Positions 1-64,000 of a stretch of 64,000 nucleotides of DNA are shown piece after piece. Below the pieces are notes generated by a model. It saw nothing but the letters and a program-made list of their open reading frames with translations. It made no database searches and was not told the DNA's origin. Source of the DNA: an uncultured Christensenella sp. (lineage in GTDB: Bacteria > Bacillota > Clostridia > Christensenellales > UBA1242). Made by a program: the position numbers and the translations under genes. Position 1 is the first letter of the stretch. Every line of letters starts with the position of its first letter. The stretch spans positions 1 to 64,000 of the forward strand of contig CATKZB010000002.1 in NCBI GenBank assembly GCA_949841595.1, in the 5' to 3' direction.

Positions 1-741
1 CTTTTTTAAAAACTTAACCAATTCCCATTTAGCATAGCACTTTCCACCATCTATAGATTCCAAAATATTATTTTCACGATAAAAATTTAATGGTTGTCTG
101 TTAAGCTCTAAAAATGAATATAAATCAAAAGAATCTTTATATTTAAAAAATCTCTCATAATACCCTATTTGTGCTTGTTTTATTGCATCAGAATATGCCC
201 CACCTTGCATGCATTTGTAATACCAGCGACATTTGTTCAAAGTGCCAATAACCAAACTTTTAAATTCTTCTTTTGAATACTCTGTCTCGTCAAAAGGATC
301 AACATATCTGAAATGATCATATTCGTTTTCATATTCATTAAAGCGAGTCCAAAGCCTGCTCGTTTCCATATTTAATTTTTTAATAGTATTGATTTTGTCA
401 TCAACAATTACGTTTATTGGATCATTAATATGCAGTGCAGCAACAACTTCCCATTCTTCAGGTGTCTTTTCACCAGCCATAGTTTCAATTTCCTGTGCTT
501 TTGCAACAAGCTCTTTATCCAATTTGTCAGCCTTCTCAGTTGAAAGATATAAAGCCAACGATCTTACTTCACCTTTCTTAGCAAGTTTGATAAGGTCATC
601 TCTCACTTCATCAAAAGGGTTTTCAATTTCATATAGTTTATCAATAAACCGAGAATAAACAATAAAAAAATCTTGCAACATCTCGCTTTCTTTTATTCTT
701 TCAAGATTAACTTTATTATAAACAAAATTTTGATCAGCCAT
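1..741 (-). CDS. Unknown soluble protein, C-terminus cut by the window edge
   Basis: The frame is open from ATG at 741 to base 1 (247 codons, no stop), so the C-terminus is missing. The start is chosen from AGGAAGT just upstream and a promoter at 760-788. The product is rich in E, K, Y and W, with no signal peptide, membrane segment or motif that I recognise. It lies outside the left prophage repeat (793-807). Deleting the prophage would place it directly after the rpoC terminator, so it is probably a host gene with its own promoter. Function unknown. Confidence 0.75.
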   Translation of the reverse strand, partial: MADQNFVYNKVNLERIKESEMLQDFFIVYSRFIDKLYEIENPFDEVRDDLIKLAKKGEVRSLALYLSTEKADKLDKELVAKAQEIETMAGEKTPEEWEVVAALHINDPINVIVDDKINTIKKLNMETSRLWTRFNEYENEYDHFRYVDPFDETEYSKEEFKSLVIGTLNKCRWYYKCMQGGAYSDAIKQAQIGYYERFFKYKDSFDLYSFLELNRQPLNFYRENNILESIDGGKCYAKWELVKFLKK

Positions 742-759
742 TTTTACTTCCTATATTTC

Positions 760-788
760 ATTATATCATTAAAATTCAAGAAATACAA
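760..788 (-). promoter_or_regulatory. Promoter of the partial gene 1-741
   Basis: Minus-strand -35 TTGTAT (788-783), 17-base spacer, -10 TATAAT (765-760). The expected start of transcription is about 12 bases before the ATG, with AGGAAGT in the short leader. The -35 box is only 4 bases from the left att repeat, so prophage insertion left it intact. Confidence 0.65.
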
Positions 789-792
789 TAGG

Positions 793-807
793 GAAAGTAA
801 AAGATTT
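793..807 (+). other. Candidate left attachment repeat
   Basis: 15-bp gaaagtaaaagattt, identical to 35707-35721. It lies between the promoter of the gene at 1-741 and the DDE transposase. It is AT-rich and short, but both copies sit exactly where prophage ends are expected. Confidence 0.55.
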
Positions 808-1037
808 TGAAATAATGCAAACGATTTACACAAGTTTTTTTAATTTTTTTTATTTTTTTTTAATTTTACTAAAAATATAAGGATTATATGAGATTTTAAC
901 ATATAAATCATTCTACTTATATTGATTTAAAAAGTCAAACTAATTAAGAAAGATACAATTTTATTATAGATGACAATAAAAAACCTATTCCCTTCTAGAA
1001 GGGAATTTCGCCCACTTCGTTGCTTATTTAATAAATT
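808..1037. other. AT-rich non-coding stretch inside the left prophage end
   Basis: Mostly T and A runs (about 836-870), with no credible ORF in either strand. A short palindrome, ttcccttctagaagggaa, lies near 991-1008, just downstream of the transposase stop. It could be a terminator or part of an insertion-sequence end. No integrase remnant was seen. Confidence 0.5.
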
Positions 1038-2105
1038 TTAGGCAACTGCGTATACTTGTTTAATTGTTTTTTGAGTTTTGGTAAATCTAACAACTTCAAA
1101 CTCTTCTTTCTTTTCTTGTAGCAAATTCAATAAGTCTGCCCTCTTCTCTAATGGAGTCCACCAGACCTTTTTACCTTCTCTATTTGTTAAAGATGCGTGA
1201 GGTCGATTATTATAGCGAATGTTCCAGTCCATCATCTTCTTTTTAAGTTCACTATAGGTTTTAAATCTTAACTTATTATAAAAAGATTCTTGATCACTTC
1301 TATGACTTCGTTCCACCTTTCCATTTAATCGTGGAGTATATGCTCGAATGAGTTTATGCCTAATATGTAATTTATCTAACAATAAATCAAGGGCATGGAT
1401 TTTCTTAGTCGCTACTGTTTTTCCATCTTGATAATGTTTTTCTTTATGATTTGTAAACTCTAAGCCATTATCGGTTTGAATGATTGCTGGAGCATATCCA
1501 AAATATGCTATGGCTCTCTTCACAAAATCAAGCGTGGAAGAAACATTGTGTTCTCTATAAGGATATAAAAAACGCTCTCTTGTCGCCTCATCAATCATGG
1601 TGTATTGAAAATATTGATTATCATCTTCATGAACCATTACACCTTTGTAACAAATAATAGGAACATACTTCACATCCATTTGCCATTTAACTCCCAGCAT
1701 CTCTGGTGTTTCATAAGGCTTAGGAATATATTTATCTAGTTGCTTTTTAGGTCTTAAATTATGCCTTATGACATAACTATAAAAGCCACAATAAGTTCTT
1801 TTATAAGCATACTTTTGTCGTAAAATACCATAAGCCTCATTGAAAGTAATATTTGGCGATTTTCCAAACACTCGTAATATATTTTCAACTTCTTCTGGTT
1901 TGTGCGAATTTGGATGAGGTGTATGTGGTCTACAAGACTTTGGCTCTAAACTTTCCAAAGAACCATCATATAACTTTTTCCAACGCCACAGACTCCTTTC
2001 TGTGCATTTGCATCGTTGACAAACTCTTTCAATGTCAACCTTTTCTTCTAACCAAAGTTTAAGTGCTTTTCTCTTCTGATAAGCAGAAAAATTAACCCCA
2101 CGCAT
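1038..2105 (-). CDS. DDE transposase, IS481-like
   Basis: A 355-residue single-frame DDE recombinase. Residues 5-60 form a helix-turn-helix with a C-R-C-K-C cluster. The rve-type catalytic core carries D144 (WQMDVKYV), D212 (QTDNGLEF) and E265 (NGKVERSH). One long ORF is typical of IS481-type elements, which are related to IS3 but lack frameshifting. It is intact and uses the ATG at 2105. I could not find convincing terminal inverted repeats or a target duplication, so the element's ends are not defined. It occupies the spot beside the left att repeat where a prophage integrase often lies. It could be a late insertion that removed the integration module, or (less likely) the prophage's own recombinase. 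Confidence 0.9.
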   Translation of the reverse strand: MRGVNFSAYQKRKALKLWLEEKVDIERVCQRCKCTERSLWRWKKLYDGSLESLEPKSCRPHTPHPNSHKPEEVENILRVFGKSPNITFNEAYGILRQKYAYKRTYCGFYSYVIRHNLRPKKQLDKYIPKPYETPEMLGVKWQMDVKYVPIICYKGVMVHEDDNQYFQYTMIDEATRERFLYPYREHNVSSTLDFVKRAIAYFGYAPAIIQTDNGLEFTNHKEKHYQDGKTVATKKIHALDLLLDKLHIRHKLIRAYTPRLNGKVERSHRSDQESFYNKLRFKTYSELKKKMMDWNIRYNNRPHASLTNREGKKVWWTPLEKRADLLNLLQEKKEEFEVVRFTKTQKTIKQVYAVA

Positions 2106-2177
2106 AGTTTTCTCTCCTTTTTTCTAAATAAGATAGCACTTTGAGAAAAATTTTTCAAGACCCCTTGTAAAACAAAA

Positions 2178-2208
2178 AAAAAGAGTAGGCATTAACCTAC
2201 TCTTTTAC
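2178..2208 (-). terminator. Terminator after the last phage gene
   Basis: Stem AAGAGTAGG / CCTACTCTT with a 6-base loop (2181-2204), followed on the minus strand by a T run. The stop codon of the gene at 2197-3333 is inside the stem. A-rich and T-rich on both sides, so it may act in both directions. Confidence 0.75.
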
Positions 2209-3333
2209 TTTATCTTCCATCATAGTATCAATATCTTTGTTATCTTTGAACTCTTTAGCCCATTCGTCTCCATTGGCAAGGCAATCATCTCTATAAAGGT
2301 TGCAAACTTTAATTCTATTATTATCTGCCCTCATAACATTGCCAAAAACAAACTTATCTGCTGTTCTAGTGCCATTAAAGATAAACCAGCACATTAAGAT
2401 CAAGTTCATAGCAATATACACCAATGACAGAATAGAAACTTGTTTTATATCAAGTCCAACTGAAGTCATGATTGCAAGTGAAATACAACCAATACCAACA
2501 GACTTGATAATCTTTTGAATCACAGTGCTGCGTTCTTTATAATCAAAAGTCTCTTTATCGCCATCTGTTATTTCAATACAAACATTGAAAAGTTTATTGT
2601 AAGTCAACTCTTTGAATGTAGGATAAAACAATCTAAAATCGTCATGCTTGATTGAATCCAATAATTCTTTCGCATCTTTAACCTTTCTCTGTCTATATAG
2701 ATTTATAACTTCCTTGTGGATCTCACAGTTTCTCAACTGCTCTTCGTAATACTCTCTTTTCTTTTTATGACGATTGTATTTCCACTTCTTATATCTATAT
2801 ATAGTTTTAAGGAATTTGAATTTAATAGTCCACAAGAACTTAAAACATTTTTGAAACTTATTGAGTTTATATTCACATTTAGGCTCTGTCGGTTCAACCA
2901 CATTAAGTTTAGAGTTCTTTTCTTGAAGTTTCTTTCTATATAGTTCAAGTTTGCGACCATAACTATATACATTCTTTGTCCAAAACTCACAATCAGAAGT
3001 CTTAAAATTGTTTGAAATGAGCGTTTTATTGTATCTCAACACTTCTCTTGGAATAAGAACTCTTGGCGATTTAAGGTTTTTTGAACGCCTTATAATATAC
3101 GCTCCAAAGAACGCTAGATAGTTCATAACCAATTTAATGAAATAGCCAATCCAAAATTCTTCGTTAAGCAATAAAGACCAATCCCAGCCAATTTTAAACA
3201 TTTCAAAAATGCCAAGCAAAATTGCTGAAGATATAATAAAGATAAGACCTAGTAAAGTGTTGACTATATCTTTTGATATGACAATGGTCTTATTCTCTCC
3301 ATTGATTTTAAAACTAATCCTCTTTTCTTTCAT
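2197..3333 (-). CDS. Phage membrane protein of unknown function
   Basis: 378 residues. Two hydrophobic segments lie near residues 24-48 and 60-82 and two more near 275-320. Between them is a strongly basic, coiled-coil-prone region (about 85-260) rich in K, R, Y and W that should face the cytoplasm. It is the last gene of the late transcript and overlaps the upstream membrane gene by 20 bases. No enzymatic motif is visible. The end-of-late-operon position is where lysis or lysogenic-conversion genes are often found, but nothing here resembles a known holin or lysin. Confidence 0.7.
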   Translation of the reverse strand: MKEKRISFKINGENKTIVISKDIVNTLLGLIFIISSAILLGIFEMFKIGWDWSLLLNEEFWIGYFIKLVMNYLAFFGAYIIRRSKNLKSPRVLIPREVLRYNKTLISNNFKTSDCEFWTKNVYSYGRKLELYRKKLQEKNSKLNVVEPTEPKCEYKLNKFQKCFKFLWTIKFKFLKTIYRYKKWKYNRHKKKREYYEEQLRNCEIHKEVINLYRQRKVKDAKELLDSIKHDDFRLFYPTFKELTYNKLFNVCIEITDGDKETFDYKERSTVIQKIIKSVGIGCISLAIMTSVGLDIKQVSILSLVYIAMNLILMCWFIFNGTRTADKFVFGNVMRADNNRIKVCNLYRDDCLANGDEWAKEFKDNKDIDTMMEDKVKE

Positions 3334-3751
3334 CTTCTACCTGCTCCTTTTTCTCTTTACAGTTGTTCTCGTCAATAATCAAGAATATAAAGCCTATAAG
3401 CCACGAAATTCCACACAATAGCCACCAATCAAAGAACTTGCCACTAAAAGCATTTATTCCCCACATAACGCCTAAAATCAAGCCATACATGATTGCTTTA
3501 TGAACACATAATAAAACCCCACGAGTTATCCCATGAGGCATTTTCTGTATAAGTGCATATATCTTCTTTCTAAATGCTAGAAAGACAATAAAAACAACTA
3601 GACAGCCTGCAAATGTGATCTTATAAGCCACATTCACTTCAACAAGTGCAACAACTTCATTAAGCATTATAATAGGAACAATCCAGATAAAAAATAGGCT
3701 TAAAAGATAAGCCCACCTTTTTCTTATAAAACCTTTCAACTTGTTAAGCAT
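3314..3751 (-). CDS. Small four-helix membrane protein, holin candidate
   Basis: 145 residues with about four hydrophobic segments (near 13-33, 40-60, 80-100, 107-128) and a highly charged tail. Size, topology and placement after the tail-tip genes would fit a holin, but there is no family signature and no endolysin gene beside it. It overlaps the genes on both sides by 8 and 20 bases, so the three terminal genes are translationally coupled. Confidence 0.65.
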   Translation of the reverse strand: MLNKLKGFIRKRWAYLLSLFFIWIVPIIMLNEVVALVEVNVAYKITFAGCLVVFIVFLAFRKKIYALIQKMPHGITRGVLLCVHKAIMYGLILGVMWGINAFSGKFFDWWLLCGISWLIGFIFLIIDENNCKEKKEQVEDERKED

Positions 3752-4340
3752 AGGTTACATCCGAATCATCAATATTTGATTTTTTCTTATTCTTTGATTT
3801 TTTCTTTGTAGGCTCTATCTCGATTCTTTCAATCTCAACAGTTGATGCTGGTGGCTCAACATTCTCCTGTTCTTTCTCATTTTTGATATTCTCTTCACCT
3901 TTGACAATGGTGTCTTTGGCAACTTGCATAACTTGATTTGTGAGTTGATTTTTAAGTTCATGATATGCCAATAGCAGTTCTTGATTTCCACCAGCATTAA
4001 GAACTGTTTCAATATAGGCTTTAAGTTCCACAGGACATTTTTCAGAATTTGCAATTTTTATAAGCAATTCTTTAATTTCATTTATTGCTGGCGTAACTTT
4101 ATCAATAACTTTGACTGCAACATTATCAATAAAAGTCTCAACTCCACCAAGTTTTGAAATAACAAGATCTGCAAGTTTCTCAAATTTTAATTCTTCTTTT
4201 GCAATGTTCTTTTTCTTTGCAATAAGACTAACAATAAACTTGATAAAACTTACAATAGAATATATAGTTGCAGAACTTATACCCAGCCCAGCCAAAAATT
4301 CTAGTGGCTTGGATGCGATCAGTTGAAATAACTCTACCAT
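3744..4340 (-). CDS. Phage protein with one N-terminal membrane helix and charged tail
   Basis: 198 residues. One hydrophobic helix (about 12-40) is followed by helical segments and a repetitive E/K-rich C-terminus ending in a KKKSKNKKKS stretch. It lies 3 bases after the previous stop and overlaps the next gene by 8 bases. A pinholin or spanin-like role is possible by layout only. No recognised domain. Confidence 0.65.
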   Translation of the reverse strand: MVELFQLIASKPLEFLAGLGISSATIYSIVSFIKFIVSLIAKKKNIAKEELKFEKLADLVISKLGGVETFIDNVAVKVIDKVTPAINEIKELLIKIANSEKCPVELKAYIETVLNAGGNQELLLAYHELKNQLTNQVMQVAKDTIVKGEENIKNEKEQENVEPPASTVEIERIEIEPTKKKSKNKKKSNIDDSDVTYA

Positions 4341-4343
4341 AAC

Positions 4344-4703
4344 TTATCCCTCCTTATGTGTGCAGTATTCGTCATGAGTGTAATGGTCTACGATTGGATT
4401 ACCATTTATATCTCTTTGAATAATGCCATCTATTGCCTTATAAACAGGCTTTGAAAGATTGCAACAGCCAATGCCTACCAACTTGTTATCTAAGTTTAAC
4501 AAGGCTGTTAATTCTCCCATAACTTGATCTCTTTGTTTGTTTACTTCTTCAAGTTCCTTTCTTTTATCAAGAATTTGTTTTGCAAGATCTTTTCTTGCCT
4601 CGCAACCATTAACAAGTCGCTTTGTTTCTTTCAAAGAAAAAGTGGCATATACTTTGCCACTCTCAATCTCCAAAGATTCTTTAATTGTTTGTTCTTTTAA
4701 CAT
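4344..4703 (-). CDS. Small phage protein with central coiled coil
   Basis: 119 residues from ATG 4703, preceded by AAAAGGAGAAAATT. A longer upstream frame exists, but it would overlap the tail-tip gene before it and lacks a ribosome site. Residues 35-70 form a charged helix likely to make a coiled coil; the C-terminus has a CC pair and a DHYTHDEYCTH stretch that could bind metal. It follows the last tail-tip gene in the operon, so a tail or lysis accessory role is plausible. Not recognised. Confidence 0.7.
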   Translation of the reverse strand: MLKEQTIKESLEIESGKVYATFSLKETKRLVNGCEARKDLAKQILDKRKELEEVNKQRDQVMGELTALLNLDNKLVGIGCCNLSKPVYKAIDGIIQRDINGNPIVDHYTHDEYCTHKEG

Positions 4704-4716
4704 AATTTTCTCCTTT

Positions 4717-5215
4717 TTAAGATATTCTTTTCCATATATAGCAAATATAGGCATTAGGTTGAACAGTGGTAGAATTGCCATACAAATCACTACAAAGAGA
4801 TGCATCAAAATTTGCACCTTTGTGTTTAGTTGCTGAGTTGCCAGATGTTAAACCTTGTAGCCTGTGGTTTCCAGTTTCTGTTCCATAAGAGTAAAATGCA
4901 CCAGAAAAAGTCATATAAGGTCTACCAGTGTCAGAGCCATACAACTCAAAATGTCCATTGATATTTGGTAGACCTGCCTCTTTTGTGCCATTTGCCACAT
5001 ATTCGATTCCATTCAAACTTCCAGCACCATAAATCGCTCTACCTTGTGAAATGCGTTCCCACACGCCACCAAACAACTCTGCTGGTGAAGTATCACAAGA
5101 TAATAAACAAATAAATCCTACTGGAATAGCAAGAAGGGGTTTGCTGTTAAGCGTTACCCCCCCCGACTTTTAGATCATAAATATTGTTTTTCTTCGTTAT
5201 TTTAAACAACTTCAT
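4717..5215 (-). CDS. Receptor-binding tail tip D, phase-variable, out of frame as assembled
   Basis: Start ATG 5215 after AGGAGGGGTTAAT. The first 17 codons run into a G8 tract (5157-5164) and reach TAA six codons after the G run begins. With one G fewer (G7) the frame continues through residues resembling VGGVTLNSKPLLAIPVG, the shared SPAELFGGVWE motif and the C-terminal TVQPNAYICYIWKR motif, giving 165 residues, exactly the length of tip B. The tract is at the same codon position as in tips B and C. This points to an OFF state of a contingency gene rather than decay, because the rest of the frame is intact. Homologues with this motif form the receptor-binding tips of phage baseplates. Confidence 0.8.
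5157..5164 (-). repeat. G8 tract in tip D (OFF)
   Basis: Eight C on the plus strand, G8 on the coding strand: GTC-G8-TAACGC. Full-length reading needs a G count of 1 modulo 3 (7 or 10). G8 stops at TAA three codons after the tract, and G9 stops at once. Confidence 0.85.
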
Positions 5216-5216
5216 A

Positions 5217-5669
5217 TTAACCCCTCCTAATACATTCTGGAATAGAAGGTTTAATCAAGGTTTCAGTTATATCAAGCAGTTCTTGTCTAAATTGCTTAAC
5301 TTCAGTTTTTTCATCATCTGTAAGAGAATCATACCATGCTGCTCTGTCTATGATTTTAAAATAATCTTCTCTCCATGCACGAAGTTTATCTTTTTCAATT
5401 TCGAGCAGTTCTTCTTGAGTATAGAGAACATAAACTTGTATATCTTCATACTCGTCATGTTCTTCAATGGCAGGTCTACCTTGAATGTCAATAACTTTTT
5501 CTACATCCTTTCCACCATTTTCATATTCAGCGATTGTCCTATAGTGAAATTGCTCTTTTATCTCTTCTTGAGCCTCAATATGATGAACCAGTTGATCTGG
5601 CTTAAGATAACCCTTGTTTAAATCTGGATTATCAATAATTTGTGTTTTTTCTTGATTATAAATTTTCAT
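5217..5669 (-). CDS. Tail-fibre assembly chaperone-like protein
   Basis: 150 residues. The C-terminal part (about 95-150) has the pattern LRAWREDYFKIIDRAAWYDSL...VKQFRQELLDI. This resembles the phage tail assembly chaperone family (Phage_tail_APC), where a WR..R..L......W...L.....YR..LRD helix pair is typical. Residues 1-90 form an acidic N-terminal domain. It sits between tail tips C and D, one base before the tip D start, as fibre chaperones often do beside the fibres they fold. It has no G tract, so it is expressed whatever the state of the tips. Confidence 0.65.
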   Translation of the reverse strand: MKIYNQEKTQIIDNPDLNKGYLKPDQLVHHIEAQEEIKEQFHYRTIAEYENGGKDVEKVIDIQGRPAIEEHDEYEDIQVYVLYTQEELLEIEKDKLRAWREDYFKIIDRAAWYDSLTDDEKTEVKQFRQELLDITETLIKPSIPECIRRG

Positions 5670-5690
5670 AATATTCTCCTTTTTTGTTTT

Positions 5691-6154
5691 TTAAATTCTT
5701 TTCCAAATATTTACTGTTAGATAAGGTGGCATAGTAGGAACAGTAGCCGAATCAGTTGCGTCAAGTTGAATTGGACCAGATGAAGTTGTGGTCAATTTTA
5801 CATAAGCACCCTTTTCTGTTCGCACCTCAGCATTACTTCGATGTTGCTCACCTGCATACAATAAATTGTTGCCAAAGCCAAAATTTTGCCAGTGTGCATG
5901 AGAATGAGAAGAATTTCCACCCTCAGAGCCAAGTTTATAAGAATTACCGGCAGCCAATAAAAATTTATCCTTGATTTGCTCCCAAGTTCCACCAAACAAC
6001 TGAGCAGGGCTTGTGTTATTAACACTTATATACACTGAGCCTTTAGGGAAAACTCCCAGTGCATTTTCTGCGTCAATTAAACATTTATCTTCAAGGTAAA
6101 AATCCCCCCCCCGACAATCTTATATCCAGTTGCTGTTTTTATAATTTTAAACAT
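5691..6154 (-). CDS. Receptor-binding tail tip C, phase-variable, out of frame as assembled
   Basis: Start ATG 6154 (MFKIIKTATGYKIV). The earlier overlapping ATG hits TAA after two codons. The G9 tract at 6104-6112 throws the frame to a TAA about ten codons later. With G10 or G7 the frame joins a D-F-Y-L-E-D segment, the SPAQLFGGTWEQ motif, an SHSHAH metal-site-like motif and a C-terminal LTVNIWKRI, about 153-154 residues. HxH motifs like this coordinate metal in trimeric T4 gp12-type fibre tips. The body of the gene is intact, so this is an OFF allele. Its tip differs fully from B and D after the anchor, as expected for alternative receptor binders. Confidence 0.8.
6104..6112 (-). repeat. 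G9 tract in tip C (OFF)
   Basis: Nine C on the plus strand. The coding strand reads ATT-GTC-G9-ATTTTT. Full-length reading needs G7 or G10; G9 gives a truncated peptide of about 25 residues. It is the longest homopolymer of the six. Confidence 0.85.
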
Positions 6155-6173
6155 ACATTTTTCTCCTTTCAAT

Positions 6174-6671
6174 TTAATTTTCAATTCTTTCCCATGCAAA
6201 GATTTTTATTGATGGTGGTTGCACTGTGCTTGAGTTTCCATAAAGTGCATTTGACTTTGATGCATCAAATCCTAATGCCCATGATGTTCGACCTGTATTA
6301 CCTGTTACACCACCACTGCGTCTTTCTTTTACATCAAAAGCACCTTCAAACTCTTCTTCAAAATTCGTATCATTGTCAAACCATATTGTTGTAAAAGAAT
6401 CATTTGCAGTTCTACCTGTAATATTAGGTAACCCTGCTGATATTTTCTGCCCACCTTGTCCAGTTGTTTTTGTTGTCCAAAGTGCATAACCTTCATCAAG
6501 CAGCCTCCAACTCCCACCAAAGATTTGTGCAGGACTAATATCTTTAACCGAAATAAATATTGAACCTACAGGGAAAGATGCAAGAGGATTGCCATTAAGT
6601 GCTACCCCCCCCGACTTTTCTATGTTGTAAATATTCTTTGTTTTATCATATTTAATTTTAAACTTATCCAT
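6174..6671 (-). CDS. Receptor-binding tail tip B, phase-variable, in frame
   Basis: 165 residues from ATG 6671, chosen for AGGAGGGAAT directly upstream; a longer reading from 6698 has no ribosome site. N-terminal anchor (1-60) includes IEKSGGVALNGN, where the Gly pair is encoded by a G8 tract. Then comes the family motif ISPAQIFGGSW, a variable tip and the C-terminal STVQPPSIKIFAWERI. It aligns with tips A, C and D in the SP..LFGG.W and C-terminal motifs and equals the restored length of D. As assembled it is ON. Losing or gaining one G would stop it within a few codons of the tract. Confidence 0.85.
   Translation of the reverse strand: MDKFKIKYDKTKNIYNIEKSGGVALNGNPLASFPVGSIFISVKDISPAQIFGGSWRLLDEGYALWTTKTTGQGGQKISAGLPNITGRTANDSFTTIWFDNDTNFEEEFEGAFDVKERRSGGVTGNTGRTSWALGFDASKSNALYGNSSTVQPPSIKIFAWERIEN
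6605..6612 (-). repeat. G8 tract in tip B (ON)
   Basis: Coding strand AAG-TC-G8-TAGCAC, read TCG GGG GGG GTA. G7 gives TAG at once; G9 gives TAA two codons after the tract. Same position as in tips C and D. Confidence 0.85.
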
Positions 6672-6679
6672 ATTCCCTC

Positions 6680-7096
6680 CTATGCCACTCTTTTCCATGC
6701 GTAAACCTTATAGGCAGGTGGTTGGACTGTGCTAGATTCTCCATAGATATTGCTACTTTTTGAGGCATCAAGTTGAACATCATGAAGATACATTTTCCAT
6801 CCATTACCACCAGCAGACCCTTCTGATATTTGAGTTCCGAGCCATAATGAACCACTTGCCTCTGGATTATGGTCGAATGTTGTTCCTCCCCATAATCCAT
6901 GAACTCTCCCTTTAATATTAGGAAGTCTAGCAGCAATCGTGCCACCTGCACCACTTGTCGCTGTCCACAAGGCATAGCCTTCTGGTAATCTCTCCCATGT
7001 GCCTCCATAAAGACTTGAAGGGCTTATCTCGTTTTCAGTTATAAAAAAACTACCAATCGGATGGTAGTTGCTTGATTTTATTCTTACTTTTTTCAT
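6680..7096 (-). CDS. Receptor-binding tail tip A, constant
   Basis: 138 residues, with the same architecture as the three tips after it but a shorter N-terminal anchor and no G tract. Visible motifs are HPIGSFFIT near the start, ISPSSLYGGTWERLPEGYALW (family motif; quoted in part), a Gly-rich variable body and the C-terminal TVQPPAYKVYAWKR. It starts 11 bases after the BppU-like fibre gene ends. Being tract-free, it would be made in every phase state and could act as the default tip, or as a fixed structural part of a mixed tip. Confidence 0.8.
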   Translation of the reverse strand: MKKVRIKSSNYHPIGSFFITENEISPSSLYGGTWERLPEGYALWTATSGAGGTIAARLPNIKGRVHGLWGGTTFDHNPEASGSLWLGTQISEGSAGGNGWKMYLHDVQLDASKSSNIYGESSTVQPPAYKVYAWKRVA

Positions 7097-7107
7097 TTCT
7101 TCACCTC

Positions 7108-8799
7108 TTAATCTGGAAACTCAATCACAAAGGAAATTTCACCTGTTGAAGTGTCAGTTTCTGTGTAGCATTTACATGAACCTATTGGAACTGCACTGCT
7201 TGGTGAAACATTTCCACTTGAATCAGTTATCATAACTTTGTTTGCATTTCCTGCTCCTTGTGATTTGTCGACTTTTTTATTTAATTCATCGGTTGCAGCC
7301 TTTTGTGTCATTGCACCATCTGTGTTTTGACCTGTGCCAGTATACATAACGACACCTTCTGGAATGTTAGGCAATCCATCTAAGTCGCTATATTGGTTTG
7401 AAAAAGCAGCAGCACCAAGTGAACTTGCATCTGCTTTTTCATTGATTTTGCTTAGTAATGCACTAGACAATTTTGTTTCACCAATAACACCATTCTTAAT
7501 AACAGCACTAACCTTATTGTCAGAAGTAATTGATACTGTAATTTCAGTTCCATCTACACCAGTGTAGATGTTAATAAATGCACTCATTGAAATCTCTTGT
7601 GTTGTTCCATCTTCATGCTCTAAAATAAGTTTCTTTGTTGCTTGATCGTAATGAAAATTAACGACCACTTTTTCAAGAAGTGTGTCAAGAGTAAAACTTG
7701 TTCCATCATTCTTCACAAATGTAAAAATACCAGTTTGGCTATCCATAGATACTGACTTAATAGATGCTGCAACTTTTTCCTTCTGTTCAGTATTAAACAC
7801 CTCGTTAGTGGCATCCAGCGTTGTTTTATTGGCGTGTGCATGGCGTTTATTTACTGCATCTGATATATTTTCGTTAGATTGATTATAAGTGTCTAGCAAA
7901 GCCTTATTTGAGTGGTTGTGTCTATTTTCAGAGTTTGATGAAACCTCCTCTTTTAACACTTTTGCTTGTTTTGCAGATACTGGCTTATTTGGATCGTCAG
8001 TTACACAATCATCTACTATGTCTGTGTAATTGATTTTCTTGTCTAAAGCCTCTTTCTGTGCAGTGGAAACTGGCTTATCTTTATCTGAAGTATTATCAAC
8101 CTTTTCAAGACCAAGTTGTTGAGCAGTAACTTCATGTGGATTCTCTTTGTTGTCTAAGTGGTCTTTGAGTGCGTTCTTTTGACCTTCATTAAGTTCGTCA
8201 ATATATGCTTTCTGATCTTCGTATTCTTTGATAGGAAGAGTGCTTGGTTTCATTCCACCAACGCCATCTGCCACCAAAACAAGCCCTTCATTGCCAGAAA
8301 TCTTGTCGACCTTATTCTTTGTCAACTCATTCACTTTCGCTGCTGTAACATCGTGCTGTGCCATGACAACCCCTGCTGGATTAAACCCATTACCACTAAT
8401 ATATAGATTTAGCGTTGAACTTGGCAATAGACTTGAAAACTCATCATTTTCATTGAGTGTTCCATAAGCGAAGGTTATTTCCAAACTTCCATTTATCTTA
8501 CAAAACTCTTCTGGAAAATATCCACGATACAACTCATATTCAAAACCATCTATGCTAATAGTCTTTTCGTAAGGCAAGTTATATGTTTGACTTCCCCATA
8601 TTTTTTCGCCAAGAGTGTTTATTGTGTTTGCATAAATCTTTACAATAGATTTATCTGTTGAATTAACAGTCTTTGGCACTAAGCATTCAATATCGGTAAA
8701 CCTATAACTGTCTTTATTCAGTCTTAAGGGTATAGATACTGCTGTTAATGAGCCATAAGCAGTTAAAACAACTTTCACTTTGTTTTTCTCTTTAATCAT
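7108..8799 (-). CDS. BppU-like baseplate fibre protein
   Basis: 563 residues. Residues 1-125 resemble the BppU/DUF2479 N-terminal domain that docks lactococcal-type phage fibres on the baseplate. Then come a coiled linker with fibre repeats (ENPHEVTAQQLGLEKVDNTS, DKPVSTAQKEALDKK, and two HNHSNKALLD / HAHANKTTLD repeats), and a Gly/Ser-rich C-terminus. The repeat style is common in Firmicutes tail fibres. It precedes the four tail tips, so it is the likely stalk to which one of them attaches. Intact, ATG 8799 after AAAGGAGAGAAT. Confidence 0.8.
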   Translation of the reverse strand: MIKEKNKVKVVLTAYGSLTAVSIPLRLNKDSYRFTDIECLVPKTVNSTDKSIVKIYANTINTLGEKIWGSQTYNLPYEKTISIDGFEYELYRGYFPEEFCKINGSLEITFAYGTLNENDEFSSLLPSSTLNLYISGNGFNPAGVVMAQHDVTAAKVNELTKNKVDKISGNEGLVLVADGVGGMKPSTLPIKEYEDQKAYIDELNEGQKNALKDHLDNKENPHEVTAQQLGLEKVDNTSDKDKPVSTAQKEALDKKINYTDIVDDCVTDDPNKPVSAKQAKVLKEEVSSNSENRHNHSNKALLDTYNQSNENISDAVNKRHAHANKTTLDATNEVFNTEQKEKVAASIKSVSMDSQTGIFTFVKNDGTSFTLDTLLEKVVVNFHYDQATKKLILEHEDGTTQEISMSAFINIYTGVDGTEITVSITSDNKVSAVIKNGVIGETKLSSALLSKINEKADASSLGAAAFSNQYSDLDGLPNIPEGVVMYTGTGQNTDGAMTQKAATDELNKKVDKSQGAGNANKVMITDSSGNVSPSSAVPIGSCKCYTETDTSTGEISFVIEFPD

Positions 8800-8826
8800 T
8801 ATTCTCTCCTTTTAAAAAGTTTTATC

Positions 8827-8856
8827 AAAAAAGGCAAGTCTACCGACTCGCCTTAA
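8827..8856 (-). terminator. Terminator after the small membrane gene
   Basis: Minus strand AAGGCGAGTC-GGTA-GACTTGCCTT, 10 paired positions with one G-U, then TTTTTT. One of the strongest terminators in the prophage, placed between the small membrane gene and the BppU-like gene. Late read-through must occur for the fibres to be made. Confidence 0.8.
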
Positions 8857-8876
8857 TGATTATATTTTTATTTGAT

Positions 8877-9119
8877 TTATTTTTTTCTTTTGAGCGTAAG
8901 AACCAAAATCAAGATGTAAACGCCTACTATTATCACCAAAGAGACAACTGATATAACAATATAGGTTACCCATGCCTCAGGATTATAAAAAGCCATGTCA
9001 GGCAATCCGACACCTTTTTGATAACATTTTACAAGCAATGCCAAAATACTAGCATTGAGATAAACTAGAATTGCAAACAAAACAGTTTCGAATAAAACAA
9101 TTACACTTTTCTTTTTCAT
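8877..9119 (-). CDS. Small two-helix membrane protein, phage moron
   Basis: 80 residues from ATG 9119 (MKKKSVIVLFE), with hydrophobic segments at about 5-28 and 48-73 and a KRKK tail. A TTG-initiated longer frame to 9155 is possible, but that TTG is part of a consensus -35 box. The -10 box predicts transcription beginning within a base or two of the ATG, so the mRNA would be leaderless, and no ribosome site is seen. Own promoter, own terminator and position between tail genes are the hallmarks of a moron expressed in the lysogen. Exclusion of other phages is a common role for such proteins, but it is only inference here. Confidence 0.75.
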   Translation of the reverse strand: MKKKSVIVLFETVLFAILVYLNASILALLVKCYQKGVGLPDMAFYNPEAWVTYIVISVVSLVIIVGVYILILVLTLKRKK

Positions 9120-9126
9120 ATTTGCT

Positions 9127-9155
9127 ATTATAAATGTATTTACAAAAAATGTCAA
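9127..9155 (-). promoter_or_regulatory. Perfect consensus promoter for the moron
   Basis: TTGACA (9155-9150), exactly 17 bases, TATAAT (9132-9127): a full match to the SigA consensus. It lies at the end of the large tail gene, reading into the small membrane gene. Expected start of transcription is about 9120, adjacent to the ATG. Confidence 0.85.
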
Positions 9156-12100
9156 TTATTTCACCTTAAAATAAGAAGTATCCACATTTCCTAAATACCA
9201 GTCCTGTTTTTTTTCTTCTATTGACAAATCGCTTACATTTCTTGCTATAACAAAATATTTTGCACCACTATTAACATAATCGTTGACTTCATTGGTGCTA
9301 ATTATCGCAATAGAACTAATATTTTCCAAATTGACATTCTTTAAAGTTTTCTCAATATTGATTTTTATTCCTGCACAATTAGGTAACAACTCTTTATCAA
9401 TATCAAAAAGTTGTTCTGTGATTATTCTATTAGGAATGGTTTCATTGGAAATTTTATTTACTTCTTCATTTAGAAGTGCTAACTTCAGATTGTTTTTATT
9501 ATTTTGCCACATATAAGCAGACAATACAAACCTATCACTATCGCTAATAACTTGCAAGTTAAAATTAAAACTTAGCATTTCTCTATTGTCTTTTAGCAAT
9601 GCAATACCATGAGAATTAGGGACTATTATCTCTCCCTCTTTCTCGCTACTAAATAAGCACAATTTGTTTGTTATTGTATCTATTGGATTTAATGGTCTAT
9701 TATGAACTTGTTCTGGAGTCATTTCATAATCCTCAATTATACTAAAATCAAGCAAATCGGCTCTTCCATAAACATCTGGATAACGGAAAGGCTTTAATTG
9801 AGCATAAGCAGTATTTGTTTTATCATCATCTTTAACAGATAGAGAAGTTCCAACAACTTGGTCTCCAGCCGAGAAATTATCCTTCATCTTCCAAGAGAAT
9901 GTTAATGTATTTTGGATAGATAATGAACTTAAAGCAGTGCAAACTTCAACATTATAAGTTTCATTTCCTGCAATAGTCGATTTATCTATATCGTTTTTAA
10001 ATTTGGTAACTGCATATTTTGGATAATGATTTATATTACCTAACAATAAATTTGATATAAACTCCCATCCAGATTGTCTGATAAAAGAATTTGTTTTGTC
10101 TACTTCAATAGGCTTTGTGTCAACAACAATATATTCATCTAAGGATATATCTCTTTTAATCTGACTTTGTTCACTTATCTCATAAAATCTTGGCTCTGAT
10201 GGTATCCCAATTATTTGAGACAACCTATTAAAGTCTTTTGAAAATTCAACTTCACTTATTATATGATTGCTATAATAAGTGTTTTTTACTTTAGAGACAT
10301 AATATAGATTATCTCTAATTTTATAAAGTTCTCCACTTTGTTTTAATTTAAACAAACTCGTAACCCATTCAGTTACCTTATAAGTTGTATTACCTGTTCT
10401 AATCAATAATCCATAAGTATTATTTCCAAATTTTACACTATCAACAACTGTGTCTGTTTGATTGTTAAATTGGTTATGTTGTGGAACTCTATCATATTTA
10501 GAAGCCAATAAATATTTTCGTAAATCAGGTCTTGTTTGGTTTGTGCGAATAGAGTCTTTTGTTCTGTATACAACATGAAAGATAAAATCATTTATTTTTA
10601 AATCTTTCCATTTTGCAGGGTCAACACTAAATACTTTCCCTAAAATGCGTTTTACTGCATATTCTTGAACATTATCTCCTGTATTCACCGATGGTAGTTG
10701 ATAACTTAACCCTTGAATTTTATTCGTTCCCAAAGAATAATATAAAGCAAATCCCTTGTTTACACTATCATTAGCATTGATTGATAATATATTGTAAATA
10801 TTCTCTTCAAAAATAAACCCGTTAGGGTCTTCACCTCTAGTTCCTTTCCCCACTAAATTTCTTATATCATTACTTTCAATAAAAGGACAAGAAACATTTT
10901 TCACTTCTAAATCAACTAGTTCAATTATATTCATAGAAGTAATTATTTCGGCAACATCATTATAAACCAAATAATCACTGCTAGATGATTTAGGAGCAAC
11001 CCATTCATCAATTACACCCCCTAATTGAACCATGTTAGATACATAAGAAGAGCATGCATCAACATACTCTTCAATATTTTTGCTATTATAGATTGTTATT
11101 TTATTTCCTACATCTAAGTATTGAGTCGGGTCTCCAAGTTTTTTCCATGTAGTTACAAATCTATCATCTTTACCAAACCTAACTTTAGGAATTGCATGAA
11201 TATATTTACCTATATCTAATTGTAATTCCCACCAGTTTTTTTGATTGTAAAAATTTTCAACAATAATAGTATTTTGCAACTCTTGTTTATCTGCATCCTC
11301 TAAATAATATGCTTTTGGAGTCTCATCTATTGGAACTCCCTTTATTTTAAAATGATTCTGTGTGGTTAAAAAAGCCTTATTGTATAAGTTATAAGCATTT
11401 TCAGTAGGAGCATTTCTTAAATACAGGCTTTTATCTTCGCCTTTTAACACAGCATTAAATTGTATATTTGCACATGGATAATCCTGATTGGTATAATTAA
11501 CATTATTTTTACCAACATAGATACCAGTCAATGGCTCACCCCCTACACTTCCATCATATTTATAAGCAATAGGATTTGAACTATCATATCTATTTGATGT
11601 ATCATAACTTTCGTTGCCGTTTATAGTGAAATTGTGTAGAGATATGCTAACTGAATACTTACATCCAGCATGTATCTCAAATTCTATCCTTCTATTCTGA
11701 ATCTCACTATCAAACTGAGCAACTTGTTTAGAATAATTATACACTGATGGTCCTTGAAAGAGTGGTTTCCAGCCACTTGCAAAGACAACCCTTGAAGTTG
11801 CCTCACCTTTCTTTTGTTCTAGATTTCCCATCTCCCAGTTTTTAACCCAAACATTTTCAGTAGGACTAGCACTGCTTGGATTAACTTGCACTTTTTTAAT
11901 AATTTTCTTTTCATTGGTTGCAATGACTGTTTCTTCTACAATAACATCTACAGAACAATATCCTTGATGAGAAAAATTTTTACTATTTCGGTCTCCAGAT
12001 TTAATTTCAAGCATTGGCACTGGTAAAGAAACTGTTTTTACATTCGTTGTAGGGTCCACCTCTTGATTCAATAAAAAATCAGTCCATTCTGTTATGTTTG

Positions 12101-12686
12101 ATTGTTGTCCATCCCAATTTGGAAAAACCCAAATAAATTGTTTACCTATTCTTATCCATTGGTCCCATAAACCTGAGCCCCCAGCACCAAAATTTTCACT
12201 AGGTGTCCACACTACATTAGAAAATCTTGTGATAGCCTTAGCATTAACATCATAGGTCGGTTTACTTTCAATAGAAACATCTTTAAGTCTATAAGTTACT
12301 GCAATATTATCTACTAATCTACCTTGAGAATCAACGCTTGCTTCGTTAAATGTTACATGGTGGTCAAAATACTTGTCATTAGATAAAATTGGCTGAGTTA
12401 CTATATCTGTTGCAACGCATAAGTGCCAATCTTTCCACATTCTTTCCGTTTCGCCTTCTGCATCTTCTGTCTTTTCCCATTTTTCAAAAATAAACTTTCT
12501 ATCTGGCTCAAATTCCTCGCTAAAAGTCAAACCAGTCAATGTTAATTCCACAACATCAAGAATCTCAGTTAAATCATCAGAATCAGAGTCTCCCTGCAAA
12601 ATAAAAGAGGAGAAATCTTCTCCTCTATAATTATTTTCTTCTTGACTGCTATCATAAGCATAAAGTCTCGTTATGATTTTACCCAT
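9156..12686 (-). CDS. Large tail / baseplate protein
   Basis: 1176 residues, the largest prophage protein. No signal peptide or membrane helix. It is rich in N, Y, W and T with many short beta-strand-like segments, as in structural tail hubs or tail-tip proteins. I recognise no peptidase or lysozyme motif. Its start overlaps the upstream stop (TAATG) after GGGAGATTAAGGTA. It lies between the Gly-rich protein and the fibre module, where a distal tail, nozzle or hub protein is expected. Assignment is by size and position. Confidence 0.65.
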   Translation of the reverse strand: MGKIITRLYAYDSSQEENNYRGEDFSSFILQGDSDSDDLTEILDVVELTLTGLTFSEEFEPDRKFIFEKWEKTEDAEGETERMWKDWHLCVATDIVTQPILSNDKYFDHHVTFNEASVDSQGRLVDNIAVTYRLKDVSIESKPTYDVNAKAITRFSNVVWTPSENFGAGGSGLWDQWIRIGKQFIWVFPNWDGQQSNITEWTDFLLNQEVDPTTNVKTVSLPVPMLEIKSGDRNSKNFSHQGYCSVDVIVEETVIATNEKKIIKKVQVNPSSASPTENVWVKNWEMGNLEQKKGEATSRVVFASGWKPLFQGPSVYNYSKQVAQFDSEIQNRRIEFEIHAGCKYSVSISLHNFTINGNESYDTSNRYDSSNPIAYKYDGSVGGEPLTGIYVGKNNVNYTNQDYPCANIQFNAVLKGEDKSLYLRNAPTENAYNLYNKAFLTTQNHFKIKGVPIDETPKAYYLEDADKQELQNTIIVENFYNQKNWWELQLDIGKYIHAIPKVRFGKDDRFVTTWKKLGDPTQYLDVGNKITIYNSKNIEEYVDACSSYVSNMVQLGGVIDEWVAPKSSSSDYLVYNDVAEIITSMNIIELVDLEVKNVSCPFIESNDIRNLVGKGTRGEDPNGFIFEENIYNILSINANDSVNKGFALYYSLGTNKIQGLSYQLPSVNTGDNVQEYAVKRILGKVFSVDPAKWKDLKINDFIFHVVYRTKDSIRTNQTRPDLRKYLLASKYDRVPQHNQFNNQTDTVVDSVKFGNNTYGLLIRTGNTTYKVTEWVTSLFKLKQSGELYKIRDNLYYVSKVKNTYYSNHIISEVEFSKDFNRLSQIIGIPSEPRFYEISEQSQIKRDISLDEYIVVDTKPIEVDKTNSFIRQSGWEFISNLLLGNINHYPKYAVTKFKNDIDKSTIAGNETYNVEVCTALSSLSIQNTLTFSWKMKDNFSAGDQVVGTSLSVKDDDKTNTAYAQLKPFRYPDVYGRADLLDFSIIEDYEMTPEQVHNRPLNPIDTITNKLCLFSSEKEGEIIVPNSHGIALLKDNREMLSFNFNLQVISDSDRFVLSAYMWQNNKNNLKLALLNEEVNKISNETIPNRIITEQLFDIDKELLPNCAGIKINIEKTLKNVNLENISSIAIISTNEVNDYVNSGAKYFVIARNVSDLSIEEKKQDWYLGNVDTSYFKVK

Positions 12687-13240
12687 TACCTTAATCTCCC
12701 TGTTGTTAAATTTAGACCAGCCCTTGCTCGTTGATACTGAATTGAACTGTTTTCCTTAAACACTTGATAAGAATATTCTCTTTCTCTATTTGCTTGTCTA
12801 AAGCCTATAGAAATAGCAGAACCTGCTGCACCAACTAAGCCACCAATAACAGTTCCAACAGGTCCAAAAGAACTACCCATTAAAGCACCTGAAAAAATTG
12901 AAGAACCAACATTAACTACATCTTGAACAATTTCTATTTTTCTATTTATTTGTGCTTGGAGCGATTGGTCTCCACTATTCATCCCAATACCACTTACATA
13001 ATAGTCAAAACCACTAAAAATAGCCTGTTTTGTTAATTGAATCATACCTGCACCAACAAATTTACCTAGTGTCTTTGTTTTAACACCAGCATCAATATCA
13101 ATATTTGACCCTAGTTCAGTTTTGTCTATCTGACTATTAGATGCTTGCTGTGTCTTTAGCCCTTTTGTTCCAGAGGCACTAACATTTCCATCTTTTCTAA
13201 CAATAATTTCAAATTTTTGAACACCTTGTTTATATAACAT
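12686..13240 (-). CDS. Gly-rich phage protein with a hydrophobic hairpin
   Basis: 184 residues. Residues 105-148 form a long Gly/Ala/Ser-rich hydrophobic stretch (SGALMGSSFGPVGTVIGG and on) able to cross a membrane, followed by a basic tail. Such small glycine-zipper proteins are often internal or ejection proteins of short-tailed phages, or inner-membrane channel parts. It is translationally coupled to the neighbours at both ends. Family not recognised. Confidence 0.6.
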   Translation of the reverse strand: MLYKQGVQKFEIIVRKDGNVSASGTKGLKTQQASNSQIDKTELGSNIDIDAGVKTKTLGKFVGAGMIQLTKQAIFSGFDYYVSGIGMNSGDQSLQAQINRKIEIVQDVVNVGSSIFSGALMGSSFGPVGTVIGGLVGAAGSAISIGFRQANREREYSYQVFKENSSIQYQRARAGLNLTTGRLR

Positions 13241-14168
13241 CTTCTGCCCTTCCTTTTAATGTCATTGCAGTATTGCTATAACTCCCATTCTCCACCTTCT
13301 TCTGCATATTATCAATTACGCAGTTTAACAAATATTCATCATCACTAATCTTTAATTTAACAATTAAAGCCTCATTGATGTCTTGAATTGGTATTTCTTC
13401 ATTGTTTTTTTTGTAGGCTGCAAAAGCCATAAATTTGTCTGTTAATTTCTTTGATAAAGGTTTGAGAAAGTCATAAAAATTAAACGATAACACAAATGTC
13501 GAAGTTTTATTTATAATACCTGCTGCATCTGTTCTTTTATACTTAGGAAGAGAATCATTAGCAAATATTATCTGCATAGACAATTCAGAAATAGGAACAT
13601 GCAAAAATTCGTTATCAAGGCAAATGGACATTTCATAATCACTATAAGTCAAAGCATTTGTTAAATAAGTAAGTTTAAAACCCATGCTACACTTAATGGA
13701 AGTTCCAAATTGGTCATCTTCAGGTTCGTTATCATATTGCAAGATTCCGAATAGCAAATATGTGTTTAAAGTCTCTCCAAAGTTGTTTTCAATCTTTTCG
13801 GGTTTTCCTAAATATATATTTCTTAACTTTTGGACATAATAATCAAGTAATTCAATTTTAGATTCTTGGATAATAAAGGTTATAGTTCCACTTTTCTCAA
13901 CAAAATCAATATCAGGAGAAATTGTGGCTTCTTCATCAAGAACTTCCACTAATGCAAAAGACTTATTAGGCTTAACTTCTACTCTTTTATCTTGCTCATC
14001 TTTCATAATATTGCACTTGAAAGAATAAAAGTTTAAATTTAAAAATTCCATTATACTACTTGTTTTCTCTTGGTTATTCTCAATATATTTGACTTCTTCA
14101 TCATTATTTGTAAATGCATTCTTGATTAAGTCTCTTATATTTTCAGTTGTTAATACAGTTCTATTCAT
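13230..14168 (-). CDS. Phage tail-module protein of unknown function
   Basis: 312 residues, acidic, no membrane segment, mixed alpha/beta composition. It starts 8 bases inside the previous gene and overlaps the next by 11 bases. Order (after connectors, before the hub) suits a tail-tube, adaptor or tail-completion protein. Nothing in the sequence identifies it more closely. Confidence 0.55.
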   Translation of the reverse strand: MNRTVLTTENIRDLIKNAFTNNDEEVKYIENNQEKTSSIMEFLNLNFYSFKCNIMKDEQDKRVEVKPNKSFALVEVLDEEATISPDIDFVEKSGTITFIIQESKIELLDYYVQKLRNIYLGKPEKIENNFGETLNTYLLFGILQYDNEPEDDQFGTSIKCSMGFKLTYLTNALTYSDYEMSICLDNEFLHVPISELSMQIIFANDSLPKYKRTDAAGIINKTSTFVLSFNFYDFLKPLSKKLTDKFMAFAAYKKNNEEIPIQDINEALIVKLKISDDEYLLNCVIDNMQKKVENGSYSNTAMTLKGRAEDVI

Positions 14169-14745
14169 TTTTATAACCTACCTTTTTCATCCAAATTTGT
14201 TTTTGTTTCATAAAATCTCCATCTTGCTTTTCTCCAAAAAGTTTTTGTGCTTTCGGATAATTTCCACTAAACCTTATATTGTCAATTATGTCATTCATAA
14301 GGCTTTTTAACTGATTCGCATTCATACTTTTAATTTCTTTGATATTTGCCACTTTTAAATATAACTTAGTAGGTTTACTATTTTTCTTCTCTTCCATCCA
14401 AGCAGTTTGTAATATTTCGTTATTTAAAGCCAAAGATGACAATAGCCCAGACTTGCTTTTTATATAGTTATAAATTCCATTATATGCTTTGCCATAAGAT
14501 ACATTAAGGTCTCCCTTAATTGTAATTGTGCGATTGGTTCTTGTTACCCTAACCTTGTTATAATATTTACTGGCAGCAGCAGATGACAATGACTTAATTT
14601 GATTTCCAATAATTCTTAGTTGACCATTTTTAGAAACCCTTTTGTTTTTTTCAATTTCATTAAAGTCTCCTATTGGTAATTTCTTTCTTATTGACTTATT
14701 GTTAAAAATATCTGACAAACTAAAGTTCTGTTTATAAAGAGCCAT
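14161..14745 (-). CDS. Probable head-tail joining protein
   Basis: 194 residues, basic, with a lysine-rich helical N-terminus and an alpha/beta middle. Located two genes after the capsid block among connector-sized genes; phages usually keep HK97 gp10-like or tail-completion proteins here. No motif is decisive. It overlaps the following gene by 8 bases. Confidence 0.5.
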   Translation of the reverse strand: MALYKQNFSLSDIFNNKSIRKKLPIGDFNEIEKNKRVSKNGQLRIIGNQIKSLSSAAASKYYNKVRVTRTNRTITIKGDLNVSYGKAYNGIYNYIKSKSGLLSSLALNNEILQTAWMEEKKNSKPTKLYLKVANIKEIKSMNANQLKSLMNDIIDNIRFSGNYPKAQKLFGEKQDGDFMKQKQIWMKKVGYKNE

Positions 14746-14754
14746 CTTTTGCCT

Positions 14755-15165
14755 CTAACTTAAACTCGTTAAATCTAGGTAATAAAAACTCAGTTTTTTA
14801 GGAGTGTATTTAACATTTTCTTTAATTGATGTTACTATCCAAACTTTGTCAAAGACTTTAACTATATCTCCTACATCAATACAGCAAACATAATCTTTTA
14901 TATTATCATCAAAGTAAGAATCAGTTGTTTCTACTGTTATAAAACAAGTAGGAGTTTTTAACCCTTTAAGCGTTTGCTCTCTAGTGATTGTTATTTCCCC
15001 TACTGGTTTAAACTGAATACTCATACCAATTTCAACATATTTGTTATCTTCATAATTAACAGTTTCGTTTTTCAAATTCAAACTGCATCCATCAGTATAT
15101 CTTTTATAAAGCAATCCCCAGTCTCCACGAAAGCCAAATGGTATTCTTCTTGTTGGTTGACACAT
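14755..15165 (-). CDS. Probable head-closure protein
   Basis: 136 residues, beta-rich, starting MCQPTRRIPFGFRGDW. Size, beta-rich make-up and place between a connector-like gene and a tail-joining-like gene match head-closure proteins (SPP1 gp16 type). This is by synteny; residue motifs are too weak to name a family. Confidence 0.5.
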   Translation of the reverse strand: MCQPTRRIPFGFRGDWGLLYKRYTDGCSLNLKNETVNYEDNKYVEIGMSIQFKPVGEITITREQTLKGLKTPTCFITVETTDSYFDDNIKDYVCCIDVGDIVKVFDKVWIVTSIKENVKYTPKKLSFYYLDLTSLS

Positions 15166-15175
15166 ATCTTTCCTC

Positions 15176-15745
15176 CTAATATTTGCTCAAATCTGGCATG
15201 AAACCACTAATGTTTAACCATCTTGTCAAACCAAGTGTTTCAAGCGTTCTAATGGTCTCTTTTGCCATATCTGAAGTGTCTCTAACTTGGTCTTCTGGTT
15301 TAAGTGGCATTGTTTGTTCTTCAGCATTCTCCATGTTTGTTCTTGAATACTTTGCAGCATCTCCACATTCAATAATCCACCTTGCTTGTTCTGCAAGAGC
15401 CTCTTCAAACTGCTTACGCATAAAATATTGGTCTGGATAGATGGTTGGTGGTGCAGTTGCAATTCTATACATTTGCACTTGATAACTTCTTCTCCCTGAC
15501 CTATATTGAATGAAGTCATAGACCTTCTTACTGGTTTTCTCTATAAGTTCTTGTATCTTGTTTGGATTATTTGAAGTGTAAAAACGCTCTGCATCAATGC
15601 CATAGTTAAGTAAACCTTCTTCAGTGAGGAAGTATCTATGCAACATAGGATTGTAAACCATGTATTGAGTATTGCAAGGAAACTTATTGTCGCCATTTTC
15701 AAAGTCTGTAGGGTCGTTATAGAATGGAATATCTTCTTTTTTCAT
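15176..15745 (-). CDS. Probable head-tail connector protein
   Basis: 189 residues, mainly helical, with a central QYRSGRRSYQVQMYRIAT segment and an aromatic N-terminus. First gene after an internal promoter (15795-15822) and preceded by AAGGAGAAATT. Gene order behind capsid suggests the DNA-packaging/connector (SPP1 gp15-like) slot. Role inferred from order only. Confidence 0.5.
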   Translation of the reverse strand: MKKEDIPFYNDPTDFENGDNKFPCNTQYMVYNPMLHRYFLTEEGLLNYGIDAERFYTSNNPNKIQELIEKTSKKVYDFIQYRSGRRSYQVQMYRIATAPPTIYPDQYFMRKQFEEALAEQARWIIECGDAAKYSRTNMENAEEQTMPLKPEDQVRDTSDMAKETIRTLETLGLTRWLNISGFMPDLSKY

Positions 15746-15794
15746 AATTTCTCCTTATTTTTTGTTAAAAGTGTTGATTTTTTTGTTTTGTTTG

Positions 15795-15822
15795 AGTATA
15801 ATATAAGTATAAAAGTTCGCAA
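15795..15822 (-). promoter_or_regulatory. Internal late promoter
   Basis: -35 TTGCGA (15822-15817), 16-base spacer, -10 TATACT (15800-15795) on the minus strand, ahead of the connector gene. The -35 box is in the distal arm of an inverted repeat (15816-15822 with 15846-15852, GTTGCGAA / TTCGCAAC). The hairpin is followed by T7 in the plus direction, so it may also work as a terminator or operator. Confidence 0.5.
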
Positions 15823-15860
15823 CTCAGGGCTTCGTGCTTAATTGGTTGCGAATTTTTTTA

Positions 15861-16454
15861 TTATCTAAAAATAACTTCATAGACAAATTGCTTGTCGCCC
15901 TTATCTCTAACATTGATAACAACATCATACTTCTCATCGCCAACTTGAACATTATTTTTGAAATAATGCCATTCTTTAACACCTTTATGTTGTTTTGTGT
16001 CTTTTCCCTTTTCAAGTTTACTATAATCATAACTTGAGTTCTTGATAAAACTTGGTAATTCTTTGATATTGTTTATTTTAAAAGTAAAACCTTTTTGCGT
16101 TGAATTACCTCTTGTATATACATTCTTTTTAGCAGAATATTTATCAAATGCAGCAAGAATTGTTCTATCGTTTATTTCCAATTCAATAGGTTGAAAACTT
16201 TCAATTAAATCAACCAATTCCTTGACTTTAATCTTTTTAACTTCATTTAGTGTTTTAACAAGTTTTACAACTTGTTCTTTTTTATTTCTACTTATTTCTT
16301 CTTCCCTGAGAGACTCTTCAAATGTTGGTTTCTCTTTGTTTGACTTTCCAACACCCATTTCTTCTAGTCTTTTATTTTCAGCAGGTGTTCCACCACCAGA
16401 ACTAAACTTGCCATCTTCATCTCTAGGATGCTTATTTTCTTCCCATTGAGCCAT
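15861..16454 (-). CDS. Nuclease-like C-terminal domain of a virion protein, separate frame as assembled
   Basis: 197 residues from ATG 16454. The start MAQWEENKHPRDEDGKF is the junction motif (W-E-HPRD-GKF) that often links phage head proteins to a C-terminal effector domain. Residues 130-197 (KGVKEWHYFKNNVQVGDEKY, VVINVRDKGDKQFVYEV) resemble the phage Barnase-EndoU-ColicinE5/D-RelE-like nuclease (PBECR) domains by memory. The G7 tract just upstream could act as a ribosome site (spacing 5). With G8 this frame fuses in phase to the preceding ORF. The nuclease call is moderate; no catalytic residue is assigned. Confidence 0.65.
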   Translation of the reverse strand: MAQWEENKHPRDEDGKFSSGGGTPAENKRLEEMGVGKSNKEKPTFEESLREEEISRNKKEQVVKLVKTLNEVKKIKVKELVDLIESFQPIELEINDRTILAAFDKYSAKKNVYTRGNSTQKGFTFKINNIKELPSFIKNSSYDYSKLEKGKDTKQHKGVKEWHYFKNNVQVGDEKYDVVINVRDKGDKQFVYEVIFR

Positions 16455-16870
16455 ATTACCCCCCCTAAAATCCTTTGTTCTGCCTTATCTGAAAAGACAT
16501 TACCACCACGAGAAAAAAGCCTTTGTGAAAGGCGTTCTTGATATTTCTCTTCACTTTGTCTTGCCCAGTCTGCTTTGCTCTTAAATCGCTCACCACTAGG
16601 CAACTCACCTAAAACATCTGTTCCTTGAATAAACTTAATGCCTATTCCCTTTTGAGATAGTCTTTGTGCTTCATTTTGAGCAACTTGTCCATCTCCACCA
16701 CTTGTTCGCATAATTGTAAACATAGTGTTGTATGTTATCGCACCACCATCTTTCAATCTTTTAGTTACTGGAGCAACTACTTGCTGACCTGTTCTGTAGT
16801 TGTTGTTACCAAAGTATTCATACATCTTCCCACTCGGATGATGTCCATAGCCACCAAGATAAAGCCTCAT
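16364..16870 (-). CDS. Virion-associated protein, 5' partner of the nuclease-like frame
   Basis: Start ATG 16870 after AAAGGAGATAGAC. About 135 residues precede the G7 tract: a Gly/Tyr-rich N-terminus (MRLYLGGYGHHPSG), a helical middle and a basic end. With G7 it reads 32 extra residues out of phase to 16364 (168 total). With G8 it runs straight on as a single protein with the downstream frame, about 333 residues. With G6 or G9 it stops at TAA directly after the tract. Position after the capsid gene suggests a minor head protein. Function otherwise unknown. Confidence 0.65.
   Translation of the reverse strand: MRLYLGGYGHHPSGKMYEYFGNNNYRTGQQVVAPVTKRLKDGGAITYNTMFTIMRTSGGDGQVAQNEAQRLSQKGIGIKFIQGTDVLGELPSGERFKSKADWARQSEEKYQERLSQRLFSRGGNVFSDKAEQRILGGVIWLNGKKISILEMKMASLVLVVEHLLKIKD
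16459..16465 (-). repeat. G7 tract at the virion-nuclease junction (unfused)
   Basis: Coding strand ATT-TTA-G7-TAATATGG. G count 2 modulo 3 (8) gives fusion of the two frames; 1 modulo 3 (7, as here) gives an extended upstream protein and a separately started downstream frame; 0 modulo 3 gives immediate TAA. The tract also lies where a Shine-Dalgarno would be for the downstream ATG. Confidence 0.75.
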
Positions 16871-16896
16871 GTCTATCTCCTTTTGTTTAATATCAA

Positions 16897-16939
16897 GAGA
16901 GTCGCAAGACTTGAACTTGCTGATTTACATATAACTCTC
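16897..16939 (-). other. tRNA-minihelix-like hairpin between capsid and the next gene
   Basis: On the minus strand GAGAGT (16939-16934) can pair with ACTCTC (16902-16897), and inside it GCAAG-TTCAAGT-CTTGC has the stem and 7-base loop of a tRNA T-arm. There is no anticodon arm and no CCA, and at 43 bases it is too short for a tRNA. It could be a 5'-UTR structure of the gene at 16870 or a degraded tRNA. Confidence 0.4.
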
Positions 16940-16941
16940 AT

Positions 16942-16977
16942 AAAAAACACCTCTCAATCGAAAGGTGTTTTTTTTAT
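16942..16977 (-). terminator. Terminator after the capsid gene
   Basis: AAACACCT ... AGGTGTTT stem with a 10-base loop; T6 follows on the minus strand. The plus strand also has T8, so it may act in both directions. It would dampen transcription after the most abundant virion protein. Confidence 0.75.
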
Positions 16978-16984
16978 TTAATTA

Positions 16985-17947
16985 TTAAGCCTTAGCAGAA
17001 ACTTCTTCTCCGACAATCTTTGCATAAGCAAGTGCAGGGTTTGCAACACCACCACCGAATACGCCTTCAATTTGAGCATAGCAACCAGTAAAGTCGATTG
17101 CATCCTTCAAACGAAGTGTTTCAATGTCGCCTGCAATACCAAACGCATCTTTGTCATAGATGATGTATTCGCATTTAGCAGCATTGCCAGTATTTTTAGC
17201 AGCACTGCCAACTCCAAGTGGAGTTCCAGAACCAATAAGGTTAGAAGTGAACACATTCAAACCATAAAGGCGACCGATTTTGCCTTCTTTAAGCATTTCT
17301 TCGTTTGTCTCTGGAATGAAAGCATTTGCTGCCTTAGATGCACTTTCAAGGAAAAGATTTTCCATATCTGGTGAAATAATAAGGACATTTGCTTTACCAC
17401 CATTTACTCTGATTTGCTTTCTATCCTCAAGAATTGATTTTGTAAGAGCCTCAAGAGTTGTGTCGGCAGTTGTATTTGCACTTCTAGTTGCTCCACCTAC
17501 TCCAACTGCATCTTCTGCTGCTGGTTCAGCAAGCAAGTAAGATGTATAAAGCATTTGACATTTTTCTTTGAAAGATTCAATAACTTCACTTACTTTGTCA
17601 ACACTCTTTCCACTTGCACGAAGGTTCTCTACAAGGTCATAGCACTCTTCAGAAACACTAATTCTATCCAATTTCTGAATAAGAACAAGAGTGTCTTGAG
17701 TGTTTGTGTGCTTGAATTTCAAACCATCTGCATCAGTGGTTTTTGTTTGAGAGGCTTCTACCTTGCCGAGTTTACGCATGTAGATTTGTCCACCTCTCTC
17801 GTTGTATTTGTCTGTGAAAGTAACACCAGCCTTAAATGTCTGGTCTTTGAAAAGGTTAGCAATCAAAAGTTTGCTAAACACTGAATCAACAGTCTCTTTG
17901 CTGTTGAATCTGAATGAACTTGGTAATACTTCTGTGTATTTTGGCAT
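16985..17947 (-). CDS. Major capsid protein
   Basis: 320 residues, soluble, well-balanced composition, no membrane segment. Start ATG 17947 after AAAGGAGAAAAATTAAA. It follows an acidic scaffold-like gene and precedes connectors, the standard capsid place. The pattern of alternating strands with a Gly/Ala-rich C-terminal part (GVFGGGVANPALAYAKIVGE) is in keeping with an HK97-fold coat protein of the P22/5-like group. Flanked on both sides by terminators, which suggests that its level is set separately. The family within the HK97 fold is not resolved. Confidence 0.8.
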   Translation of the reverse strand: MPKYTEVLPSSFRFNSKETVDSVFSKLLIANLFKDQTFKAGVTFTDKYNERGGQIYMRKLGKVEASQTKTTDADGLKFKHTNTQDTLVLIQKLDRISVSEECYDLVENLRASGKSVDKVSEVIESFKEKCQMLYTSYLLAEPAAEDAVGVGGATRSANTTADTTLEALTKSILEDRKQIRVNGGKANVLIISPDMENLFLESASKAANAFIPETNEEMLKEGKIGRLYGLNVFTSNLIGSGTPLGVGSAAKNTGNAAKCEYIIYDKDAFGIAGDIETLRLKDAIDFTGCYAQIEGVFGGGVANPALAYAKIVGEEVSAKA

Positions 17948-17987
17948 TTTAATTTTTCTCCTTTAAAAATAAGATTTTTGAGTATTA

Positions 17988-18009
17988 AAAAAGAACGATT
18001 GCTCGTTCT
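17988..18009 (-). terminator. Hairpin between scaffold and capsid genes
   Basis: AGAACGA-GCAA-TCGTTCT (18009-17992) followed by T5 on the minus strand. It lies 45 bases before the capsid ATG and after the scaffold stop. It may partly terminate or stabilise the capsid mRNA 5' end. Confidence 0.7.
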
Positions 18010-18027
18010 AAAAATCCAACTCTATTT

Positions 18028-18807
18028 TTAAGATTTAGGGTCAATGCCCATTGCCTTAAGGCGTTTTTCTTCTTCTGTCAGACCATCTCCATTATCTTCC
18101 AAAGGCATTCCAAAAGGTTTAACTTCTGGTTTGTTTTGTTTAAGCCATTCTGGATACTGTTTGATAAGGTCTTTCAGTTTGTCGAGGTCTTCAAGAGAAT
18201 GAATCTCTTGCATAAACAACTTCTTGGCTGACTCAAGTCTATCTTCTCTCACATTAGCCTTTACAAGTTGAAGTTCTACTTTTGTTTCTAACAATTCTTT
18301 TGAAGTGTTATCAACTCCAGCATTATCTTCAGTTGTCGGCAAAGTGTCTGTTGTTTCAGTAGAAGAAGTGTCTTGATTATCATCTTCTGCAGTTGTTTCA
18401 GTTCCTTGAGAACTATCCGTTGTGTCAGTAGAATCATTATCATCTGCATTAGGCTCAGTGTCAGTTGCATCTTGTGTATCTGCATCATCGCCATTGTCTT
18501 TAGAAGGTTCTTCATCTGAGTTGTCAGATTTATCTTCTTCCTTATTTTCATCGGTTGAAGTTTCATCATTATCTTCAGAAGTGTTTTCTTCTTTGTTTCC
18601 TTCTGCATTCTCTTGTGTTTCTACTGCCTTTGGCGTTTCTTCAGTCTCTTCCCCCAATACTTCCTTAAGTCTATCCTCTTCGTTGTCATTGACATCAGAT
18701 TCGGTAGTATCATTCGGAAAGTATTTCTTAAATACATCTCTATATTTAGGGTTGAAAAAATCAACACCAGACAATTTTGAAAGTTCTTTCTTTAATTCCT
18801 TAACCAT
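18028..18807 (-). CDS. Scaffold-like acidic protein
   Basis: 259 residues from ATG 18807, spaced 5 bases from GGAGAG; a longer reading from 18822 would start inside that ribosome site. Residues 40-175 are an extreme low-complexity D/E/T/S/N stretch. Residues 176-259 are charged helices ending in EEEKRLKAMGIDPKS. Helical, acidic proteins placed directly before the capsid gene are usual for scaffolds. The very long disordered insert is unusual and probably tolerates length variation. No protease domain is present in or beside it. Confidence 0.7.
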   Translation of the reverse strand: MVKELKKELSKLSGVDFFNPKYRDVFKKYFPNDTTESDVNDNEEDRLKEVLGEETEETPKAVETQENAEGNKEENTSEDNDETSTDENKEEDKSDNSDEEPSKDNGDDADTQDATDTEPNADDNDSTDTTDSSQGTETTAEDDNQDTSSTETTDTLPTTEDNAGVDNTSKELLETKVELQLVKANVREDRLESAKKLFMQEIHSLEDLDKLKDLIKQYPEWLKQNKPEVKPFGMPLEDNGDGLTEEEKRLKAMGIDPKS

Positions 18808-18842
18808 GATATTTCTCTCCATTCTTTTAAGTTATTTAGCCT

Positions 18843-18961
18843 TTATAAGAGTGCTATACTCCAAATTAACCTTTAATGAGTGTTATTCTCTAATTAGCCT
18901 TTGTCAAGAGTTGCTATTCTCTAAATTAACATTTTTAGGAGTGTTATTCTCCATATTCGTA
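18843..18961 (-). repeat. Four imperfect 30-bp tandem repeats across the portal stop codon
   Basis: Units begin GAGAATAACACTC, GAGAATAGCAACTC, GAGAATAACACTC and GAGTATAGCACTC, each followed by an A/T-rich part ending near GTTAATTT or GGCTAA. Two units are inside the portal C-terminus and two lie beyond its stop. Copy-number change would alter the portal tail end. Confidence 0.6.
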
Positions 18962-20466
18962 TCAGAATTAGTTTCGCCACCTTGTAGGACTGGCTGACCT
19001 CTTTCTGACATAATATCAAGAAGTTCGTTGTCTGCATCTTCATCCGTGTATTCATCATTCAAGTCTTTAATGGCGTGTTTCTGTGATTTCAAACCAGCCA
19101 TAACTTGATTTGCCAACACTTCAGTGATGTTCTCTGCACTTGGACTGATATAGTCATCAAAGTGAATTTTGATAAGACTTGAATAGTCAAGCACTTCCTT
19201 ACCTTCAATGTAATCAAGCATTTGCAGATATTTATTAAGCAGTTCTTTGAGTGTCTTTTCCCAAGTATTCAAACTCAACTCTCTTGTTCTCAAACTTGTC
19301 TTTTCTCTTGCCTCTTGGCTTTCTGCTGAACTATTGATGCTTTCAAGACCAGTAAGACCAAGTGTAGTTGGAGCAAGACCTGCTTTATTGATTGCAACAG
19401 ACATTAAGTTTTGAATTGTTCTTGTATACGCTTCCCAGTTTATATCTGCCTGAGTTACTTGCCATAAAGACTTTGGATTAGCAGGATTAGCACTTGACTT
19501 TGTTGTGATAATAGTTTTGTTAAAATGATTAACCTTTAAATCATTACCATCAACATCTGAAGGAACAAGACCTTCATCAATGTATTCTTTGATTCCACCT
19601 TTACGAATAGCATCTACCAAATCACTTATTGTTTCGGTCAATGCATCTTCTATTGTGTCAAGTCCTTGAATATCTGGAACACCTCTCTCCCCCTTATAGA
19701 GTTGATTAGAGTTCGCATTCTTCTTAAAGACAATAGGAAACTCTTTAAAAGGCAATACCTTGTCTGAAAGGTCTATTTCTCTATCAAAGTGTAAACTGCA
19801 CTCTTGAACAAGACTCTTGTCGCTAGGGTCAACATATTTGTTATCATAATAAAAGCGATATGTAATACACACATCGCCATTCATGTTTTTATAATATATT
19901 TCCCTTAACTCATAGTTCTCATCTTCAGAAGAAGGCACTTTGATAACAAAAGATTTAATGTGTCCTCTTGAATAATTGACTTCAAAGAATTGTGGCTCAA
20001 TAACATCAATAAGTGGCTTATCACTTATTCTAGGGTCATAAGATAACCTATAAAGGAAATCTCCTAAACCACTTTCAAGATAGACACCTTCTGCAAATCG
20101 TGCGTTTAAACAAGCATTATCAATGAACTCATTGAGTTTGTCATCTATTGCTTTATTATTGCTTGCACATTTAAATCCGTTTGAAGCAACAAGATTAACT
20201 TTTCCTTGAACAATCATAGGACAAATACCAAAATAAACAAACGCTTGTCCATCAATGTCTTGTGCCATGAATTTATCTTTTACATTAGCAGCAATCCACT
20301 TATCTTTGAGTAATTGCTCTACTCCTTGTCTATAAAAGTTTCTTATAGTAACTGTGTCATTACTTAACAATGCCATGTTTTGAGCAAGATTGAATTGATA
20401 TACAATAGCAGACCTAACTTCATCTAGCACTGTTTTGTTTTTCATGTTAAATTTATAACTTGTCAT
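18904..20466 (-). CDS. Portal protein
   Basis: 520 residues, one gene after the large terminase in the standard packaging order. It has portal-like mixed alpha/beta structure, with a conserved-looking helical clip/stem region (GLDTIEDALTETISDLVDAI) and an RTIQNLMSVAI helix, and a Q/S/E-rich C-terminal helix with REKTSLRTREL typical of portals of the SPP1/phi-like kind. The C-terminus ends in a repeated N/E-rich peptide that is encoded by a DNA repeat. It overlaps the previous ORF by 4 bases. Confidence 0.8.
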   Translation of the reverse strand: MTSYKFNMKNKTVLDEVRSAIVYQFNLAQNMALLSNDTVTIRNFYRQGVEQLLKDKWIAANVKDKFMAQDIDGQAFVYFGICPMIVQGKVNLVASNGFKCASNNKAIDDKLNEFIDNACLNARFAEGVYLESGLGDFLYRLSYDPRISDKPLIDVIEPQFFEVNYSRGHIKSFVIKVPSSEDENYELREIYYKNMNGDVCITYRFYYDNKYVDPSDKSLVQECSLHFDREIDLSDKVLPFKEFPIVFKKNANSNQLYKGERGVPDIQGLDTIEDALTETISDLVDAIRKGGIKEYIDEGLVPSDVDGNDLKVNHFNKTIITTKSSANPANPKSLWQVTQADINWEAYTRTIQNLMSVAINKAGLAPTTLGLTGLESINSSAESQEAREKTSLRTRELSLNTWEKTLKELLNKYLQMLDYIEGKEVLDYSSLIKIHFDDYISPSAENITEVLANQVMAGLKSQKHAIKDLNDEYTDEDADNELLDIMSERGQPVLQGGETNSDTNMENNTPKNVNLENSNS

Positions 20467-20717
20467 CGACTTCCCTCACTACTTTCAATATCACTATAAA
20501 ACAAACCATCATTAAACTTCTTTGGTTGTTTATTAGTCATCTTGATATAATTTTTAACTTCCGTTTCTGTATTAAGAATATCCAAAGGTATTTTTGGCTC
20601 TTTGCTAGTATCTTCAACACTATCATCTAGTCGCCACCCATTAGGCTTGTATAACTTTTCAAATTGCTCTTCTTCAACAACATTTCTTATACTGCCTTTG
20701 ATAATGTTTACTCGCAT
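20463..20717 (-). CDS. Small phage protein between TerL and portal
   Basis: 84 residues, charged, beginning MRVNIIKGSIRN with a GWRLDD motif at about 27-32. Short GWxxDD-type proteins occur in the packaging or head-tail region of many Firmicutes phages, function unknown. It is 2 bases from TerL and overlaps the portal start by 4 bases, so it is clearly in the operon. Confidence 0.7.
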   Translation of the reverse strand: MRVNIIKGSIRNVVEEEQFEKLYKPNGWRLDDSVEDTSKEPKIPLDILNTETEVKNYIKMTNKQPKKFNDGLFYSDIESSEGSR

Positions 20718-20719
20718 AT

Positions 20720-22087
20720 TTACCTCCTACTTGTTTGTTTTGTGATATAGTTCCAATTCTCAGTCAGACCATAAGTCAAACTATCTCCTATATCGTTGTC
20801 TTGAACACTTAAGTCAAGTTCTGCACCATCTTCATCAAGAAGTATTCTTGTGTGTGCATTGTATGAATCTATTGCATGAGAACTCCATAGCAAGCGTTCT
20901 TGCACCAATAATTGTTGTTTTAATTGACATCTAGTAACCAAGTCTATTTGTCCAGCAACATGCTTTACTGAACCTTTCACAGTGATTGTTGGAAATCTAT
21001 TTCTTTCTCTCCAAGTGTTTATTAAGATATTCTCTGCACAATCAATAGCAATCTTCTTGAACTTGTGCATATATCTAACCCACCACCACTCAATCTTCTC
21101 TTCACATTGTTTGATTATCTCATCATGACTGAATGAAGGAATCTTCCAACACTCTAATACGATTATTCTTTGATAGCCTTTAGAAAAGCCAACAAGCGAA
21201 GCAATAGTAGATGCTTTATCAGTTCGACTGATGTCCTTATTTGAGCCTATATCGACAAATAAACCAATCTCTTGTAAGTTGTTAAGGTTTATATCTTCAA
21301 AGGCTCTAAGGTGGATTTTCTTGTCCATAAGTTGAGCATACGCTGCACCTTCAACAAAACCTCTACATCCTAGTATCTTTGAGTAATAATAAAAAGAGTT
21401 GCTAGGATACAACTCTTTTAGTTTTGCTTTTTCATCTTCAGTTAAGTGTGGAGCATCATCTTCCATATTGAAATGATAATAATGCATGTATGGTTTATCT
21501 TCTATCATTTCTGCAAGTTCTATTGCTGGAACACTGTCTTTAAACATGACTTTTGCATGATTCATAAATTCGGTGTAAAACTCTTGTGTTGGAAGTCCAC
21601 CATTTGTTGTTGCTATAAGTTTACATCTTCTTGACAATGCACGACCAAATGCTTCTCGTATACAGTCAATGTGTAATACTGATAATTCTTCAAGCCACAA
21701 TCCATCTGGATTAGAACCAAGAATTTTACTCCATGCATTTTTGTTATCTGCACCTACAATGTAAACAGTCTTATCTCCATGTAAACCATGAAAGATAAAT
21801 TGTATACCACCTTCCTTTGCTGCTTTGTATTCTTCTCTACAAAAGTCAAACAAGTTATAGAAACTATCTTTGTTGTGAAGTATGTTTCTAACTCCTGTTC
21901 CCATATTCTCACAGATGATATAGAATTGAGTTTCTTCTCTTGGTGCATGTAAGAGCCAATCAGCAAACTTATGACCTGCTACAAGTGATTTAGAGCAACC
22001 AGTAGCACCAGCAAGCAGAAGTATTTGCGATTCATCTGCCATAAGTGCTTGCATCTTTGGAGTCCAGATAATATCACTAACTTTCAC
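20720..22087 (-). CDS. Terminase large subunit
   Basis: 455 residues. The N-terminal packaging ATPase has a Walker A-like AGATGCSKS at 26-34 and a Walker B-like GLWLEEL near 130. The C-terminal RNase H-like nuclease has acidic segments near GLFVDIGSNKD, IAIDCAEN and LSVQDNDIGDSLTYGL. It drives ATP-dependent translocation and cutting of concatemeric DNA at the portal. Walker A uses CSKS rather than GKS/GKT, acceptable for terminases. It overlaps the small ORF upstream by 11 bases. Confidence 0.9.
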   Translation of the reverse strand: MKVSDIIWTPKMQALMADESQILLLAGATGCSKSLVAGHKFADWLLHAPREETQFYIICENMGTGVRNILHNKDSFYNLFDFCREEYKAAKEGGIQFIFHGLHGDKTVYIVGADNKNAWSKILGSNPDGLWLEELSVLHIDCIREAFGRALSRRCKLIATTNGGLPTQEFYTEFMNHAKVMFKDSVPAIELAEMIEDKPYMHYYHFNMEDDAPHLTEDEKAKLKELYPSNSFYYYSKILGCRGFVEGAAYAQLMDKKIHLRAFEDINLNNLQEIGLFVDIGSNKDISRTDKASTIASLVGFSKGYQRIIVLECWKIPSFSHDEIIKQCEEKIEWWWVRYMHKFKKIAIDCAENILINTWRERNRFPTITVKGSVKHVAGQIDLVTRCQLKQQLLVQERLLWSSHAIDSYNAHTRILLDEDGAELDLSVQDNDIGDSLTYGLTENWNYITKQTSRR

Positions 22088-22259
22088 TCAAGTGTATTCC
22101 TGCCTTTTCAAACTCTTCTTTCATTTGAGATTTTAGTTTGTTGAGTTCCACCATAAGTTCATCCCATGTGCTATCTTTCATCTTGTTGATAGTTTGACCG
22201 ATTAAACGCTTATATTTTCGTTCTATCTTTCTTTGCTTATCTTTTAGTGAATGTGCCAT
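22077..22259 (-). CDS. Small helical ORF between terminase subunits
   Basis: 60 residues, strongly charged, helical. It overlaps TerS by 23 bases and TerL by 11 bases, so it is probably translated by coupling. No motif; could assist the terminase. Function unknown. Confidence 0.6.
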   Translation of the reverse strand: MAHSLKDKQRKIERKYKRLIGQTINKMKDSTWDELMVELNKLKSQMKEEFEKAGIHLSES

Positions 22260-22740
22260 GTTTCGCTCCCTCCAGATATTCTCTTAGCAACTCTTGGTTG
22301 TCATTCTTAACAGTTGCATCAACCTTATCAACAAATAAAGCATTAGCCTTCCCTAGAAGTTCCAATGCTTTTACTTGGTCTTTTGCTCCCACTATCTTTT
22401 TGACAACTCTTGCTTGACTTGTAAAGTCTCCTATGTTCTCAGTAACAACAACATCTTCTTCAACTTCACCACGAGCAAGTGCAGTCAATCTCTCTTGAAT
22501 CTCTTGAACATCCATAATCTTTTTCTTTTGGACTTTGCCAGTCAATTCTTTGATATAATTTTGTATGTCAAGTTTTGTCAAGAGAACTTGTGCTTGTTGT
22601 CTTGCTGTTTTTTTACTATAACCTGCTCTTATAGCAGCCTGTGTTCCATTGAAGTCTAAAAGATACTCTAAACAAAAGGCTTTCTGCTTATCACTTAGAG
22701 TGTCAACATTTTCTTCAGTTTCTTTAATTTCAGTTTTCAC
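22237..22740 (-). CDS. Terminase small subunit
   Basis: 167 residues matching the Terminase_2 family pattern: LSDKQKAFCLEYLLDFNGTQ then AAIRAGYSKKTARQQAQVLL (residues about 15-55). This is the DNA-binding helix-turn-helix that recognises the packaging site. The C-terminal half is a helical oligomerisation region. First gene of the late transcript, with the promoter and leader described upstream. Confidence 0.9.
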   Translation of the reverse strand: MKTEIKETEENVDTLSDKQKAFCLEYLLDFNGTQAAIRAGYSKKTARQQAQVLLTKLDIQNYIKELTGKVQKKKIMDVQEIQERLTALARGEVEEDVVVTENIGDFTSQARVVKKIVGAKDQVKALELLGKANALFVDKVDATVKNDNQELLREYLEGAKHGTFTKR

Positions 22741-22830
22741 ATAAAACCTCCATGAGAAATATAATTTTTATTTAATATTAAAATTTTTATAATTTAATAT
22801 TTTTTATATTATTAAAAGAAAAAAATATAT

Positions 22831-22867
22831 AAAAAAAGAAACAGGATTGTTCTCTCTGTTCCTTTTT
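22831..22867 (-). terminator. Leader terminator downstream of the late promoter
   Basis: GGAACAG ... CTGTTTC stem (22862-22838) followed by T7 on the minus strand. It lies between the late -10 box (22894-22899) and the TerS ATG, so it can stop a transcript of about 50 nt. It also closes the early block. Confidence 0.65.
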
Positions 22868-22893
22868 TATCTACTTTAGTCTCTTCTGCGACA

Positions 22894-22902
22894 ATTATAG
22901 CA
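22894..22902 (-). promoter_or_regulatory. Putative late promoter, extended -10
   Basis: TGC-TATAAT (22902-22894) on the minus strand, an extended -10. No good -35 at 17 bases (TACAAC), so an activator may be needed. A tandem repeat lies upstream at 22942-22981. Predicted start about 22887. Confidence 0.5.
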
Positions 22903-22941
22903 TAGCACACTATAATGTTGTATTACAAGTGATTAAATGTG

Positions 22942-22981
22942 ATTGTTTTTAACTATTTTTAATTGTTTTTAACTATTTTTA
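22942..22981. repeat. Perfect 20-bp tandem repeat upstream of the late promoter
   Basis: attgtttttaactattttta at 22942-22961 and 22962-22981, identical copies. It is 40 to 80 bases upstream of the -10 box, a normal place for an activator or repressor site. A/T-rich tracts in phase could also bend DNA. Confidence 0.65.
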
Positions 22982-23000
22982 CTTTTTTTTGCTTGTAAAA

Positions 23001-23435
23001 TTAAGATTTTTTATAAAATGTGCCTGATTTTAGTCTGTCTTTAACACCACGAATATACCCCTTCAAGAAGGATTGTTCTGTCGGAAGTTGCTGATCTATT
23101 TTGTCAAGTATTCTAACAACTCTTTTTGTCTCGACCACAAGCCCAGATTGTAAATATACTTTAATAAAACCATCTATACTTATTTTTCCTGTTATGGTCG
23201 AAGAATTTAGTCGTAACATGTTTATTTCTTTATTTTTTTCTTTGAGCAATTTTCTGTAATAATCTCGTTCTAAAAGCAAATTTACAGTAAACTTAAATAA
23301 TTGTTGTTCATTCTCAATCTTAAAACCATCAATTTTTTTGGGATAAGTTACCTTTTCCACAACCCCAAACTTTTCAAGTTCTTTCACATCCATATCTTTT
23401 TCAAATTCTTTCAAATCAATTTCATTTTTAAGCAT
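23001..23435 (-). CDS. Unknown early phage protein
   Basis: 144 residues from ATG 23435, chosen for AAAGGAGATAAGA; an upstream reading is out of context. Charged, with a coiled-coil-prone middle (LLLERDYYRKLLKEKNKEIN). Last gene of the early block. In this position a late-gene regulator or antiterminator is common, but no DNA-binding motif is seen. Confidence 0.6.
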   Translation of the reverse strand: MLKNEIDLKEFEKDMDVKELEKFGVVEKVTYPKKIDGFKIENEQQLFKFTVNLLLERDYYRKLLKEKNKEINMLRLNSSTITGKISIDGFIKVYLQSGLVVETKRVVRILDKIDQQLPTEQSFLKGYIRGVKDRLKSGTFYKKS

Positions 23436-23823
23436 TCTTATCTCCTTTCTCGATTTGGTATAAAAATTTGACTGGAACTTTATAATAGTCATCTTCCAAA
23501 ATAGCACCACCACACCAACAATTCATTCTAATCTTCTCGCAAACTTGCTTGGTGTTGGTTTTAAGTTTATTATCAATAAGTTCTTTAAGACAATCATCAA
23601 AGTCGTCATAACAATTTGCATCTACTTGTCTACACATATCATCTATTGCATCTTGCATAAACTTTTCACTTATTTTATAGTTTTTGATTTCTTCATCTTT
23701 TTCTTTGAGTTGTTGCTTATAATCCCTTTCTCTATCAAGACACCCTTTGATTTCTTTCTCGATATGTTTATAAGCACAATATCCTTGCCATTCCTTTTCT
23801 GATAAAGTCCTTTCCTTACTCAT
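23428..23823 (-). CDS. Unknown early phage protein, coiled coil and cysteines
   Basis: 131 residues. A helical middle (about 20-55, RERDYKQQLKEKDEEIKNYK) is followed by Cys residues at CRQVDANC, DDCLKEL and NCWCGG. Overlaps both neighbours by 8 bases. Not recognised. Confidence 0.6.
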   Translation of the reverse strand: MSKERTLSEKEWQGYCAYKHIEKEIKGCLDRERDYKQQLKEKDEEIKNYKISEKFMQDAIDDMCRQVDANCYDDFDDCLKELIDNKLKTNTKQVCEKIRMNCWCGGAILEDDYYKVPVKFLYQIEKGDKNA

Positions 23824-24127
23824 TCTTCCCTCTTAGTTCTTCAATTCGCTGATTGATATAATGTGCTAAATATGTCCTACCATCCACAAAGTTTTTCACT
23901 ATTTTTAGTTCGTCTATCGCCCTTTGGTTTTGCACTGATTTAATTGTTTTGAGTGGACAAGTAGAATGTCTTTGTTCAGATATATTTTCATCACTATCAC
24001 CTACTTCTTTCCATGACAACAAACAATAACATGGATACTGTTCGCAATCAACACCATAAAACAGGCAATCATAGCAATTCTCTGGCAACTCACTCACACA
24101 AACTTGAATTTCTTCTTTATCGGTCAT
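23816..24127 (-). CDS. Unknown early phage protein, Cys-rich
   Basis: 103 residues from ATG 24127 with AGGAGGACAACA upstream. Cysteines at ENCYDCLFYGVDC and YPCYCLL, then HSTCPL: a likely metal-binding module of a type found in small phage proteins. Function unknown. Confidence 0.6.
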   Translation of the reverse strand: MTDKEEIQVCVSELPENCYDCLFYGVDCEQYPCYCLLSWKEVGDSDENISEQRHSTCPLKTIKSVQNQRAIDELKIVKNFVDGRTYLAHYINQRIEELRGKNE

Positions 24128-24137
24128 TGTTGTCCTC

Positions 24138-24386
24138 CTAATTAAAAGCACTGCCTCTATGCTCTAGGTTAGAACATAGAATAACTTTTTTTAGTTCTAT
24201 AAACTCTTCTAAAATCTCTTTGGCTCCTTGTATTTGTGGATATTCATTCTTCTTTAACATCTGCTCCAGATCATATAACGAATAGTTTCCTTTTTTGAAC
24301 TTAAGAGAGTCAATATAAAGAGTGTTATAAAATTCATTTAAGTTCTGTTCATCATTGTCAAAAATAATGTCTGGCTTATACTCCAT
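24138..24386 (-). CDS. Small acidic early phage protein
   Basis: 82 residues from ATG 24386 (GGAG five bases upstream); an alternative ATG at 24398 has no good ribosome site. Acidic with a helical C-terminus. It overlaps the preceding gene. No motif. Confidence 0.5.
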   Translation of the reverse strand: MEYKPDIIFDNDEQNLNEFYNTLYIDSLKFKKGNYSLYDLEQMLKKNEYPQIQGAKEILEEFIELKKVILCSNLEHRGSAFN

Positions 24387-24672
24387 TTTTCGCTCCATAC
24401 TCTTTGATTAGATGCTGAATATAAGTCTGGAAAGCATCATAATGAAAATAATCATCTTGTCCACACACTGTCGCATATTTACTCACATTCTCTAATGCCT
24501 TAACTACATTCGCATTTTCGTCAATAATCTTCACACTCGCAGGAAAATCTTGCGATCTACAACTCTCTTGCATTGACTCAAGTATTTCCTTCATATACTC
24601 TTCTTTGTTTTGTTCTATCTCTTGTTCAAGTTCTTCTGGAAAGTCTATTGTCATTTCGATTTGAATTTTCAT
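24376..24672 (-). CDS. Small acidic early phage protein
   Basis: 98 residues, acidic N-terminal half (EELEQEIEQNKEEYMKEIL) and a single CG pair. It overlaps neighbours by 4 to 11 bases, which supports it being real. Not recognised. Confidence 0.55.
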   Translation of the reverse strand: MKIQIEMTIDFPEELEQEIEQNKEEYMKEILESMQESCRSQDFPASVKIIDENANVVKALENVSKYATVCGQDDYFHYDAFQTYIQHLIKEYGAKNGV

Positions 24673-25181
24673 TTTTTAGTTTCCTCCTGTGCTTTTCTAT
24701 AATAATTTTGTGCCTCTTCATTTGCTGCTTTTCCCAACTCTTTCCGAGACACTTCCATGTAGTCAGACTGAATGACTTGAAGTGCATCGCTACAAGCCAT
24801 TTCACACGCTTTTTTCCATGTGTTCATGCCTTTATGATAAACTTCTTTATCTATCTTTAAAGACCTAAGTGCATCATCAATATCACACACTCTTACGAGA
24901 CCATGTTTGAACAGGATTTCTCTGATAGAAATTATCTCTTCTATTTCAAAACCAAATATTGTTTTAGGAACTATTGCAGGATTTATAATAGGTCGAAATT
25001 CTTTTTTTCTTTTTAGTTCAAGATCAAGCATATTTTCAAAATAGTCGCATTGATTACAAAGTTTGTTTATTAACAATCTCTGGTCTTTTCTTAATGCACC
25101 CCATTTCCCATACTCTGTTCCTCCATCAAGTTGTGGACATCTAATGTATTCTCTAATTTTGTCTGTCAATTTTTTAGCCAT
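24669..25181 (-). CDS. Unknown early phage protein
   Basis: 170 residues, helical, with a GGTEYGKWGALRKDQRLL N-terminal motif and Cys at CPQ, CNQCDYF. Overlaps neighbours on both sides by 4 to 8 bases. The domain is not one I can name. Confidence 0.55.
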   Translation of the reverse strand: MAKKLTDKIREYIRCPQLDGGTEYGKWGALRKDQRLLINKLCNQCDYFENMLDLELKRKKEFRPIINPAIVPKTIFGFEIEEIISIREILFKHGLVRVCDIDDALRSLKIDKEVYHKGMNTWKKACEMACSDALQVIQSDYMEVSRKELGKAANEEAQNYYRKAQEETKK

Positions 25182-25392
25182 TATTTGCCTCCTTGTTTTT
25201 AAGTCTAATTTCTATCTTCACATTTGTTATTTTGAAATTCTTAGAATGCACTTTAATCTTTTTTGCAACTGCCTTTGCTACCTCATGACTTGAATATTTA
25301 GCAGGTGGATTTGAATAGCAAATCATTAAGCCATTGTTTGATTCTTCCCATTCAACATAAATAGACGAAATTATCCTTTTCCTCAATTTCAT
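25174..25392 (-). CDS. Small basic early phage protein
   Basis: 72 residues from ATG 25392, coupled to the previous stop through ATGA, with GGAGGAATT upstream. Basic, beta-alpha-like (HSKNFKITNVKIEIRLKNK). Could bind nucleic acid. Unknown. Confidence 0.6.
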   Translation of the reverse strand: MKLRKRIISSIYVEWEESNNGLMICYSNPPAKYSSHEVAKAVAKKIKVHSKNFKITNVKIEIRLKNKEANNG

Positions 25393-26057
25393 AATTCCTC
25401 CACATAGCACCAAGATTGTGGAGGTTGTTTCATTGGTCTAAAGATATAATAACAAGCCATACAAACAGTGTGTTCTTTGTTGAAAGTATCGCATTTATCA
25501 CAAGGCAAGCCTTTTTCATGTTTCTCACATTTGTTGTTTGGAATCAAATAAGAAAACTCGCTCAACTCTTTCGGCTCATCGTAGATTTTTAAGTCGCTAA
25601 TGTGCAGAGCAAAGGCATCTTTGCTGTCTCCAATATAATCAACTATCTCTTCCATTGATAAACAACTATCTTTTAGACACTTGTCAAGTGCATCCCTATC
25701 CTTGAAATTCCAAGTATCAAATCTTCCTTCCTGATGATACACTAGCATATCAACCTCTTTAAGAATGAACTCTGCCACAACTTTGCCATTGATTGCATCT
25801 TCATCATACTTTGCCATATAATAATCAATCAAATCATAATTAAATTGACAATGTTCATTGTATCTTCTGTCTATCAAATAAGGCTGTCCTTTCGTGCAGT
25901 AAATCAAGCACTTCATTGATTCTGGTTTAACCTTTGTTTTTCCACTCAAATAGTCCTTCCATTCTTTCGGACAGGTCTTGCGAATTTCCAAAACCTTATC
26001 TTTGTTAAGAATGTTCATTGTGTGTTGTGGCTTAATTGAATACATTATTTTTCGCAT
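25389..26057 (-). CDS. ASCH/PUA-like domain phage protein
   Basis: 222 residues. The opening MYSIKPQHTMNILNKDKVLE (residues 5-24) followed by IRK is the ASCH pattern (SIKP....IL.G.K..EiRK) seen in RNA-binding PUA-superfamily proteins common in Firmicutes phages. The C-terminal part carries a Cys/His cluster (CEKHEKGLPCDKCDTF, CMACYYIF) consistent with a zinc site. Role in phage growth is not known; an RNA-linked regulatory role is possible. Confidence 0.65.
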   Translation of the reverse strand: MRKIMYSIKPQHTMNILNKDKVLEIRKTCPKEWKDYLSGKTKVKPESMKCLIYCTKGQPYLIDRRYNEHCQFNYDLIDYYMAKYDEDAINGKVVAEFILKEVDMLVYHQEGRFDTWNFKDRDALDKCLKDSCLSMEEIVDYIGDSKDAFALHISDLKIYDEPKELSEFSYLIPNNKCEKHEKGLPCDKCDTFNKEHTVCMACYYIFRPMKQPPQSWCYVEEL

Positions 26058-26269
26058 ACTTCACCACCAATCTTCTCAAGTTTCTTTAAGCATCTAGAAC
26101 AAGTCACTTGTTCACCTTCTTCAAAACTCCAACTGCCTAACCTTCCATGTGTAGTTCCACAAAGTGCAATACCATTTTTCTTTACTGCATGAAATATTGT
26201 TCCTGCTCCTCCTTCATTACCATTTGCAAGTCTACCAGTTTTTCTCAAAATTTTGTAGTCTTTATTCAT
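26045..26269 (-). CDS. Small protein with CxxC pair
   Basis: 74 residues. A glycine-rich N-terminal stretch (GGAGTIFHAVK) and VTCSRCLKKL near the end. One C-x2-C pair suggests a zinc knuckle. Overlaps the next gene. Function unknown. Confidence 0.55.
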   Translation of the reverse strand: MNKDYKILRKTGRLANGNEGGAGTIFHAVKKNGIALCGTTHGRLGSWSFEEGEQVTCSRCLKKLEKIGGEVCEK

Positions 26270-26283
26270 ACACTCTCCTTAAA

Positions 26284-26928
26284 CTATTCATTAAAATATT
26301 TGTAGGCTAAAGAAACATAGTTTCGCTCCATATAAAAATCATATAGAAACTCTTTTTGTTTCTTTGTAAGCCTTTTGCCTTCAAGAATTGTCGGATAAGG
26401 TATACCTTGACTTGCACTGTGAATTAAAATAAAGTTTTTGTATTTTGATAGATAATCAGCATCTGTAAGTCTTTCTTCACTTTGCTGCATTTTCCACGCT
26501 TCACTTGTCCAACCTTTTTCATCAAGAATCTCTGTTGCTTTTGTTTGATGAGTTCCCCATTCACTTGGATAAAATTCTCCATCTGGACTTAACCAACCAT
26601 AATCATCATATTTTAATTTAATTTTGACTTTTGGAGATTGCTTAACTTCTTGTTGCTTTAACCTATCTATCTCAAGATCTATTTGTTTCTTCATTTCAGC
26701 GTAATCACTAGAGTCAAGTCGTTTGCCATCTTTCTCAAAAAACAACATATCCCAGTCTCCCCAAACCTGTCTTTTTGGCTCTAAATCAAAATAGTCATTA
26801 AATGCCTTCAAATCATCGCTTGTTACACTTCCCATACCAAACCAAGTCATTTGTATAAAATTACAATTCTTCAGTTTGTCAAATACTCTACACAGACTAT
26901 CGTATAAATTCATTGATAATTTTGTCAT
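26284..26928 (-). CDS. Unknown early phage protein
   Basis: 214 residues, soluble, aromatic-rich: GDWDMLFFEKDGK (about 56-68), then a mixed region containing YGWLSPDGEFYPSEWGTHQ. Located downstream of the C5-type methyltransferase. Could be an accessory of the DNA modification module or unrelated. Not recognised. Confidence 0.55.
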   Translation of the reverse strand: MTKLSMNLYDSLCRVFDKLKNCNFIQMTWFGMGSVTSDDLKAFNDYFDLEPKRQVWGDWDMLFFEKDGKRLDSSDYAEMKKQIDLEIDRLKQQEVKQSPKVKIKLKYDDYGWLSPDGEFYPSEWGTHQTKATEILDEKGWTSEAWKMQQSEERLTDADYLSKYKNFILIHSASQGIPYPTILEGKRLTKKQKEFLYDFYMERNYVSLAYKYFNE

Positions 26929-26941
26929 AACACTTTCTCCT

Positions 26942-27640
26942 TTAAATTTTGTTTTTTAAAAATCTTTCATAGAAATTTTGAGCATATAGAGAACTTGTTT
27001 CACTTCTCTCTTTACAACCATGTGCATCGTTATAAATACTTTTGATTCCACAATGCTGTGTGAACATGATAAAATCCTCTTTCATTTCAAAATTTATTGC
27101 AAAGAAATTTGTTGGTTTCTTGAAGTTATCTCCAAACAAACTTCTATCTTTTTCGTGCCAAGCAACTTCAATAGGCGAAAACTGAACAAGATAGTTTTTG
27201 TTCCCACTACTTGCTGGATTTTCAATGATGGTAGGTATTCCTTTAACTTTGCAAATATAAGTAAACTTCAGATATAATTCAAAATATCTTGCTCGATCTT
27301 TGTTGCGTTCAAGAAGTCTTTTGACTGCTTTTTCATCATAGTCAATTTTCTTTCCACCAATCCAAAGTCTATATTGAAGTTCATTGGCATCACAAAAATG
27401 TGTGCAAGGAAAGAAAGCAATAATAAAATCATTTTCTTTCCTCATTTCTGAGAAGATAGTCTTTCTACCCCCCCCGAGAACTATATTGTCATATTCTTGG
27501 TCTATTTGTTCAAACAAGTCAATGACAAAATCGGTTTCGCCATAATCATTCAAAATGTCATAATCAAATGCATCATGTCCATGTGATTTCAAAACATTTT
27601 TAAATGTTCCACTTTGCTCAAACATAAGGTGGAATTTCAT
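26942..27640 (-). CDS. DNA cytosine-C5 methyltransferase-like protein, phase-variable, in frame
   Basis: 232 residues. SAM-site-like start (MFEQSGTFKN), an acidic GETDFVIDLF strand, a PC motif FFPCTHF near 77-83 (the PCQ-type catalytic motif IV of C5 methyltransferases, here PCT), and ENPASSG for the ENV-type motif VI. This divergent short C5-like family is frequent in phages. The G8 tract (27468-27475) encodes GGG between motif I and the PC motif; G8 is in frame, so the enzyme is ON. It has no target-recognition domain that I can identify. It lies 3' of the PAPS-reductase-like gene. Confidence 0.65.
   Translation of the reverse strand: MKFHLMFEQSGTFKNVLKSHGHDAFDYDILNDYGETDFVIDLFEQIDQEYDNIVLGGGRKTIFSEMRKENDFIIAFFPCTHFCDANELQYRLWIGGKKIDYDEKAVKRLLERNKDRARYFELYLKFTYICKVKGIPTIIENPASSGNKNYLVQFSPIEVAWHEKDRSLFGDNFKKPTNFFAINFEMKEDFIMFTQHCGIKSIYNDAHGCKERSETSSLYAQNFYERFLKNKI
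27468..27475 (-). repeat. G8 tract in the C5-type methyltransferase (ON)
   Basis: Coding strand GTT-CTC-G8-TAGAAAG, read CTC GGG GGG GGT AGA. G9 gives TAG directly; G7 gives GTA and a shifted frame. It sits at about residue 57, before the catalytic PC motif, so slippage would abolish activity. Confidence 0.8.
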
Positions 27641-28377
27641 TTTGTATCCCCTCCTTGTTTAAAGCGTTCTTCCAAATCAGTAAGTGTCATGTTTGGTTTA
27701 AAAGTGTTATGGCTATCTTTTTCCATTTCTTTAAGCACTTGCCACAACTCTGGATGATTTGTATAAAGCCATTTTAATTGTTTAAGACTTTGCTTTGGAC
27801 AAAACCAACAACCACCACGAAAACTGCTTTTATAAATTGGACTTAACAGATTGTGTTGCTTGCAAATCTCCATTGCCTCAAGTTCAGTGATGTCAAGATC
27901 AGCAAGAGTAACATATTTGTGATTTTCAGTTTCAAGTTTTTTATAACGCTGCAATCTTTTTGGCTCATCTTTGGCAATGCCAATATACTCAGTTACTGAT
28001 TCGCCACTTTTCAAAATCTGCTTGATATACTTGTTCATTGGCTCTAATTTAAGCCTAGAATTACACCATGCACCGACAACATAAGGAAAGCCATAGTTGT
28101 CTCCGATGTGATTACCCTTTCGCTTTACTCTATAAAAATGGCTCTTGAAAGTCCATCTTGATGAAATGCGTTTAACTGTTATGTTAAACTTATCTTTAAG
28201 TATTTTTTCAGCCTGTGGAATCCATGCTGCCATTTCTGGCGTTTCTCCACTTAAAGATTTTTCATTAAATCGAATATCACAATAAACAACTTCATCTAGT
28301 GGTAAGCCAAGTTCCAGAATTTTCAATAGCATTGCTAGGCTGTCCTTTCCAAATGAGCAACTTGCTATATATTTCAT
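27637..28377 (-). CDS. PAPS-reductase-like / PP-loop protein
   Basis: 246 residues. A PP-loop SFGKDSLAM at residues 8-16 and an adenylate-binding half (VYCDIRFN, RISSRW) are followed by a C-terminal CWFCPKQ motif. Phages use this family beside methyltransferases; relatives act in DNA sulfur modification (DndC-like) or tRNA/nucleotide sulfur chemistry. Substrate unknown here. It overlaps the C5-methyltransferase start by 4 bases, so the two are translated together. Confidence 0.75.
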   Translation of the reverse strand: MKYIASCSFGKDSLAMLLKILELGLPLDEVVYCDIRFNEKSLSGETPEMAAWIPQAEKILKDKFNITVKRISSRWTFKSHFYRVKRKGNHIGDNYGFPYVVGAWCNSRLKLEPMNKYIKQILKSGESVTEYIGIAKDEPKRLQRYKKLETENHKYVTLADLDITELEAMEICKQHNLLSPIYKSSFRGGCWFCPKQSLKQLKWLYTNHPELWQVLKEMEKDSHNTFKPNMTLTDLEERFKQGGDTK

Positions 28378-28386
28378 TGCTCACCT

Positions 28387-29619
28387 CTAAAAGCCAAAGA
28401 CATATTTCTTGATATTTTCTTCGCCAACGAACTTAATTGCATCTAACAATACTTCCTTGCTATTTGCAAATATAGTTCCTTGAATAACGCAAGACTGCAA
28501 CCAGTCAACAACAATTTCACCTTGAGTCTCATCAAAATACATGAAATACCTTTGTCCTTCGATTGCTTCTTCTGTGTCGTTTTCTTCAACATACTTCCTA
28601 ATTTGATTTGTAAACTTCAAGCAATTTTTTTGTCTTTCAGCCTCTTTTTGATTTTTGAAGAAGTTAAACATATCAAGTCTTTTAGCATTCTTCTTATTTT
28701 CCTTTGTGTTCAAGCAATTTCTGATTTGCCCTGTGCTTTGAATGAAATAATATCTTTCATCCTTTTGTGGTATTGTAATAAAAGTTTTTTCGTTATCCAT
28801 AACATTCTCCTTTTCACTTTGGATATAGATTTTTTTAAGTTTATATCTGAAGTAGCCACCTTTATCGTCTACTTTAATTACTCTTGTTTTGCCATCTTCA
28901 AATACAACAGTTCCATTACCAACATCAACTGTATAAGAAGGTGGTGCAGATAAAATAAATTTTTCAAGTTTGTCTTGATATTTAAAAATAAGGACAATAT
29001 CAAAGACACAAACATTGAAAAGAACAAACCAGTCTACAAGACTTAATTCGCTCCAGTTTATGAATCCACTTCCTAAAAAGCAGATCGTTGCAACTCCCAC
29101 TGTTCTAAAAATTGCAACAATGATTGCAAAATACCAATAACGCATTTTCGTCATTCCAGCGACCATGCACAAAGCATCATCTGGAAATACCGGAAATAGA
29201 AACATCAATGGCAATAGCATTTTTGATTTCATATCTAGCAAGTTTTGTGCTTTCTCAAGGCTTTTCTTTCCGACCAGTTTTTCGATTGTTTTCTCCCCCA
29301 ATGTGTTCCCAATAAGAAACATAAGAGAAGATGCAAGAAAGACTGAAATTGTGCTTATTATAAAGCCATATAAAGCACCAAAGAGAATTATTGAAACTGC
29401 AATAAAAGTTGCAGAAGTTGCTGGTATCATACACAAGAGTGTTGAACAGGTTGTAAACAGTAATATAAATACCACCCAACCCCAAGTGCCACACTTTGCA
29501 ATAATTTCTCTTAACCCTTCAATGTCGGTTACTCCCAATGCTCTCAATGTAAAATAAATACCAACACTTAAAGCAGTCAACACTAAAATTAAAATTAAAA
29601 TTTTAATCCACTTTTTCAT
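28387..29619 (-). CDS. VTT (DedA/TVP38-type) membrane protein fused to a soluble domain
   Basis: 410 residues. Residues 5-225 contain about five to six hydrophobic segments with the SNARE-assoc/VTT arrangement (...FPVFPDDALCMVAGM... near 145-160 matches the conserved F-P..PD. loop). Residues 270-410 are a soluble domain beginning YYFIQSTGQI, a type seen in phage and ICE proteins. An internal in-frame ATG at 28800 has AAAAGGAG upstream, so the soluble part (137 residues) may also be made alone. A VTT protein in a phage genome is unusual. VTT proteins move lipids between leaflets; its use to a phage is unknown. Confidence 0.7.
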   Translation of the reverse strand: MKKWIKILILILVLTALSVGIYFTLRALGVTDIEGLREIIAKCGTWGWVVFILLFTTCSTLLCMIPATSATFIAVSIILFGALYGFIISTISVFLASSLMFLIGNTLGEKTIEKLVGKKSLEKAQNLLDMKSKMLLPLMFLFPVFPDDALCMVAGMTKMRYWYFAIIVAIFRTVGVATICFLGSGFINWSELSLVDWFVLFNVCVFDIVLIFKYQDKLEKFILSAPPSYTVDVGNGTVVFEDGKTRVIKVDDKGGYFRYKLKKIYIQSEKENVMDNEKTFITIPQKDERYYFIQSTGQIRNCLNTKENKKNAKRLDMFNFFKNQKEAERQKNCLKFTNQIRKYVEENDTEEAIEGQRYFMYFDETQGEIVVDWLQSCVIQGTIFANSKEVLLDAIKFVGEENIKKYVFGF

Positions 29620-29638
29620 GATTTTTCCTTTTTAGTTT

Positions 29639-30465
29639 TTAGAATAGAAATAAACTTAACTGTCCATTTGAATCTACTTTATTTAATCTATCGTTGCTCA
29701 CTCCAACCCACTTAGTTTCAATATCCCAACCTAGAAATTGCCGATCAATATCTTTTGCTGCAACACAAGTTGTTCCACTACCAACAAAAGCATCAAATAC
29801 AATGTCTTTTGGCTGTGTTGCATGTAACAAGTGTTTTTTCACCAATTCCATTGGTTTGCAAGTTGGATGGACAAATTTAGATTTATCTTTTACATTTGCA
29901 GGACTAACAAAGTATTTCGTTTTATATTCGTAACCATCGTTGAGTTTTACCCCCCCTCACGAAAATACAAACAATACTCTATGTCTGGTAGCCAACTATT
30001 GTTTGTTGATGGAGTAGGATTTGTTTTACACCAACATAGAATCTCAAAATAGCAATTATGTTTGTCAATAAAGAATTTCATAATATCAAGAATTTGCAAT
30101 TTGCTACACCAAATAAAAATGTTGATTTTCTTCATAACTCGAACAAAATCGTCAAGAATGGCATAATCAATTCCATCTTCTATTGAAGTAACATCAAGTG
30201 AAGTTTTTTTTATGTTTTTTGCAATTCTTAAAGCCTCGCCACGACTTGAACATTTATGAGTTTCATAAACATCTGCCATTCCCATAAGTTCAAGCCTTTT
30301 CTTCGCTGTTCTTTCCCCTAATGCACTACTTCCACTGCCACCTTGATTGTAAAGATATGGAATATCTGTATATATACAGTCAATACATTTGTCTGGAAGT
30401 TCTTTTATTGCTTTGTAACTATCTTCACAATAAACTGCATTTAGATCCCACCTAGCCAATTTCAT
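29639..30465 (-). CDS. N6/N4-type DNA methyltransferase, phase-variable, out of frame as assembled
   Basis: Start ATG 30465 (MKLARWDLNAVYCED), coupled to the previous gene through TAATG and GGAAGGTGC. Part one has motif IV-like YTDIPYLYNQ (DPPY position). Part two (29639-29946) has HPTCKPMELVKKHLL, motif I-like DAFVGSGTTCVAA and LGWDIE. The two parts are separated by a G7 tract: G7 reads GAG GGG GGG TAA and stops; G8 gives FREGGVKLNDGYEYKTKY and restores one frame of about 275 residues. Order IV before I is the beta class. Intact on both sides of the tract, so it is an OFF allele, not a pseudogene. It probably modifies adenine N6 or cytosine N4. Confidence 0.8.
29949..29955 (-). repeat. G7 tract in the N6/N4-type methyltransferase (OFF)
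   Basis: Coding strand CGT-GA-G7-TAAAAC. Full-length reading needs a G count of 2 modulo 3 (8). G7 gives TAA directly after the tract, G9 gives stop a few codons later. The tract falls in the conserved YFRE-G region between catalytic halves. Confidence 0.8.
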
Positions 30466-30878
30466 TATGCACCTTCCATTTGATGCAACAATGTCATGCC
30501 TTGATAAAACAAACTTCTTACATGTGAATAACTTTTGTCTAATTCGGCTGCTATTCTTTTCCAACCAGTTTTTGTGAAAAGCCTTATGGAGCAAATTCTT
30601 CTAATGTCATCATTGTCTATCTTGTCAAGGAATCTTTGAATGTCGTTTCTAACGCATTCCATTGTTTCACTTAATTCTTTTTCTTTTTTCTCAATCTCTT
30701 CAAGTCGCATTACATAAACCAATGCAGCAGGCGTTGAAGAACTATGAGAAATTGGTGTGTCAAAATCTCTGCCTTGAGGATAACCACAAGATTCTTGCAA
30801 TTCTTGTTTCTTTAGTTGAAGATTAAACTCTTGGCGTTTCAATTCTTTGTAAATTCTATAAGTTTCGTCAAATGTCAT
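30465..30878 (-). CDS. ArpU/DUF1492-like phage regulator
   Basis: 137 residues. N-terminal coiled coil, then a sigma-region-4-like helix-turn-helix: RLFTKTGWKRIAAELDKSYS, HVRSLFYQGM (about 98-130). Similar small proteins in Firmicutes phages are late-gene transcription regulators (ArpU family). It could activate the late promoter near 22894, though they are 8 kb apart. It overlaps the DnaC-like gene by 4 bases and the methyltransferase by 1. Confidence 0.65.
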   Translation of the reverse strand: MTFDETYRIYKELKRQEFNLQLKKQELQESCGYPQGRDFDTPISHSSSTPAALVYVMRLEEIEKKEKELSETMECVRNDIQRFLDKIDNDDIRRICSIRLFTKTGWKRIAAELDKSYSHVRSLFYQGMTLLHQMEGA

Positions 30879-31666
30879 ACTTCCTCCTCTTGTAAAAGAT
30901 TTTTCATAAACTGCCTATTCTCTTCTTTAAGTGCATCACGATGTTTAATCTTATTGACTTTGATTGGATAGCACTTTTCAAGTATTCGGCTATAAATTCT
31001 GGCATGAACAAGATCTGCTGTGTCTTGTGCTGCCTCTTCAAATTCTTTTGGCATAAAGTTTGTTGTAAGCAATAAAACTCTGTTTAGACTTGTTGCCTTA
31101 TCAATGAAGTTATAGATTTGCTCATTTGCAAAGGTTGTCTGTCTTTCAGTTCCTACATCGTCAATTAAGATAACTTGATTTTGAAGGATTTTGTTGATTT
31201 CCCTTTCACCATTTTCAAAGTCTTGAGCAAGTTGAACAACAGTAGAAAGACTTGTGCTTTTAACTGAATAACCAGCATCTATCAGAGCATTGGCTATACA
31301 GTGAGCATAAAATGTTTTACCAGTGCCAACACTTCCCCAAAGCAATAAACCTAACCCCTTCGCTTTCATTTCCACAAACTTGGAAACATATCGCTTTAAA
31401 ATATTTGTGGTTTCTTTGTCTTGCTGATCGTCTTTGTCAAATGTAAAACTTCTTAACTTTGCATTTGGAATTGAGAAGGCTCTCTTTTCTTCAAGTTTTC
31501 TTCTCTTTTCTTCAAGTTCTTTCGCCTCAATCTCATCTCTTCGACACTTGCAAGGAATAGAATATCTATGCCCTTCATATTCACTTTGTTTTGGCTCTTT
31601 ACATTTAGAGCAACAAATAAAGCCTTCAGCATTCAAAAATTCATTTTCCGATAACTTAACTTCCAT
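30875..31666 (-). CDS. DnaC-like helicase-loader ATPase
   Basis: 263 residues. Cys cluster near the start (CCSKCKEP ... PCKCRRD, zinc-ribbon type), Walker A GSVGTGKT and Walker B VILIDDVG, then a LLTTNF sensor-1-like segment. An AAA+ protein of the DnaC/IstB family that loads the host replicative helicase at the phage origin. Follows the DnaD-like protein, the usual pair in Firmicutes phages. Confidence 0.9.
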   Translation of the reverse strand: MEVKLSENEFLNAEGFICCSKCKEPKQSEYEGHRYSIPCKCRRDEIEAKELEEKRRKLEEKRAFSIPNAKLRSFTFDKDDQQDKETTNILKRYVSKFVEMKAKGLGLLLWGSVGTGKTFYAHCIANALIDAGYSVKSTSLSTVVQLAQDFENGEREINKILQNQVILIDDVGTERQTTFANEQIYNFIDKATSLNRVLLLTTNFMPKEFEEAAQDTADLVHARIYSRILEKCYPIKVNKIKHRDALKEENRQFMKNLLQEEEV

Positions 31667-31669
31667 AGG

Positions 31670-32500
31670 CTAATCCTCACTGTCATAGTCTCTTGTTTGA
31701 GAGTTGTTATCGGTTATTGTAAGTTCTTTAGCCGACATTACAGACTTTTGATTGTTTAGCACCCAACATAAGTCAAGAGTGTTATATTTTGGCTGCACAA
31801 TGTAGGTTTTGTTTGCATGAATGAGAAGTTTCTCAATATCTTCCAAAGTAGAATTAACAGACACTTCTTCATAAATCAAACCTAGCCTATAGTCGCCATT
31901 AGGATCTTTTTTGTGCCTTTGAAAAATGACTGGACTTAATTTTTCGCAAGTGCTTATTAACTCTTGAAAAGTAAATTTATTTAATAAATCACACGCACAC
32001 GCCTGTATATTCTCGTTCTCTTTTTCTTCTTGTTCTATTCTATTCTCTTTCTTATTCTTATTAGGCGAGAACGATAGTTGAGTGTTAGAAGATTGTTCGC
32101 CACCCTTTCGGCTACTATTCGCCGAATGTTCGCCGAATGATTTACGAATAATCGTTGCACCCTCTGAAAAAGGTGGAATTTTACTTGGTTGAGGCTTGTC
32201 TACCTTCTGCCATTTAGACCAATTTTCAAGTTGGTAATATTCGTTGTTGTCCATCTGATAGAATCTAATAGACATAACTTTAGCAATTTCATTGAGTGCA
32301 GAATCAACTTTTTTAACAAGTTTTATATCTTCGCTATAAGGAAAAAGAATTGACTTCAAATATGCAGGTTTGCTCTTGCCACGACCTTCATCATCGGCTT
32401 GTGAGAATAAACCTATCCAAACAAGTTGTGCAAAATTACTTAATTCGGAGTAATCTTCACTCGCCCAGATTTGAGGATCTATCATTCTTTTTCTTGCCAT
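31670..32500 (-). CDS. DnaD-like replication initiation protein
   Basis: 276 residues. The N-terminal winged helix (about 1-90, MARKRMIDPQIWASEDYSEL...) with GLFSQADDEGRGK matches phage DnaD-type primosome proteins. A linker of Q/S/N/K residues leads to a DnaD-like C-terminal helical segment. Directly upstream of the DnaC-like loader. It probably binds the phage origin, whose location is unknown. Confidence 0.7.
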   Translation of the reverse strand: MARKRMIDPQIWASEDYSELSNFAQLVWIGLFSQADDEGRGKSKPAYLKSILFPYSEDIKLVKKVDSALNEIAKVMSIRFYQMDNNEYYQLENWSKWQKVDKPQPSKIPPFSEGATIIRKSFGEHSANSSRKGGEQSSNTQLSFSPNKNKKENRIEQEEKENENIQACACDLLNKFTFQELISTCEKLSPVIFQRHKKDPNGDYRLGLIYEEVSVNSTLEDIEKLLIHANKTYIVQPKYNTLDLCWVLNNQKSVMSAKELTITDNNSQTRDYDSED

Positions 32501-32874
32501 GATATGTCCTCCCTAGATTTGATTTTCCCTTCTTCACAAAGCCTACAGAACTCATCAATAGGTTTTGCTGATTCCAAAATCTTTTCGGCTCTACTGTGCA
32601 TCTCAAGAGAAGATTTTTTAGCATCTGGATAGTCCTCAAGATATTTAGCAATTTTATATCCCCTACGCTTAGAATGTGAAATGTAAGGAATATTCTCTTT
32701 TCTTCTTAAGAGTTCAATTTGTCGGCGAACTTGTCTCTCACTATCAGTTTTAAATTCAAGTTGCAAACTTTCCTTTGAAGCCCATTTCTCAGCCAATATT
32801 TGAATAAACTCATAAAACTTTGCTTTCTCTTCTTCGCTCATTTCTGCAATAGGTTTTCTTAAATCAATTTTCAT
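32482..32874 (-). CDS. Winged-helix-like early protein
   Basis: 130 residues. The middle (SERQVRRQIELLRRKENIPY, then SHSKRRGYKIAKY) looks like a DNA-binding winged helix of the kind found in phage regulators. Overlaps the DnaD-like gene by 19 bases and RusA by 11. A role in replication control is plausible, not shown. Confidence 0.55.
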   Translation of the reverse strand: MKIDLRKPIAEMSEEEKAKFYEFIQILAEKWASKESLQLEFKTDSERQVRRQIELLRRKENIPYISHSKRRGYKIAKYLEDYPDAKKSSLEMHSRAEKILESAKPIDEFCRLCEEGKIKSREDISWQEKE

Positions 32875-33292
32875 CTTTCACCTCTTTCAAATGAATAACC
32901 AGTTTTGGTTGTTTTGAGTAAAACTTTGAAACATGCAACTCTATAACTTGGTTGTCATCATAATAAGCAACCTTATTAAGTGCATCACAAACAATCTTGG
33001 CAATATTATCCAAATCTGGCTTTGTTGTAGGTCTTAATTTGCCACTTAAAGCCTCAATTTGTTTCTTCTTGCTGAAACTCTTTGGAATCTCATAATCAGC
33101 CCTAATTGTCATAGAAATTGGCTCACGAGTAAGATCTTCCTGCAATCTACAATTCATGTAACAAAGTTTGATTAAATTTTCATAATTCGTTGTTTTATCG
33201 GGAGTATAAGCAAGAGCAAAGCCATTTCTCTGAGTTACTTTAACTCTTGCTTTCCCTTGAGGTTTACCAAGAACTTCAAATGTGATGTCCAT
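32864..33292 (-). CDS. RusA-family Holliday junction resolvase
   Basis: 142 residues with the RusA signature KPDLDNIAKIVCDALN...AYYDD (about 95-117), containing the acidic metal-binding residues. It cuts Holliday junctions and branched DNA before packaging. Neighbours are the Cas4-like nuclease and annealing-type protein, so all three form a recombination set. Intact with a normal length for the family. Confidence 0.9.
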   Translation of the reverse strand: MDITFEVLGKPQGKARVKVTQRNGFALAYTPDKTTNYENLIKLCYMNCRLQEDLTREPISMTIRADYEIPKSFSKKKQIEALSGKLRPTTKPDLDNIAKIVCDALNKVAYYDDNQVIELHVSKFYSKQPKLVIHLKEVKDEN

Positions 33293-33301
33293 GTTTCACC
33301 T

Positions 33302-34222
33302 CTATAACTTTTTAATGTTTAAACGCTGTGTTATCCCACCTTGCACTGTATAAGGTTTTCTCTCGGTCTCTGTTATTGTTACAAGGAAGTTCCCAGCAAT
33401 AACTTTCTTTCTTTGCCCTACTGCTTGCTTGATTTTGTCGCCAATCTCGTTGTATTCGTCTGCAATAGGTTTAAGTTCGTTTTTGCGATTGATAAGTTCT
33501 TCAATAGTGCCATCATCAACCTCTGCCTCGATTGGTTCGTGTCTCGCTGTGCAACAGTGTCTCAAATCACATTTCTCACACATTGAACAATCTTCACAAG
33601 TCGCAAGTTCGCTATAATCATTCTTTTCAAGAGCAGCATAGATTCTCTCTGCTTTCTTAAGAAGTGCATCTGCTTTGTCATAGTCAAATGCAACTTGAAT
33701 AAGTTTGATTTGTCCTGTAAGTTTGTTTACAAGGCAGAAATAACCTTTTTCTTTTCCAAACTTCCACATATACACAAGAAGTTGTGAAGGATAAGCACGA
33801 ACATAATATTTTTTAGATTTATAAAAATCTTCAATAGAGTTGAGTTTGTCATATTCTTGTGGAGACAATCCTTTAACTTCAACTGGATAGAGTTGTCCAT
33901 CTTCTTCTTTAATACGAAGATCTTCTCTTCCAGTAATAAGTGGATTTTCAACTTTCCAACTTCTTTCTGTTGGCGTAATCACCTCAAGACCAGATTCCTT
34001 TAATGATTTAATAGCATAATCTTCAATAGAATTTCCCAAATCGAAAATGCTCTGAAGTGTTGCATCGTGTGGTGTCTTATCTTCCCAGTTCTTAATTGAA
34101 AGATACAAATATCTTTCACAAGGATGTCCAACACTTGATGCTCTCAAATTATTGCAAGGGTAAACCTTGATTTTATTCTGCTTTGTTTCCAGAATCAGTT
34201 GATTCAGTTTCTCTGCTGTCAT
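33302..34222 (-). CDS. Cas4/RecB-type PD-(D/E)XK nuclease with Fe-S cluster
   Basis: 306 residues. An N-terminal Cys (HPCERYLYL) and a C-terminal CEDCSMCEKCDLRHCC cluster resemble the 4Fe-4S site of Cas4/AddB. The nuclease core includes GREDLR and YPVEVKGLS, with the acidic residues and lysine of PD-(D/E)XK, and a QLLVYMW helix. Probably the exonuclease partner of the annealing protein next to it. Start ATG 34222 with AAGGAGGGTGG, overlapping the previous gene by 50 bases. Confidence 0.8.
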   Translation of the reverse strand: MTAEKLNQLILETKQNKIKVYPCNNLRASSVGHPCERYLYLSIKNWEDKTPHDATLQSIFDLGNSIEDYAIKSLKESGLEVITPTERSWKVENPLITGREDLRIKEEDGQLYPVEVKGLSPQEYDKLNSIEDFYKSKKYYVRAYPSQLLVYMWKFGKEKGYFCLVNKLTGQIKLIQVAFDYDKADALLKKAERIYAALEKNDYSELATCEDCSMCEKCDLRHCCTARHEPIEAEVDDGTIEELINRKNELKPIADEYNEIGDKIKQAVGQRKKVIAGNFLVTITETERKPYTVQGGITQRLNIKKL

Positions 34223-34958
34223 CTAATCCACCCTCCTTTGCAAGTTTTTGGCACTTCCTACAAAGTTCTTTGCCATAATAAGATTTTGAGTAAGATGCTT
34301 CAGCAGAACTTATCTCTGCTCCACAATGTTCACATATAAAGCCACTTCCTTCAACTTTGGATGTTGCTTTTTTACTTTCACCCTTAAATGAATAGCCTTT
34401 AAGTTTTGAAGTATCAATACCACCTTTGGCTAAATCTTCAACTGTAAGATTTCTAAGCCCCGGCAATATTCTTTTGATACCATTGTTAATGCAGTTTGTA
34501 TATGCTGACAACTTAACATCTCTCATGTCAATCTCGTCTGGTGATTTTCTAGGCTTGTCTTTACCGGCAGATGCAAAGAAATCGTCAAAACTACTTCTTG
34601 CACCTTCTGCCTCAATCGTTGCACCAGCAAGAGAGAATTTTCCTTTATATGTGAATGTGTAATGTCCATCGGCTCTTGTTTCTTTCTTTGGCTCTTCAAT
34701 TTGCCAAGAGATTCCAAATAGTCTTGCAACCTTTGTTGCTCCACTTTCTTGAAGATATGGAATGCCACCAATAAGCACCCAATCATTAACTGTTGTCATT
34801 TTTAAAGAGGCGTTCATGATTTTATTCATTGCCTCAATTCTCTTCTCTGCTTGGTCTGCAAGCATTAAGATTGTTTCATTCCCAAGAATATCAAAGGAAT
34901 CATTTTGTGCTGATACTTCGTTTTGGCTATCAACTACAACAAGGTCTTTATTCTCCAT
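34173..34958 (-). CDS. Single-strand annealing-like recombination protein
   Basis: 261 residues from ATG 34958 (ribosome site GGAAGG 8 bases before). The body (about 45-190) reads WVLIGGIPYLQESGATKVAR, then KLSAYTNCINNGIKRILPGL, a pattern seen in phage recombination proteins that pair with nucleases. A C-terminal zinc finger CEHCGAE...CRKC follows. Family name is uncertain; context (Cas4-like nuclease, RusA) supports a DNA annealing role. Confidence 0.6.
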   Translation of the reverse strand: MENKDLVVVDSQNEVSAQNDSFDILGNETILMLADQAEKRIEAMNKIMNASLKMTTVNDWVLIGGIPYLQESGATKVARLFGISWQIEEPKKETRADGHYTFTYKGKFSLAGATIEAEGARSSFDDFFASAGKDKPRKSPDEIDMRDVKLSAYTNCINNGIKRILPGLRNLTVEDLAKGGIDTSKLKGYSFKGESKKATSKVEGSGFICEHCGAEISSAEASYSKSYYGKELCRKCQKLAKEGGLDDSRETESTDSGNKAE

Positions 34959-35262
34959 CTTCATCACCTTCCTTTACAACTTCTTCAACAAAATCATTCA
35001 TAATAGACTTTCTTGAAGCACTAATTTTCTCATTCAGTGATTGATGAATATTTGTAATCGTAATATCCAAATTCATTAACTTTTGAAAAGTTTCTTTGCT
35101 TGGCTCTAAACTTGAAGCATATTTCTCAAATTTGCTTTGCAGGTCTTTTGTTTGTTCATAAAGCGACTTCAATTCTGTATCGCTTTCATTTTTCATTTCT
35201 TCTTCAACCAACTTAGTTGATATTGATAGGAGCATTTCTCCCAATTCTTTTTTGAAATCCAT
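34948..35262 (-). CDS. Small coiled-coil early protein
   Basis: 104 residues, helical and acidic, heptad-like throughout (LYEQTKDLQSKFEKYASSL). Overlaps the next gene by 11 bases. No motif; could be a partner of the annealing protein. Confidence 0.6.
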   Translation of the reverse strand: MDFKKELGEMLLSISTKLVEEEMKNESDTELKSLYEQTKDLQSKFEKYASSLEPSKETFQKLMNLDITITNIHQSLNEKISASRKSIMNDFVEEVVKEGDEDGE

Positions 35263-35370
35263 AATAATTTCCTCACTTTTTTAAAATTTTTTTTGATTTT
35301 TTTAAGTGAGTATGCTAAACTAAAAAAGAGTTGATTAACATTTTTTGGTTAGCAAACTCGTGATGGATTA

Positions 35371-35592
35371 TTAGCAGTGTTCTTGGTCGGATGTCGCTAA
35401 TAGTCCATTTTTCTTTAATAGGTCAATTACAGCAATTCTTAATATATCGCATTTTTTGTGCTTAACACCTGTTTGACTTGTCTTAATCAATGCAAGAGAT
35501 TCTATTCCATCATACAAATCAGGATCGAAATAGCCACCGATATATTTTTCTTGTCTAATTGCTTCTGACTTCTTTTCGTCTTTTTCAACCAA
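35371..35592 (-). CDS. Ribbon-helix-helix-like DNA-binding protein
   Basis: 73 residues, start TTG 35592 with AAGGAGGTG 9 bases upstream; an overlapping ATG at 35600 hits a stop in the wrong frame. The YIGGYFDPDLYDGIESLALI strand and helices followed by CDILRIAVIDLLKK fit a ribbon-helix-helix (CopG/Arc) fold. First gene of the early block, so it may be the prophage's regulator. A CI-type repressor is not present. Confidence 0.6.
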   Translation of the reverse strand: MVEKDEKKSEAIRQEKYIGGYFDPDLYDGIESLALIKTSQTGVKHKKCDILRIAVIDLLKKNGLLATSDQEHC

Positions 35593-35614
35593 AATGTCAT
35601 CACCTCCTTTTAAA

Positions 35615-35648
35615 CAAAAAATAGGCTTGTCAGATAAGACAAACCTAT
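35615..35648 (-). terminator. Hairpin directly before the first phage gene
   Basis: ATAGG.TTGTC / GACAA.CCTAT (35648-35621) followed by T6 on the minus strand; the ribosome site of the first early gene lies right after. It looks like a terminator or attenuator that early transcription must pass. Confidence 0.65.
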
Positions 35649-35659
35649 AAAATCAAATA

Positions 35660-35693
35660 AAAAATAGGATTTATCATCTTACTGACAATCCTA
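35660..35693 (-). terminator. Second similar hairpin
   Basis: ATAGGATT ... AATCCTAT with T6 on the minus strand, similar in sequence to the hairpin 45 bases downstream. Together with the rpoC terminator it makes three in a row. Confidence 0.6.
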
Positions 35694-35706
35694 TATTAAC
35701 ATAACA

Positions 35707-35721
35707 GAAAGTAAAAGATTT
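35707..35721 (+). other. Candidate right attachment repeat
   Basis: 15-bp gaaagtaaaagattt identical to 793-807, between the rpoC terminator and the phage hairpins. The host side keeps the complete terminator. Confidence 0.55.
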
Positions 35722-35725
35722 AAAA

Positions 35726-35751
35726 AAATCTCTTGAAAATTCAAGAGATTT
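35726..35751 (-). terminator. rpoC terminator
   Basis: AAATCTCTTGAA / TTCAAGAGATTT perfect 12-bp inverted repeat, followed by T7 on the minus strand. It lies 9 bases after the rpoC stop. Confidence 0.85.
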
Positions 35752-35759
35752 TATTTATT

Positions 35760-38700
35760 TTAACCAACATCTGTTTCGTCTGTTTCAACTTTAACAGGAA
35801 CAACTGTTCTATATTTCTTCAAACCAGTTCCGGCAGGAATAAGTTTTCCGATGATAACATTTTCTTTGATACCAATCAAATTGTCAACTTTACCCTTCAA
35901 AGCTGCATCAGTCAAAACTCTTGATGTTTCTTGGAATGAAGAAGCAGACAAGAAACTTTCTGTTGAAAGAGATGCTTTTGTGATTCCAAGAAGGATTCTT
36001 CTTGCGATAGCAGGTCTGCCACCTTCTTTCAAAACTCTTTCGTTTTCTTCTTCACAACGAGAAATGTCAACAACATCTCCAGTGAGAAGATTTGTGTCAC
36101 CAGAGTCTTCGATCTTAACTTTCTTAAGCATTTGTCTGATGATGATTTCAATATGTTTGTCGTTAACTTTAACATCTTGTCCACGATAAACTGAAATAAC
36201 TTCAGAAAGCAAGTATTGTTGAAGTCCCTTAAGACCTTTTGTAACCAACAAATCAGAGGGATTGATTGCTCCAGCTGTAAGTTGAGTGCCCGGTTCAACG
36301 GTTTCACCATTCTTAACTTTTAGCACTGCAGGTTTTCTAACTTCATAATCAATGTCACCTTCTCCAGTGACGATTGTGATTTGATATGTTTTTGGATCTT
36401 CTTTGATTTTAACCTTTCCAGAAACTTCTGAAAGCAAACATTCACCCTTAGGTCTTCTTGCTTCAAAAATTTCTTCAACTCTAGGCAAACCTTGAGTGAT
36501 ATCTGCAGCGACAGCAGCACCACCAGTGTGGAAAGTTCTCATAGTAAGCTGCGTACCAGGTTCACCAATTGATTGAGCTGCAATAATACCAACAGCTTCA
36601 CCAAGAGTAACCATATCTTTTCCAGCCAAGTTTCTACCATAACATTTTGCACAAACACCATGTTTGCAACGGCATGTGATAAGTGAACGTATTTGAACTT
36701 CTTTAATGCCAGCCTTAACAACTTGAGAAGCTTGTTCTTTTGAAATCATTGTGTTTGCAGGAACAATAACTTCTTTTGTCTTAGGATCAACTATGTCATC
36801 AACTGCAACTCTTCCATAGATTCTTTCGTCCAAAGTTTCTTGAACAAAACCATCTTTAACAAGATCAGTAACAACAACACCCTTAACCTTTTCTCCTGCA
36901 TCAGCAAAGCAGTCTTCGGTTGTGATAACAACATCTTGTGCAATATCAACAAGTCTTCTTGTCAAATAACCTGAATCGGCTGTTTTAAGCGCAGTATCTG
37001 ACAAACCTTTTCTCGAACCACGAGAATTGATAAAGTATTCAATTGGTGACAAACCTTGCTTAAAGGAAGATTTGATAGGTGTATCGTTCTTAACACCGGA
37101 AGCTGTAGCCTTAATACCAATCATACCACAGTCTTGGTTAAGCTGAGTGTTGTTTCCACGAGCACCAGAAAGCACCATCAAACTGAATGGATTGAATGTG
37201 TCCAAATCTTTTACAACTGCATTTTGAACATGTTGAACGGCATCATTCCAAATTGCAACATTTTCATTAATTTTTTCGTCAAGTGTGATAAGCCCACGAC
37301 GAAGCATTTTTTCATTTTCAAGAACTTTGCTTTCAGCTTCTTTCAAGATTTCAGCTTTTTCAGCAGGTTCTTGAATATCATAAATATTAACTGAAACTGA
37401 AGCCAAAGTTGAATATTTATATCCCAAATCTTTAAGTCTATCAACAAGTTTAGAACATTCAGAAGTTCCAAATTTGTCATAACAATCTGCAACGATTTTC
37501 TTAAGTTCTTTCTTCATAACTGGTTTGTTGATTTCAAGATCACAAACATTTTCTGGGTTTGATCTGTCAACATATCCCAAGTTTTGTGGAATAACGTTGT
37601 TAAACAAAATTCTTCCAACTGAAGTGGTAACTCTCTTTGTGTAAGTTTTTCCATCAAGTTCTTTTGAAAGTCTTACAGTGATTTCTGCTTGCAAATCAAG
37701 ATTTTTTGTTTGGTAAGCATAAATAACTTCATTTTTAGAAGCAAAGATTGATCCTTCACCCTTTGCACCTGGCTTAATCAAAGTCAAATAATAACATCCA
37801 AGCACAACGTCCTGTGCAGGAGTAACAATAGGTTCTCCATCTGACAATTTCAAGATGTTGTTTGAAGCAAGCATAAGAGTTCTAGCTTCAGTTCTTGCAT
37901 CAATTGAAAGAGGAATATGAACAGGCATTTGGTCACCATCGAAGTCAGCATTGAAAGCTGCACAAACAGATGGGTGAAGTTTGATAGCTCTTCCTTCAAC
38001 AAGCACAGGTTCAAAAGCTTGAACAGACAGTCTGTGAAGTGTTGGAGCACGGTTCAAAAGCACTGGGTGATCTTTAATAACATCAGCAAGCACATCCCAA
38101 ACGATTGGTTTTTCTCTTTCAATCATTCTCTTTGCACTTTTGATGTTGTTTGATTGATTCAAATCAATAAGTCTGTTTATAATAAATGGTTTGAAAAGTT
38201 CAAGTGCCATTTCTTTTGGCAAACCACATTGATACATCTTAAGTTCTGGTCCAACGACAATAACTGAACGTCCTGAATAGTCAACACGTTTTCCCAGCAA
38301 GTTTTGTCTGAAACGACCTTGTTTACCACCAAGCATAGCAGTAAGAGATTTCAAATCTCTTTGTTTAGAACCTTGAACAGGTTTTCCACGCTTACCATTG
38401 TCTATCAAATTGTCAACAGCTTCTTGAAGCATTCTCTTTTCGTTTCTAACAATAACATCAGGAGCTCCAAGTTCCATAAGTTTTTTAAGTCTGTTGTTTC
38501 TGTTGATAACACGACGATACAAGTCATTCAAGTCACTTGTTGCATATCTACCACCGTCCAGTGGAACCATTGGACGCAAATCTGGTGGAATAACTGGAAT
38601 TACATCAAGCACCATCCAAGTTGGATTGTTTCCACTTTTTCTGAATGATTCAACAACATCCAATTTTTTTGCAGCTTTGATTTTTCTTTGACCTTTTGCA

Positions 38701-39293
38701 GTTTTAAGTTCTTCTTTAAGAGCTTCACTGTCTTTGTCAAGATCAACATGAGAAAGCAAAATTTTTATAGCTTCTGCACCCATGCCAGCTTCAAAAGTGC
38801 CATATCCATATTTTTCAACAGCATCACGATATTCTTTATCATTCAAAATTTGTTTATATTCCAAATCTGTGTTTTTTGGATCAGTGACAATATAATTGAT
38901 ATAATAAACCACTTGTTCCAAAGTTTTTGGAGTCAAGTCAAGCAACGTTCCGATTCTTGAAGGAACAGATCTGAAATACCAAAGATGAGTTACAGGAGCT
39001 GCAAGCTCGATATGTCCCATTCTTTCACGACGGACTTTTGATCTTGTAACTTCCACCCCACACTTGTCACAGACAACACCACGATAACGGATTCTCTTAT
39101 ATTTTCCACAGTGACATTCCCAGTCTTTCTTAGGCCCAAAAATCTTTTCACAGAAAAGACCATCTTTTTCAGGTTTTTGAGTTCTGTAATTTATTGTTTC
39201 TGGTTTTGTCACTTCGCCATGAGACCATTCTCTGATTTTTTCAGGTGAAGCAATTCCTATTTTGATTTTTTCAAAATTATTAAGTTCAAACAT
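35760..39293 (-). CDS. rpoC: DNA-directed RNA polymerase subunit beta'
   Basis: 1177 residues, complete. The N-terminal zinc site has C60, C62, C75 and C78. The catalytic loop [15 protein letters not shown] carries the Mg-binding aspartates (about residue 449). A second zinc site reads [11 protein letters not shown] near 873. RNA polymerase beta' makes the active site with beta. Start ATG 39293 after TTAGGGGAATATTTT. It is 42 bases after rpoB, same operon. Length is the Firmicutes type without the large insertions of other phyla. Confidence 0.98.
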
Positions 39294-39335
39294 AAAATAT
39301 TCCCCTAATTTTTTGTATTTTCACACCAAACAAAT

Positions 39336-42300
39336 TTACTCGTCAAAATCGCCAAAGTCATCAAACAAATTCAAATCTTCAAGTCCAGCAGGCATTGAAG
39401 TTTCTTCTTCAATTTCCTTTTGAATTTCAGTTTTTTCATCATTTGCTGAAAGCATTTCGTCGATATCAAGTGTAACATTCTTCAAGTCTTTTTCAACTTC
39501 GTTGTCAATTCCAAGTTTATCTTGTTCGTCTTGAGAAAGTTCTGGCAATTCAATTTCTTCGTCATTTTCAGTCAAAATCTTAACATCAAGTGCCAAAGCT
39601 TGCAATTCTTTAACCAAAACTTTGAATGATTCAGGAATTCCAGGTTCAGCAATTGGTTGACCTTTCACAATAGCTTCAAATGTCTTAACTCTTCCGACAA
39701 CATCGTCAGATTTAACTGTAAGCATTTCTTGAAGCACATGAGATGCACCATAAGCTTCCAAAGCCCAAACTTCCATTTCACCAAATCTTTGACCACCAAA
39801 CAAGGCTTTTCCACCAAGTGGTTGTTGTGTGATAAGTGAATAAGGTCCAATTGAACGAGCATGAATTTTACTGTCAACCATGTGATTGAGCTTAAGCATA
39901 TATTTCATACCAACAGTTGTTTTATTTTCAAATGGTTCACCAGTTCTTCCATCATAAAGTTGAACTTTTCCATTTGCAGGGAAGTTGTTTTCAACAAGAA
40001 GTTGTTGAATCTTTTCAGCATCTGCACCATCAAATGCAGGTGTGGCAACTTTCCAGCCAAGAGAACCAGCAACAAGTCCCAAATGAACTTCCAAAACTTG
40101 TCCCAAATTCATACGAGAAGGAACGCCCAATGGGTTGAGCACAATGTCAAGAGGGCGACCATTTGCCATAAAAGGCATGTCAGCTTCTGGCATAATGATT
40201 GAAATACAACCTTTATTACCATAACGTCCACTCATCTTGTCACCAACAGAGAGCTTTCTCTTTTGAGCAATAGTAACTTTAACAAGTTCATTAACGCCAG
40301 GTTCAAGTTCGTCTTTATTTTTTCTGCTGAACACTTGAACATCAACAACAACACCACCCTTTCCATGTTGAACACGGAGAGATGTGTCTCTAACTTCTCT
40401 AGCTTTTTCACCAAAGATAGCACGGAGCAATCTTTCTTCAGGAGAAAGTTCTGTTTCCCCCTTAGGAGTAACCTTTCCAACCAAGATATCCCCTGATCTA
40501 ACTTCAGCACCAACTCTGATAATTCCGTTTTCGTCCAAATTCTTAAGAGCTTCTTCTCCAAGATTTGGAATATCTCTTGTGATAACTTCATCACCAAGTT
40601 TTGTAGTTCTGCATTTAAGTTCTTCAACTTTCAAGCAAATTGATGTGTAAACATCTTCTTTAACCAATCTTTCATTGATAAGAATAGCATCTTCGTAGTT
40701 ATATCCTTCCCAGTTCATATAACCAACAAGAACATTCTTTCCAAGAGCCAATTCACCATTATCAGTTGAATAACCATCAATAATGATGTCACCTTTCTTG
40801 ACATGTTCACCTTTCACAACGCAAGGTTTTTGATTGAAACATGTTTCATCATTTGTTTTATCAAATTTAATAAGGTTGTAAATATCAATTTCGCCTTTGC
40901 TGTTTTTGATTCTAACTTCATCGGCACTAACATATTCAACAGTTCCATCTTGTTTTGCAAGTTGAGTGTAACCACAGTCATGAGCAACTTTTGCTTCCAT
41001 ACCTGTTCCCACAATAGGAGATTCAGCTCTCAAAAGTGGAACAGCTTGACGTTGCATGTTTGCACCCATAAGCGCACGGTTAGCTTCATTGCTGTTTACA
41101 AATGGAATAAGAGATGTTGCAACAGAGATAAATTGTCTTGGAGATGCATCTACAAAATCAACTTGTTTTGCAGGAACTTCAATTGCATAGTCTTTATGTC
41201 TGCAGATTATTCTCTTATTAACAAATCTTCCTTCTTCGTCAAGAGGTTCAGTTGCTTGAGCGATGTATGCTTCATCTTCGATGTCTGCCATGAAATATTC
41301 ACATTTATTTGAAACAACACCTGTTTCTTTGTTAACCCTTCTGTAAGGGGTTTCAAGGAAACCATATTCATTGACTTTTGCATAACTTGTCAATGTGTTA
41401 ACCAAACCAATAGCTTGACCTTCAGGAGTTTCAATAGGGCAAATACGTCCATAGTTTGTGTAGTGTATATCACGAACTTCAGCGTCAGCTCTTTCTTTCT
41501 TAATTCCCCCAGGACCAACGGCAGAAACACGGCGCTTTTGTGTTATGCCTGACAATGGGTTGACTTGATCCATAAGTTGAGAAAGCTGAGATGAAGCCAC
41601 GAAATCGCGCAAAGCTCTGTTGATAGCTTTTGGATTGACAATTTGTCTTGGAGTAACTTCAGAAAGTTCTTTTCCTTGCAAAGTTTCTCTGACATTTGCA
41701 ACAAGTTTTGTCACACCAGAACGGAAATGATCATAGAACAATTCACCAACTGTGGCAATTCTCTTGTTTGACAAGTGTTCAATCTTATCAGTTTTTGCGA
41801 TATCTTCAATAACATCAAGATACATGCTGATTGATGCCAAAATATCATCCATAGTAAGAGTTGTGATCATCAAATCTTTTGCATGTTCTTTGATTGCTTG
41901 CATTCTCTTTTCTTTTGATTTGTTATCTTTCAAAAGTTGAGCAAGCACTGGATAATAAACTTCTTCCAAAATTCCAAGTGCTTTTTCATCACAAGGGAAA
42001 ACATCAGAAAGTTTAACTCTGTTGTTTCCACGAATAAGGTATTTTTTGTCAGAAAGTTGAACCCAAACTTCATTCACTCCACTTGCCTTAATCTTATGAG
42101 CAATTTCTGGAGTTGCAGTTTCGCCAGCTTTTGCAATTACTTCGCCATCAGGAGAAACAACATCCTCTGCCAAGATATGACCTTCAACTCTTCTTTCAAT
42201 AGAAAGTTTTTTGTTTAAGTTATATCTTCCAACTCTAGACAAGTTGTACCATTGTTCTGAGAAGAACCAAAGATTTAAATAACTTCTTGTTGTTTCTGCA

Positions 42301-43040
42301 GAAGGAACATCAGCAGGCCTTGTTTTTCTTGCAAATTCCAAAAGAGCTTCTTCTTGAGTGTTTTGAGTTTCTTTTTCCAAAACATTTTTAACAAGTCTAT
42401 GTCCACCAAACAATTTTGAAATTTCATCAGCTGTATAACCAAAGCATTTCAAGAAAAGTCCAAGTGTGATTTTATGCTTTCTGTCAAGAACAACTTTCAA
42501 AACTTCGTTTGCACCTTGTTCAAATTCAATATACATACCACGTTTTGGGATGATTTGTCCATGCAGAGTAGAGTTATCCCCAGACCTATCTCTCAAAAGA
42601 TAGTAATTTGGAGATTTGATAATTTGATTTACCACAACTCTTTCAACACCATTGAAAATGAAAGAACAGTCTTCTGTCATATAAGGAATATCTCCCAAGA
42701 AGACAACATCTTCAACAGCCTGACCAGTCTCTTCAACAACAAAACGAGTTTTCACATTGAGTGGAATAGAATAAGTTGCACTTCTTCTTTTGCACTCTTT
42801 TTTGTCATACTTAGGCATAACATCCAAAACTGGTTCAAGAAAATATAATTTTGCTTTACCAGAATAATCCACGATTGGAGAAAATTCATCAAGAACTTCC
42901 TTGATGCCATTTTCGATAAAATCCTTGAAACTGTTTCTTTGAATTTCAAGAAGAGGTGGAATGTCGATGTAACTTTCAAGTTGTGAGAAAGTATATCTTT
43001 CTGCTTTTCCGAATTTTTGTTTTTTCAAAAAATTTGACAT
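39336..43040 (-). CDS. rpoB: DNA-directed RNA polymerase subunit beta
   Basis: 1234 residues from ATG 43040, which is 7 bases from AGGAG; the ATG at 43046 is too close to it. It has the SQLSQLMDQVNPLSGITQKR cluster I region followed by the RRVSAVGPGG loop, PIETPEGQAIGL and GDKMSGRYGNKG. Residue Q501 is at the position of E. coli H526, a rifampicin contact; D516 and S531 equivalents are kept. The C-terminal tail is acidic. Strong promoter and leader hairpin upstream. Confidence 0.98.
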   Translation of the reverse strand: MSNFLKKQKFGKAERYTFSQLESYIDIPPLLEIQRNSFKDFIENGIKEVLDEFSPIVDYSGKAKLYFLEPVLDVMPKYDKKECKRRSATYSIPLNVKTRFVVEETGQAVEDVVFLGDIPYMTEDCSFIFNGVERVVVNQIIKSPNYYLLRDRSGDNSTLHGQIIPKRGMYIEFEQGANEVLKVVLDRKHKITLGLFLKCFGYTADEISKLFGGHRLVKNVLEKETQNTQEEALLEFARKTRPADVPSAETTRSYLNLWFFSEQWYNLSRVGRYNLNKKLSIERRVEGHILAEDVVSPDGEVIAKAGETATPEIAHKIKASGVNEVWVQLSDKKYLIRGNNRVKLSDVFPCDEKALGILEEVYYPVLAQLLKDNKSKEKRMQAIKEHAKDLMITTLTMDDILASISMYLDVIEDIAKTDKIEHLSNKRIATVGELFYDHFRSGVTKLVANVRETLQGKELSEVTPRQIVNPKAINRALRDFVASSQLSQLMDQVNPLSGITQKRRVSAVGPGGIKKERADAEVRDIHYTNYGRICPIETPEGQAIGLVNTLTSYAKVNEYGFLETPYRRVNKETGVVSNKCEYFMADIEDEAYIAQATEPLDEEGRFVNKRIICRHKDYAIEVPAKQVDFVDASPRQFISVATSLIPFVNSNEANRALMGANMQRQAVPLLRAESPIVGTGMEAKVAHDCGYTQLAKQDGTVEYVSADEVRIKNSKGEIDIYNLIKFDKTNDETCFNQKPCVVKGEHVKKGDIIIDGYSTDNGELALGKNVLVGYMNWEGYNYEDAILINERLVKEDVYTSICLKVEELKCRTTKLGDEVITRDIPNLGEEALKNLDENGIIRVGAEVRSGDILVGKVTPKGETELSPEERLLRAIFGEKAREVRDTSLRVQHGKGGVVVDVQVFSRKNKDELEPGVNELVKVTIAQKRKLSVGDKMSGRYGNKGCISIIMPEADMPFMANGRPLDIVLNPLGVPSRMNLGQVLEVHLGLVAGSLGWKVATPAFDGADAEKIQQLLVENNFPANGKVQLYDGRTGEPFENKTTVGMKYMLKLNHMVDSKIHARSIGPYSLITQQPLGGKALFGGQRFGEMEVWALEAYGASHVLQEMLTVKSDDVVGRVKTFEAIVKGQPIAEPGIPESFKVLVKELQALALDVKILTENDEEIELPELSQDEQDKLGIDNEVEKDLKNVTLDIDEMLSANDEKTEIQKEIEEETSMPAGLEDLNLFDDFGDFDE

Positions 43041-43061
43041 AATCATACTCCTGTAAAATTT

Positions 43062-43100
43062 AAAAAAAGGAATATGGGGGTCTCACAACCTCCTTATTCC
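43062..43100 (-). terminator. Terminator-like hairpin in the rpoB leader
   Basis: GGAATA-AGGAGG ... CCCCC-TATTCC then T7 on the minus strand (43100-43062), between promoter and ribosome site. Its U run ends about 20 bases before the rpoB ATG, so it can attenuate rpoB transcription. Confidence 0.75.
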
Positions 43101-43158
43101 TAAGTTTTTAAGTTAGATTTTGTAAATATTTTTTAACATAGCGCCAACTAACTAGTTA

Positions 43159-43187
43159 AGTTTATCAGAAAATCAAGCAAAAGTCAA
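43159..43187 (-). promoter_or_regulatory. rpoBC promoter
   Basis: TTGACT (43187-43182), 17 bases, TAAACT (43164-43159), minus strand. Transcription would start near 43152, giving a leader of about 110 bases to the rpoB start. Confidence 0.8.
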
Positions 43188-43299
43188 CAGTTTTTTCAAA
43201 AATTTTTGTAAATATTTTAAATTAGATTATTTATATTAAATAATATCACATATTTAGAAATTTTCAAAATAATTTTAGACAAGTTACAAAATTTTTAAA

Positions 43300-43328
43300 C
43301 AAAAAAAAGATATACATAACTGTATACC
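43300..43328 (-). terminator. Terminator after the giant lipoprotein
   Basis: GGTATACA-GTTA-TGTATATC stem with T9 after it on the minus strand, 9 bases from the stop codon. It isolates the lipoprotein operon from the rpoB promoter. Confidence 0.8.
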
Positions 43329-43336
43329 TTTTCATT

Positions 43337-46300
43337 TTATCTATTTAAAATTGGATTTCCATAAAGGGTCACAACCAATTTAAAATTGACATCAGCATTT
43401 TTTGGAGGTCTGTTATATGAGATATCACAATAGAAAGCATTTGTTTCCTTTGGCGTTATTTCTTGTTCTGTACTTTCTGATGAACTGCCCCCAGACGTAA
43501 TAGAGGCAATCACCACAGCAGAAATAATTTCTTCTCCACTAACTTTTTCATTCACAAGAACTGTCTTTCCTTCTTTTTCTTCCACTTTCAAAGTTGCACT
43601 GATATTTTCAAAAATTTCTGTCATATCATGCACAGCCACACTGCCCGTGATATTCATATAAGTGTTTTCAACCGTTTGCGAAGCAGAACTGTTGTTGAAG
43701 CCTATCACACCTCCAACATAATTGTCAACATCGCCTTTAGAATTGAATGAATAGACAATTGTTGCAACAGAAGTTGAAATTTCGTTTTGAGCATAAAGCT
43801 TTCCACCCAACTCAAAATTTCCTTCCTTTAAATTAGTTGTAAGTGAAATTGCACCGTTTCCGTTAACCATACCAACAATACCACCGATTGCCGTTTCAAC
43901 CAATTTATGTCCATAAACGGCAAGTCCAACATTTTTAACAACGATATTTTCAAAAGAAACTGAACCACTGTTATTTTCAATTGAACCAACAAGTCCACCA
44001 ACATAAGTAAAGCCAATCAAGTTAACTGAATCAATCAAAATGTTTTTAATTTCAGCTGAAGCAGTCACCTTTCCAACAAGTCCACCCAAATTTAAAACAC
44101 CATGGTCAGAACTCTGCTCACTCACTTGAATACTTTGAGTCATTGACACTTTATCTATTATTCCACCACTTACAAGCCCTGCAAAGCCACCCACAGCTTC
44201 AGGTATGGAAGGAATCTGTTTAAAGTTTTGGAAAGCAGTGCTTGTCCCATTGATTTGAACATCTTTAAAACTTCCTCTGCTTTCTCCTGCAACAAAACCA
44301 CCATAATTGTAAGCATTCACAAGAGTGTTTTGCAAAATGTCAATTTCAATCTTTTCAACTTTGACATCTGAATCAACAAAACCAAACATCAAACCAGCTT
44401 TTGCAGCCAAAACAGAGATTGCTTTATCAATAACACAGTTATAGACATTTCCGTTTCCACTTAAAACACCTGCCATAGCTCCAGCAAAAGAATAACCTTC
44501 AAAATTATTAACTCTGACATCGAAATTGTTTGAATTCAAGCTTATATCTTGATTTCTTGCTTTTGCACTATGCTGTGTATAGACATTTTGAATTTTATAA
44601 TTTCCAAGTGCTAAACCAACAACACCACCAACAACATTATTCCCCACAACAACAATTTGTTCTGTTGAATTAAGCCCAACATTGACATTGATGATATTTC
44701 CTCCGTCCAATCTTCCAGCCAAAGCACCCACAACATTAGTGTTTGAGAAAGACACAACAGAAGGGTTATAATCAAGGTTCATAATTGTACCTACAGCACC
44801 TGCAAGTCCACTCTTTCCAACTTCTGCAAACATACCAGCATAAACCATAGAATCACTTGACATAAGATTTAAGCCAGAAATTGACATATAATTGCCTTCC
44901 AAACAGCCCATAAATCTTGTTGTGTACAGTTTGCTGTTATAAATATAATCACTGTAATCAATATCACAAATCAAACGATAATGCGAATAATTGTAGTTTG
45001 CCGAATTGTTCTCTTGCAAAATATAATCTTCCATATTTTCAGCACTGCTGATAAGAATTGGATTATAAACACTTCCAAGAGCTGGATAACCACTTTCATA
45101 AATATAAATGTAATTTGCATAAGTTGCACCCGTGGTGTCATCCACAATATTTTCAATTCTGTCCAACTTTCTTTTTGATGTTACCACTATATTTGACGCA
45201 ACAAGTTCAATTCTTCCTGTGTTGAAAATTGAACCATTAAAGTTGTTTTTATCATTTTCATCCTTATTGAAGAACCATACTGAATTGATATCTCTGCCAT
45301 TTGCAACAACAAAGTTTTTAAAATTATCCAGATTTGCAAAATCTGCTTTTCTTAAAAGTCTTATATCAGTGTTTTCATCATAGTTAATTTCACCAATGCT
45401 TTGATTTATGCCTTCATCTTGCAAATAGAAACAGTCGACGATATTTCCTGATGTTGCATTAATATTATTTATTCTTGCAAATCCATAATTTGAAGTTTGA
45501 CTGCTTTCCAGCACACTTGTTGAGAAGCTTCTTTCAATACTTCCAGAATTTTCAAAAACAAAACCAGAAGCAAAAGCACCACTTTGTCTGAGTTGAATGT
45601 TTGAATAACAATCTTCAATATTTCCAGTGTTTGAATATACAAAACCAGTTATATTATTGCTTGAAACAATGGTGTTTTTGTCTCCATCATAATACATCTT
45701 TCCTGCCTCTGGGATTCCACTGACATAAGAAGCATAAATCTTTCCACTGTTTTCAATTGCAAAACCTGCAGTAAATTCTGAAGTCGTGTTAGTTTCATTT
45801 TTCAAACTTCCACCCAAGAAATAACTGCTTGCAATCAAACCACTGTTTTGACCAACAAATCCAGACAAGTTGACATTACTGAGAATATTTAGTTTAGAAC
45901 GAGAATTTGTGATATATCCAGAATTATTTGCCACCAAACCTGCAACATAAGAAGAATTTGCCACACTTGAGCAAACGACAGACAAACTTGCATCGTTCAA
46001 TGATTCAACCAATGCATTTGAGATTATTCCAGAATTTTGTGCCACCAACAATCCCATATTGAAAGTTGAGATATTAGTTCTAAACACAGTTGCACTTGTA
46101 AGTGTGATTGTCACATTCTTCAAAATAGATCCACTTGAAAGAGAACTAAATAAACCAATGTCGGAAACATCGTTCATATTATAGTTTCCAGCCATGATAA
46201 ATTTATATCCATTTCCATCCAAGCCTGCAATGTTTGCAGTGAGTGGCTTAAATTCGGTCATATTGTGTTCAGAAGCATATTCACTGCCTGGCAAAATGAT

Positions 46301-49300
46301 ATCATTAAGCAAAATATACCATTGATCATCTTTCATTTCCAAAAGTTCTTGATAATTCTCAATTGGAAGTGGGCTTTCTTCAGTGCTTTGCTCATGAACA
46401 TCAAATGCAAACTCTGTGTAAACTCTGTTTGCACCAACAGAAATCGAACTATATGAATAAGTTCCATTTCTCATAGTGTAATAAGCATTTGCAGAGAAAT
46501 GATATATGTCACTTTCAGCGTTATAAACTCTCAATGGAGTCACATTAAATGCATTGATGTAATAATAATCAGTTCTCAAAATTTTGTCTTGAGCAAGAGT
46601 TTCACTTTCTCCTTGCAAATAGACTTTCCATTCGATATTTTGAGTCATATCTGCAACAAATCTGTCTACTTCTTGATTTACATAAGGATTTGAAGAATCA
46701 TATTCCAAGAAATCTCTTATTGCAAATTCCAATTCAAAAGGATTTCCAACAGCAATGTTCACCACGCCATCTTGCATTCCTCTGACAATATCTTCATTCA
46801 CACCTTCAACATAAACATAGTTCATCACATATTCCATAACATAAAGCGACATTGTGTCATGAGTTGTGATTTGAACATTGTCAACAACCTTTGTTGCAGT
46901 TGTTTCGATATCCACTTTAAATCCAACATCATTGTTGTAACTTATGTTGTTTTCAGTGATTTTCAAAACATATTTTCCGTTTTCTTTTTCAACTTTTGCA
47001 ATATTCTCGTTTGAAGATGAAATGGAAATTTGATTTTCACTGAAACCATAAGAATCCAATGTCAATCCATATTGAAGTCCCCTTGCAACATAATAAGCTC
47101 CACCAAACTCTTGCTTATCGTCAAAGACAAGTTTTGCATAGCTTCCAAGCTTTGTTGTCAAGAAGATTGAAGAATTAATTTCTTTTTCTCCTTCATTTCC
47201 ATATTTAACATTAACATCGAAGCCGACATTTACGCCATCATCAACATTGATAGAAGGCATGTAATATGAAATGAAAATTTTGCCCGTGTAATTCACTGAA
47301 GCATCTTCGTTCTCAGTCTTGAAACTTTCATTCAATTGACTATAGAATTTTGAGAGTTCTTGATATGTAAATTGCAATTTTCCATTTTCATATCTGCCAA
47401 AAGTTGGAGCAGAGACATATTCAACACTTTTGTTTGCAGAAAGTTTTTCATACATAAACGCAAACGAAGCTTCTGTTGCACCATTTTGATAATTTAAAGA
47501 GTTGTTTGAAATGGTGAATTCTTCAAAAACAGCTTCAACTGGGTCAACTGAAATTTCAAGCATTCCCCTTTGAGATGGAACAACCACATTGTCAGAAACC
47601 GAAACATCGTTAAAATTTGAGAAATTATTTATGCTGACATAGTTGAGTTCTGCTTCATCAAGCAGAATCTTAAATGAAGTTGAAGCAATTCCATCTTCAA
47701 GCTCACTTGCATAAAGATAAACAGTATATTCTCCAAAAATGTTTTCACTGAATCTGTTTAAGAACTTCTCACTTAATGTGTTAACCTTACATGTATAATC
47801 AAACACATTTATTTCATCTTTTCTTCTTGTAAATGTCAAATCAAAAAGAGATTCCTTTGAACCATTAAGAGCATTTATGTATTGTCCCCAATCTTCAACC
47901 ATTCCAATGTTTTCTGGCAATCTGTCTTGAACAAGTTCACCTTTTTCATTGAAAATTTGATAGAACAACATTTCCTCTTGATTTGTTGACTCTATAGCAA
48001 CAAAATCTTTAAATTCGTTGTTTGTTTGCATTGAAATTTTGCTTGTGTTAGAGTAAATTGCCGTTGCAGAATCTCTGTAAAGCACATTTACTCCAATTTG
48101 AGCTTTATCAAGTTCGTAAACAAACACATAGTCTTTGTTTCCTATCTTAACAGTTATTTGAAGCATCGGCGTCAACAAATATCTATCCAAATCATCTTCT
48201 TCAGGCGAAGAATTTTTATCTTTGAAGAAAACAACTGTTTGTTTGTTCACTTGAACAACTGAAAAATCACCTTTTGTCTCTTCAATGTCAACAGACATTT
48301 GAGTGTTTTTGCTTAAGAGATAACTTACATTTTTATAGGTCAAAATCCCAGCCTTTGAAATTGAGAATTCGTTTCCATTTGCAGAAACAGCATCATTTAA
48401 TTCATAAGAAGAAATCACATGAATATTTGTGTTTGAATTTCCAAAAATTGTCACATTGCTATTGTCAGTGATGTTCACACCATTTGTGTTTGCACTTGTA
48501 TAGAACATAGAAGCTTTGATGTTTTTATCAAAGTAATTAACAACATAAATATACACAGTTTGAGAACTCATAACATTCAAAATGCTGGTAAGTTTCAGTG
48601 TAGCCAATCCCGTCTTTTTAACTATGAGATTCCCATTTAAATCTATTGACAAAATATCTTGAGTTGCTGAAGTTATTGTGACATCTTGAGTTTGAACCGA
48701 GAAAGGATAAAATTGAGAGTTTGGAGCAATGAAATTCAATTCTTCTATCTCATCTTGAACCTCTTGCCCAAGTTTTCCATTCAAATCACCCTGAACGCCA
48801 AAATAATACATAAAGAACAAGTTTATTTCAGAAGCTTCAGTTGATTTCATTGCAAAAGGACTTTCGCCCAACCCTAAACTTACATCTTTTGCATCAAATG
48901 TTATTGCATTAGCTATGCTGTAAGTGTTATCTGAATTTTTCTCAACTATTATATAGTCACCATAATAATCAGAAACTGAATTTGTGTTTGTTATGATCTT
49001 ATCAGAATTTGAAACAGAAACTTTATTACGTTTAAGATAAGAATCAGCACCAAAAACAAAACTCGTGTAACTTCTTCCATTTCTTGAAGAATTTCCAACA
49101 GCATAGAAACTTTTTCTTGTCAATTGGTTGCTGCCAAGACCTTCAATTTTCTTAAATTTGATCATCAACGAACTGTAGAAACTGTTACGTCCATCATCAA
49201 TGGCTTCAATTATGTTTTTGTTTGCTTCGTCACCAAAATTTGCAACTCGGTCAAAACCATATTGATCATTATAAAAATCATAACCAACAATTCCACCTAC

Positions 49301-52300
49301 ATATTCCACACCACGAACAAAAACTCTTGATGTGTTTTTCAAAATGTCAATCTTAGACAACTTGTTTGTGTCAACATAACCAGCGATTCCACCAACATAA
49401 TCCACATAACCAACATTTGAAGCACATGTTATCTCTCCACCCACAAGCAAATTGATCAAACTTGCATTTTCACTTTGTTCAGACTCTGGCAAAATGTCGG
49501 CTAAACCGTTTCCATTTGATTCATTATAAATTCTTGCACCACTGTTGACAACAGCGCCCACAGCACCACCAAAATATAAATTTTGATAATTTGTGAAGTT
49601 GCTAGCCCCCAAAATTTCAATTGAAGTAAAGGCAGAATAAGAAGAATAGCCATAAAGTTTGAAACTTGGATTGTTTGAAAGTTTTCTTTCAATTGTGCCA
49701 GCAGAAACACCTGCAATTCCCCCTGCAAACACCACAGAAGAATTTGCCGTTATTGTTGTTTTGTCGCTAAAATATGCCAAACTTTTTGGACTTTGATTTT
49801 CTCGGTAACACTTTTCAAAATCTTGAATAATATTACCGTAGTTTACTCCAACCAAGCCACCAAAATAGACTTTAGTTTGCGTTTTTGTTGAAATATCTGA
49901 CTTGCCAAGTCTTGCGCCAACATTCAACAAATTTGCTTTGTTGACAGAAGCCAAAAGCCCAATATAAGAGTCTTGTGACAAGTTTGCATTTATTTTGCCT
50001 GAGAAAGAAACATTTTCGATAACATTTTCTTCTGAATCATCTGCATTTATTTGTGCAAACAAACCGAGATAAGTTTCGTTTTCAACATTTGCATAGAAGT
50101 TGCTATTTCCAATCATGATGTTTGTGATTGAAGCTTGTGAATTTGTCCCTTTGATCGAACCACTGAAACCAACAACTTTTCCATTCAAAATTCCAATTGG
50201 AGCAAATCCACTTACAGCAGACATATCAATAACTGAAGAAATTTCATAATGACTTCTTAAAGTGATTTCATTTGCATTGATGTTTAAAACATCTTCGGCA
50301 GTTTCCAACAGATATGGATTTGCTTTAGAACCATTTCTAAATTGAATTTCAATTTTAATAGGTTGTTGTCCTGCTTGAATTGAAGTGTAAGAATCTCCCC
50401 ACTCAGCAGGATATATATATAAATTTCCAGTCAAAGAATCATTTATATCAACAATTGAATCTTGATATTCTTGGAAAAATCTTTCACATGATATATCAAT
50501 TGTGTAAACTCCTCTTTCTCTTTCGCTGTTGTTGACACTGTAAGTCAACATATTTGAATAAGGATTTCCATTTGTTCTCACAAACTCAACTCGAATATTT
50601 TTGTTTGTTGAATTTGAAGGATATGTATAAACTCCAAGACTGTAAGAAAGTTGATTGTTTGAGAAATTAAGTTTTGTCAAGCTTGAAGCAAGAGAAATAC
50701 TTTCAACAGTTTGATATTTAACTGCTGTTATTCTTGCATTATATCTTTTTGTTGAGTTTCTTTGTCTTAAGTTTGAATTCAAAACCAAAGTATGAGAAGC
50801 TTTAAAACGGTTTCTATAAGTGAGTGTTTCAAGATCAAACTCGCCAAAAACGCCAATTGAGAATACATTTGAAAATTTTACTTGATAACTTGCAATTGTT
50901 TCTCCAATTTCATTTTTTTCTGCAAAATCAAAATCACTAGCAAAAAACATCAAACCATTATTCAAAACCAACATAATGTTTTTGCTTTCTGTCTTCACTT
51001 CTGAGCCAAGCATGTAAGTCTTTGAAACAACAACTTCAGTTATGGTTGAATCCTTAACTCCTCCTCTCTCATTTTGTGCAAAGAAATAAACAAACTTTTT
51101 GTTAAATTTCTCTTTAACCATTTCTGAGTAGATTTGATCATTTGAAATTTCATAAGTGTAAGTGTTTGAAGCGCTGTTTTCAATTGCATTATCAAAAATA
51201 TCGGAAAATGCATTTTGTTTGAAGAAATATTGATAGAAGTTGCTTGAGTTTTCATTGTTTGCCACAACTGAAAGTGTTGTTGAAACATCTTCTTCTTGAA
51301 GATCTCCATCACCAAAATACACATTGTTGCTCAAAGCATAACTCTCGCCGTTTTTCAAATAATATTCATCCACAAGAGAATAAGAACTCACATTGACAAA
51401 ATATCTAAGTTCTCTCACTTTTGTTGCAAAATTTTCGACATTCACACCTGTCAATGTCACCGTGATGAATGTGTTTCCATTTTCCAAAGTGGTGATGCGA
51501 TAGTCAGAACCGACACGCGACACTGCAAGATACTTTCCGTCATCAGGCACCATTCTGATTCCATCACCCACAACATTTGCATCAACATGCAAATAAGCAG
51601 AATTTCCAAAAGTGATAGAGTCTTTATTTGAAGGATTCAAGATTTCCAAATTAACAATATTATCAAAATTTGAATTTTCTTCTTTTGCATAAGAAACAAA
51701 TGAAATAGACTCATTCCCTTCGTTTGCAAGTGTTATTGAAGATGTTGCTGGTTGCAAAGTTTTGACAATATTAAAAGTCAAATCCACAAACATACCATTG
51801 TCCAAAAACACCCTATAAATTCCTATTCCAGCCACTTTTGGAACAACATTTAAATTTAAATAATATCTGTTATTTTCAGCTAAATAAGGTATGCCACTAT
51901 TGCAAACAATGTCAACAACATCCAATCCACTTAAAAATTGACTGGTCGTGAATTGAAATTTTTGATCGGCATAAATCTGATGACTAAATTCTTGACCACC
52001 AGCATTCAAATCCAAATAATAATATCTATAGTCTTGATATTGCTCATCCTCTTGAATTAATGTTGCACCTTCAATGATTGAACAGTCAATTGTCAAACTC
52101 AACTCATCTTTTCCTTGCAAAATATCACTTTTCAAATGAACCACAAGTTGCGTTTCAGCTTGAGTAGCACCATATTTACCCCTCACATAAAACGACTTAC
52201 TTAAATCAGTGTAAAGTTTTCCTGAGCCACTTGAAACAGTCACTCCTTCATAAATCAAATCAATATAATTGCTGTCAAAAGTAAAATAAACACCATCAAA

Positions 52301-53629
52301 ATTTGGAGTTGTATCAAAACTTGAAATAACATCCAAAAAGAGTTCATTCCAACCAAACTCAGGAAATCTGTAATAATTATAAAGAACCATTTTTTCAGGC
52401 TCTGATGTCCCATTCACAGTGAGTGCAGTTGGTGCAATTTCAATATCAACATCAAATTTGCATTCCACATTGACACTTTCATCTTCAATATCTTGAGCAA
52501 TATCATAAAAAATGTTTAACCCAAGTTCTGTTTCAGTTTGAGTTTGAACATTTTGAGATATTTTCCAATATTGAATCATTTTGCCTGCAGTGTCAACATC
52601 TTCTGCTTCAACATAGTCAAACACATCAAAATCAACATGATTGTTTGATTGATGCTTAACAATAGAAATTGGAGCATCCACAACTGAATTTATCATTTCA
52701 ATTTTCAAGATATATTGAAGCATATCTGGATTGTTTGGCACAATCTTTATATTATTGTCAGTCAAAAGTTCAAAGTCAGCATAGCCTGTTGTTGGATTTA
52801 TGTAGCCACCCGAAATTTTAACCTCCAAACTTGGAAGAACATTCACTTCAGATATGCAATATAAAATTCTTTCATAATCAGCATTTCCCACAGAGTGGTC
52901 ATAGACAGTCAACATATAAAATTTGTTAACCAAGTCTATTTTTTCTTCTTCTCCATCACGACACAAAATCAAGTCAGTTTCAACATCTTGAGAAAGTTTA
53001 ACACTGTCAAAAACTTTTATATTTCCGTCAGCAATACCACCAACTCCGTTTGTGAAAACTGCCAAATTGTTTTCTAAATCAAGTCTGTTTAAATAATATG
53101 TATTAAAATTGAAATCCATTTTAGGTTGAAAATAGAAATATGTCAATCCTTTTTCAGTTGTGTTGTTATCAAACCTAAACAGACTTTCATTAGGAACAAA
53201 TTCCGTGTTGTCCGAAACATAAAGAGTGTCATTCCCTGATTCCAAAGTCTTGGAATATTGATTTACAGCAACATCAACGGAACAGCTTTTTCCTGCTTCA
53301 AGAGTTTTAACATTCAAAACTCCATTTCCACCTGCAGCTGCAGTTACTGTAATTCTGATTTGATCTTTTGCGACATAAATTGGTGCTGAACAAGAAAAGA
53401 TGGATGACTCATTTTCAACACTTACTTTGTTACTGAATCCGTCTTGATAGTTTTCAATTTTAAAATTTAAGTCAACACTTTCGCCAACTTCCAATTCCAC
53501 AGAAGTTTGATCAGCTGAAAGTTGAATTTTGCTGTAGTCCACACCACAGCCAGCAAAAAAGAAACCTGCAAAGAAAAATGCAAATATTCCACAAAAACTT
53601 ATAAACACATTTCTTAAAATTTTTGCCAT
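43337..53629 (-). CDS. Giant GLUG-repeat surface lipoprotein
   Basis: 3430 residues. Signal peptide with lipobox FFAGC (Cys at about 28), so it is lipid-anchored outside the membrane. Residues 30-1080 contain Ig-like/BIG-type beta domains. GLUG-type beta-helix blocks begin near 1100 (NPYLLETAEDV), 2410 (SPLPIENYQEL) and 2856 (NPILISSAENM), with repeated motifs such as YLGLFAQ, YVGGIVGY, VVGALAGRL. BIG-like segments recur between them. There is no LPxTG or other cell-wall sorting signal. Probably a very long adhesin or filament. It is 20 bases after the VirB4-like gene and shares its operon. Confidence 0.85.
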   Translation of the reverse strand: MAKILRNVFISFCGIFAFFFAGFFFAGCGVDYSKIQLSADQTSVELEVGESVDLNFKIENYQDGFSNKVSVENESSIFSCSAPIYVAKDQIRITVTAAAGGNGVLNVKTLEAGKSCSVDVAVNQYSKTLESGNDTLYVSDNTEFVPNESLFRFDNNTTEKGLTYFYFQPKMDFNFNTYYLNRLDLENNLAVFTNGVGGIADGNIKVFDSVKLSQDVETDLILCRDGEEEKIDLVNKFYMLTVYDHSVGNADYERILYCISEVNVLPSLEVKISGGYINPTTGYADFELLTDNNIKIVPNNPDMLQYILKIEMINSVVDAPISIVKHQSNNHVDFDVFDYVEAEDVDTAGKMIQYWKISQNVQTQTETELGLNIFYDIAQDIEDESVNVECKFDVDIEIAPTALTVNGTSEPEKMVLYNYYRFPEFGWNELFLDVISSFDTTPNFDGVYFTFDSNYIDLIYEGVTVSSGSGKLYTDLSKSFYVRGKYGATQAETQLVVHLKSDILQGKDELSLTIDCSIIEGATLIQEDEQYQDYRYYYLDLNAGGQEFSHQIYADQKFQFTTSQFLSGLDVVDIVCNSGIPYLAENNRYYLNLNVVPKVAGIGIYRVFLDNGMFVDLTFNIVKTLQPATSSITLANEGNESISFVSYAKEENSNFDNIVNLEILNPSNKDSITFGNSAYLHVDANVVGDGIRMVPDDGKYLAVSRVGSDYRITTLENGNTFITVTLTGVNVENFATKVRELRYFVNVSSYSLVDEYYLKNGESYALSNNVYFGDGDLQEEDVSTTLSVVANNENSSNFYQYFFKQNAFSDIFDNAIENSASNTYTYEISNDQIYSEMVKEKFNKKFVYFFAQNERGGVKDSTITEVVVSKTYMLGSEVKTESKNIMLVLNNGLMFFASDFDFAEKNEIGETIASYQVKFSNVFSIGVFGEFDLETLTYRNRFKASHTLVLNSNLRQRNSTKRYNARITAVKYQTVESISLASSLTKLNFSNNQLSYSLGVYTYPSNSTNKNIRVEFVRTNGNPYSNMLTYSVNNSERERGVYTIDISCERFFQEYQDSIVDINDSLTGNLYIYPAEWGDSYTSIQAGQQPIKIEIQFRNGSKANPYLLETAEDVLNINANEITLRSHYEISSVIDMSAVSGFAPIGILNGKVVGFSGSIKGTNSQASITNIMIGNSNFYANVENETYLGLFAQINADDSEENVIENVSFSGKINANLSQDSYIGLLASVNKANLLNVGARLGKSDISTKTQTKVYFGGLVGVNYGNIIQDFEKCYRENQSPKSLAYFSDKTTITANSSVVFAGGIAGVSAGTIERKLSNNPSFKLYGYSSYSAFTSIEILGASNFTNYQNLYFGGAVGAVVNSGARIYNESNGNGLADILPESEQSENASLINLLVGGEITCASNVGYVDYVGGIAGYVDTNKLSKIDILKNTSRVFVRGVEYVGGIVGYDFYNDQYGFDRVANFGDEANKNIIEAIDDGRNSFYSSLMIKFKKIEGLGSNQLTRKSFYAVGNSSRNGRSYTSFVFGADSYLKRNKVSVSNSDKIITNTNSVSDYYGDYIIVEKNSDNTYSIANAITFDAKDVSLGLGESPFAMKSTEASEINLFFMYYFGVQGDLNGKLGQEVQDEIEELNFIAPNSQFYPFSVQTQDVTITSATQDILSIDLNGNLIVKKTGLATLKLTSILNVMSSQTVYIYVVNYFDKNIKASMFYTSANTNGVNITDNSNVTIFGNSNTNIHVISSYELNDAVSANGNEFSISKAGILTYKNVSYLLSKNTQMSVDIEETKGDFSVVQVNKQTVVFFKDKNSSPEEDDLDRYLLTPMLQITVKIGNKDYVFVYELDKAQIGVNVLYRDSATAIYSNTSKISMQTNNEFKDFVAIESTNQEEMLFYQIFNEKGELVQDRLPENIGMVEDWGQYINALNGSKESLFDLTFTRRKDEINVFDYTCKVNTLSEKFLNRFSENIFGEYTVYLYASELEDGIASTSFKILLDEAELNYVSINNFSNFNDVSVSDNVVVPSQRGMLEISVDPVEAVFEEFTISNNSLNYQNGATEASFAFMYEKLSANKSVEYVSAPTFGRYENGKLQFTYQELSKFYSQLNESFKTENEDASVNYTGKIFISYYMPSINVDDGVNVGFDVNVKYGNEGEKEINSSIFLTTKLGSYAKLVFDDKQEFGGAYYVARGLQYGLTLDSYGFSENQISISSSNENIAKVEKENGKYVLKITENNISYNNDVGFKVDIETTATKVVDNVQITTHDTMSLYVMEYVMNYVYVEGVNEDIVRGMQDGVVNIAVGNPFELEFAIRDFLEYDSSNPYVNQEVDRFVADMTQNIEWKVYLQGESETLAQDKILRTDYYYINAFNVTPLRVYNAESDIYHFSANAYYTMRNGTYSYSSISVGANRVYTEFAFDVHEQSTEESPLPIENYQELLEMKDDQWYILLNDIILPGSEYASEHNMTEFKPLTANIAGLDGNGYKFIMAGNYNMNDVSDIGLFSSLSSGSILKNVTITLTSATVFRTNISTFNMGLLVAQNSGIISNALVESLNDASLSVVCSSVANSSYVAGLVANNSGYITNSRSKLNILSNVNLSGFVGQNSGLIASSYFLGGSLKNETNTTSEFTAGFAIENSGKIYASYVSGIPEAGKMYYDGDKNTIVSSNNITGFVYSNTGNIEDCYSNIQLRQSGAFASGFVFENSGSIERSFSTSVLESSQTSNYGFARINNINATSGNIVDCFYLQDEGINQSIGEINYDENTDIRLLRKADFANLDNFKNFVVANGRDINSVWFFNKDENDKNNFNGSIFNTGRIELVASNIVVTSKRKLDRIENIVDDTTGATYANYIYIYESGYPALGSVYNPILISSAENMEDYILQENNSANYNYSHYRLICDIDYSDYIYNSKLYTTRFMGCLEGNYMSISGLNLMSSDSMVYAGMFAEVGKSGLAGAVGTIMNLDYNPSVVSFSNTNVVGALAGRLDGGNIINVNVGLNSTEQIVVVGNNVVGGVVGLALGNYKIQNVYTQHSAKARNQDISLNSNNFDVRVNNFEGYSFAGAMAGVLSGNGNVYNCVIDKAISVLAAKAGLMFGFVDSDVKVEKIEIDILQNTLVNAYNYGGFVAGESRGSFKDVQINGTSTAFQNFKQIPSIPEAVGGFAGLVSGGIIDKVSMTQSIQVSEQSSDHGVLNLGGLVGKVTASAEIKNILIDSVNLIGFTYVGGLVGSIENNSGSVSFENIVVKNVGLAVYGHKLVETAIGGIVGMVNGNGAISLTTNLKEGNFELGGKLYAQNEISTSVATIVYSFNSKGDVDNYVGGVIGFNNSSASQTVENTYMNITGSVAVHDMTEIFENISATLKVEEKEGKTVLVNEKVSGEEIISAVVIASITSGGSSSESTEQEITPKETNAFYCDISYNRPPKNADVNFKLVVTLYGNPILNR

Positions 53630-53649
53630 AGATTTCCTTTTTGCTTAGA

Positions 53650-56352
53650 TTATTTTCCTTCAAACAATTGTCTTACATAAGGTTGTGCCACAACTTGAAC
53701 TGTTGTTCTTGCTGTTGGGCTTGTGATCAAGAATGCTTGTCCGACACCAGCTGTGACAATCGAGTTTTGCTCTTCTTCATTTATTCCACCAGCTTTTTCA
53801 TACAACTGAACCAAATCGTTTATATCACTTGGTGAAAGCGAGAAAATAAGTGAATATTGACAAGCATTAATAACAGCTGTTGACTGACGTCTAATTTCTT
53901 CCGAACCCACAAAGTCGGCGATATTTTGAGTGATGACAATCTGCATTCCACCATATTTTCTGATACGTTTTGCCATTTGAGCCATAAAGTCCAAAGCGAT
54001 TGGATATTTTGGATTGATGAAGATATGTGCTTCATCAACTGCAACAATAATTTTTCTGTTTTTACGATATTTTTTGTTGAAATCTTTGTTGTTGATAATT
54101 TCGTTGTTTAAATATCTGAAAACCAAAAGCATTTGAGCATTGGTGATTGTCGGATTGTTTCCTGCAACCAAAGATTGAAAATTGAAGGTAACAAAATTTT
54201 CGTTTGTTTCAATTGATGTTGGTCCATTCCACAAAGCGCTGTTTCTTCCACCCGTAGAGAATTTTTTGATGTAAGTTTCAACTGTCATCAAGTTTCTTAA
54301 CGAGAATTCATCTTTTGCAGTTTTGATTCTTCTTAAAATCAAATCATAAAGTGCATCGAATGTTGGGTAATCTTCGGGCTTAAGTCTTGAAAGGTTTGTT
54401 CTGTAATCAATTTTAAACTCTTTATACATATCAATGATCAAAGAGTTTAAAACTTCAAATGCATCGGCATTGATTCCTTCCAAAATAACTCTAAAGAATT
54501 GTTCCAAAAATTGCAAGTGTTGAGAGAACGAATCATCAACAGTGTTAATAGCAGTATTCTTTTTTTGTATTGGTCTGCCAAAATCATCAAACTGCTCTTC
54601 TTCATCATCTTGATCTTCATCTTCAGATGCTTCCAAAGAAGAAATGATGTGGAATGGATTGATAATTCCATGAATTGAAGACCCAACATCGATAAACTTG
54701 CCACCTAAGCTTGTTGTCAAGTCTTTATATTCATTTTCTGGGTCAAGAATAAAAATCTTGCAATTGTCAGCAGCAAAGTTTGTCAAAAGTGTTTTTGTTG
54801 CATAACTCTTTCCCGAACCAGACTTTCCAATAACCATCATGTTTGAGTTGACTCTTTCTCTGTCTCTTTTAAAGAAATCAACAAAAACTGGATATTCATT
54901 ATCACCAATATAAAAACCATTTGCATCTTGCAAGGCATTTGAAATAAATGGGAATGTTGCAGCAAGAGTTGAAGTAGGAATTCCTCTCAAAGAATTTTTG
55001 ATTGCATCCCTTCTTGAAACATTTGAAGAGATAAAACCATCAATCTGTTTTGAGAACAATTCAGAATATTTAAAACCTTGTTGTTTCAACATTGCTCTAA
55101 CGTCTTTTTTTGCAGCGTCTTCTGTCACAACATATGTGTTTACATTGAAAAGTTGTTGATTGTTGTTTTTCAAGCTTACAAGCAAACTTCTCAAAGTGTC
55201 GAGATGTGTTTTAAGTTCAATCTGAGTAGAACTTCTTCCAGCCTTGTAAAGTTTTGTCTCCATTTCCATGATTGCACGGTCAATTTGTTTTTCAGACTCA
55301 ATCTTTCCCATTGGATTGAATTTCATAACAGTTCTCGTTCTGTCCAAAAGGAAGAATTGTGCACCCCAAGCATTTCCAACTTCCAATGGATAGTCAGTCA
55401 AATTGAAACAACGATAACATTGATCATCCACGAAATAACGTGCAATGTTAAATCTAATTTTGTCAGGCGTAGCCCAATTTATGTATTCTGAAATTGGAGT
55501 AACTTCCAAATCTCTTTCATCAAAATCTTTTCCTAGGTTTGATTTAAGGAAAACAACAAGATCTGTTCCTTCCAATCTTCTTGAAATGATAGGATTGAGC
55601 GAAGAAGCCATTGCCCCCATCATACCTGTTGTGGTGTTTTCCAAAACTTCTCTATCCTTGTCGTAAACAACCAAATAGAAGTGGTCTTTAAAAATCTTTG
55701 CTTGTCTGTTCATAAATTCATAAAGCGAAACTCTCTCTTCAAAAATTGGCGCACGAGCATCAATTTCAACTTGAGAAATTTGTCCGTCATATTGCAAATC
55801 ATAAAGCACATCATATTTGCTGTTTTCATTGTGTATGTATCTATCCAAAATCATAGGTTTGCTGATTTTAACAATCGAACAGGTTTGATCAGCATTAAGT
55901 CTTCTTAAAGCATTGGCAAAAGATTCGATGACATTGTCTTGATAATATTCAGTGAGCAAGGTGAAAAACATTGGTTGAATTTCAATAACTTGAGCATAGT
56001 AAGGCCCAAAGTTTATAAACTTATCTTGATAAATTCCTTCATATGCAATGATTTCTTTGATGTTTGATTTTTTCTTGTCATCACCATTTTTGATAAACTT
56101 TTTCTTTTGCACAGAATAACGCAAAAGAAAGACAAGTGTGGTATAAAAACGATCATCGTCTGCAAGTTTAAAAAACATAGATATTGCAATTATGCACCAA
56201 GCAATACCAATCCAAATATGTAATTCAAAATTTGCCAAAAACAAGATGATTGCAATTGCAGCAAAAATCAAGCCCAACAAAATGTCAAGCCCTGTGACAC
56301 CTCTGACAAATTCTGATTTAACTTTTGTCTTTCTAGGAATAACTCTTACCAT
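53650..56352 (-). CDS. VirB4/TraE-type secretion ATPase
   Basis: 900 residues. Two N-terminal membrane segments (about 24-70), a VirB4-like N-terminal domain, Walker A GKSGSGKS near 512, an acidic insert (EDEDQDDEEEQFDD) and a Walker B IIVAVDEAHIF near 770. VirB4-class ATPases power type IV secretion. No other T4SS part is in the window, so its partner genes lie elsewhere or it works differently. It lies just upstream of the giant lipoprotein in the same operon, 20 bases apart. The N-terminal PrgI-like membrane fusion is typical of Gram-positive systems. Confidence 0.85.
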   Translation of the reverse strand: MVRVIPRKTKVKSEFVRGVTGLDILLGLIFAAIAIILFLANFELHIWIGIAWCIIAISMFFKLADDDRFYTTLVFLLRYSVQKKKFIKNGDDKKKSNIKEIIAYEGIYQDKFINFGPYYAQVIEIQPMFFTLLTEYYQDNVIESFANALRRLNADQTCSIVKISKPMILDRYIHNENSKYDVLYDLQYDGQISQVEIDARAPIFEERVSLYEFMNRQAKIFKDHFYLVVYDKDREVLENTTTGMMGAMASSLNPIISRRLEGTDLVVFLKSNLGKDFDERDLEVTPISEYINWATPDKIRFNIARYFVDDQCYRCFNLTDYPLEVGNAWGAQFFLLDRTRTVMKFNPMGKIESEKQIDRAIMEMETKLYKAGRSSTQIELKTHLDTLRSLLVSLKNNNQQLFNVNTYVVTEDAAKKDVRAMLKQQGFKYSELFSKQIDGFISSNVSRRDAIKNSLRGIPTSTLAATFPFISNALQDANGFYIGDNEYPVFVDFFKRDRERVNSNMMVIGKSGSGKSYATKTLLTNFAADNCKIFILDPENEYKDLTTSLGGKFIDVGSSIHGIINPFHIISSLEASEDEDQDDEEEQFDDFGRPIQKKNTAINTVDDSFSQHLQFLEQFFRVILEGINADAFEVLNSLIIDMYKEFKIDYRTNLSRLKPEDYPTFDALYDLILRRIKTAKDEFSLRNLMTVETYIKKFSTGGRNSALWNGPTSIETNENFVTFNFQSLVAGNNPTITNAQMLLVFRYLNNEIINNKDFNKKYRKNRKIIVAVDEAHIFINPKYPIALDFMAQMAKRIRKYGGMQIVITQNIADFVGSEEIRRQSTAVINACQYSLIFSLSPSDINDLVQLYEKAGGINEEEQNSIVTAGVGQAFLITSPTARTTVQVVAQPYVRQLFEGK

Positions 56353-56594
56353 ACTTTCCCTCTTGAAATTATGATACTACAAAAGCACCTAAAAATACAA
56401 ATAAATTAAAGACAAAATATTTATATAAATATTTAATAATTTTAAGACATATTTTTTTTGAATAAGAAAATTTATATTAAAAATTAAAAAATAATAAAAA
56501 TCCTGAAAAATGCTTATTTAAATTCAGAAAAATATGCAAAAAATCTATTTTTTAATTAAAATTAATTATTTTTATTGAAATATTGAAATTTTAA
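56353..56594. other. AT-rich intergenic stretch
   Basis: 240 bases of mainly A/T with no ORF. It should hold the promoter of the VirB4 operon; TTGTAT - 18 bases - TATCAT near its right edge is a weak candidate. Nothing else is recognised. Confidence 0.4.
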
Positions 56595-57263
56595 TCATCT
56601 GTCAACTGCAAAGAATAATTGATTTAATTTATTATGTTTTTTTGCATTTTCAAAAATTGTTCTTGAAATTTTTTCTCCCTTAGCAACAATTCGCTCATTG
56701 TTATATCCAAAAATATCTTGTGTGGAAAATTTGCCTATATAAAAACCTGCCGACAAAGTTATTTTTTGTGGAACTGAAACCTGGAAATTTTCTTGTGTCG
56801 TGACTTTGATATCAGCTTCCATTCTTGGAAAAATCTCTACATGTTTTTTAGTTCTTTTTTTCTTGGAAGAGACAAAAACAAAATCCTCGCCAATTTCCTT
56901 GATAAGCTTAGCCATAATTTCGCATTTGTTTGTTGTCAATTTTTCAAGTTTATTTTTTGCAAAAACCAAATTCGTCACCATGCCAAATTCTTGACATTCA
57001 TCTCCAACAACATGTTTTCCTATCAAAGAATCTTTTCTTGTCAAAACAAATTCCAAAATCCCTGCTGAAGCAATCATTATATATTCTTGTCCAATTTTCA
57101 AAATGTTATCATTTTTCAAAAAGAATTCACCTTCAGTTTCTTCATCAACAACATAATAACCCGTTTTTTTGTAAGAATCTTGATAATCAATCACAACATC
57201 CAAAACATAGCCTATTCTTTTTCCAGTATCCTGTGCAATGACAATTTTTGATATATTTTCCAC
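56595..57263 (-). CDS. PRC-barrel domain protein
   Basis: 222 residues from GTG 57263 with AAGGAGATTTGTT upstream; a longer frame from 57296 has no ribosome site. Two PRC-barrel-like repeats: SKIVIAQDTGKRIGYVLDVV (residues 4-23) and, near 80-100, KHVVGDECQEFGMVTNLVFA. Such proteins link membrane or RNA processing factors; here the substrate is unknown. It is monocistronic. Confidence 0.7.
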   Translation of the reverse strand: MENISKIVIAQDTGKRIGYVLDVVIDYQDSYKKTGYYVVDEETEGEFFLKNDNILKIGQEYIMIASAGILEFVLTRKDSLIGKHVVGDECQEFGMVTNLVFAKNKLEKLTTNKCEIMAKLIKEIGEDFVFVSSKKKRTKKHVEIFPRMEADIKVTTQENFQVSVPQKITLSAGFYIGKFSTQDIFGYNNERIVAKGEKISRTIFENAKKHNKLNQLFFAVDR

Positions 57264-57411
57264 AACAAATCTCCTTATCATTTGTTTATGTTTCAAATTG
57301 AATTTTTAGAAAAGAAAACCTTAAAAAGACCAATTTTTGCATTTTTTGACAATATTTTCGACAAAATTTGACAAAATTCAAAACTTTTTAAATTCACTTT
57401 CATTTTTCAAT

Positions 57412-57440
57412 TTGACAAGAAATCCTTAAAGTGATAGAAT
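57412..57440 (+). promoter_or_regulatory. Promoter of the DUF1858 gene
   Basis: TTGACA, 17 bases, TAGAAT. The start of transcription would be near 57447, and AAGGAG lies 8 bases before the ATG at 57466. Confidence 0.8.
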
Positions 57441-57465
57441 ATCCAACATAAACAAGGAGAAGAAA

Positions 57466-57678
57466 ATGGCAAAGAAAAAATCAAAAAAAACAATCACCAA
57501 AGAAATGACAATTGGTGAAGTTCTTGAAATAAACGAAAATTTGGGAGAAGTGTTCTTGGGTTTTGGAATGCACTGCATCTCCTGCCCAGTAAGCCAAATG
57601 GAAACTGTTGAAGAAGCCAGCATGGTTCATGGTGTTGACGTTGAATTTTTGCTTAAAAAACTCAACGAAAATGCATAA
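57466..57678 (+). CDS. DUF1858-family protein
   Basis: 70 residues. The core MTIGEVLEINENLGEVFLGF then GMHCISCP is the DUF1858 pattern, whose C-x2-C pair is linked in family members to redox or hybrid-cluster proteins. It is found as a free-standing gene here with its own promoter and terminator. Function unknown. Confidence 0.85.
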   Translation: MAKKKSKKTITKEMTIGEVLEINENLGEVFLGFGMHCISCPVSQMETVEEASMVHGVDVEFLLKKLNENA

Positions 57679-57681
57679 AAT

Positions 57682-57707
57682 AAAACTGCAAAACTTGCAG
57701 TTTTTTT
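57682..57707 (+). terminator. Terminator after the DUF1858 gene
   Basis: AAACTGCA / TTGCAGTTT stem and T7. Similar hairpins follow the next two genes. Confidence 0.8.
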
Positions 57708-57764
57708 ATTTCACAAAAATCAAAGTTTTGAAAATTTGATAAAATTTAAACTTTTTTTCAAAAA

Positions 57765-57790
57765 GGGGTTGACAAGCCCCGTGTTACAAT
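57765..57790 (+). promoter_or_regulatory. Odd promoter region of the first paralogue
   Basis: TTGACA (57769-57774) and TACAAT (57785-57790) are present but only 10 bases apart, too close for SigA. GGGG-TTGACAAG-CCCC forms an inverted repeat that may be an operator. Compared with the 58480 promoter of the paralogue, 7 spacer bases are missing. Confidence 0.45.
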
Positions 57791-57822
57791 CAGGTATCAA
57801 ACAAAAAAGGAGAAATAAAAAT

Positions 57823-58428
57823 ATGTTTTACGATTTTAAAGACATTCCAAACGAAATATTATTATACAGTTACTATAGAGGTAATGACTTCCACCCACTT
57901 GCAGAAAGATTAGATGAGGATTTAGATAGTGCATTAATAAATCTTTCTAAAATTACTGATCCAAATTTTGACGATAAGATAAATAAAAAAAGATTAACTC
58001 TTTTGAATGTATACAAAGCTGAAATAAATAAAATTTCTGATGATGAAAATTTATCTATCACAGAGAAATTGGATTATATTCAAGATTTAAGCAGAGAAAT
58101 TAGAGAAAAAGAAGAAGAATACTCTAAACTTTGTTCTGCACGTCTTACTCTACATCTCAATATAGGTAAGCTTTATGAGAATATAAACAAGTATGGGTTT
58201 CCACAAACCGAAAAATTTGTAGACCGTCATGGGCTTGATTTTAATATGACACATTGCTTAACATTAAATGAAGATAGTTTAACTATGATGAATTACTCTA
58301 ATCCTGACAATACCAGAATTTTCTATTCAAAAAATGATGAAGGAAGGGTCAACACCCTTCTTCACAAAGACACTAAGACCAACAAAACTGAAACAACAAC
58401 TCTAAACACCAAACCATTTACAAAATAA
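57823..58428 (+). CDS. Unknown protein, tandem paralogue 1
   Basis: 201 residues from ATG 57823 with AAAGGAGAAATAAAA upstream. Begins MFYDFKDIPNEILLYSYY, helical and acidic; ends with a K/T/N-rich tail. Similar to the next gene in the opening (D.K.IPNE..LY.YY), in NPNF/DPNF, and near the end (Y.SKDEG..N..LHK). No membrane segment or known motif. Confidence 0.75.
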   Translation: MFYDFKDIPNEILLYSYYRGNDFHPLAERLDEDLDSALINLSKITDPNFDDKINKKRLTLLNVYKAEINKISDDENLSITEKLDYIQDLSREIREKEEEYSKLCSARLTLHLNIGKLYENINKYGFPQTEKFVDRHGLDFNMTHCLTLNEDSLTMMNYSNPDNTRIFYSKNDEGRVNTLLHKDTKTNKTETTTLNTKPFTK

Positions 58429-58450
58429 AAACTGCAATATTTGCAGTTTT
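58427..58450 (+). terminator. Terminator after paralogue 1
   Basis: AAAACTGCA-ATAT-TGCAGTTTT, T8; near-copy of the hairpins after the DUF1858 gene and paralogue 2. Confidence 0.8.
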
Positions 58451-58479
58451 TTTTATTTCAAAAAAATCAAAATTGGGCA

Positions 58480-58508
58480 TTGACAAATCAATTTCACTAT
58501 GATACAAT
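58480..58508 (+). promoter_or_regulatory. Promoter of paralogue 2
   Basis: TTGACA, 17 bases, TACAAT; AAAGGAG lies 10 bases before the ATG. Confidence 0.8.
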
Positions 58509-58539
58509 CATCATATCAAACAAAAAGGAGACAAAAACT

Positions 58540-59103
58540 ATGGAAACTAAAGATATCAAAACAATCCCAAATGAAGTTATATTATATTGTTATTATGATA
58601 TTGTACTATCACAATATCCATCAATGTTTGAAGAAAAAGATAATTTACTAACAACATTTTCTAAAATTATAAATCCAAATTTTGCTACCATTCTGAAAGA
58701 CAAAAGAGCAAAGTTATATAATAATTACAAAATCGATAGTGCCAAAATTACTAATGATGAAAAGTTATCAGTAGAAGATGGATTAAAAAAACTCGTTGGC
58801 TTAAGCAAAACATTTTTTAAAAGCAAAGAAGACTATGATAAGCTGAATATCATGCATAATAATTTACTTCTTTTGTTAGATGAATTCGATTATGAAACAT
58901 ATGAGAAAGGGACGCCTATCATCACACAACATTCAACTGATAACAGACAAGAATGTCATAGTTTGATATTAACAAAAGGCAATTTGATTTATGTTCACAA
59001 CAATGATTATCCACAAACTCTTTATACATCAAAGGACGAAGGAAAAATAAATAACTATCTTCACAAAGGTCCTATGACATCCGAAACTGGAAGAAAGCTT
59101 TAA
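58540..59103 (+). CDS. Unknown protein, tandem paralogue 2
   Basis: 187 residues from ATG 58540. METKDIKTIPNEVILYCYYD aligns with paralogue 1, as do NPNF and YTSKDEGKINNYLHKG. Divergent in the middle. Soluble, no known domain. Confidence 0.75.
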   Translation: METKDIKTIPNEVILYCYYDIVLSQYPSMFEEKDNLLTTFSKIINPNFATILKDKRAKLYNNYKIDSAKITNDEKLSVEDGLKKLVGLSKTFFKSKEDYDKLNIMHNNLLLLLDEFDYETYEKGTPIITQHSTDNRQECHSLILTKGNLIYVHNNDYPQTLYTSKDEGKINNYLHKGPMTSETGRKL

Positions 59104-59124
59104 TTATAAACCTTTAATAAAATA

Positions 59125-59148
59125 AAAACTGCAGGACTTGCAGTTTTT
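59125..59148. terminator. Convergent terminator
   Basis: AAAACTGCA-GGACT-TGCAGTTTT with T on one side and A on the other. Serves paralogue 2 (+) and hflX (-). Confidence 0.8.
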
Positions 59149-60228
59149 TTATTCCAGTGCTTCTTTAATTATTTTCTTTAACTTATCAACATTATCTTTT
59201 TTCTTAACAGAAAACAAAATTTGATTTTTTCCCAATTCAATTGGCCCATTAATCAAATCACTTTTATTTAAAATAACAATTCTGTTTTCTGTTGCATTCA
59301 AATCATCCAAAATTTTGTTTGTTATCTCAATATTTTTCTTATAAAACTCGTCTGAAACATCCACAACATGCAAAACCAAATCAGCATTCTGAACTTCTTC
59401 CAAAGTGGCAGAAAAACTCTCAACAAGTTCGTGTGGCAATTTGCTGATAAACCCAACAGTGTCCGTCAACAAACAAAACTGATTTTCTCCCAAAAACAAC
59501 CTTCTGCTTGTGGTGTCAAGAGTTGCAAAAAGTTTGTCATCGGCATAGATATTTTCTTTTGTCAAAAGATTGAAAAGAGAACTTTTTCCAGCATTGGTAT
59601 ATCCTCCCAGCACAACACTTTTGATTCCATTCTTTTCTCTCAAAATTTTGTTTTGTCGTCTGCTGTTTTTGATTTTTTCTATTTCATTTTGAAGTGTCAA
59701 AATCTCTTTTTCAAGCTTACGTCTGTCAAGTTCGAGTTTGGTTTCACCTGGCCCACGCATGCCAGCACCCTTCCCTCCAAATCGACCTTGGCTTCCTTGC
59801 ATAGAAGAAAGTCTGGTAAGCAAATATTTGTCTTGTGCAAGTTTAACTTCAATCTTGCCTTCACTTGACTTTGCATTGAGCGCAAAGATGTCAATAATAA
59901 GCAAAATTCTGTCCAAAACTTTGATTTGCAGTTCATCAGACAAATTTCTGAGTTGAGAGCCTGTAAGTTGAAAATCCACAACCAAACAATCACAAGGATT
60001 ATCTTTCAAAAATTCTCTGATTTCTTCAACCTTTCCACTTCCCATAATTGTTCTTCTGTTGAAAGCATCAAGGCTTTGCGAAAAAATCTTAACAACCTCC
60101 ATACCAGCAGAATAACACAGTCTGCTGATTTCTGCAAACTGATATTTCTTTTCTTTTTCATTTTGAATTGGGCAGAAGATAACAACCTTTTCGATTTCTT
60201 CTTCCTGAATTTGATGTAATTTACTCAT
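59149..60228 (-). CDS. hflX: HflX-type ribosome-associated GTPase
   Basis: 359 residues. GTPase motifs: G1 GGYTNAGKSS near 209-218, G3 DTVGF, G4 NKSD. The N-terminal HflX domain includes DCLVVDF.LTGSQLRNL and a Gly-rich GGKGAGMRGPGETKLE linker that are family hallmarks. It splits or rescues stalled ribosomes in other bacteria. Complete though shorter than the E. coli form. Same strand as the gene before it. Confidence 0.95.
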   Translation of the reverse strand: MSKLHQIQEEEIEKVVIFCPIQNEKEKKYQFAEISRLCYSAGMEVVKIFSQSLDAFNRRTIMGSGKVEEIREFLKDNPCDCLVVDFQLTGSQLRNLSDELQIKVLDRILLIIDIFALNAKSSEGKIEVKLAQDKYLLTRLSSMQGSQGRFGGKGAGMRGPGETKLELDRRKLEKEILTLQNEIEKIKNSRRQNKILREKNGIKSVVLGGYTNAGKSSLFNLLTKENIYADDKLFATLDTTSRRLFLGENQFCLLTDTVGFISKLPHELVESFSATLEEVQNADLVLHVVDVSDEFYKKNIEITNKILDDLNATENRIVILNKSDLINGPIELGKNQILFSVKKKDNVDKLKKIIKEALE

Positions 60229-60292
60229 AATAGATATTATAACAAACTTTCACATCAAAGGCAAAACAGAAATCTATATAAACAAAAAAAAT

Positions 60293-60316
60293 AAAAACGG
60301 CAACTGCCGTTTTTCC
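60293..60316 (-). terminator. Terminator after the lipoprotein
   Basis: AAAACGGCA-AC-TGCCGTTTT hairpin, with A/T runs on both sides. Confidence 0.75.
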
Positions 60317-60322
60317 TTTTTT

Positions 60323-60991
60323 TTATTTTGTTTTTGCCAAAATTGAGCCATCAACAGTGGAGATGACAATCGAAAAACTTTCATTGTCCACATTCAAAAC
60401 TGTAAAACACCAAAAAACATCATCAAAATTGTTGGCATTTTTGTCCAGAATTCTCAAATACATTTCAGCATTCAAACTGTTGAAATTTTTCTTTTTTGTT
60501 ATTTCTTTGTCAAATTCACGAGAGGCTATTTCCAAAGCTTTTTTATCGTCCACAACAAAATCGTTTGACAGTGCATTCAACTTAAAAGTTTGTCCAGTCA
60601 CAGTAAGTTCAATATTTTCCGTGCCCTTAAGTTCTCTTTCCAAATCAACCATATATGAATTGTTTAAAGTGTTAAATTCTATCGCTCTTTCCAACTGCTC
60701 ATCATCAATTGTAAGTTTAACTCTAAGCAAAGTTGAAGAAATTTCGTGATCTAGTGTTACACTTAAAAGAGCAAAAGCTGTTTTTTCTTCACTTTGTCCA
60801 TTCATCAAATATTTCTTTTCTCTTACCCCTGAAGAAATGCTTGCATAACAATTTTCAGTTTCCCCCAAATAATAGACTTTCGTCCATTCTGACATATTTG
60901 CCTTCACATGATCTAGAGTTGTTTTTCCACAACCAAAAAGCGAAACTCCAACAACCACAAACATCAATGTCAACAAAAATTTCTTTTTCAT
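60323..60991 (-). CDS. Lipoprotein of unknown function
   Basis: 222 residues from ATG 60991 with GGGGG upstream. Signal peptide MKKKFLLTLMFVVVGVSLFG with lipobox before C (residue 21). The mature part is charged; the end (NNFDDVFWCFTVLNVDNESF...IVISTVDGSI) has a PepSY-like feel but is too weak to call. Divergent from radC. Confidence 0.75.
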   Translation of the reverse strand: MKKKFLLTLMFVVVGVSLFGCGKTTLDHVKANMSEWTKVYYLGETENCYASISSGVREKKYLMNGQSEEKTAFALLSVTLDHEISSTLLRVKLTIDDEQLERAIEFNTLNNSYMVDLERELKGTENIELTVTGQTFKLNALSNDFVVDDKKALEIASREFDKEITKKKNFNSLNAEMYLRILDKNANNFDDVFWCFTVLNVDNESFSIVISTVDGSILAKTK

Positions 60992-61028
60992 AAAACCCCC
61001 AATTATTCTAAGTTTAATGTTATATATG

Positions 61029-61057
61029 TTGGGATTTTCTGCAAAATGTGTTAAAAT
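61029..61057 (+). promoter_or_regulatory. radC promoter
   Basis: TTGGGA, 17 bases, TAAAAT. Transcription would start near 61064. Confidence 0.6.
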
Positions 61058-61100
61058 AATGTAGAAAAACAAACAAAAAGGGCGAAAGCAAAGCACAGAT

Positions 61101-61841
61101 ATGGAAAATTCAAAAAATATACATGATGGTCATCGTGAAAGATTGACAGATCTCATTCTGAGTGCCGGCATTGATAATGTCAGTCAGTTCCAAGCCGTTG
61201 AATCTTTTTTGACTTTCATTTTGCCTAGAGGAGATGTCAATCCACTCGCTCACAGGCTTCTTAATAAATATGAAACTTTTTCAAACATTCTTGAAGCCAA
61301 TGTGTCTGACTTGATTCAAATCAAAGGTCTCAATGAACGCTCTGCAAAGAAGATTAAATTGTTTGCAGAAGTAATTTCTTATTATCCCTCTTCAAAAATG
61401 ACAAAGAAAACAAATCTGAAAAACAGTGGAGAATTTTTAGATAATATCGAACAACTTTTGCGTTTCAAAACCACAGAAAATCTGTATATGTTTGCTTTCA
61501 GCCACAACTTCAGTTTAATCCAAAAAAGAAGTTATGACATGAAAGAAGTGCGTGAAGTTGGAATAAGCCCATATGAGCTCTATAATTTTATTTCTTCAAC
61601 AAAACTTTCATATTTGATCGTCGTACACAATCACCCACATGGCACAGCAATGGCTTCACCGAATGACGAACATGCAGTCTGCTACATTGAAGAACTTATT
61701 AAAAATCACAACTGCAAACTTCTTGATAGTTTCATTATCGGTGTTGATGGAATCTACAGCGAAAAACAAAAAGCGTTCGTTCGCCGTTTTCAATCTGAAG
61801 AAAATATACTTTCTTACATAAACAAAAAACAGGCAAAATAG
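61101..61841 (+). CDS. radC: RadC-family (JAB/MPN) protein
   Basis: 246 residues. The metal site VVHNHPHGTAMASPNDEHA near 172-190 has the H-x-H-(x)-P-x-D signature. Residues 45-90 are a helix-hairpin-helix DNA-binding part (IQIKGLNERSAKKIKLF). Role in repair is not settled for this family. Normal length. ATG 61101 is not backed by a good ribosome site. Confidence 0.9.
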   Translation: MENSKNIHDGHRERLTDLILSAGIDNVSQFQAVESFLTFILPRGDVNPLAHRLLNKYETFSNILEANVSDLIQIKGLNERSAKKIKLFAEVISYYPSSKMTKKTNLKNSGEFLDNIEQLLRFKTTENLYMFAFSHNFSLIQKRSYDMKEVREVGISPYELYNFISSTKLSYLIVVHNHPHGTAMASPNDEHAVCYIEELIKNHNCKLLDSFIIGVDGIYSEKQKAFVRRFQSEENILSYINKKQAK

Positions 61842-61850
61842 CCTGTTTTT
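61825..61850. terminator. Convergent terminator
   Basis: AACAGGC-AAAATA-GCCTGTT with T5 to the right. The radC stop lies in the hairpin; serves both radC and the hydrolase gene. Confidence 0.8.
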
Positions 61851-62631
61851 ACTTAAGTTTAAAAAGAGTTGTTGGACGAGTCAGTGCCACATCAATTTTA
61901 AAGTTTTCACCTTCTATCAAATCTTTATCCGAAAGCACCGAAGATATGTAATTAAATGCAAGTTCTGGAGTGTTGTTTTCTTTGCTCAAGTGAGAAAGCA
62001 CAATTTGCCTAGTCCCCGTTTTGACAAGTTTTTCAATAAATTCAGCAGAAGAATCGTTTGAAAGATGTCCGTTGGGTCCAGCTATTCTAAGCTTGAGGGT
62101 GAGTGGATATTTCTCACTGTTTTTAAGCATGTTTATATCATGATTCGCTTCCAAATAAACAAGAGAACTTCCTTTAACTACGTTAAAAATGCTGTCCGTA
62201 GTGTGCCCGAGATCAGTTAAAATACTGATTTTTTTATCGTTTTCCTTCAGAGAATAACCAAAACATTTAACATCATGTGGCAGCTCAACTGGCTCTATTA
62301 TCAAATCTTTAATTGCAAAAGTATCAGTAAATATTTTTTTGTTTTTATCAGAAATTTTGTCAAACTTGTCGTACAGATTCGACCATATGTCATTGTGTGC
62401 ATAAACAGGAATTTCAAACTTTTTGCAAAAAACATTCACTCCTTTAACATGGTCAGAATGTTCGTGAGTCAAAACTATAGCATCAATATCTCTTCCACTT
62501 AACCCAAGAAGTGCAAGTCTGTTTTCTGTTTCTTTGCATGTCAGACCATCATCCACAAGAATGCGTGAATGTTCTGTTTCTAAATATGTAAGATTTCCTT
62601 CGCTTCCAGAAGACAAATTAATCACTTTCAT
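61849..62631 (-). CDS. Metallo-beta-lactamase-fold hydrolase, WalJ/YycJ-like
   Basis: 260 residues from ATG 62631. Metal ligands T-H-E-H-S-D-H near 60-66, the SSGSEGN start and GHLSNDSS give the WalJ/YycJ type. In Firmicutes, WalJ lies near walKR and acts in DNA repair or cell wall control; here it is beside radC and uvrA. Normal length. Confidence 0.85.
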   Translation of the reverse strand: MKVINLSSGSEGNLTYLETEHSRILVDDGLTCKETENRLALLGLSGRDIDAIVLTHEHSDHVKGVNVFCKKFEIPVYAHNDIWSNLYDKFDKISDKNKKIFTDTFAIKDLIIEPVELPHDVKCFGYSLKENDKKISILTDLGHTTDSIFNVVKGSSLVYLEANHDINMLKNSEKYPLTLKLRIAGPNGHLSNDSSAEFIEKLVKTGTRQIVLSHLSKENNTPELAFNYISSVLSDKDLIEGENFKIDVALTRPTTLFKLK

Positions 62632-62700
62632 AACGCCTGTATTATACAACAATTTTTGCAAATTTGTCAATTTTTTATGTCAACAACAATTTCAAATAAA

Positions 62701-62727
62701 AAAAGGTCAAAGTTGTTTTGACCTTTT
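62701..62727 (-). terminator. uvrA terminator
   Basis: AAAAGGTCAA / TTGACCTTTT hairpin with T-runs, just after the uvrA stop. Confidence 0.8.
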
Positions 62728-62729
62728 GT

Positions 62730-64000
62730 TTAATCAACATTTAATATTTTCTTCAAGAATCTTCCAGTGTGACTTTCACTCACTTTGGCAACTTCTTCAG
62801 GAGTGCCAGTTGCAACAATTGTTCCACCTTCATCTCCACCTTCTGGACCAATGTCAATGATATAATCTGCACATTTAATCACATCAAGATTATGTTCAAT
62901 CACAACCACCGAATTGCCATTGCCAATAAGTCTATCCAAAATTGAAATTAACTTTTTTACATCAAACATATGCAGACCAGTTGTTGGTTCATCCAAAATA
63001 TACATGGTCTTACCTGTGTCTCTTCTTGAAAGTTCTGTGGCAATTTTCACTCTTTGTGCTTCACCACCTGAAAGAGTTGTTGCAGGTTGTCCAAGTTTGA
63101 TATAAGAAAGTCCAACATCATAAAGAGCTTGAATTTTTGTTTTGATTGAAGGAATGTTTTCAAAAAATGCAAGTGCCTCTTCCACTGTCATTTCCAAAAC
63201 ATCACTGATTGTTTTTCCCTTGTATTTAACCTCCAAAGTTTCACGATTATAACGCTTTCCGTGGCACACTTCACAAGGAACAGTGATGTCAGGCAAGAAA
63301 TACATTTCAATTTCTTTAACACCAGCACCCTCACATGTTTCACAACGTCCACCCTTGATGTTAAAACTGAATCTTCCAGGCCCAAAACCTCTTGCTTTTG
63401 CATCAGGTGTTGCTGAAAACAATTCTCTTATCGCAGTGAAAACTCCCGTGTAGGTTGCAGGATTACTTCTTGGAGTTCTTCCAATTGGAGCTTGGTCAAT
63501 ATTTATGACCTTATCCAAAAGTTCAATATTTTTGATTTCTTTAAAGTTTCCCAGTTCCAATTTGCTGTTGTTGAGAAGATTGGATAAATAAGGAAACAAA
63601 ATTCTGTTCACCAAACTTGATTTTCCACTTCCAGAAACCCCAGTTACACAAGTCAGAATTCCAGTTGGAATTTTGACGTTAATGTTTTTCAAATTATTTT
63701 CTTTTGCCCCAATAATTTCCAAATAAGCTTTTGGTTTTCTTCTTTCCTTTGGAATGTCAATTTTTTCTTCACCACGCAAAAATTTTGCAGTTATCGAGTT
63801 TTTGTTTTTCATAACTTGTTCAACAGTGCCACATGCGACGATTTCACCACCATGCACCCCTGCATAAGGACCAACATCCACCAAATAATCAGCAGCTCTT
63901 ATTGTGTCTTCATCGTGTTCAACTACAATCAAAGTGTTGCCCAAATCTTTAAGCTTTTTAAGGGTTGCCAGCAGTTTTTCATTATCTCTTTGATGAAGTC
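62730..64000 (-). CDS. uvrA: Excinuclease ABC subunit A, N-terminus beyond window
   Basis: The frame is open to the right edge ([20 protein letters not shown] before [12 protein letters not shown]), so only the C-terminal 423 residues are present. Second nucleotide site: Walker [10 protein letters not shown], signature LSGGEAQR, Walker [13 protein letters not shown]. The zinc finger is CETCEGAG...CEVCHGK. It recognises bulky DNA damage with UvrB. The first ATP site, the signature of which lies before the window, is absent here. Confidence 0.95.

What the first reader, a model, noticed from the sequence alone, without database searches (positions are those of the whole stretch)
5157..29955. 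Six G7-G9 tracts in the prophage suggest a phage-borne phase-variation network
C-runs of 7 or more occur at 5157, 6104, 6605, 16459, 27468 and 29949 and nowhere else that I see. All six are inside the prophage, put G on the coding strand, and lie inside genes where the G count selects the frame. Genes hit are three receptor-binding tips, a virion-nuclease junction and two DNA methyltransferases. In DNA this AT-rich, runs of G8-G9 are unexpected by chance and are avoided in coding DNA unless selected. Slipped-strand switching at poly-G is known for surface and modification genes of Campylobacter and Neisseria. A phage using it on several modules at once would be a coordinated contingency system.
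Basis: partly seen in the sequence, partly recalled or inferred. Interest (0 to 1): 0.95.

Follow-up and report, generated by a model that had tools for sequence, protein, structure and literature searches.

The report
Prophage genes switched by poly-G runs
A likely dormant virus in an uncultured bacterium, probably of the class Clostridia, carries runs of seven to nine G in genes predicted to make its tail tips and DNA-methylating enzymes, and these runs likely act as random on/off switches, because other phages that are almost identical to each other differ in the length of such a run.

Summary
All six runs are real (C8, C9, C8, C7, C8, C7 on the + strand). They are the window's only G/C runs of 7 or more and lie in a roughly 35 kb prophage; none of 200 simulations at each of three Markov orders gave six. 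Three sit 14-20 codons into paralogous tail-tip genes (Gp10_C), one in frame and two out. Two sit in DNA methyltransferases, one in frame and one out. The sixth marks a gene boundary and is probably no frame switch. Whole homologues exist for one split tip (92% identical) and the split methyltransferase (96%). Strongest evidence: four IMG/VR phage contigs, more distant from this prophage, have identical flanks but G10, G9, G9 and G8 in a cytosine methyltransferase, in frame in two; it is the only indel in 9.4 kb. A closer relative has the window's methyltransferase tract at the same site with another length and frame. The tracts are not prophage-specific: the genome has 28 more, 12 of them between promoter boxes, an arrangement seen in 50 of 101 same-genus genomes. 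Two related prophages have none. Poly-G switching of phage receptor proteins is already published for Campylobacter phages, so this is a new variant.

The parts
793..35721 (.). Prophage; ends placed provisionally at a 15-nt direct repeat (793-807 and 35707-35721), beside the rpoC end
   Evidence: Repeat; portal and major head, PBSX-type terminase below its curated cut-off, tail hits; the contig begins at window base 1, so the left flank is short
5157..5164 (-). G8 tract in tail-tip gene 1; out of frame as assembled
   Evidence: The start frame closes 2 codons after the tract; the tip frame runs on for 145 codons in another phase
4717..5215 (-). Tail-tip gene 1 (Gp10_C, weak), two halves in different frames
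   Evidence: Gp10_C E=0.0018, below its curated cut-off, and phrog_6921 tail fiber; whole homologue P0121, 92% identical, 22 member sequences
5217..5669 (-). Tail-fibre / assembly-chaperone-like gene between tips 1 and 2, no tract
   Evidence: phrog_8716 and phrog_4912
6104..6112 (-). G9 tract in tail-tip gene 2; out of frame as assembled
   Evidence: The start frame closes 8 codons after the tract; the tip frame runs on for 136 codons in another phase
5691..6154 (-). Tail-tip gene 2 (Gp10_C), two halves in different frames
   Evidence: Gp10_C 1.2e-7, over cut-off; phrog_6465 tail protein
6605..6612 (-). G8 tract in tail-tip gene 3; in frame
   Evidence: the open frame crosses the tract and runs 142 codons beyond it
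6174..6671 (-). Tail-tip gene 3 (Gp10_C, just below cut-off), whole, 165 aa
   Evidence: P0001; the family profile matches T4 gp10 and a phage L-shaped tail fibre in the PDB
6680..7096 (-). Tail-tip gene 4 (Gp10_C), without the N-terminal anchor and without a tract: the constant tip
   Evidence: 28.7 bits, over cut-off
16459..16465 (-). G7 run at the boundary of a head-region gene (16364-16870) and the next gene (15861-16454, LPD3); probably not a frame switch
   Evidence: relatives G128 and G129 have two separate genes here and no run; LPD3
27468..27475 (-). G8 tract in DNA methyltransferase 1; in frame
   Evidence: the relative L217 has G7 at the same site, out of frame
26942..27640 (-). DNA methyltransferase 1 (phrog_757), whole, 232 aa
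   Evidence: phrog_757 E=4.9e-16, no Pfam or NCBIfam hit; 36% identical to the Bacteroides phage B40-8 DNA methyltransferase
29950..29956 (-). G7 tract in DNA methyltransferase 2; out of frame as assembled
   Evidence: the N-terminal frame closes at once; the C-terminal frame of 102 codons is in another phase
29639..30465 (-). DNA methyltransferase 2 (N6/N4, PF01555), two halves in different frames (first ATG of the N-terminal frame at 30465)
   Evidence: PF01555 4.9e-14 on the C-terminal half, phrog_67 on both halves; whole homologue P0123, 96% identical, 275 aa

Best explanation
Five of the six runs are poly-G tracts inside three predicted tail-tip genes and two predicted DNA methyltransferase genes of a likely prophage, and they likely work as independent slipped-strand on/off switches, which would give a phage population a mixture of tip sets and methylation states. 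Shown here: the tracts; the mixed frames (two in frame, three out); long open frames downstream of every out-of-frame tract; whole near-identical homologues of one of the two split tips (the other was not searched) and of the split methyltransferase; and natural length differences at such tracts in a relative (L217) and among four more distant phage contigs (L241-L244). Inferred: that the window's own tracts change length in the lysogen or in virions. Also inferred: that tip switching alters which surface receptors are bound, matching a host in which lipoproteins and surface-modifying enzymes carry the same kind of tract; and that methyltransferase switching helps against host restriction. The sixth run (16459) is most likely a G-rich ribosome-binding site between two genes. 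The prophage would thus use a switching mode that its host genome also carries at many other genes and promoters.
For: Runs far above chance: 34 runs of 7 or more but 5 of exactly six in the genome; 0 of 200 simulations reach six in the prophage at each of three orders. The tract sits 14-20 codons from the start in three diverged tips, and matching glycines recur in homologues (KSGGV in P0002 and P0004, VGGGV in P0121). Split genes are otherwise open: 145, 136 and 102 codons after the tract. Whole homologues: P0121 at 92%, P0123 at 96%. Same-site tract with different length and frame in L217 (phrog_757 confirmed), whose terminase is 85% identical. L241-L244: identical 300+600 bp flanks, tracts G10/G9/G9/G8, in frame in two of four; the gene is a C5 cytosine methylase, PF00145 E=5.5e-39. 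L241 against L244: 8 differences in 9,456 aligned positions, two of them one two-base gap in the tract and no other indel, while four A-runs, one T-run and a second G7 in the block kept their lengths. Host promoters: 12 tracts between TTGACA-like and TATAAT-like boxes, 9 of 12 with a spacer of exactly 16; 50 of 101 same-genus genomes match the pattern, reversed-pattern control 0.
Against: No reads or second strain of this lysogen were available, so its own tract lengths are a single snapshot. Related prophages G077 (terminase 81%) and G053 (76%) have no run of 7 or more in the stretches read. Four of six same-genus genomes with Gp10_C tips have no tract there; nor has G059, found by the tip query alone. 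IMG/VR relatives show tracts in methyltransferases, one per record in three of four, and none in tips. Two viral-contig pattern scans found no tip tract. Methyltransferase-2 homologues from 90% identity down lack the run's extra glycine. MutS and MutL domains are present, so the genome is not a mismatch-repair-lacking hypermutator. Runs of G7 or more are also common in some other genomes of the order (0-35 in 24 same-genus relatives, up to 88 outside, not corrected for base composition). PCR slippage before assembly could contribute to length differences at G9-G10. The 16459 run does not fit the frame-switch model.
Confidence: 0.8

Rival explanations
1. The runs are fixed in the DNA, and the two frames are joined by ribosomal or transcriptional slippage at the G-run, giving a constant ratio of two products.
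For: Three genes are split exactly at the run; G-rich slippery sites are used by some phages (recalled, from no call).
Against: DNA length itself differs among near-identical phage contigs and between the window and L217; two tracts are already in frame and need no slippage; promoter tracts in the same genome cannot be explained this way.
Confidence: 0.1
2. The out-of-frame genes are decaying pseudogenes, and the runs are where neutral frameshifts happened to occur.
For: Three of five coding tracts are out of frame; two related prophages lack runs.
Against: No further stop in 145, 136 and 102 downstream codons; whole homologues at 92% and 96%; runs of 7 or more outnumber runs of exactly six by 34 to 5 in the genome.
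Confidence: 0.06
3. Sequencing or assembly error in homopolymers.
For: The genome is in 16 contigs; homopolymers are error-prone; no reads were seen.
Against: The window has 51 A/T runs of 7 or more against 6 G/C runs, yet rpoB, rpoC and a 3,430-aa gene (named by inspection) are unbroken; L217 and L241-L244 carry different IMG sample numbers; in the aligned block only the long G-run changes length; promoter tracts hold a spacer of 16 in 9 of 12.
Confidence: 0.04

Closest known systems
Poly-G phase-variable receptor-binding proteins of Campylobacter Fletchervirus phages (Sorensen et al. 2021, Cell Rep 35:109214; paper not held, seen only through citing passages in PMC11868660, PMC8540345, PMC10877375 and PMC8696038)
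   Same: Phage-borne poly-G switching of receptor-binding genes, several such genes per phage, host itself rich in poly-G tracts
   Different: A likely temperate prophage in a probable Clostridia lineage; Gp10_C tips in tandem beside one constant tip; DNA methyltransferases also carry tracts; no phenotype measured here
Contingency loci / phasomes of Campylobacter, Helicobacter and Neisseria (PhasomeIt PMC6321876, search listing only; promoter-spacer examples recalled)
   Same: Coding poly-G tracts and promoter-spacer poly-C tracts at lipoprotein, glycosyltransferase, acyltransferase and other genes
   Different: A small-genome genus whose named members are Clostridia MAGs; two searches listed no paper on such a Clostridia phasome
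Phase-variable DNA methyltransferases (for example Helicobacter type III genes with G-tracts, passages of PMC12003011)
   Same: A poly-G run in a methyltransferase gene decides whether the frame is whole
   Different: Here the genes are carried by phages; I noticed no linked restriction gene in the stretches read, but did not search for one

Membership tests
Poly-G (SSR) phase-variable loci | Homopolymer tract longer than chance allows | tested here: met
Poly-G (SSR) phase-variable loci | Tract placed so that length decides frame or promoter spacing | tested here: met
   Five of six prophage tracts; 12 host promoter tracts; not met at 16459
Poly-G (SSR) phase-variable loci | Length polymorphism with intact flanks | tested here: met
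   Met for the phage methyltransferase gene of L241-L244; L217 against the window differs in length at the same site but its flanks have diverged. Not testable for the window's own population
Poly-G (SSR) phase-variable loci | Reversible switching of expression in one clone | not testable with these tools
   No reads, cultures or expression data
Campylobacter-type poly-G receptor-binding-protein phages | Poly-G tract inside receptor-binding genes | tested here: met
   Three Gp10_C-like tips with tracts; a further tip tract in G125 at another site. Receptor binding itself is predicted, not tested
Campylobacter-type poly-G receptor-binding-protein phages | Same phage lineage (Fletchervirus) | tested here: not met
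   Terminase, methyltransferase-1 and methyltransferase-2 searches of 50,697 phage records list no Campylobacter phage in their organism tallies and nothing at 60% identity or more
Campylobacter-type poly-G receptor-binding-protein phages | Mixed plaque phenotype from receptor-protein switching | not testable with these tools
   -
Diversity-generating retroelement or invertible tail-fibre module | Reverse transcriptase with repeats, or an invertase with inverted repeats | not tested
   No dedicated search was run

The most novel reading that the evidence does not exclude
A temperate phage of an uncultured Clostridia genus carries its own small phasome, three switchable receptor tips beside one fixed tip plus two switchable DNA methyltransferases, and it uses the same poly-G device as a host with about 28 switchable genes and promoters. 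Phage and host would then run mirrored random-switching strategies against each other, and poly-G methyltransferase switching would be a recurrent trait of such phages.
Probability: 0.5. Interest if true: 0.85.

Novelty: new variant of a known kind. Interest (0 to 1): 0.74.

Why it matters
It would extend poly-G phase variation in phages from a Campylobacter group to temperate phages of a Clostridia lineage, and from receptor proteins to phage DNA methyltransferases. It also offers an uncultured lineage where host and prophage carry the same kind of tract, so matched bet-hedging can be tested in existing metagenome reads. It matters in practice too: one assembled phage genome would be only one of many states, and frame-broken tail or methyltransferase genes in viromes may be switched off rather than dead.

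Tried and rejected
Fusion of the two genes at 16459: rejected after comparison with G128 and G129. Loss of mismatch repair as the cause: rejected, MutS and MutL domains are present. Tip tracts in IMG/VR: none among 34 matches of a tip-motif pattern, no match of an N-terminal pattern. IMG/VR searches with the baseplate protein, P0002, methyltransferase 1 and P0123 gave no relative; the terminase gave four. Same-genus Gp10_C genomes G095, G053, G086, G087: no tract. The split tip 2 was never searched for homologues on its own (protein searches spent). Literature: ten searches; no title or abstract start among the rows listed names a poly-G tract in a phage methyltransferase or a Clostridia prophage, but lists were capped and the library lacks most subscription papers.
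Full report
WHAT IS THERE. The window begins at base 1 of a 143 kb contig of a 1.13 Mb genome held in 16 contigs. It holds six C-runs of 7-9 on the + strand and no other G or C run longer than five. All lie in a prophage that ends beside rpoC; a 15-nt direct repeat at 793-807 and 35707-35721 is the likely pair of ends. Portal and major-head assignments come, tail assignments, and a sub-cut-off PBSX-type terminase match; Pfam finds only a VTT domain in the ten prophage proteins. Same-genus relatives include 'uncultured Clostridia bacterium' MAGs: contig numbers and match positions of three rows (L058, L060, L061) coincide with G086, G063 and G041. The window's own species is named by no call, so Clostridia is an inference.

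MORE THAN CHANCE. Simulated prophages averaged 0.13-0.40 runs of 7 or more; 0 of 200 reached six at each of three Markov orders. In the whole genome 34 runs have 7-9 bases (6 of G7, 17 of G8, 11 of G9) and only 5 have exactly six, a two-humped distribution that neutral growth of runs would not be expected to give. The prophage is about seven times denser than the rest.

FRAME STATES. Tip 3 (6605) and methyltransferase 1 (27468) are in frame. Tip 1 (5157), tip 2 (6104) and methyltransferase 2 (29950) are split, with 145, 136 and 102 open codons after the tract in another phase. In the tips the tract lies 14-20 codons after the start, behind a short anchor. A fourth tip (6680-7096) has neither anchor nor tract. 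All four tips hit Gp10_C at E 0.0018 or better, two of four over the curated cut-off; a profile of the family matches T4 gp10 and a phage L-shaped tail fibre in the PDB. The tips are therefore likely receptor-binding ends; binding was not tested.

THE SIXTH RUN. At 16459 the relatives G128 and G129 have two separate genes, the first ending in '..QRLLGGRA' or '..QRILEG' and the second starting a few bases later, without a run. G077 and G053 match the two proteins in adjacent or overlapping stretches, also without a run. The run here is best read as a G-rich ribosome-binding site; as assembled, the first frame reads 30 codons past it.

NATURAL WHOLE COPIES. P0121 (92% identical to the tip-1 piece, 22 member sequences) is a whole tip that reads VGGGV at the tract; P0123 (96% to the methyltransferase-2 piece) is whole and reads REGGVKLN. 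Nine further members whose sequences I read (P0124-P0129, P0141, P0149, P0203; 90% identical and less) have a single glycine, REKGV. P0003, a homologue of tip 1, begins just after the tract position and by inspection shares its C-terminal half with tip 3, which suggests exchange between tips.

LENGTH VARIATION. Four IMG/VR contigs have terminases 73-85% identical to this one. L217 carries methyltransferase 1 with a G7 at the same site, out of frame, where the window has G8 in frame (phrog_757). L218 and L219 carry G9 and G8 in C5 cytosine methylases (PF00145). Each of these three records has one run; the fourth, a 7 kb fragment, has none. A pattern for the L219 site found six contigs, L219's own (L240) and a diverged one with an in-frame G9 (L245) included. 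L241, L242, L243 and L244 have identical flanks (300 bp before, 600 bp after) but G10, G9, G9 and G8; two of the four are in frame. The in-frame gene is a C5 cytosine methylase with the tract at the very start of the PF00145 match, motif I by recall. L241 and L244 differ at 8 of 9,456 aligned positions: one gap of two bases in the tract, one substitution inside, five near the end. L243 and L244 differ at 2 of 6,333, one of them in the tract. In the L241/L244 block four A-runs, one T-run and a G7 inside a second methyltransferase (PF01555) kept their lengths. L242 differs from L241 at 19 further positions, all within its first 450 bases. L241, L242 and L244 share a DnaC-like gene (29-30%), L241 and L244 the methyltransferase-2 C-terminus (36%), and L241 an IS481-like transposase (56%) with the window's prophage, so they are functional rather than close kin.

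HOST CONTEXT. Of the 34 runs, 6 are in the prophage, 12 are promoter tracts and 16 are other host tracts, classed by reading. The 12 promoter tracts are C7-C9 on the gene's strand between a TTGACA-like and a TATAAT-like box (one -35 box matches 4 of 6), with a spacer of 16 in 9, 17 in 1, 19 in 1 and 13 in 1 (-10 chosen by best match, ties nearest 17). They lie before genes that look like lipoproteins, a NUDIX protein and others. Of the 16 others, I read 8 as in frame, 5 as split and 3 as unclear; ten were scanned and include NUDIX (2), serine hydrolase (2), short-chain dehydrogenase, acyltransferase, GNAT and glycosyltransferase families. The promoter pattern occurs in 50 of 101 same-genus genomes, with the reversed pattern at 0, and in 23 of 396 order-wide, by my count 9 of 21 same-genus and 14 of 375 outside. 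In a scan of all species it also appeared in Mucispirillum (14 of 80 rows shown; the scan stopped at 113 stretches). MutS and MutL domains are present.

AGAINST. Related prophages G077 and G053 have no run of 7 or more in the stretches read. Only 2 of 6 same-genus genomes with Gp10_C tips have tip tracts, G000 and G125, the latter at a different site. No viral-contig scan found a tip tract. Runs of G7 or more are not special to this genus (0-35 in 24 same-genus relatives, up to 88 in an order relative, uncorrected for composition). No reads were available.

KNOWN OR NEW. Phase variation by poly-G in phage receptor-binding proteins was reported for Campylobacter phages in 2021. That paper is not held; I saw passages about it in PMC11868660 and PMC8540345, its citation in passages of PMC10877375, and one citing sentence in PMC8696038. 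Poly-G in bacterial methyltransferases is known (PMC12003011 passages). What the rows listed by my ten paper searches do not name is poly-G in phage-borne methyltransferases, in a Clostridia prophage, or a poly-C-promoter phasome in such a genus.

Noticed in passing
G000 outside the window: loci L012, L013, L015, L022-L026, L031, L039, L041: Twelve promoter-spacer poly-C tracts, 9 with a -35/-10 spacer of exactly 16 although the C-run varies from 7 to 9 and its borders differ; the pattern occurs in 50 of 101 same-genus genomes.
   Followed up: yes
window 1038-2105; L226 14341-15051; L241 (reverse complement) 1-756: An IS481-like transposase just inside the likely prophage end, with 56-60% identical homologues at the end of phage record G129 and at the end of the fetched stretch L241. 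It could be the integration enzyme; no integrase search was run.
   Followed up: partly
window 793-807 and 35707-35721: A 15-nt direct repeat flanking the prophage, beside the rpoC end; candidate attachment site.
   Followed up: partly
L066, L067, L072, L073, L075, L080, L085, L092, L096, L112, L113, L115, L118, L134: Records titled Mucispirillum match the same promoter-spacer poly-C pattern, far from Clostridia.
   Followed up: no
G125:C3:42000-61500 (L215 13652-17681): A run of tail-tip-like genes (collar-like and Gp10_C, by inspection) with a G8 inside the LFGG motif of one tip: a tract at a different site of the same family.
   Followed up: partly
L241 (reverse complement) 5058 and L244 1159: A second, in-frame G7 tract inside an N6/N4 methyltransferase (PF01555), unchanged between the two near-identical phages.
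   Followed up: partly
G000 C6:33935 and C7:22158: Two similar NUDIX-like genes, one with a tract in its coding start and the other in its promoter: different solutions in likely paralogues.
   Followed up: no
window 27637-28377 and 28387-29619: A gene with weak DndC / PAPS-reductase-type matches overlapping methyltransferase 1, and a VTT-domain membrane protein, both inside the phage early region.
   Followed up: no
window 43337-53629: A 3,430-aa predicted lipoprotein beside rpoB, followed by a VirB4-like ATPase (naming by inspection).
   Followed up: no
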